From: a virus
Strand: one strand, 5' to 3'
DNA: 22,287 nt
Virus record (IMG/VR): IMGVR_UViG_3300009130_000155
Coordinates: 1-22,287 of that record
Shown: piece by piece, positions 1-22,287 of the stretch
How positions within the stretch are numbered: the first letter of the stretch is position 1
How the letters are laid out: each line of letters opens with the position of its first letter
Program-made: the position numbers and the translations under genes
Notes under the pieces: model-generated
The model's input: the letters and a program-made list of their open reading frames with translations, nothing else
The model's database searches: none
Told to the model about the DNA's origin: nothing

Positions 1-900
1 CAATCTCATGTTGGGACGAGTTTCAAGCAACCAAGTCTGACTTGGGACGTTACTGCTGGTGGAGTGCTGAATATTCTAGAGGCAATAAGATATTCGGGCA
101 GAAAAGACGCCATTAAGTTCTATCAGGCTAGTTCTAGTGAAATGTTTGGTAAGAATTACAACCTGCGAGAAAGTCTTGTAGATATGATTAAGTACCAAGA
201 CGAGAAAACACCATTTGCTCCCCAGAGTCCATATGCCATAGCTAAATTGGCGGCTCATCACCTTGTGCGTAATTATCGTGACAGTTATGGGATTTTTGCT
301 TGTAGTGGCATTTTGTTCAACCATGAGAGCGAAAGGCGGGGCGAAAAGTTTGTGACCCGAAAGATCACCAAGTGGATTGGTGAGTTTGTAGGGTGGCGAG
401 ACGACAATTCTGGGATCAGGAGTGGCACAATTACCGAGTTCAAATATGGCATTGATATTGTCTTTAGGAGTACGGAAGTTTATACACCTAAAATTGGAGA
501 CTTGGCAAATAGTCCCACCTTTCCCAAACTTCGACTAGGCAATCTAGACGCAAAACGGGACTGGGGCCATGCAGAGGACTATGTGCGGGGTATGTGGGAA
601 ATGATGCAGCACGAAACGCCAAACGATTACGTGGTCGCTACGGGCGAGACTCATTCCGTCAGAGATTTTCTAGACATTGCCTTCAAACATATAGGAATTG
701 ATGATTGGGACGATTTTGTGGTAATTGACCCAGAGTTTTACCGTCCAGCAGAAGTGGACTATTTATTGGGAATACCAGCAAAAGCGAAGCGTGTACTGGG
801 ATGGGAACCTGAGATTTCATTTCAACAACTGGTAGAAAGAATGGTGTATCACGATGTCAAAGCGACGAGATTACAGCGACCCGATTTACAAAGAGTTTAG
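1..900 (+). CDS. gmd: GDP-mannose 4,6-dehydratase, 5'-truncated by window edge
   Basis: Converts GDP-D-mannose to GDP-4-keto-6-deoxy-D-mannose, the first step towards GDP-fucose and related sugars. The frame is open from base 1, so roughly the first hundred residues, including the NAD(P)-binding Rossmann glycine motif, lie outside; the GTG at 64 is internal. Family hallmarks are visible in order: QSHVGTSF at bases 1-24; the YQASSSEMFG active-site strand near 121-150, with Ser where the E. coli enzyme has the catalytic Thr, and the Glu kept; SPYAIAK with the Tyr (232-234) and Lys (244-246) of the YxxxK pair; GILFNHES; FVTRKIT; LGNLDAKRDWGHAEDYV; and FYRPAEVDYLLG. Between FVTRKIT and LGNLDAK there are about 40 more residues than in typical bacterial enzymes. 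The last 47 bases overlap the HNH gene. Identity is secure; the role in the phage (host glycan or virion sugar modification) is inferred. Confidence 0.95.
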   Translation, partial: QSHVGTSFKQPSLTWDVTAGGVLNILEAIRYSGRKDAIKFYQASSSEMFGKNYNLRESLVDMIKYQDEKTPFAPQSPYAIAKLAAHHLVRNYRDSYGIFACSGILFNHESERRGEKFVTRKITKWIGEFVGWRDDNSGIRSGTITEFKYGIDIVFRSTEVYTPKIGDLANSPTFPKLRLGNLDAKRDWGHAEDYVRGMWEMMQHETPNDYVVATGETHSVRDFLDIAFKHIGIDDWDDFVVIDPEFYRPAEVDYLLGIPAKAKRVLGWEPEISFQQLVERMVYHDVKATRLQRPDLQRV

Positions 901-1126
901 GCTAAAGGTCTTAAAAAGAGACAAATATACGTGTCAAATGTGTAAAAAGAAGGGAAGGAGGGCTAGATTAAACGTTCATCACATAATGAAATGGTCTTCC
1001 GCCGCATCCTTGAGATATGATGTGGACAACGGCATAACGCTTTGTAGTGCGTGTCATAAGTCTGTTACGGGCAAGGAATCGCACTATATTTCATATTTTT
1101 CACAACTTATTAAAAGAAAGAGATAA
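854..1126 (+). CDS. HNH endonuclease
   Basis: A 90-residue stand-alone HNH nuclease. The motif is complete: CQMC (residues 27-30), the HH pair (42-43), N59, and CSACH (64-68), so two CxxC pairs can hold a structural zinc and the His/Asn residues bind the catalytic metal. The N-terminus (RRDYSDPIYKEFR, then VLKRD) is the usual start of compact phage HNH proteins, which supports the ATG at 854 even though it lies 47 bases inside the dehydratase gene and has only a weak ribosome binding site; translation is probably coupled. HNH proteins beside a large terminase can assist DNA cleavage during packaging in some phages, but others are homing-type nucleases; the sequence does not decide. An ERCC4-type nuclease lies 278 bases downstream. 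Confidence 0.9.
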   Translation: MSKRRDYSDPIYKEFRLKVLKRDKYTCQMCKKKGRRARLNVHHIMKWSSAASLRYDVDNGITLCSACHKSVTGKESHYISYFSQLIKRKR

Positions 1127-1128
1127 CG

Positions 1129-1407
1129 ATGTTTAACAAAGAAGAAAAATCTACATTTAGCAAGGACTGGGGCTTGGGCGAAAAGAAAGAACTATTCAAA
1201 AAAGAGGTAGTAGAGGTTCCTAAACCCATTGAGACGAGTGATGCCAAAGCTATCATTAAGTCCATAGGGGATAATCCAGATAAATCCGCTACTTTCAGTG
1301 GGTGTGATTCATCGGTTTGGAATGAGGTCTACCTAGGTCTCAATAAAATGAAACTGCATAATTTTTGCAAGTGGGATACAGATTCAGAGAAAATTAAGTA
1401 TAAATGA
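1129..1407 (+). CDS. hypothetical protein, 92 residues
   Basis: I do not recognise this protein. It begins 2 bases after the HNH stop, and its stop codon overlaps the ATG of the ERCC4-type nuclease by 4 bases (ATGA), so it belongs to the same translated chain. The N-terminal third is very lysine- and glutamate-rich and probably extended; the C-terminal half contains aromatic and hydrophobic residues consistent with a small folded domain. No signal peptide or membrane segment is visible. Its place between two nucleases and ahead of the terminase makes a DNA-processing accessory or a divergent small terminase imaginable, but there is no sequence evidence for either. Confidence 0.75.
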   Translation: MFNKEEKSTFSKDWGLGEKKELFKKEVVEVPKPIETSDAKAIIKSIGDNPDKSATFSGCDSSVWNEVYLGLNKMKLHNFCKWDTDSEKIKYK

Positions 1408-1901
1408 TACCGAAATATCAAGTAATAAAAGATACAAGAGAACAGGACGGATGGTTTTTCTCTCCTTATGATAAGTGTTCCGGTATGGACGTTGGTACAC
1501 TTAACACGGGAGACTATACCCTTCAAGGTTTTGAAGACGTTGTATGTATAGAAAGAAAAGGCTGCACCTCCGAAATCGCGATGAATCTTGGCAGAAAAAA
1601 GAAACCTTTCCAAGCTGAGATGGAGCGTATGAAAGACTATCCGTTCTCTTTTATTATTTGTGAGTTTTCAATGGACGACCTTTTGAAATATCCAGAAAAT
1701 TCAAAGGTTCCGATGTCAATGAGGCCGAGGGTTAAGGTTACAGGAAAGTATCTACTAAAATGCGTTATAGAATTTCAAATATGGTACGACACAAAAATAT
1801 TGTTTTGTGGAAACAAGCAAAACGCTTTTGTGGTTTGCAACAGCATATTTAAGAGGCTTAACGAATTATTTCATAGAGGTGAAGATGGGAAATATAAGTG
1901 A
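1404..1901 (+). CDS. ERCC4-domain (XPF/MUS81-type) nuclease
   Basis: A 165-residue protein made almost entirely of an ERCC4 nuclease domain, the fold of XPF, MUS81 and Hef, which cuts branched DNA structures. The metal-binding core is present: DTREQ at residues 10-14, GDY at 36-38 and ERK at 50-52, the last being the GDYn-ERKxxxD-type signature. The helix following ERK (SEIAMNLGRKKKPFQAEMER) and the strand YPFSFIICEF also fit the family. There is no helicase or helix-hairpin-helix domain, so it is a minimal phage form. It starts inside the previous stop (ATGA overlap) and its end overlaps the protease gene by 17 bases. A role in resolving recombination or replication branches before packaging is inferred from family and position. 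Confidence 0.85.
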   Translation: MIPKYQVIKDTREQDGWFFSPYDKCSGMDVGTLNTGDYTLQGFEDVVCIERKGCTSEIAMNLGRKKKPFQAEMERMKDYPFSFIICEFSMDDLLKYPENSKVPMSMRPRVKVTGKYLLKCVIEFQIWYDTKILFCGNKQNAFVVCNSIFKRLNELFHRGEDGKYK

Positions 1902-2508
1902 CAGTATTGGTGAAATACATAACTATGGAATTGACATTAAGAATAGGGAAATTTACTTACACGGCGTCAAAGACAACGGAGAAGAAGATCCCGGTGTAGA
2001 TTACAGGATGGCTATAAATTTTATCAAGAACATAAGGCATCTAGACCATCTAAATAATAATGAAATAAGAGTGAACATGCAAAGCATCGGAGGCCACTGG
2101 GGCGCAGGAATGTCCATATTCGATGCTATATCTTCATGCGACTCGCATGTAACCGTTATCGCCTACGGACAGGCGGAATCTATGAGTGGTATAATACTAC
2201 AGGCCGCAGACACTAGGCTGGTAACTCCCAACTCATACTTTATGGCCCATTTTGGTTCTACAGACTGTAGTGGTGATTATTTAAGCTCTCAGAATTGGGC
2301 AAAGTTGGATAAGTCTAATTTGGAGCTAATGTTAAGTATATTTGCTGCAAAGTGTCAAAAAACTGGTAAGTACTTTAAAGAAAGAAAGTATAATGTTTCA
2401 AAAACCAAGGCGTACATAAAAAGGAAAATGAAAGATGGTGATTGGTATCTCGATTCAGAAGAGGCCGTACATTATGGATTTGCTGACGGAATAGATAATG
2501 GCAAATAA
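1885..2508 (+). CDS. ClpP-like serine protease
   Basis: A 207-residue ClpP/crotonase-fold peptidase. The ATG at 1885 is chosen because AGAGG stands about 5 bases before it and the predicted protein then begins at the usual family length; an upstream ATG at 1807 would add 26 residues that overlap the nuclease gene. The catalytic triad can be aligned: Ser99 in YGQAESMSG, His122 in YFMAHFG, and Asp186 in GDWYLDSEEAVHYG, matching the E. coli ClpP Asp near RFLSAPEAVEYG. The oxyanion-type glycines (IGGHWGAG, residues 68-75) are also present. The gene overlaps the terminase start by 11 bases. A separate prohead protease is encoded at 6736, so this one may have a different job, such as degrading host or scaffold proteins; that is inference. 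Confidence 0.88.
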   Translation: MGNISDSIGEIHNYGIDIKNREIYLHGVKDNGEEDPGVDYRMAINFIKNIRHLDHLNNNEIRVNMQSIGGHWGAGMSIFDAISSCDSHVTVIAYGQAESMSGIILQAADTRLVTPNSYFMAHFGSTDCSGDYLSSQNWAKLDKSNLELMLSIFAAKCQKTGKYFKERKYNVSKTKAYIKRKMKDGDWYLDSEEAVHYGFADGIDNGK

Positions 2509-4525
2509 AAAAACAAAAACAAGCCACGACTTGACTCAGTGGACGGGGGATCACAAAAAGCAACTAGAAGATGCTTGGCTCGGTATAGACGTAGACGAAA
2601 GCTCTTTGTTTAACCCTATGGATTTTATCATGGAGGGTTCCGATAAAGATCAGCTTCTAGAGAGAATAGCGTGGCTTATGATGAGGCCAGAGTATTTTTC
2701 ATTCGCTTGTAAATACATTTTCAATATAGATCTCGCCCCTATGCAAGCACTATTACTACATGAGATGTGGAATAGAAAATTTCCAATGCTGATTGGAACC
2801 AGAGGTATGGGTAAATCATTTATACTTTCTGTTTATCCTCTTCTTCGCGCTTTATTCATGCCCCAAAGAAAGGTTATTGTTGTTGGCGCCGCGTTTAGAC
2901 AATCTAAAGTTTTGTTTGAATACATGGACACCATATGGAAGAACGCACCCGTTCTGAGGGACTTGTGCGGCTCCAATAGCGGCCCTAGGCGAGATGTTGA
3001 TAGATGTGTCATGCATATCGGCCAAAGCACTATAACGTGCCTTCCGTTGGGCGATGGAAGCAAGATCAGAGGTCAACGTGCCAACGATATTATCGCAGAC
3101 GAATTTGCATCTATACCTAGAGACATATTTGAAAACGTTGTAGCGGGTTTTGCCGCTGTCGCTGCTAGCCCCATAGAGAAAGTAAAAGACAAAGCGAGAA
3201 GAAAAAGGGCAAAAGAGTTAGGGGTTGAAATAGAGAAAAAACACGACAACCCTCAAGATAAATCAAACCAGATTATTTTGTCAGGTACGGCATATTATGA
3301 CTTTAATCATTTTGCCGACTACTGGAAGAGGTACAGAGATATAGTTAACAGTAGGGGCAACGAGTCAAAGTTACAGGAGGTCTTTGGTGGCGAAGTTCCT
3401 ACTGATTTTGATTGGACTGAGTACTCTGTCATTAGAATACCTGTAGAAAAGCTTCCTGATGGATTCATGGATTCGGGACAGGTGGCTAGAGCTAAGGCCA
3501 CTATACATAGTGGAATATATAACATGGAGTACGGGGCTTGTTTCACTACTGATAGTCAGGGCTTCTTTAAGAGAAGTCTTATAGAATCTTGTTGCACCTC
3601 TCCCACCAAAACGGTCAACTTTCCCTCCGGGGAAGTGTATTTTGAGTCTATGCTAAAAGGCAACCCCAAGAAGAAGTACGTTTTTGGTGTTGACCCAGCT
3701 TCCGAGGTTGATAACTTTAGTATTGTTGTTATAGAGGTAAACGAAGATCATAGAAGGATAGTGCATTGTTGGACAACAAACAGGAAGCAGCACAAAGATA
3801 AGCTTAGATCAAAAATTGTTGATGAAGATGATTTTTATTCCTATTGCGCCAAGAAGATCCGAGATCTCATGAAGGTATTTCCTTGTGTTGAGATAGCCTT
3901 GGACGCCCAAGGGGGCGGTATAGCCGTCATGGAAGCGCTACAGGATAGAGACAAGATTAGAGAGGGTGAGGTTGCAATTTACCCCACCATAGAAGAAAAG
4001 GAGAAAGATACAGACCATAAAGCAGGTTTGCACATTCTAAAGCTTTGTCAATTCGCTAAGGCTGATTGGTTGGCAGAGGCTAATCATGGACTCAGAAAGG
4101 ATTTTGAAGATAAGATTGTTTTGTTTCCATATTTTGACTCTGTTAGCATTGGTCTTTCTATCGAAGACGACAAAGCGGCAAATAGAAAGTACGACACGTT
4201 AGAAGATTGTGTTATGGAAATAGAAGAACTCAAGGATGAGTTATCCATGATCGTAATGACACAAACATCCACCGGTAGAGAGAGGTGGGACACTCCCGAA
4301 GTAAAAGTTGCAGCAGGTAAAAAGAGTAGATTAAGGAAAGACAGATATTCTTCTTTGATTATGGCTAATATGTCTGCAAGAATTCTATCTATTGAGCAGG
4401 ATGTAATTGAATATGGTGCCATTGGTGGATTTGCTCAAGAAGATAATTCTTTAAAGCATAATAATAGCGAGAAGCTTTACTATGGGCCTTCTTGGTTTTC
4501 CGATAAAGTACAGGATATCTATTAA
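2498..4525 (+). CDS. terL: terminase large subunit (packaging ATPase and nuclease)
   Basis: A 675-residue two-domain motor that pumps DNA into the prohead and cuts it. The N-terminal ATPase has Walker A GTRGMGKS at residues 100-107 and Walker B IIADEF near residue 200, followed by the coupling region SGTAYYDFNHF. The C-terminal RNase H-like nuclease shows its acidic residues in FGVDPAS (Asp near 398), ALDAQGGG (Asp near 469) and TLEDCVMEIEEL. Length and order match T4 gp17-like enzymes. The start overlaps the ClpP-like gene by 11 bases. No small terminase subunit was recognised in the window. Arginine is coded almost entirely by AGA/AGG, unlike the capsid gene. Confidence 0.95.
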   Translation: MANKKTKTSHDLTQWTGDHKKQLEDAWLGIDVDESSLFNPMDFIMEGSDKDQLLERIAWLMMRPEYFSFACKYIFNIDLAPMQALLLHEMWNRKFPMLIGTRGMGKSFILSVYPLLRALFMPQRKVIVVGAAFRQSKVLFEYMDTIWKNAPVLRDLCGSNSGPRRDVDRCVMHIGQSTITCLPLGDGSKIRGQRANDIIADEFASIPRDIFENVVAGFAAVAASPIEKVKDKARRKRAKELGVEIEKKHDNPQDKSNQIILSGTAYYDFNHFADYWKRYRDIVNSRGNESKLQEVFGGEVPTDFDWTEYSVIRIPVEKLPDGFMDSGQVARAKATIHSGIYNMEYGACFTTDSQGFFKRSLIESCCTSPTKTVNFPSGEVYFESMLKGNPKKKYVFGVDPASEVDNFSIVVIEVNEDHRRIVHCWTTNRKQHKDKLRSKIVDEDDFYSYCAKKIRDLMKVFPCVEIALDAQGGGIAVMEALQDRDKIREGEVAIYPTIEEKEKDTDHKAGLHILKLCQFAKADWLAEANHGLRKDFEDKIVLFPYFDSVSIGLSIEDDKAANRKYDTLEDCVMEIEELKDELSMIVMTQTSTGRERWDTPEVKVAAGKKSRLRKDRYSSLIMANMSARILSIEQDVIEYGAIGGFAQEDNSLKHNNSEKLYYGPSWFSDKVQDIY

Positions 4526-4535
4526 TTTGCGTATA

Positions 4536-4541
4536 GTGTAT
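4536..4541 (+). promoter_or_regulatory. GTGTAT motif, candidate phage promoter, ahead of portal gene
   Basis: The 59-base gap between terminase and portal holds GCGTATAGTGTATTG (4529-4543). The GTGTAT core recurs in the gaps before 6736, 9846, 16522 and 19781. Here it ends 43 bases before the portal ATG. A promoter role is inferred from recurrence and position only. Confidence 0.4.
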
Positions 4542-4584
4542 TGTCAATCATATTAACAATACCATTATTCGGAGATCAATAGAA

Positions 4585-6684
4585 ATGACAGATGAAATCT
4601 CGCTTTATCGCACTTGGGACAGCGACTCACAAAGGCAGGAGGCATATGCTCAGACCTCAGACAACATCGACGCTTACGATGGTATTCAGAAATCAACTGC
4701 CTATTCTAGAAGAACGAGTTTTATAGATGTAGAATCTAACCGGTCTGTCAGAACATCTTTTCTTAGGTCTGACTACGATTCATTTCGACCGGGAGAGGCC
4801 GTTTCCCATAAGCAAAAAAGAATCATTAAACAATGTATGCAGGCTTATGATAAGGTTGGCATTATAAGAAATATTATTGATTTGATGGGGGATTTTGCAT
4901 CACAGGGACTTGTCTTAGTCCACCCAAACAAGACCATTGAGAAATTCTACAGAAAGTGGTGGAAAGAGGTTTCCGGGGTAGATAGATCGGAAAGATTTTT
5001 GAACTATCTATATAGAACCGGAAACGTTGTAGTGCGACGACAAACCGCCAGAATAAATAAACAGCAAGAAAAGAATCTGAGAAATTCCCTAGCGTCAGAC
5101 ATCAAGATAGAACCGCTCAAGGTGCTAAAAAGGGAGATACCTTGGTCTTATGATTTCCTGAACCCCCTCGCCGTGGACATTAAAAACACAGGATCTCAAA
5201 TTATTGGCAGACCTGAGTTTGTGTTAAATTTGTCTAAAAATAGCTATGAAACATTAGTCAAGACAGATAATACTCCAAACACAATTTTCAAGACTCTTCC
5301 AAAGGATATCCAGCAAAGGCTACAGAAGGGCGACAAGACAATACCCCTAGATCCAGAAAGCGTTCAGACATTTTACTACAAGAAAGACGATTGGCTCCTT
5401 TGGGCAAATCCAATGATTTACGCTATTCTTGACGATATTATCATGCTGGAGAAAATGAAACTGGCTGATATCGCGGCCTTGGATGGGGCTATTTCCAACG
5501 TTAGGCTCTGGACAGTCGGGGATTTGGATCACAAAATCATCCCAACAGCGGCGGCTATAAATAAACTCAGAGATATTCTCGCCAGCAACGTTGGCGGCGG
5601 TACAATGGATATGGTCTGGGGTCCAGAATTGAAGTTTACAGAGTCTCAATCTCAGGTTTACCGATTCTTAGGTGCTGAAAAATATCAGCCCGTCCTTACT
5701 AGTATCTACGCTGGACTCGGTATTCCCCCAACTCTCACTGGGGCTAGTACTGGGGGCGGCTACACAAACAACTACGTTTCTCTAAAAACCCTTATAGAAA
5801 GACTTGAGTACGGTAGAGAGGTTCTGTCTGAGTTTTGGAGACATGAGATTAAGATAGTACAAAAGGCTATGGGTTTCAGATTCCCTGCTGAAATTCACTT
5901 TGATTCTATTGTTTTGTCTGACGAGGCGGCCCAGAAGAAGCTACTTATGGATCTTGCTGATAGAGATATAATTTCGCAAGAAACACTTCTGGAAAGGTTT
6001 AGAGAAATTCCAAACATTGAAAGGGTTAGAGTGAGAAGAGAAGAGAGGGAAAGGGTCAACGATTCTGTTGCTCCTCAGAAAGCTGGCCCCTATCATAATC
6101 CACAGCATAAAAACGATATGGCAAAGATAGCCTTGACAAAGGATATTCTTGATTCTGAATACCTTGAGAATATAGGCGTTCCGTATACAGACCCTCCTGC
6201 GGACCCTGTTACTCAGCCATCTCCTCAAAAAGACGATGAAAACAAGCCGACTCAGGATGACGGTAGGCCAAAGTTTTCAAAGGATACCCAAAAAAGGAAG
6301 CAGAAAAGAGTGCTTCCCAAAAGTTCCGATTCTACCGCTAAGACGCTCTGGGCTATGGAGGCTCAAGCTAAGATTTCTGAGATAGTATCTCCTATTGCTT
6401 TATCTCATTTTAACAAAAAGAATGTCAGGAGCTTAAATAAGGCCGAGGTCGATCAACTAGAATACTTGAAGCTTTGTATACTCACGGGAATGACTCCTTT
6501 TATGGATGTTGATGAGAATATAATAAAGCAGTTAATAGATAGTAAAACCAAGCCTTCAAGCGAATTTCATGACTTGGCAAAAGTGAAAATAGACGCCTTT
6601 ACAAAGGCCAATAAGAGAAAGCCAAATACTTCTGAGACTAGATATATTTATTCGGCCACCTTTGGCGAAATGTCCAATTTTTAG
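4585..6684 (+). CDS. portal protein
   Basis: A 699-residue portal, the dodecameric ring at the capsid vertex through which DNA enters and leaves. Supporting features are position directly after the terminase, the N-terminal segment around GIIRNIIDLMGDFASQG, and the core IYAGLGIPPTLTG followed by a glycine-rich loop and the helix TLIERLEYGREVLSEFWRHE, a typical portal stem/clip arrangement. Residues around 535-570 are rich in proline and charge (for example DPPADPVTQPSPQKDDENKP) and look like a flexible linker to an extra C-terminal domain of about 120 residues of unknown function. The ATG at 4585 has GGAGA 9 bases upstream. Identity rests on pattern and synteny. Confidence 0.88.
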   Translation: MTDEISLYRTWDSDSQRQEAYAQTSDNIDAYDGIQKSTAYSRRTSFIDVESNRSVRTSFLRSDYDSFRPGEAVSHKQKRIIKQCMQAYDKVGIIRNIIDLMGDFASQGLVLVHPNKTIEKFYRKWWKEVSGVDRSERFLNYLYRTGNVVVRRQTARINKQQEKNLRNSLASDIKIEPLKVLKREIPWSYDFLNPLAVDIKNTGSQIIGRPEFVLNLSKNSYETLVKTDNTPNTIFKTLPKDIQQRLQKGDKTIPLDPESVQTFYYKKDDWLLWANPMIYAILDDIIMLEKMKLADIAALDGAISNVRLWTVGDLDHKIIPTAAAINKLRDILASNVGGGTMDMVWGPELKFTESQSQVYRFLGAEKYQPVLTSIYAGLGIPPTLTGASTGGGYTNNYVSLKTLIERLEYGREVLSEFWRHEIKIVQKAMGFRFPAEIHFDSIVLSDEAAQKKLLMDLADRDIISQETLLERFREIPNIERVRVRREERERVNDSVAPQKAGPYHNPQHKNDMAKIALTKDILDSEYLENIGVPYTDPPADPVTQPSPQKDDENKPTQDDGRPKFSKDTQKRKQKRVLPKSSDSTAKTLWAMEAQAKISEIVSPIALSHFNKKNVRSLNKAEVDQLEYLKLCILTGMTPFMDVDENIIKQLIDSKTKPSSEFHDLAKVKIDAFTKANKRKPNTSETRYIYSATFGEMSNF

Positions 6685-6711
6685 CAATAAAGTCTATTAT
6701 TCAAAAAATTT

Positions 6712-6717
6712 GTGTAT
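6712..6717 (+). promoter_or_regulatory. GTGTAT motif, candidate phage promoter, ahead of protease/scaffold gene
   Basis: TTTGTGTATTAG (6709-6720) stands in the 51-base gap after the portal gene; GTGTAT ends 18 bases before the ATG at 6736 and just ahead of GGAGG. The same spacing of 18-19 bases is seen before 9846 and 16522. No convincing -35 box is present. Confidence 0.45.
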
Positions 6718-6735
6718 TAGTTTTCGGAGGTATTT

Positions 6736-8214
6736 ATGAAAATATACGAAACAGAAATCAAAGATGGCTTAGTAGACCAACTGAACAACAATTCAGTTGC
6801 CTATTGCTCCGTAGCTACGGTGGTAGATACCCCCGTAAATCTACTGGATAATCCCTCTTCCTGTTTGCCCGCAGACCTAGAAACTTTAGGAGTTTCCAAG
6901 GCTTCGGATGAAGGCCAAATGGACTTATTCTATCTAAAGTCTATCTTAGTTAGCACTGGGTGGAATAAGAACGATGATGTCTTTGATCCTATTGAAACCT
7001 TTGCGGCCAGAAATACCCCCGAAGATAAACCATTTAACTATATGCACGATGAAAAGGACATAATCGGTCATATAACTGGAAATAGCATTGTAGATTTTGA
7101 GGGTAATGCCATCTCGGAAGAAGGTGTTCCCCCTGAGTTTAACATCCTGACTACCGCTGTCATTTACAAAGAGTGGAGCGATTTAGATCAAAGAGAAAGA
7201 ATACAAAAAATACTGGCCGAAATCGAAGAGGGTAAATGGTTCGTCTCTATGGAGTGCCTTTTCCCCAATTTTGATTATGCTCTAGTAGATAGTGAGGGCA
7301 AGACTAGGGTCGTAAATAGAAATGAAGCCTCTGCATTCCTTACTAAACATTTAAGATCTTATGGCGGAAGCGGACAATACGAAGACTACAAAGTTGGCAG
7401 ACTCTTACGAAACTTATCGTTCTCTGGTAAGGGCTTGGTTTCAAAGCCTGCTAATCCACGTAGCATTATACTGGAAGGAAATAGATTTTTTGATGAATCT
7501 GAGGCACAAATTTTAACTATATCTTCAATTAAGGAGAACTTAATGTCTGATAATCACGAAAAGCAAATCGCGGATTTGCAAGCAAAACTAGAGGAGGCTA
7601 AGGCCGCAAACGATGAACTTACCCAAAAGGTAGTTGCAGAAAAGGTTGCGGAATATGAGTCTTCGATTCAATCTCTGGAAGCTACTATTGCAGAAAACAC
7701 AGAGACTATCAAAACTCTTTCTGAAACAAATGAGTCATTGCTGGCTTCAAATAAGCAGCTTGAGTCAGAGGCGAAAGTCATGAAAGACGAGATGGAAGAA
7801 ATTAGAAAGAACGAGGCTATGATGAAGCGTCAGGCACAGCTTGAAGAAGTTGGATTCGGCGCAGAAGAAGCTGTCGCTACCGTTGAAGATTTTAGCCATC
7901 TTGACGATGAAACTTTCGACAAGCTCGTAGCTACCATGAAAGGTAAGAGCGGTAAAATGCCACCTTGGATGAAAAAAGACGACGAAAAGAAAGAAGAAAA
8001 AGAAAAAGATGCAAAGGCGCAAGAAGAGACCGAGGCACAGGAAGAACTAGATCCTGCGGAGGCTAGCGAGGAAGTCCTTGAGCAAGCCGAAAAGGTTGAG
8101 GAAGTCGCAATTGCGGAAATTAATGAACAAGAAGATCCAGCGGAATCTCTTCGCAGCGTAGCGAGTGAGTGGCTTGGTTCTGTTTTACAAACTTTGCCTA
8201 AACAAGACAAGTAA
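6736..8214 (+). CDS. prohead serine protease with C-terminal scaffold
   Basis: A 492-residue fusion. Residues about 1-250 look like the herpesvirus-assemblin/HK97-type prohead protease: His104 in FNYMHDEKDIIGHI, Ser171 in KWFVSMECLF (67 residues apart, close to the assemblin spacing), a candidate third residue His205 in LTKHL, and the closing motif FSGKGLVSKPANPRS seen in T4 gp21-like proteases. Residues about 270-370 form a long predicted coiled coil (EKQIADLQAKLEEAKAANDE onwards), and residues 400-475 are extremely glutamate-rich, as in capsid scaffolds. Translation starts at 6736 with GGAGG 5 bases before. An in-frame internal start at 7543 would release the scaffold alone (separate entry). 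It lies between portal and capsid genes, the standard place. Confidence 0.85.
   Translation: MKIYETEIKDGLVDQLNNNSVAYCSVATVVDTPVNLLDNPSSCLPADLETLGVSKASDEGQMDLFYLKSILVSTGWNKNDDVFDPIETFAARNTPEDKPFNYMHDEKDIIGHITGNSIVDFEGNAISEEGVPPEFNILTTAVIYKEWSDLDQRERIQKILAEIEEGKWFVSMECLFPNFDYALVDSEGKTRVVNRNEASAFLTKHLRSYGGSGQYEDYKVGRLLRNLSFSGKGLVSKPANPRSIILEGNRFFDESEAQILTISSIKENLMSDNHEKQIADLQAKLEEAKAANDELTQKVVAEKVAEYESSIQSLEATIAENTETIKTLSETNESLLASNKQLESEAKVMKDEMEEIRKNEAMMKRQAQLEEVGFGAEEAVATVEDFSHLDDETFDKLVATMKGKSGKMPPWMKKDDEKKEEKEKDAKAQEETEAQEELDPAEASEEVLEQAEKVEEVAIAEINEQEDPAESLRSVASEWLGSVLQTLPKQDK
7543..8214 (+). CDS. nested scaffold protein from in-frame internal start
   Basis: Within the protease gene, AAGGAG at 7531-7536 is followed 6 bases later by ATG at 7543, in the same frame (codon 270 of the long product). 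The resulting 223-residue protein begins MSDNHEKQIADLQ and holds the coiled coil and acidic tail but none of the protease. This is the same arrangement as phage lambda C/Nu3, where the scaffold is made separately from an internal start in the protease gene and in larger amounts. The ribosome binding site is at least as good as those of the neighbouring genes. The internal start is read directly; its use is inferred. Confidence 0.65.
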   Translation: MSDNHEKQIADLQAKLEEAKAANDELTQKVVAEKVAEYESSIQSLEATIAENTETIKTLSETNESLLASNKQLESEAKVMKDEMEEIRKNEAMMKRQAQLEEVGFGAEEAVATVEDFSHLDDETFDKLVATMKGKSGKMPPWMKKDDEKKEEKEKDAKAQEETEAQEELDPAEASEEVLEQAEKVEEVAIAEINEQEDPAESLRSVASEWLGSVLQTLPKQDK

Positions 8215-8233
8215 TCTATAAAGGAGATTCATA

Positions 8234-8725
8234 ATGGCTCTTAAAACTGATAGAAGTACGCTTCAAACAGACATTTCATTCTTCATGAATGAAGCCGCTA
8301 CGAGGGGCGGTGTTGTGGCTCTTAGCACTGGCGGATCTGGTGCTGCTATGGATCAGGGTTCTGCCTTGGTCACTTATGCCGCAATTCCTTCGGGAAAAGT
8401 TCCAGTTGGTCTTTTGCTTAACGATATGGTCAGTATCGACCTGACTCGTCAGCATTTGAATCAACATAAAGACGAAGTTCAAAAAGGCGGAAAGGTTACT
8501 CTTCTCCAAAAGGGTTATGTTGTAACCAGCAGCTTGGAAGGAACGAGTCCTGCTGCTGGAAACGCAGCTTTCTTGGGGCATAGTGGGAATCTTTCTACTA
8601 CAGACCTTTCAAATGACGATACTGACGCTGATGGTTCAACCAGAGTTGTTGGTAGGTTTTTGAGTGGTGTGGATGAGGACGGCTATGCTAAAGTATTTAT
8701 CGACCTTCCAAACACTAACGTATAA
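8234..8725 (+). CDS. capsid decoration/stabilisation-type protein
   Basis: A 163-residue protein rich in Gly, Ser, Thr and Val, with predicted beta structure and no Cys. It sits 19 bases after the protease/scaffold gene and 23 bases before the major capsid gene, with AAGGAG 7 bases before its ATG. That position, and segments such as VPVGLLLNDMVSIDL and VVGRFLSGVDEDGYAKVFID, fit small head-decoration or head-stabilising proteins coded just upstream of many capsid proteins. I recognise the type rather than a named family. It could instead be a minor head or head-fibre protein. Confidence 0.6.
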   Translation: MALKTDRSTLQTDISFFMNEAATRGGVVALSTGGSGAAMDQGSALVTYAAIPSGKVPVGLLLNDMVSIDLTRQHLNQHKDEVQKGGKVTLLQKGYVVTSSLEGTSPAAGNAAFLGHSGNLSTTDLSNDDTDADGSTRVVGRFLSGVDEDGYAKVFIDLPNTNV

Positions 8726-8748
8726 TAAAAACCAAAGGAGAACATAAC

Positions 8749-9753
8749 ATGTCTATTAAAAAAAGACCTACCGAAGAATTCATCGGTTTGCTTAAAAGGT
8801 CAGGTAGCGCTGATCGCGCCGTGGCTTTAGAAGCCCAAAGAGAAATTGCTAAAGCTCTTGAGACACCGCTCCGAGAGGGCGTTGTGTTTGGAGATGTGGT
8901 AACTTCGATCTATGAGGCTATGCCTCTTGAGCCGGGAGCAAGCCCAGAGTTTCCATTGGATCTCTTGGCACCCGGAACCGAGGGCGACCATATTGCCTAT
9001 ACAAATCCCGGAAACGGACGTATTCCTGAGCGTCACGTTGAAGGTGATTACGTCATGATTAACACTTATGGCATTTCGAGTTCGATTGACTTCTTGCTTA
9101 AATACGCAAGAGAGGCAAACTGGAATGTTGTTGGTCGTGCCATGCAAGTGCTTGAAGCTTCGTTTGTTAAGAAAATTAACGACGATGGTTGGCACACTCT
9201 TTTGGCTTCCGCCGTTGACCGTAACATCTTGGTGTATGATGCCGATGCTGCTGCTGGTCAGTTCACCAAGCGTCTTGTTAGTCTGATGAAGACTGTCATG
9301 CGCAGAAACGGTGGCGGAAACAGTGTTACTGCTCCGGGTAGCCTGAGTGACCTTTACCTGAGTCCAGAGGCCATCGAAGACATTCGTAACTGGGGCGTGG
9401 ATCAGCTTGATGAAGTTTCTCGACGAGAAATCTACACGGCTGCTGATAATGGCGGTCCTCTGACTCGAATCTTTGGTGTGAACCTTCATGACATTTTCGA
9501 GTTTGGTGATGGTCAAGAGTATCAGTCTTACTTCACTAGCGATCTTGGTGGATCTCTTGCTAGTTCTGACGTTGAGCTTGTTATTGGCCTTGACCAAGGC
9601 GCAAATGACAGCTTCGTGATGCCTATCAAGAAGAATGTTGAGATCTTTGAAGATCCGCAACTCCATAGATTTCAGCGTCAAGGTTACTATGGTTGGGCCG
9701 AAGTTGGGTTTGGCGTCCTTGATAACCGTAGAGTGTTGGCTGGCTCCTTCTAG
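8749..9753 (+). CDS. major capsid protein (HK97-fold type)
   Basis: A 334-residue protein placed after the protease, scaffold and decoration-type genes, with a strong AAGGAG site 9 bases before the ATG and a strong terminator right after it. The N-terminal helix region (residues 10-45, charged) could be the arm, and the C-terminal strand ending GWAEVGFGVLDNRRVLAGSF resembles the P-domain end of HK97-fold capsid proteins. By hand count, 14 of its 21 Arg codons are CGN, while the terminase uses CGN in only about 4 of about 42, a sign of selection for high expression. No large N-terminal delta domain is present, which fits the separate scaffold. Assignment is from context and pattern. Confidence 0.85.
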   Translation: MSIKKRPTEEFIGLLKRSGSADRAVALEAQREIAKALETPLREGVVFGDVVTSIYEAMPLEPGASPEFPLDLLAPGTEGDHIAYTNPGNGRIPERHVEGDYVMINTYGISSSIDFLLKYAREANWNVVGRAMQVLEASFVKKINDDGWHTLLASAVDRNILVYDADAAAGQFTKRLVSLMKTVMRRNGGGNSVTAPGSLSDLYLSPEAIEDIRNWGVDQLDEVSRREIYTAADNGGPLTRIFGVNLHDIFEFGDGQEYQSYFTSDLGGSLASSDVELVIGLDQGANDSFVMPIKKNVEIFEDPQLHRFQRQGYYGWAEVGFGVLDNRRVLAGSF

Positions 9754-9775
9754 GGGTAAAAGCCTGACAAAAAAT

Positions 9776-9804
9776 AAAGCCGTTCATTTTTGGGCGGCTT
9801 TTTT
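9776..9804 (+). terminator. rho-independent terminator after major capsid gene
   Basis: AAAGCCG (9776-9782) pairs with CGGCTTT (9795-9801) across a 12-base loop, and the right arm runs into a T tract (9799-9804). It starts 23 bases after the capsid stop codon. It is the only convincing intrinsic terminator in the window and divides the packaging/head block from the adhesin block. Confidence 0.85.
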
Positions 9805-9814
9805 ATTATACCTA

Positions 9815-9830
9815 GTGTATTGTGTATATA
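9815..9830 (+). promoter_or_regulatory. doubled GTGTAT motif, candidate promoter of adhesin block
   Basis: Two GTGTAT copies, 9815-9820 and 9822-9827, lie side by side in AGTGTATTGTGTATATA, immediately after the capsid terminator and ahead of the small gene at 9846. A fresh promoter is expected here because the terminator should stop upstream transcription. The second copy ends 18 bases before the ATG. Confidence 0.5.
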
Positions 9831-9845
9831 TCTTGGGGGTATATT

Positions 9846-10070
9846 ATGTTTTTTGGCTCTACTTCTTTTTCTGAAACTGCATTTTCTGACGATGGTCGCG
9901 TAAGAACAGATCCATACGGCGGGGGTGCTGTCGTTCTATATTTCAATAAAGAAGTTTTAACGTTTCCCCTTAGTATAAATAAACAGATAGATCATTCTTT
10001 AAACATAAACAAGCAGCAGGATCATGATTTAGAGATAAATAAGACAATTAATTTTAATGCAAGGAGATAA
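9846..10070 (+). CDS. small protein with INKQ-type 10-residue repeats
   Basis: A 74-residue protein. The ATG at 9846 is preferred over the one at 9822 because a G-rich ribosome-binding-like stretch (GGGGG) lies 6 bases before it, and the N-terminus then reads FFGSTSFSETAFSDDG, a kind of start seen in small structural proteins of aquatic phages. The C-terminal half holds three roughly 10-residue repeats: LSINKQIDHS, LNINKQQDHD and LEINKTINFN. Alternating polar and hydrophobic residues suggest beta strands, perhaps stacking as a short spike or an assembly tag. Function is unknown. It is the first gene after the capsid terminator. Confidence 0.7.
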   Translation: MFFGSTSFSETAFSDDGRVRTDPYGGGAVVLYFNKEVLTFPLSINKQIDHSLNINKQQDHDLEINKTINFNARR

Positions 10071-10072
10071 AG

Positions 10073-10363
10073 ATGGCGGTATTTTCGGTCAATATTTCTG
10101 ATAATGACGTTGGTAGAGTTATTACTGCTATGTGTGAAAACTATGGATATGAGGCAGAAGTTCCAAATCCCAGTTTCGACGCTTCAATACCGGTGGATGC
10201 GGTTACGAATCCTGAATCTATAGCAAATCCAGAAACCCAATCTCAATTTGCCAATAGAAAAACAAGAGATTTTTTAATGCAGAATACTGTGGCCTATGAG
10301 CTTAAAGTCGGGCGGGAGAGTGTTCAAAAGCCCACGCCACCAGACATTACAGATCCTAATTAG
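10073..10363 (+). CDS. hypothetical structural-region protein, 96 residues
   Basis: Starts 2 bases after the previous stop, with AAGGAG 7 bases before the ATG, inside the end of the upstream gene. The pattern VNISDNDVGRVITAMCENYGYEA, then NPETQSQFANRKTRDFLMQN and VAYELKVGRES, resembles a widespread small phage protein in which a short strand is followed by a helix for regulating an alpha-helical domain; members are often next to capsid or fibre genes, without an assigned role. The last ten residues are proline-rich. No membrane segment or catalytic motif is seen. Confidence 0.65.
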   Translation: MAVFSVNISDNDVGRVITAMCENYGYEAEVPNPSFDASIPVDAVTNPESIANPETQSQFANRKTRDFLMQNTVAYELKVGRESVQKPTPPDITDPN

Positions 10364-10392
10364 TAAAATATTTATAAGCGGAGGATGTCTTT

Positions 10393-13300
10393 ATGGCATT
10401 AAAAATAGGAGACAGGGTTAGAGAAAATACTTCAACTACTGGGGTTAGTGGACTTTCTTTGACTGGCAGTCCCGCTGGATTTCAAAAATTTAGCGATGTA
10501 TTATCTAGCGGTGATATAACTTATTACACGTTGGAAGAAAATGATAAGTGGGAAGTAGGTATCGGTACTTATGGTTCTAATAACCTACTCCGAACTACCA
10601 TTCTTTCTAGCTCGAATAGCGGGAGTAAAATTAGCCTTGGCGGTAGTGGGGTGGTTTTCATAACTTATCCTGCCGATAAAGCCCTATACAAAAATGAAGA
10701 CAGTCAAGCTGTAATTGGTGCCTCTGGTATTATATTCTCGGATAACACAATACTAAAAGCTTCCAAATTAGTTGAGCTTAATGATGTTAGTTTAAGTGGA
10801 ACGCCATCTCAGTCCACCGTTGTCGATCTAAATATTACCAATAAGTCTTTGTCTATTGGGGATATGACGGGGCCAACAAATAGTAACAATGTACTTATAG
10901 GATATGGCGCTGGTAGCGGTATTACTACTGGCAATAATAGTGTTATCATAGGTGCTGAATCATCCACCATAAATAAAACCGGTCAACACAACGTTCATAT
11001 TGGTGCAAAGGCTGGACCCATTATATCGGATGCATCTACTGTCGTATACAGTAGTGTTGCTGTTGGGTATTCTGCCGGTAACAAAATGAGGCACGAATCT
11101 ACTGCTATAGGATATAAGGCTGCTCTGCATTCTTATGAGATAGGTTTTGTATCTATTGGATATCAAGCGGGTTCTGGGGTTGGTAGCTACTCTACTTCCG
11201 TTGGTTATGAGGCTGCCACTTCTTTGAGTGAGGATTATTCTGTTGCTATCGGGTATAGGGCCGGATACAATGGGGGAGGTGAATCGTCTATATGGATCGG
11301 TCAAACTGCTGGACAGTCTTCTACGGGATCGACCAAATCCATAGGTATAGGTAAAAACGCCGGTAAAAGTTCTTCTGGTGATGAGTGTATTTATATAGGT
11401 GAAGGCGCAGGTACTTCTAATTCTACCAACAGTCTTGTCTTTATAGGCAACTCTACTCCCGCGACTAATGGTACTCTAATCAAGGGTGACATGGACGCCA
11501 AAAGAGTTGCTATCGGTGCTGCTGATGTTACGCTTGATGACACCCTCTTTATCGGTGTAGACTCTGCTAATGATGAAGGTATTGTTGTAAAGGGCGCTGT
11601 TTCACAGGCATCGAATTTAACAAGCTGGAAAAATAGTTCTGATGATATTTTGGCTTCGGTTGATAAGAATGGTATAATTGCCGGTCACGGCATTAGCGCC
11701 ACCGGAAACGGTATCCAGATAGCAAGTCTTACCCCGGCATCTACTTCAAATAAGCTGTATAATGTTGCTGGAACTCTTTACTTTAATGGTTCTCAGTTGG
11801 CTAGCGCCGGTGCTAGTGCAGAAGCTTCATATGCATCAGGCCAAGCTATTGCAAATGAAAGCGATATAGTTGCGGTTTCTGGGATTGCGGCATATGCTTC
11901 TGGCGTAGGTGGTGGTGGTGGTGGAGATGTAACGACAGCACAGCTTAATTATGTTTCTGGAGTGGCTACTTATAGTTCCGGCGTTCTTACCGGCGGCACT
12001 CCCACCTTTGACGATATGTATGTTAAAGAATATATTTATCATAATGGGGATACAAATACTTACATAAAACTTAAAACTGACGAGATACTTTTTGCGGCTG
12101 GTGGTAGAACCCTGCTAACATTAGAAGAAGCCTCTAATGATAAAGTTATAATCAATGAAGGCGGTAATGATGTCAACTTTCGGGTTGAAAGTAACAACGA
12201 AGAAAATCTTCTTTTTACAGATGGCGCAAATGACAAAGTGGGTATTGGTACAAGTAGTCCTAGTTATCTTCTTGATGTTGCGGGTATGGCGCAGACTACT
12301 GGCGCTATAGTTGGAAATTCTGGCATAGTTCTTGCGAATAATACACCCTCTGTAACCACCAACACACTTTATAATGATGGAGGAACTTTAAAGTTCAATG
12401 GTTCTACGGTTGGTGGTGGAGATGTGACCACGGCTCAACTTAACTATGTTTCCGGTATAGCTGTATATAGCTCTGGTCAGGCGATATCTAATCAGTCAAA
12501 TATAACAGCCTTGAATACCGCTTCTGGAATTGCTACTTCCTTACTGGCTGTGTCTGGAACTGCTACGTCTTTGATTTCTAGTTCTGGAATAGCAGATTAT
12601 GCAAGTGGTCAAGCTATTGCAAATGAAGGTGATATTGTTGCTGTTTCTGGGATTGCCGCTTACGCTTCTGGTGTTTCTTTGACCGTTAAAGAAGCTGATG
12701 GTAATCCTAACGTTAGTAATGTTAGAACTATAGTTGTCAGCAATGGAACTCTAACAGACGATGGTACGGGTCAGGTAACGATAACCACTGGCGGTGGGGG
12801 TGGTGGCGATGTCACTACTGCGCAGCTTAACTATGTATCCGGTGTTGCTGTTTATAGTTCTGGTCAAGCGATATCTAATCAATCAAATATAACGGCCTTG
12901 AACACCGCTTCCGGTATTGCTACCTCCCTACTTTCTGTATCTGGAACTGCAACCTCTTTAGTGGCTAGTTCAGGGATAGCCACATACGCATCTGGAAATA
13001 CTGCGAATATTACTTTTGGTTCAAATGTAGAAGGGGATATACTTTATCACAACGGCACTAGTTTCACTAGGCTTGCCAAAGGATCAGACGACTATATCCT
13101 AAAAATGAACGGCAACGTCCCTAACTGGGAGGCTGAGTCAGGGGGTGGAGGTGATGTTACTACTGCACAACTTAATTATGTTTCTGGTATTGCTGTTTAT
13201 AGTTCTGGTCAGGCCATAACAAACCAAAGTAATATTACTGCCCTAAATACTGCCTCTGGGATTGCTACTTCCTTGCTGGCTGTTTCTGGTACTGCTACTT

Positions 13301-15078
13301 CTTTGGTGGCTAGTTCCGGTATAGCTACTTATGCAAGCGGTCAAGCGATTGAAAATGAGGGTATTGCAACTTACGCTTCGGGGCAGGCGATATCTAATCA
13401 AGGCAATATAACAGCCTTGAACACCGCCTCTGGAATTGCTACTTCACTGTTGGCTGTATCCGGTACTGCTACTTCGCTAGTCGCTAGCTCTGGCATAGCT
13501 ACCTACGCAAGCGGTCAGGCAATTGCTAATGAAAGTGATATTGTCGCCACTTCTGGAATAGCGAATTACGCTTCTGGTCAAGCGATATCAAATCAAGGCA
13601 ATATTACTGCGCTGAATACTGCTTCTGGTATTGCTACTTCTCTACTTAGTGTTTCTGGAACGGCTACTTCGCTAGTCGCTACTTCTGGTATAGCGTCATA
13701 CGCATCCGGTAATACGGTTAACATTAGCTTTGGATCAAATGTAGAGGGGGATATTCTCTATCATAACGGAACCAGTTTCACAAGATTGGCTAAGGGTACT
13801 GATGACTATATCTTGAAGATGAACGGCAATGTTCCCAACTGGGAAGCGGAGAGCGCCGGATCAAGCTTGACCGCTGGTAGTGGTATAAATGTAGATGGCG
13901 CAGATAAAATAAATATCTACGGCGGAACTGGTAATCTACAAGAAATCCAGCTTACCTCTGATAACATTTTTGTTCCGAAGATTGTATTTACCGGCTCTGG
14001 GGTTGAGGATACTCCTATAACTCTTAAAGTTCTATCTAGTCACGCCAGCGCAACCGGCTCTGGAACGGCTCTTTCTTTCGAGGGTACACAGGGGCAGTTG
14101 TTCACTATTACAGATAATCTCTCCACCGGTAATATTTTTAGCGTTAATGATATTACGGGACTTCCTCTTATCGCTGCCGATGCCAGCGGAGATGTTAGAA
14201 TAGGACAGTACGGAAGATATGTTGGCGTTGGTACTGGTGTTCCTCTTTATGGTCTTGATGTTTCGTCTTCGGGACAATTCCAAAAGGGTTTTGTACTATC
14301 TAGTTATGTACCCGCCGTAACTACAAATACTTTATACAATGATGGTGGAACTCTTAAATTTAATGGTTCTGCCGTTGGTGGCGGTGGCGCTAGCGCGGAG
14401 GCGCAGTACGCTTCTGGTCAGGCTACATCTTTAAACACCGCTTCTGGTATAGCTACATCTTTGCTTGCGGTTTCTGGAACTGCTACTTCGTTAATAGCAA
14501 CTTCTGGAATTGCAACTTACGCCAGTGGTCAAGTAAATGTTTCGGCGGCGGGAACCGTGACAGCCTCTAAGGCTTTGATTCTAGATTCTGCGAAAAGTTT
14601 CACAGGGGCTAAACATGGTGTGTTTAATCAGTTTGATTCTAGGGTGACCGCCAGCGGTGTGACCATCGGGGCATCCGGTATAACGTTAACAGGTGGAGCT
14701 TATGTTCAAGAAGCTGTACCAGCAAACGATACGCCAACAACCGAAGATGCGACGATTACTATAGATCTAAGCACTGGAAATTATCATAATGTTGTATTGG
14801 GTAACAATGTAACAAAGTTTGAATTTATAAACGCTAAAAGGGGCCAAAGATTTTTATTACGTATAACGCAACATGCTGCATCTGCAAAGACTGTTGCTTG
14901 GACTAATGTTGATTACACTACGGGTGGTGCTGCGGCGACAGTGAGATGGGCCGGTGGAGGAACCGCTCCCACTATGTCTACCTCAACTTCACATACAGAT
15001 GTTTATGGTTTCCTCTGCACAAACGATGCTGGAAGCGCTTTTGATGGATTCGTAGTTGGTCAAAACCTACCTGACTAG
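10393..15078 (+). CDS. large repetitive fibre/adhesin protein, 1561 residues
   Basis: The largest gene of the window. Domain order: an N-terminal region (1-110) of the type KIGDRVRENTSTTGVSG that probably attaches to the virion; a roll of about ten IGYxAG-like repeats at about 182-356, like the heads of YadA-type trimeric adhesins; a mixed segment; then a shaft (about 505-1160) built of polyglycine hinges, DVTTAQLNYVSG units and 36-residue SGIA/SGTA units; a beta segment (1160-1345); another partial unit; and a C-terminal domain (about 1443-1561) with STGNYHNVVLGNNVTKFEF and ending DGFVVGQNLPD, a terminal domain frequent in fibres of aquatic phages. It is presumably a homotrimer for host binding. 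GGAGG precedes the ATG by 8 bases. Whether it sits on the tail, neck or head is undecided. Confidence 0.85.
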   Translation: MALKIGDRVRENTSTTGVSGLSLTGSPAGFQKFSDVLSSGDITYYTLEENDKWEVGIGTYGSNNLLRTTILSSSNSGSKISLGGSGVVFITYPADKALYKNEDSQAVIGASGIIFSDNTILKASKLVELNDVSLSGTPSQSTVVDLNITNKSLSIGDMTGPTNSNNVLIGYGAGSGITTGNNSVIIGAESSTINKTGQHNVHIGAKAGPIISDASTVVYSSVAVGYSAGNKMRHESTAIGYKAALHSYEIGFVSIGYQAGSGVGSYSTSVGYEAATSLSEDYSVAIGYRAGYNGGGESSIWIGQTAGQSSTGSTKSIGIGKNAGKSSSGDECIYIGEGAGTSNSTNSLVFIGNSTPATNGTLIKGDMDAKRVAIGAADVTLDDTLFIGVDSANDEGIVVKGAVSQASNLTSWKNSSDDILASVDKNGIIAGHGISATGNGIQIASLTPASTSNKLYNVAGTLYFNGSQLASAGASAEASYASGQAIANESDIVAVSGIAAYASGVGGGGGGDVTTAQLNYVSGVATYSSGVLTGGTPTFDDMYVKEYIYHNGDTNTYIKLKTDEILFAAGGRTLLTLEEASNDKVIINEGGNDVNFRVESNNEENLLFTDGANDKVGIGTSSPSYLLDVAGMAQTTGAIVGNSGIVLANNTPSVTTNTLYNDGGTLKFNGSTVGGGDVTTAQLNYVSGIAVYSSGQAISNQSNITALNTASGIATSLLAVSGTATSLISSSGIADYASGQAIANEGDIVAVSGIAAYASGVSLTVKEADGNPNVSNVRTIVVSNGTLTDDGTGQVTITTGGGGGGDVTTAQLNYVSGVAVYSSGQAISNQSNITALNTASGIATSLLSVSGTATSLVASSGIATYASGNTANITFGSNVEGDILYHNGTSFTRLAKGSDDYILKMNGNVPNWEAESGGGGDVTTAQLNYVSGIAVYSSGQAITNQSNITALNTASGIATSLLAVSGTATSLVASSGIATYASGQAIENEGIATYASGQAISNQGNITALNTASGIATSLLAVSGTATSLVASSGIATYASGQAIANESDIVATSGIANYASGQAISNQGNITALNTASGIATSLLSVSGTATSLVATSGIASYASGNTVNISFGSNVEGDILYHNGTSFTRLAKGTDDYILKMNGNVPNWEAESAGSSLTAGSGINVDGADKINIYGGTGNLQEIQLTSDNIFVPKIVFTGSGVEDTPITLKVLSSHASATGSGTALSFEGTQGQLFTITDNLSTGNIFSVNDITGLPLIAADASGDVRIGQYGRYVGVGTGVPLYGLDVSSSGQFQKGFVLSSYVPAVTTNTLYNDGGTLKFNGSAVGGGGASAEAQYASGQATSLNTASGIATSLLAVSGTATSLIATSGIATYASGQVNVSAAGTVTASKALILDSAKSFTGAKHGVFNQFDSRVTASGVTIGASGITLTGGAYVQEAVPANDTPTTEDATITIDLSTGNYHNVVLGNNVTKFEFINAKRGQRFLLRITQHAASAKTVAWTNVDYTTGGAAATVRWAGGGTAPTMSTSTSHTDVYGFLCTNDAGSAFDGFVVGQNLPD
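10938..11460 (+). repeat. YadA-head-like beta-roll repeats in fibre
   Basis: About ten degenerate units of 14-22 residues with the core (V/I)xIGxxAG occur in a row, for example AVGYSAGNK, AIGYKAALH, SIGYQAGSG, SVGYEAATS, AIGYRAGYN, WIGQTAGQS, GIGKNAGKS and YIGEGAGTS. The regular spacing matches the left-handed parallel beta-roll of trimeric autotransporter heads. The structural call is inferred from the pattern. Confidence 0.65.
11908..11925 (+). repeat. (GGT)5GGA polyglycine hinge
   Basis: Five GGT codons and one GGA code six glycines just before a DVTTAQLNYVSG unit. Shorter glycine runs precede the other three copies of that unit (near 12412, 12790 and 13141), so glycine hinges appear to separate the shaft segments. 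The triplet tract could change in length by slippage without loss of frame. Confidence 0.75.
12502..13710 (+). repeat. 36-residue SGIA/SGTA shaft repeats of fibre
   Basis: Five 108-base copies lie at 12502-12609, 12889-12996, 13234-13341, 13408-13515 and 13603-13710; a shorter sixth is at 14425-14529. Each reads ITALNTASGIATSLL, then (A/S)VSGTATSL, then a variable (V/I)-(A/S)-(S/T)-SGIA and YASG. Within a unit the SGxA motif recurs about every 10 residues. Two copies (the second and fifth) are followed by a 40-residue NVEGDILYHNGTSFTRLAKG segment (13021-13140 and 13735-13854). The copies are nearly identical in protein but differ strongly in synonymous bases. Confidence 0.9.
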
Positions 15079-15086
15079 GATATAAA

Positions 15087-15506
15087 ATGGCGACAACAAC
15101 TTTTACAAATGCTACAGACTACGGTCCCGATGATGATCTAAATAGTTCTGTTACAATTAGTGGTATTACTGTTTCCGAAGTCACTAATATGAGGTTTGAG
15201 ATAGACTGGAATCCAGATGGGGATTTTTGCGGCGGTGACGCTCAAGGGGGCGAGTGTGTAATCTATGACCCGGATGACAATTATTTTCAAATGTTTGGTG
15301 CTTATAGTCAATCTGGGGGAGAGGCTAGAACTACCACCTATGATAAAACTAGTTCTTTTCCTTCGGGGCTTAATGGGGCTTGGAGATTTAATTTACAAGA
15401 TTACGACATGACTGGATGTTTTCAGATTACCGAAACTAGAATAATAGTAACGTATACCCCAGCAACCACTACCACGAACGCGCCCTTTTTAATGTTTGTT
15501 GATTAA
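15087..15506 (+). CDS. beta-rich virion-associated protein, 139 residues
   Basis: Starts 8 bases after the fibre gene. The composition (many Thr, Ser, Gly, Asp and aromatics, few Lys) and alternating strands suggest a beta sandwich; the order of strands, acidic loop (DPDDNYFQMFG) and a GAWRFNLQDYDMTG segment recalls proprotein-convertase P-like or carbohydrate-binding sandwiches, but I cannot assign a family. Three cysteines are present, two within the loop CGGDAQGGEC. The C-terminus has a Thr-rich stretch (TPATTTTNAP). Position next to the fibre and before a lectin-like gene suggests an accessory adhesin or a partner that sits on the fibre. Confidence 0.6.
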   Translation: MATTTFTNATDYGPDDDLNSSVTISGITVSEVTNMRFEIDWNPDGDFCGGDAQGGECVIYDPDDNYFQMFGAYSQSGGEARTTTYDKTSSFPSGLNGAWRFNLQDYDMTGCFQITETRIIVTYTPATTTTNAPFLMFVD

Positions 15507-15524
15507 TTTACAGAAAGTAGGAAT

Positions 15525-15785
15525 ATGGCACATAGTAATTTCGATGATAGGCATTATGTTATAATTTCAGTTGATGATATTGGAATTATAGACTTTAGTC
15601 AGGTTATGCAGACTTCTGCCGATACGGTCAGGAAGAGTTTAGATGAAACCTTGACATTTGTTAAGTACGAACACGAAATGCCCTCTAGTGTTACTTCCTG
15701 CCCTAGTAAAAGTCAGGAGTATTCTCATTCTGAGATTCTTGAGATTCTTGCTACTGCCGCTTGGACCCCAGAGGAGACTCCATAA
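15525..15785 (+). CDS. conserved-type phage protein near fibre genes, 86 residues
   Basis: A small acidic protein with the pattern ISVDDIGIIDFSQVMQTSAD, then TLTFVKYEHEMPSSV and a closing helix SHSEILEILATAAWTP. Proteins of this type recur beside tail-fibre genes of aquatic phages, without known function; my recognition is from pattern only. AGGA lies about 5 bases before the ATG, and its stop codon shares one base with the start of the LamG-like gene (TAATG), so the two are probably translationally coupled. An assembly factor for the neighbouring adhesins is one possibility. Confidence 0.65.
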   Translation: MAHSNFDDRHYVIISVDDIGIIDFSQVMQTSADTVRKSLDETLTFVKYEHEMPSSVTSCPSKSQEYSHSEILEILATAAWTPEETP

Positions 15786-16462
15786 TGGCTACACATCCAG
15801 TAAATGCAGCATACAATGCCAGTATAAAAACTACAGGTCTGGTTTTCTGTATGGACGCTGCCTCTAAGATGTATGGCGAGAATGCCGAAGATATGACAGG
15901 ATCTCATACTACATCTTTAGTAAATGGTGCCGCGTTTACAAATAATCAATATGGAAGCATAGAGTTTGACGGGACCGATGATTATATTTCTACGGATTTT
16001 GCCGGTACTGAGCTTTCTGGTAGTGAGCTTTCTCTTGATTTTTGGATTAATGCAGATGTAAGAAATAGCTCATATGGGATCTTTGCCATTAATGGGAGTG
16101 ATGGTTTAGAGTTTAGAATGAATGGGCTAAGATATTATTTTTTCACAAGGTGGAATGCTAACCTACAGACAGGGACTTATCCAACGCCACTCTTAAATAC
16201 TTGGATGAATCTTATATGTGTAAAAAAATCAAATCGTATGGAGATCTATCTAAATGGAACCCTAGATTCTTCTAAAAGCGTTACCAATACTAGCCCTAAT
16301 TTTAGCGCTAATAATGCCATAATCGGGGCTAGGGGAAACTCTGCTAGTCCAGCCGCCGCGTATTGGAACGGTGAAATTTCTGTGGTTAGGGTCTACAATC
16401 AGGCCATGTCTGCATGGGAAGTTTCTCAAAATTACAACGCTACCGCTAGGAGGTACGCATAA
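15785..16462 (+). CDS. LamG/concanavalin A-like lectin-fold protein
   Basis: A 225-residue protein; the ATG at 15785 overlaps the upstream stop by one base and is preferred to a TTG at 15761. The LamG-type jelly roll is visible: YGSIEFDGTDDYIST (first strands), LSLDFWINAD, a mid segment with NTWMNLICVKK and MEIYLNGTLD, and the closing AYWNGEISVVRVYNQAMS, followed by AWEVSQNYNATARRYA, the usual end of such phage and bacterial lectin domains. These folds bind glycans in many proteins, so a host-surface or capsule-binding role is likely. There is no signal peptide. It is the last gene before a gap containing a candidate promoter. Confidence 0.85.
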   Translation: MATHPVNAAYNASIKTTGLVFCMDAASKMYGENAEDMTGSHTTSLVNGAAFTNNQYGSIEFDGTDDYISTDFAGTELSGSELSLDFWINADVRNSSYGIFAINGSDGLEFRMNGLRYYFFTRWNANLQTGTYPTPLLNTWMNLICVKKSNRMEIYLNGTLDSSKSVTNTSPNFSANNAIIGARGNSASPAAAYWNGEISVVRVYNQAMSAWEVSQNYNATARRYA

Positions 16463-16496
16463 TTATCATTATTTTGATACGGAACACTCCTTAACT

Positions 16497-16507
16497 GTGT
16501 ATAAATA
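16497..16507 (+). promoter_or_regulatory. GTGTATAAATA, candidate late promoter
   Basis: In the 59-base gap before 16522, GTGTAT (16497-16502) continues into AAATA, so that TATAAATA at 16500-16507 is an exact match to the T4 late promoter consensus. GGAGG follows at 16511-16515. If transcription began about 6 bases after the box, as in T4, the leader would be extremely short, which argues for caution. Confidence 0.45.
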
Positions 16508-16521
16508 TATGGAGGTATATT

Positions 16522-16848
16522 ATGGCATTCGTAGAAGAGGCGCACGTTAATGACATAGGCACAGTATTTAGGATTACGGTTTATGACACTTCGTCTACCG
16601 GAACTACTTCTGTAGCCGATATTAGCAGCGCGACAACCAAAAAGTTTACATTTAAAAAGCCTGATGGCACCACTTTCGAGAGGGTTGCCGTCTTTACTAG
16701 CGATGGCTCTGATGGTCAAATTCAATATTTGACTGTGGATGGTGATCTTTCCGGTCCCGGAACTTGGCATTTACAGGCTTATGTTGTCACATCAGATGGA
16801 ACATGGAATACTAGCGTGGGATATTTTAAAGTTAACGAAAACCTATAG
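16522..16848 (+). CDS. Ig-like/baseplate-upper-protein-type domain protein
   Basis: A 108-residue single beta-sandwich domain. The pattern HVNDIGTVFRITVYD, then ADISSATTKKFTFKKPDGTT, FTSDGSDGQIQYLT, and GPGTWHLQAYVVTSDGTW, resembles the N-terminal domain of BppU-type baseplate proteins and related small phage proteins, which act as platforms or adaptors for receptor-binding fibres. The ATG follows GGAGG by 6 bases. It begins a gene block that runs without large gaps through the neck genes to 19712. Whether it serves the fibre module upstream or the neck downstream cannot be told. Confidence 0.7.
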   Translation: MAFVEEAHVNDIGTVFRITVYDTSSTGTTSVADISSATTKKFTFKKPDGTTFERVAVFTSDGSDGQIQYLTVDGDLSGPGTWHLQAYVVTSDGTWNTSVGYFKVNENL

Positions 16849-16855
16849 GTGATTT

Positions 16856-17356
16856 ATGTCTTGGAAGGTAGATTTAGTTGTAATGCTTAGATCTCTAATC
16901 GGAGACCTAGATCATGCAAAATATACAGACGAAAGATTAAAGCAGGTAATAGTTGTGGGCGCTTATGGCGTCTTGAGCGATGCTGATTTTAGTAATGATT
17001 ATGTGGTGAGTGTTTCTTCTCTTTCTATTTCCCCAGACCCAATAACCGAAAAAGATGCGGATTTTTCCATACTGAGCGTTTATAAGTCTGCCTGTATCTT
17101 ATTAGGAAGTGAAGTTAAAACAGAGTCGGCCAATGCCATATCAATTAAAGATGGCCCATCTGCCATTGATCTAAGGGGCGTTACTCAGAATTTAACAATT
17201 TTGTACAATGATATATGTAAAAAATACGATCAGTTACTTAAAGCTTATCAATATAACAATACCCTTGTTGGTCAGGCAGTACTCGGACCGTATAGCCCCG
17301 GAAGTTCGGTCTTGAGGTCTAATGGGCTTGATTATCGTAGTAATATATTCGACTAG
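16856..17356 (+). CDS. head-tail connector-like protein
   Basis: A 166-residue, mostly helical N-terminal protein (VDLVVMLRSLIGDLDHAKYT, then DERLKQVIVVGAYGVLSDAD) with a middle segment ISPDPITEKDADFSILSVYK and a C-terminal tail rich in Ser, Gly and Asn. The helix-then-YTDERL start and the pattern of an internal SIKDGPSAIDLRG loop fit gp6-like head-tail connectors (adaptors under the portal), which have this length. Position at the start of the neck cluster supports this. Family assignment is tentative. Confidence 0.6.
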   Translation: MSWKVDLVVMLRSLIGDLDHAKYTDERLKQVIVVGAYGVLSDADFSNDYVVSVSSLSISPDPITEKDADFSILSVYKSACILLGSEVKTESANAISIKDGPSAIDLRGVTQNLTILYNDICKKYDQLLKAYQYNNTLVGQAVLGPYSPGSSVLRSNGLDYRSNIFD

Positions 17357-17365
17357 GAGAAAAAA

Positions 17366-17623
17366 ATGGCAGTTACTCAAAAAATAGTTAGCGGCAACGA
17401 ACAACCCCAAGGTGGGGAGGGGATTGTCAGTATTGCTGGGGCCAGAGGTTTGGCCGCAGCGGATAAGCTCGGAGCAAATAACACAGTTAGTCCGTTTCCA
17501 CCGCTTCTGACGACTCAAATAGATCAATCTATTTCTGTTATAAATTCAAGGATGGATGGCAGATATAGCATTGTTCAGGCTTACCAGCCAAATAGTCCGT
17601 CTGGAGTCGCAGTTAGCCCGTAG
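17366..17623 (+). CDS. hypothetical protein, 85 residues
   Basis: I do not recognise it. AGGAG stands 7 bases before the ATG, and 9 bases separate it from the next gene's ATG, so it is clearly part of the neck gene cluster. The first half is glycine- and alanine-rich and looks extended; the second half contains a segment that may be helical (TTQIDQSISVINSRMDGRYS) and a Pro/Ser-rich tail. No cysteine, membrane segment or catalytic motif is visible. A small structural or assembly protein is likely from position only. Confidence 0.7.
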   Translation: MAVTQKIVSGNEQPQGGEGIVSIAGARGLAAADKLGANNTVSPFPPLLTTQIDQSISVINSRMDGRYSIVQAYQPNSPSGVAVSP

Positions 17624-17632
17624 GAGACTTAA

Positions 17633-18142
17633 ATGGCGATTAACATACCCGCTAGCGTGTTCGATACATATAATGAAGCCGTCTTGTTATTTACAAGAAC
17701 TGGTACTTTAGTGTATCCAGAGAAAAGAGAACAGTGTCCGAATTGCTACATGGACACAATGGGTACTCGAAATAGGTCTATAAGTAAGTATAGAACTGGC
17801 GGTCCCTATCCATTTGAAAGAGGGATGCCGTGTCCCTACTGCAATGGGAAGGGGTACAAAGCGGTAGAGACGACGGAGGATATCACTCTTAGAATTTACT
17901 GGAATAGAAAGTTTTGGGTTGATGTTGGTATTCCTATAGATATTCCTGATGGCTCTATTCAGACCATATCATACATGACAGATCTGGAGAAAATAAACAA
18001 AGCTAAATACATGATCCCAAATTATGACGGAATAGAAAAATACGATCAGGGTAGATACGAAAGGACAGGCATATCTTACCCGCAAGGATTTAAACAAAAT
18101 ACAACTAAATATGTTGTTACGTTTTGGAGCAGGAGTGAATAG
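17633..18142 (+). CDS. zinc-ribbon-like neck-region protein
   Basis: A 169-residue protein with two CxxC knuckles: CPNC near residue 37 and CPYCNGKGY near residue 68. Together they form a probable four-cysteine zinc site, the second knuckle resembling the CxxCxGxG of DnaJ. The core TLRIYWNRKFW, then IPDGSIQTISYMTDLEKINK, and ending YPQGFKQNTTKYVVTFWSR, is a pattern I associate with proteins coded between connector and tail genes in aquatic phages. A head-closure or stopper role is inferred. Its stop codon shares one base with the GTG start of the next gene (TAGTG). Confidence 0.65.
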   Translation: MAINIPASVFDTYNEAVLLFTRTGTLVYPEKREQCPNCYMDTMGTRNRSISKYRTGGPYPFERGMPCPYCNGKGYKAVETTEDITLRIYWNRKFWVDVGIPIDIPDGSIQTISYMTDLEKINKAKYMIPNYDGIEKYDQGRYERTGISYPQGFKQNTTKYVVTFWSRSE

Positions 18143-18753
18143 TGAGAATAGTTACAAGCAACGCCAGAATGCGGGCCTTGATAAACAAAGCCTTGGCTAG
18201 AGAGGGCGATCAGATATTAAAAACTTCTGCTTCTAACATAAGAAGAGAAGTAAAAGAAGTCATTAGAGCGGCTATTGCCACCTGTCCAGAAATACAGGAG
18301 CTTTCTAGCGGGATCTTAAAACTTGATTTTGGTCTGACGGAAGATCCTTCAACCGCCATAGTTAATTCTGTTGCAAATTCTACGAGGGTTTCTATTTCAA
18401 AAATAACCTCTAGGGGCGGTAGCTTTAAGGGCGGTATTAAAATAACTGTTCAACCGTCCAGTTTTTCTAATCTTCTTTCTCTATCTGTAGCGGAGCAGGT
18501 TATAGAATCTGGGGGGTCTATACCTTGGCTTAGGTGGCTATTGACTGCTGGAGATGCGATTATTATTGGCGATTTTGGCGTTCATTATGAGCTTGGAGCA
18601 GGTAGAACTGGCGGCGCTAGAATGGATGAGAAGATTGGCCCATTTAAGGTCAACCCTTTATTTTCTGGTGATGAGCAGGATAATTTCATAACGAGGGCAA
18701 TTGATCCAACCCTAAGAAAAATCTCCGCAATAGTAAGAAGGGAGCTTTCATAA
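18142..18753 (+). CDS. tail-completion/neck-type protein, GTG start
   Basis: A 203-residue protein starting at a GTG that is supported by AGGAG 6 bases before it and the 1-base overlap with the previous stop. It is mixed alpha/beta: N-terminal helices (LINKALAREGDQILKTSASN), a beta middle part, then IPWLRWLLTAGDAIIIGDF and a conserved-looking VHYELGAGRTGGARM followed by FSGDEQDNFITRAIDPTLRK. Its size, place before the tube gene and final helix fit HK97 gp10-like or tail-terminator-like neck proteins, but I cannot choose among them. The stop overlaps the next ATG by one base. Confidence 0.55.
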   Translation: MRIVTSNARMRALINKALAREGDQILKTSASNIRREVKEVIRAAIATCPEIQELSSGILKLDFGLTEDPSTAIVNSVANSTRVSISKITSRGGSFKGGIKITVQPSSFSNLLSLSVAEQVIESGGSIPWLRWLLTAGDAIIIGDFGVHYELGAGRTGGARMDEKIGPFKVNPLFSGDEQDNFITRAIDPTLRKISAIVRRELS

Positions 18754-19712
18754 TGGTAGGTGGACCCCATACAAAATTATCAAATCTTTCAAATGCCCAA
18801 GATGCGACCCTTTCTAATATTTTGTTAGATAATTTTATCGCTTTCTATGACTGGGGATTTTTGGATCGTGGTTCTTTCTATAGTATTCAGATACCCCAAT
18901 CTGGCATTTATGGCGGGGATAGGCACAAGCTGAGAAGTGCTGATGACCCAAATTATACAGATGGTCAGGTCTGGGAGGGGTATCGTCAGAATTGGGTATG
19001 GGAAAGCGGCATAGACGCCACTACAGAGCAGCCAATTGCGATATCTGGGGTTTTTGTAGACAGCACCTTTTACGCCACCGGAAACGTTAGCAAGCCATTT
19101 TACATAGACTATCCAAACGGGAGAGTCGTTTTTGATACGGCCATAGCCACGACCAGCACCGTTCAGTTAGAATATAGTCATAAATGGGTTCAGGTTATTC
19201 CCGCAGAAGGCGTTTCTTGGTTCCGTCAAATTCAGCAGAGATCCTTTAGAAACGAAGAGGGTTTTCAGGTTTCGTCCTCTGGGGGCTGGGCGCAACTTGG
19301 TGAAACTAGAGTCCAACTTCCCGCTATAGCTGTAGAAGTTATTCCTGCCAGAAGTATGGAGGGCTTTCAGTTGGGCGGTGGTCAGTGGGTCAATAATGAT
19401 GTCATTTTCCACATAATTACAGAAAATCATTGGGAATGCAATAATTTGATGGATGCCACGCTTTATCAAAATGAAAGAACAATTCACCTATTTGACCCCA
19501 CTACCGTAGGTCTTTCTGGGGCTTATCCATTCAATTACAGGAATGAATTAAATGAACATGCTTTGTCCAGCGGTCTTTATCCTAAGCTTATTGATAATTT
19601 TTACTATAGAAAATGCTGGATTAATAGTTCAAGAGCGCAGGATGTAGTACAGTTGACACCAGATCTGTACATAGGTAGTACTCGCTGCAAAACACAGGTA
19701 AAAGCCATATAA
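18753..19712 (+). CDS. virion structural protein, 319 residues (neck/tail region)
   Basis: Large mostly-beta protein with many aromatic residues (for example DWGFLDRGSFYSIQIPQSG and YRQNWVWESG). A strand-rich middle (FYIDYPNGRVVFDTAIATTS, then VQLEYSHKWVQVIPAE) is reminiscent of structural proteins coded just before the tail tube in aquatic phages. No enzymatic motif is visible. It closes the coupled neck block, starting within the previous stop codon. It may be a tail-terminator ring or tail-associated protein. The four cysteines are in the C-terminal half. Confidence 0.55.
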   Translation: MVGGPHTKLSNLSNAQDATLSNILLDNFIAFYDWGFLDRGSFYSIQIPQSGIYGGDRHKLRSADDPNYTDGQVWEGYRQNWVWESGIDATTEQPIAISGVFVDSTFYATGNVSKPFYIDYPNGRVVFDTAIATTSTVQLEYSHKWVQVIPAEGVSWFRQIQQRSFRNEEGFQVSSSGGWAQLGETRVQLPAIAVEVIPARSMEGFQLGGGQWVNNDVIFHIITENHWECNNLMDATLYQNERTIHLFDPTTVGLSGAYPFNYRNELNEHALSSGLYPKLIDNFYYRKCWINSSRAQDVVQLTPDLYIGSTRCKTQVKAI

Positions 19713-19723
19713 TCTAAAATTTT

Positions 19724-19735
19724 GTGTATATAATA
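19724..19735 (+). promoter_or_regulatory. GTGTATATAATA, candidate promoter of tail tube gene
   Basis: In the 68-base gap before the tube gene, TTTTGTGTATATAATAAC contains the recurrent GTGTAT (19724-19729) fused to a good bacterial -10-like TATAAT. GTGTAT ends 51 bases before the ATG, so the transcript would have a leader of ordinary length. A GGGAGA ribosome binding site precedes the ATG. Confidence 0.5.
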
Positions 19736-19780
19736 ACAGCCTTACCAGAGGACTATAAAGAAAACAAGGGAGACTAAACA

Positions 19781-20803
19781 ATGGCCCGTAATCAAAGAAT
19801 ATTTTATGCTTGCCAAGCTGTAGCCATCATGGGCAGGGGCGCAACCCCAACTGCTGCCGGTGTTGTGAAGGGCTTGCAAAGCGTTGGAATGAGTTCAACA
19901 TTTACCCTAGACCAAGTTTTTGAGATGGGGCAAATTGAGATTTATGAAAATGTCGAGGAAGTTGCCGATATTGAGGTGACTCTCGAAAAAGTTATCGACG
20001 GTGAAAAGCTTATCTATACGCTAGCCTCGAATGGTACATGTAGAACAGACGTTGTTACTGCGACTAAAGAAAGATGTGATGTCTATGTTGCTGTGTTTGA
20101 CGATGGTCTGTCACATGCGACGGGTGTTCCAAGAAACGTTTGTTTCAACTCTGGAATGTTCACAAGTTCCGTTGCTTATAATTATAGCGTGGACGGAAGC
20201 GCTACTGAGTCGGTCACCCTCGTTGGTAATGATAGATTCTGGAATGCTAATACTGCCGGTGTGATTGGAGCATCTCCAACAGCCCAGTGGACAGCTAATT
20301 CCAACATTACTGCCGCATTTACCGGTAGCGATACCGCAGTTTCGGGGGTTGCTCGCAGGGTCAATGTAGATATCGCTGGTTCAACACTTCCTGCCACGAT
20401 TCTGTCGCAGGGTGGTGATGATAGCTCAAGCGAGGCTGGCATCAGTTCTAACGCTCATATTCAAAGTATTGCTGTAAGTACTGACTTTGGACAAGAGAAT
20501 ATTCAAGAACTTGGTAGATTCGGCCCATATACCAGATACGCTACTTTCCCCGTGGAAGTTACCTGTGACTTTGAAGTTATGGCGACCTCTGGTGACCTGA
20601 TTAACGTTTCTGGTGCTGCTCCGAACTTGTCAAATAATACCATTATTATTAAAGACACTTGTGGAACAGTTCTTAACCTTGGAACTCAGAACAAGCTTTC
20701 TTCGGTTTCGTATTCCGGTGGCGACACTGGTGGAGGAAACTCGACAGTGAGCTACTCGTTCTCTAACTTTAATGTTCTCACTGTGCATGACAGCACAGCG
20801 TAA
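19781..20803 (+). CDS. tail tube (major tail) protein
   Basis: A 340-residue protein with the tube signature in residues 30-85: VGMSSTFTLDQVFEMGQIEI followed by an acidic strand with VADIEVTLEKVIDGEKLIY, as in tube proteins whose conserved strands pair between subunits. It is about twice the length of simple tube proteins; the excess, around residues 140-230, is Ser/Thr/Gly-rich and probably a surface insertion. The strong ribosome site, a private candidate promoter and the hairpin after the stop fit an abundant product. No sheath gene stands before it, suggesting a non-contractile tail. Five or more cysteines are spread through the sequence. Confidence 0.72.
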   Translation: MARNQRIFYACQAVAIMGRGATPTAAGVVKGLQSVGMSSTFTLDQVFEMGQIEIYENVEEVADIEVTLEKVIDGEKLIYTLASNGTCRTDVVTATKERCDVYVAVFDDGLSHATGVPRNVCFNSGMFTSSVAYNYSVDGSATESVTLVGNDRFWNANTAGVIGASPTAQWTANSNITAAFTGSDTAVSGVARRVNVDIAGSTLPATILSQGGDDSSSEAGISSNAHIQSIAVSTDFGQENIQELGRFGPYTRYATFPVEVTCDFEVMATSGDLINVSGAAPNLSNNTIIIKDTCGTVLNLGTQNKLSSVSYSGGDTGGGNSTVSYSFSNFNVLTVHDSTA

Positions 20804-20817
20804 TTCATTCTGCGATA

Positions 20818-20846
20818 GCCTCGCTCTCCCGGACCTAGGGCGAGGC
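20818..20846 (+). other. GC-rich hairpin after tail tube gene
   Basis: GCCTCGC (20818-20824) is the exact inverted complement of GCGAGGC (20840-20846); a wobble and two further pairs can extend the stem to about 10 bp over a 9-base loop. No T tract follows, so it is not a standard intrinsic terminator. It could be a weak terminator, an RNA end-protecting stem, or a processing site. Confidence 0.6.
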
Positions 20847-20867
20847 AAGTAGAACTAGGAAATTTGG

Positions 20868-21917
20868 ATGGATAATATTTTAAATGAGAAAACTTTATAC
20901 CGTATATTGCAGGGTCGCTTACGCTGTTCGCTAGGCAATCCTGCTTTATACATTTATGAACCAAGTAAAGATGTCCTAGAAGAGTCTTTTCATATTTATG
21001 ACGAGTCATACAAAGAGGCTTATTTTAAAGGCGTTTACTTAAAGGATGAACTTAAAGAGATTTTAGTTAACAACAATATCTGGAGTCCATTTGACGACAG
21101 AGAGGCTGAAAAGATAGAAAAGAAGATAGAGGAATTCAAGCTAAAGGCTTTTGAATTTTTTTATAAAACTAGAGACCTTTTCAGCATAAAGATGGCAATT
21201 AGGGATTTGGAAAAACAGCTTATGAAGGTTAAGTCGAAAAAACATACATTAGACCACACTTCCTGCGAGGGAGTGGCTTCATTTGCTAGGTCTGTGTGGA
21301 TAATATCAAAATCCACCTATAACATAGATGGCTCCATGTATGATTGGTCAAATCACTCCATCTCTACTCTTATGGATTACTACAATTCAAACCAAATATC
21401 CAGTGGACAATTCCGCTCTGTTGCCAGAAGTGAGCCTTGGAGATCCATGTGGAACGTCGGAAAAAAACAGTCTAATGTATTTGGAAAGCCCACCTGTGAA
21501 TTAACCAAGGATCAAATCTCTTTGTGTAGTTATTCTTCTATGTATGATAATGTGTACGAAAGCCAAGAATCCCCGGATGAAAAAGTCATAGAGGACGATG
21601 ATTGTCTTGATGGCTGGTTTATTCACCAGCGAAGAGAATACGATAAACAAAAGAAAAAACGCCAAGTTGAAGACTTGATTAAGAATCCCAAGATTGCCAA
21701 CTCTCAAGAAGTATTCTTAATGGCTAACGATCAAGAAGAAGCTAACAAGATATTTGATGTGAATCATCCATCTGTTAGGAGTATAATAAGAGATAGACAA
21801 AATACAATTGAAAATGCAGACGGTCAAATTAAGTTTACAGAGCTTAATGATGTGAGACAAGATATAGCCGTAGAACGTATGCAAGCGGCTAGAAGTAAAA
21901 TTAAAGGAATGAGATAA
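20868..21917 (+). CDS. hypothetical protein downstream of tail tube, 349 residues
   Basis: A charged, mainly helical protein. Residues 70-125 are rich in Lys and Glu and likely coiled (REAEKIEKKIEEFKLKAFEF); there is a middle segment with SMYDWSNHSISTLMDYYNSN, an acidic stretch ESPDEKVIEDDDCLDGWF near residues 232-250, and a C-terminal helical part ending in RMQAARSKIKGMR. I do not recognise a family. Its place directly after the tube gene is where siphophages keep tail-assembly chaperones, but no slippery sequence linking it to the next gene was found, so this remains a positional guess. AGGA precedes the ATG; the stop shares one base with the next start (TAATG). Confidence 0.7.
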   Translation: MDNILNEKTLYRILQGRLRCSLGNPALYIYEPSKDVLEESFHIYDESYKEAYFKGVYLKDELKEILVNNNIWSPFDDREAEKIEKKIEEFKLKAFEFFYKTRDLFSIKMAIRDLEKQLMKVKSKKHTLDHTSCEGVASFARSVWIISKSTYNIDGSMYDWSNHSISTLMDYYNSNQISSGQFRSVARSEPWRSMWNVGKKQSNVFGKPTCELTKDQISLCSYSSMYDNVYESQESPDEKVIEDDDCLDGWFIHQRREYDKQKKKRQVEDLIKNPKIANSQEVFLMANDQEEANKIFDVNHPSVRSIIRDRQNTIENADGQIKFTELNDVRQDIAVERMQAARSKIKGMR

Positions 21918-22287
21918 TGGAAGATTACAACAAGTTCTTGAAATCTTCGTTGGACTACAAAAGGTCACGCGAAGATCGCTACAAAGAAGTTTCGAGAGAT
22001 AGTCTGTTTAAGGCTTCAAAGAAGAAAATCCAAACTACAATGATAGGCGCGCTTTCGACTATCGAAGAACATTTTGGTTTTCTATGGGGTTTTGATGCAG
22101 AAGAAGATGACTTAACTCCAGAACAAAGGCACGTAAGATCAATATTTGAAGATGTTCGTGCTAAAATTCTAGATAGGGGTAACACCCAAATAAGAAATTT
22201 GGAATCGGAATTTGTTAATTATGAGATTAGCAAAAAGAAATATTTTATTAACTTGCCAATGGCAAAACCTCAAGGAGAAGAAGATGG
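21917..22287 (+). CDS. hypothetical tail-region protein, 3'-truncated by window edge
   Basis: The first 123 codons of a gene that runs to the window end without a stop. AAGGA stands about 8 bases before the ATG, inside the end of the previous gene, with a TAATG overlap. The protein is helical and charged; the segment DRGNTQIRNLESEFVNYEIS followed by KKKYFINLPM resembles a small conserved protein found near tail genes in aquatic phages, of unknown role. A further ATG at 22284, with AAGGAG 6 bases ahead but in another frame, may be the start of the next gene, which would mean this one ends soon after the edge. Confidence 0.7.
   Translation, partial: MEDYNKFLKSSLDYKRSREDRYKEVSRDSLFKASKKKIQTTMIGALSTIEEHFGFLWGFDAEEDDLTPEQRHVRSIFEDVRAKILDRGNTQIRNLESEFVNYEISKKKYFINLPMAKPQGEED

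Follow-up and report, generated by a model that had tools for sequence, protein, structure and literature searches.

A conserved GTGTAT element in a family of uncultured marine phages, a probable late promoter for a phage sigma factor

GTGTAT in the long gaps of a tailed-phage fragment

The window analysed here is an entire virus record of 22,287 bases, a tailed-phage fragment with all genes on the plus strand, whose products include a GDP-mannose dehydratase, an ERCC4-type nuclease, a head maturation protease, a terminase and structural proteins. The GDP-mannose 4,6-dehydratase gene (1–900, plus strand; Pfam PF16363, E 7.9e-87) has its 5′ end cut by the record start. Neither a megablast search with the window nor tblastn with its capsid and 699-aa proteins matched any cultured phage; the terminase is ~25% identical to those of the Bacillus phages Slash/Staley and relatives. 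The only match to a bacterial genome, a 6.2-kb contig (L203) from the bin of a Thalassolituus MAG, is too weak an indicator to name a host. An Rfam search of the window returned no match, and a sigma-70 promoter scan gave 48 matches, about equal to the 42.4 found in shuffles.

Six long gaps, before the genes starting at 4585, 6736, 9846, 16522, 19781 and 20868, measure 59, 51, 92, 59, 68 and 64 bases. GTGTAT occupies five of the six, each copy pointing in the gene direction. The first-pass annotation had described this pattern from the letters of the window, and its observations hold: plus-strand gap copies begin at 4536, 6712, 9815, 9822, 16497 and 19724, five further plus-strand copies are coding (844, 3635, 9232, 11385 and 17711), and three gaps place the end of the motif 18, 18 and 19 bases ahead of the ATG. 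The minus strand holds two copies.

All of the elements lie on the plus strand. The first (4533–4544, GTGTAT at 4536–4541) precedes a 699-aa structural gene in a portal-like position (4585–6684). The second (6706–6720, GTGTAT at 6712–6717) includes a T-rich run, reads GTGTATTAG and stands before gene 6736–8214. An intrinsic terminator (9776–9801, plus strand), built from an 11-bp stem and a T tract, ends the major-head-protein unit just upstream of a doubled element (9812–9830, GTGTAT at 9815–9820 and 9822–9827) that precedes gene 9846–10070. A hairpin with a T tract is visible at the equivalent place in most relatives listed, and the downstream copy of the doubled element is the one whose position is kept in relatives. 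The fourth element (16494–16507, GTGTAT at 16497–16502, GTGTATAAATA) precedes gene 16522–16848 and includes the T4-type word TATAAATA, an exact match noted earlier that we place at 16500–16507. The fifth (19718–19733, GTGTAT at 19724–19729, TTTTGTGTATATAA) precedes the gene for a 340-aa structural protein (19781–20803). The remaining long gap (20804–20867, plus strand) holds a 10-bp G+C-rich stem and no promoter element.

Over the full window and both strands, GTGTAT is not enriched (13 copies against 9.4 expected), so the weight of the signal lies in its position within gaps. All gaps together should contain 0.14 copies, close to the ~0.1 estimated in the annotation, and contain six. Any 6-mer reaching five of the six long gaps arose in 0.18% of 5,000 dinucleotide shuffles, and any 6-mer reaching five of all gaps in 1.6%; this test corrects for picking the best of 4,096 words. 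Taken alone, the window is suggestive of a GTGTAT motif; its relatives make the case conclusive.

Conservation and shape of the element

Searches with the terminase and the major head protein found hundreds of relatives in IMG/VR, in records of up to 145 kb. We compared the 100 bases upstream of orthologues of the window genes after removing sequences more than 85% alike. GTGTAT is present in 118 of 139 such non-redundant regions for the five genes; for the remaining twenty genes of the window the count is 19 of 393, with five of the 19 upstream of gene 16856, whose apparent orthologue directly follows the motif in some relatives. By gene, the motif occurs in 35/43 regions before 4585, 42/50 before 6736 (with GTGTA in 50/50), 27/27 before 9846, 7/12 before 16522 and 7/7 before 19781, where GTGTATATA is invariant; the gap before 20868 has it in 0/5 relatives. 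Variants (GTGTAA, GTGTAG or GTGTAC) replace it in some relatives. Protein identities within the orthologue sets fall to ~30%, which indicates that the GTGTAT footprint is old.

The enrichment in gaps that the annotation had led us to expect is evident in the large relatives. TGTGTAT is found in 8 of 14 plus-strand gaps against 3 of 56 minus-strand gaps in one of them (G001), and in 6 of 20 against 2 of 53 in another (G002). Across ten records, 79 intergenic GTGTAT copies point toward the downstream gene and 13 away. A weight matrix applied to eight records, in a scan that reuses the sites from which the matrix was built, placed 51 intergenic hits in the gene direction, one opposed and 18 in coding DNA. 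Genes of nine large relatives were predicted with our own simple caller.

The exact 16-mer TTTTTTGTGTATTATG occurs at 91 loci. The same phage family accounts for 45 of these, and 43 have an orthologous gene start within 80 nt. Among the 46 loci without a window protein, the five examined carry one or two TGTGTAT copies on the motif strand; these five yielded no sigma factor and one marginal protein match (E 0.019).

Aligning 113 non-redundant sites on GTGTAT, with the hexamer itself fixed by site selection, gave the pooled consensus TTTTGTGTATAnT, also written TTTTGTGTATA; the consensus of the proposed promoter is TTTTGTGTAT(A/T)(A/T)T. T stands at −1 in 96% of sites and at −2 in 80%, within a T-rich run that reaches −6; the base following the hexamer is A or T, and later positions vary. 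In the pooled sites, examined down to −14, there is no conserved block beyond the T-run. The lack of a −35 box remarked on in the window extends to the whole set: one of the 113 sites has a correctly spaced 5/6 match to TTGACA, against four in shuffles.

In the large relatives, the sites precede the 699-aa portal-like gene, the next structural gene, head–tail genes, the 340-aa tail-tube-like gene, tape-measure-like genes (2,565–3,950 aa where complete), tail-fibre-like genes and a sigma operon, the structural names resting on size, order and mutual sequence likeness, not on family matches. The distance from motif to start codon is mostly 21–30 bases before 6736 and 9846, 43–72 before 4585 and 51–68 before 19781. 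Other-strand genes are served differently: in G001 and G002 their promoters read TTGACA-CGATA-TATAAT. Among 29 intergenic TATAAT sites, 13 are accompanied by a 5/6 TTGACA, and the spacer contains CGATA in 15. Very probably, then, GTGTAT is a real conserved promoter element; we infer its lateness from structural-gene content only. A literature search on GTGTAT as a phage promoter found nothing relevant in the listed papers.

A linked sigma factor and the reading of the element

Of the 12 large records, 11 encode a protein that scores above the Pfam cut-off for Sigma70_r2. A copy of ~172 aa belongs to the late module; it was found in 58 of the loci examined, and in most of them its gene sits one small ORF behind a GTGTAT site. 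The operon runs from GTGTAT through an ORF of 61–99 aa (no Pfam match) and the sigma gene to a gene with an HTH-like start, which in G002 weakly matches the T5 D5-type regulator family (phrog_323, E 2e-4). In a close relative (L019), a 61-aa ORF, a 172-aa sigma gene and a 265-aa HTH/D5-like gene lie directly before the dehydratase. The sigma gene falls outside the window, which by this gene order begins about 1 kb too late. Neither the late sigma nor the next gene has a detectable relative among cultured phages.

Region 2 of the late sigma is recognized by Pfam at E 6e-6 to 1e-8, and the fold of the N-terminal 77 residues resembles that of sigma domain 2 in its −10-bound form (3ugo; rmsd 2.4, Z 8.6). 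A search for region 4 in four late sigmas gave no match (Pfam, E ≤ 1). The C-terminal 73-residue model, of middling confidence, finds no sigma-4 fold in Foldseek; VIA-align rows laying the C-terminal half on region 4 of large sigmas (rmsd 7–9) were discounted as evidence of region 4 because this model alone finds no such fold. Some records encode a second sigma on the other strand, and region 4 (PF04545) was detected at E 9e-11 in a protein set that includes it. No RNA polymerase β′ domain scored above the cut-off in the relatives.

The first-pass annotation had proposed a late promoter whose reader would be either a phage sigma factor or a phage-altered host polymerase. Conservation, orientation, the structural-gene gaps and the missing −35 box support that proposal, and the finding that the same cluster of genes encodes a sigma-70-family protein, together with the lack of a detectable β′ domain, favours its phage-sigma form. 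We consider it probable that GTGTAT marks a late promoter made of a single element, at which a phage sigma directs host RNA polymerase. Host core enzyme would carry the ~172-aa phage-encoded factor, whose region 2 would recognize TTGTGTATA as an enlarged −10 element and melt the A/T-rich DNA after it. A −35 element would be unneeded since the late sigma has no recognizable region 4. Transcription would start ~6–8 bp after the element, leaving leaders of only ~10–12 nt where the motif ends 18–19 bases before the ATG. Early genes, on the other strand, would use ordinary host sigma-70 promoters. In most relatives the sigma gene itself stands behind GTGTAT, an arrangement suggestive of positive feedback after the initial synthesis of sigma. 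We infer binding of the element by the ~172-aa protein, the start-site position and the late timing from sequence; given the second sigma with region 4, the assignment of the reader draws on linkage and on the single-element architecture.

Upstream of the sigma operon, GTGTAT is followed at exactly 17 bp by a TATAAT-like box in 9 of the 17 non-redundant relatives, and the 17 intervening bases are not conserved; three types of upstream region lack GTGTAT. A natural reading, by analogy, is that this TATAAT could be a host promoter for first sigma synthesis, which does not explain the fixed 17-bp distance. The sigma gene of phiEco32 has a predicted host promoter. One tentative idea, unlikely in our view, is a dual geometry: late genes would use GTGTAT as an enlarged −10, and the sigma operon, with its TATAAT 17 bp further on, would use it as a −35-like element. 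If true, one word would link the host-polymerase stage to the phage-sigma stage as a built-in switch.

We weighed other readers against the linked sigma. A T4-type system, in which a diverged TATAAATA box would be read by a genuine homologue of gp55 acting with gp33 and a sliding clamp, draws on the exact TATAAATA at one window site, on the small ORF ahead of the sigma gene and on the fact that T4 late promoters are likewise −10-only with A/T-rich DNA downstream (PMC2988020). The sigma aligned with eight gp55 proteins at an hhalign E of 4.7e-5 (probability 68%), and gp55 in the T4 open complex ranked 27th among its Foldseek matches. Yet the conserved part of the element is GTGTAT, with TATAAATA in one of the six window sites; two sigma members match phrog_1740 (E 1.6e-6 and 2.3e-8) better than the gp55 family phrog_234 (E 0.028); and the relative G002 has a DNA polymerase III alpha. 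We judge such a system quite unlikely.

Host sigma-70 alone, reading GTGTAT as an extended −10 promoter, is very unlikely. TATAAT-like bases do follow some sites (G001 at 60874, GTGTATTATAAT). The extended −10 rule is TGnTATAAT, however, and the consensus here has TGTG directly before TAT, which is the wrong register. The same phages' other-strand TTGACA/TATAAT sites show the usual host consensus, whereas the late sites have no −35 box.

Highly improbable is a reading in which GTGTAT is an activator or repressor site, or an RNA processing or translation signal, and not a promoter core. The 17-bp spacing to TATAAT at the sigma operon (9/17) does resemble that of an activator site or a −35 box. 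At late genes, though, a motif ~18–20 bases before the ATG would put a −10 box at 17 bp onto the start codon, so that no mRNA leader would be possible, and the motif-to-start distance runs from ~21 to 95 bases and differs by gene, which rules out a translation signal. The probability of chance, or of a compositional bias of A/T-rich gaps, is negligible: it could appeal to a hexamer at chance level window-wide, and is contradicted by the shuffle test, the conservation in diverged relatives and the strand bias.

The phage sigma stays our preferred reader, and the GTGTAT element, very probably a late promoter, is conserved across a large family of uncultured marine phages that encode this sigma. 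For a family known from metagenomes only, transcription could then be mapped, with early genes assigned to host sigma-70 and late genes to the phage sigma. The sigma/promoter pair is testable in a test tube without phage or host, and could serve as a candidate orthogonal expression pair.

Comparison with known late promoters

The middle and late promoters of phiEco32 (Kuravirus) follow tAATGTAtA without a −35 box and are read by the phage sigma gp36, which lacks region 4; transcripts start 6–8 bp downstream (PMC8948821). The phages described here share with it a single element without a −35 box, the core TGTATA, a phage sigma without recognized region 4 and opposite-strand early genes that use host sigma-70. 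The late sigmas match phrog_1740, as does gp36 (E 1.9e-45); directly compared, late sigma and gp36 have no BLASTP similarity and an insignificant hhalign score, and meet in the same PHROG profile. The two systems differ in consensus (TTTTGTGTATA, not tAATGTAtA) and in the phages themselves, which are here unrelated and larger (records up to 145 kb). Gene 36 of phiEco32 is a middle gene; the sigma gene here is part of the late module and follows its own copy of the element.

T4 late promoters, a more distant parallel than those of phiEco32, consist of TATAAATA, read with gp55, gp33 and the gp45 clamp (PMC2988020, PMC7892883). The likenesses are −10-only late promoters, a short sigma-70-family factor and an A/T-rich melting region. 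In contrast to T4, the consensus here differs, with two conserved G; the sigma is only marginally similar to gp55 profiles; and the terminase is nearest to those of Bacillus and Microcystis phages, not T4.

In phage 7-11, late promoters of the form GTAAtg-(16)-aCTA are read by the sigma gp47 (PMC8948821). There, as proposed here, a sigma of the phage brings host polymerase to the late genes; unlike the single element described here, the 7-11 promoter is bipartite and its sigma has region 4. Few single-element sigma promoters are known; GTGTAT and its probable reader would extend them by a further specificity.

Sequences near GTGTAT and in the gap that lacks it

Upstream of the sigma operon, GTGTAT is followed by TATAAT in the arrangement GTGTAT-N17-TATAAT in 9 of 17 non-redundant relatives (for example, L165, a locus of the large relative G002, at about 5699–5727, with equivalents in relatives). 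The N17 spacer is constant in length, its bases not being conserved. Downstream of the promoter, the 340-aa tail-tube-like gene has in its leader a GCCTTTACCAGAGGA-like block (window 19733–19752) that is kept among relatives; in the window sequence, this leader folds no better than shuffles. The promoter-less gap at 20804–20867 contains a strong G+C-rich stem (−23 kcal/mol), lacking a T tract.

Early promoters on the minus strand

In the minus-strand gaps of G001 and G002, both large relatives, a CGATA block lies between TTGACA and TATAAT at 15 of 29 TATAAT sites. This spacer block of the early host-type promoters is perhaps a phage-specific early element.

Terminase start and gene content of G002

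Alignment of relatives to the terminase ORF (2498–4525) begins only at residue 18–22, and the start as originally assigned is therefore probably too far upstream. G002 (L167–L171) encodes DNA polymerase III alpha, ribonucleotide reductase, Thy1 and UvdE, together with many glycosyltransferases and three DUF1501 proteins.
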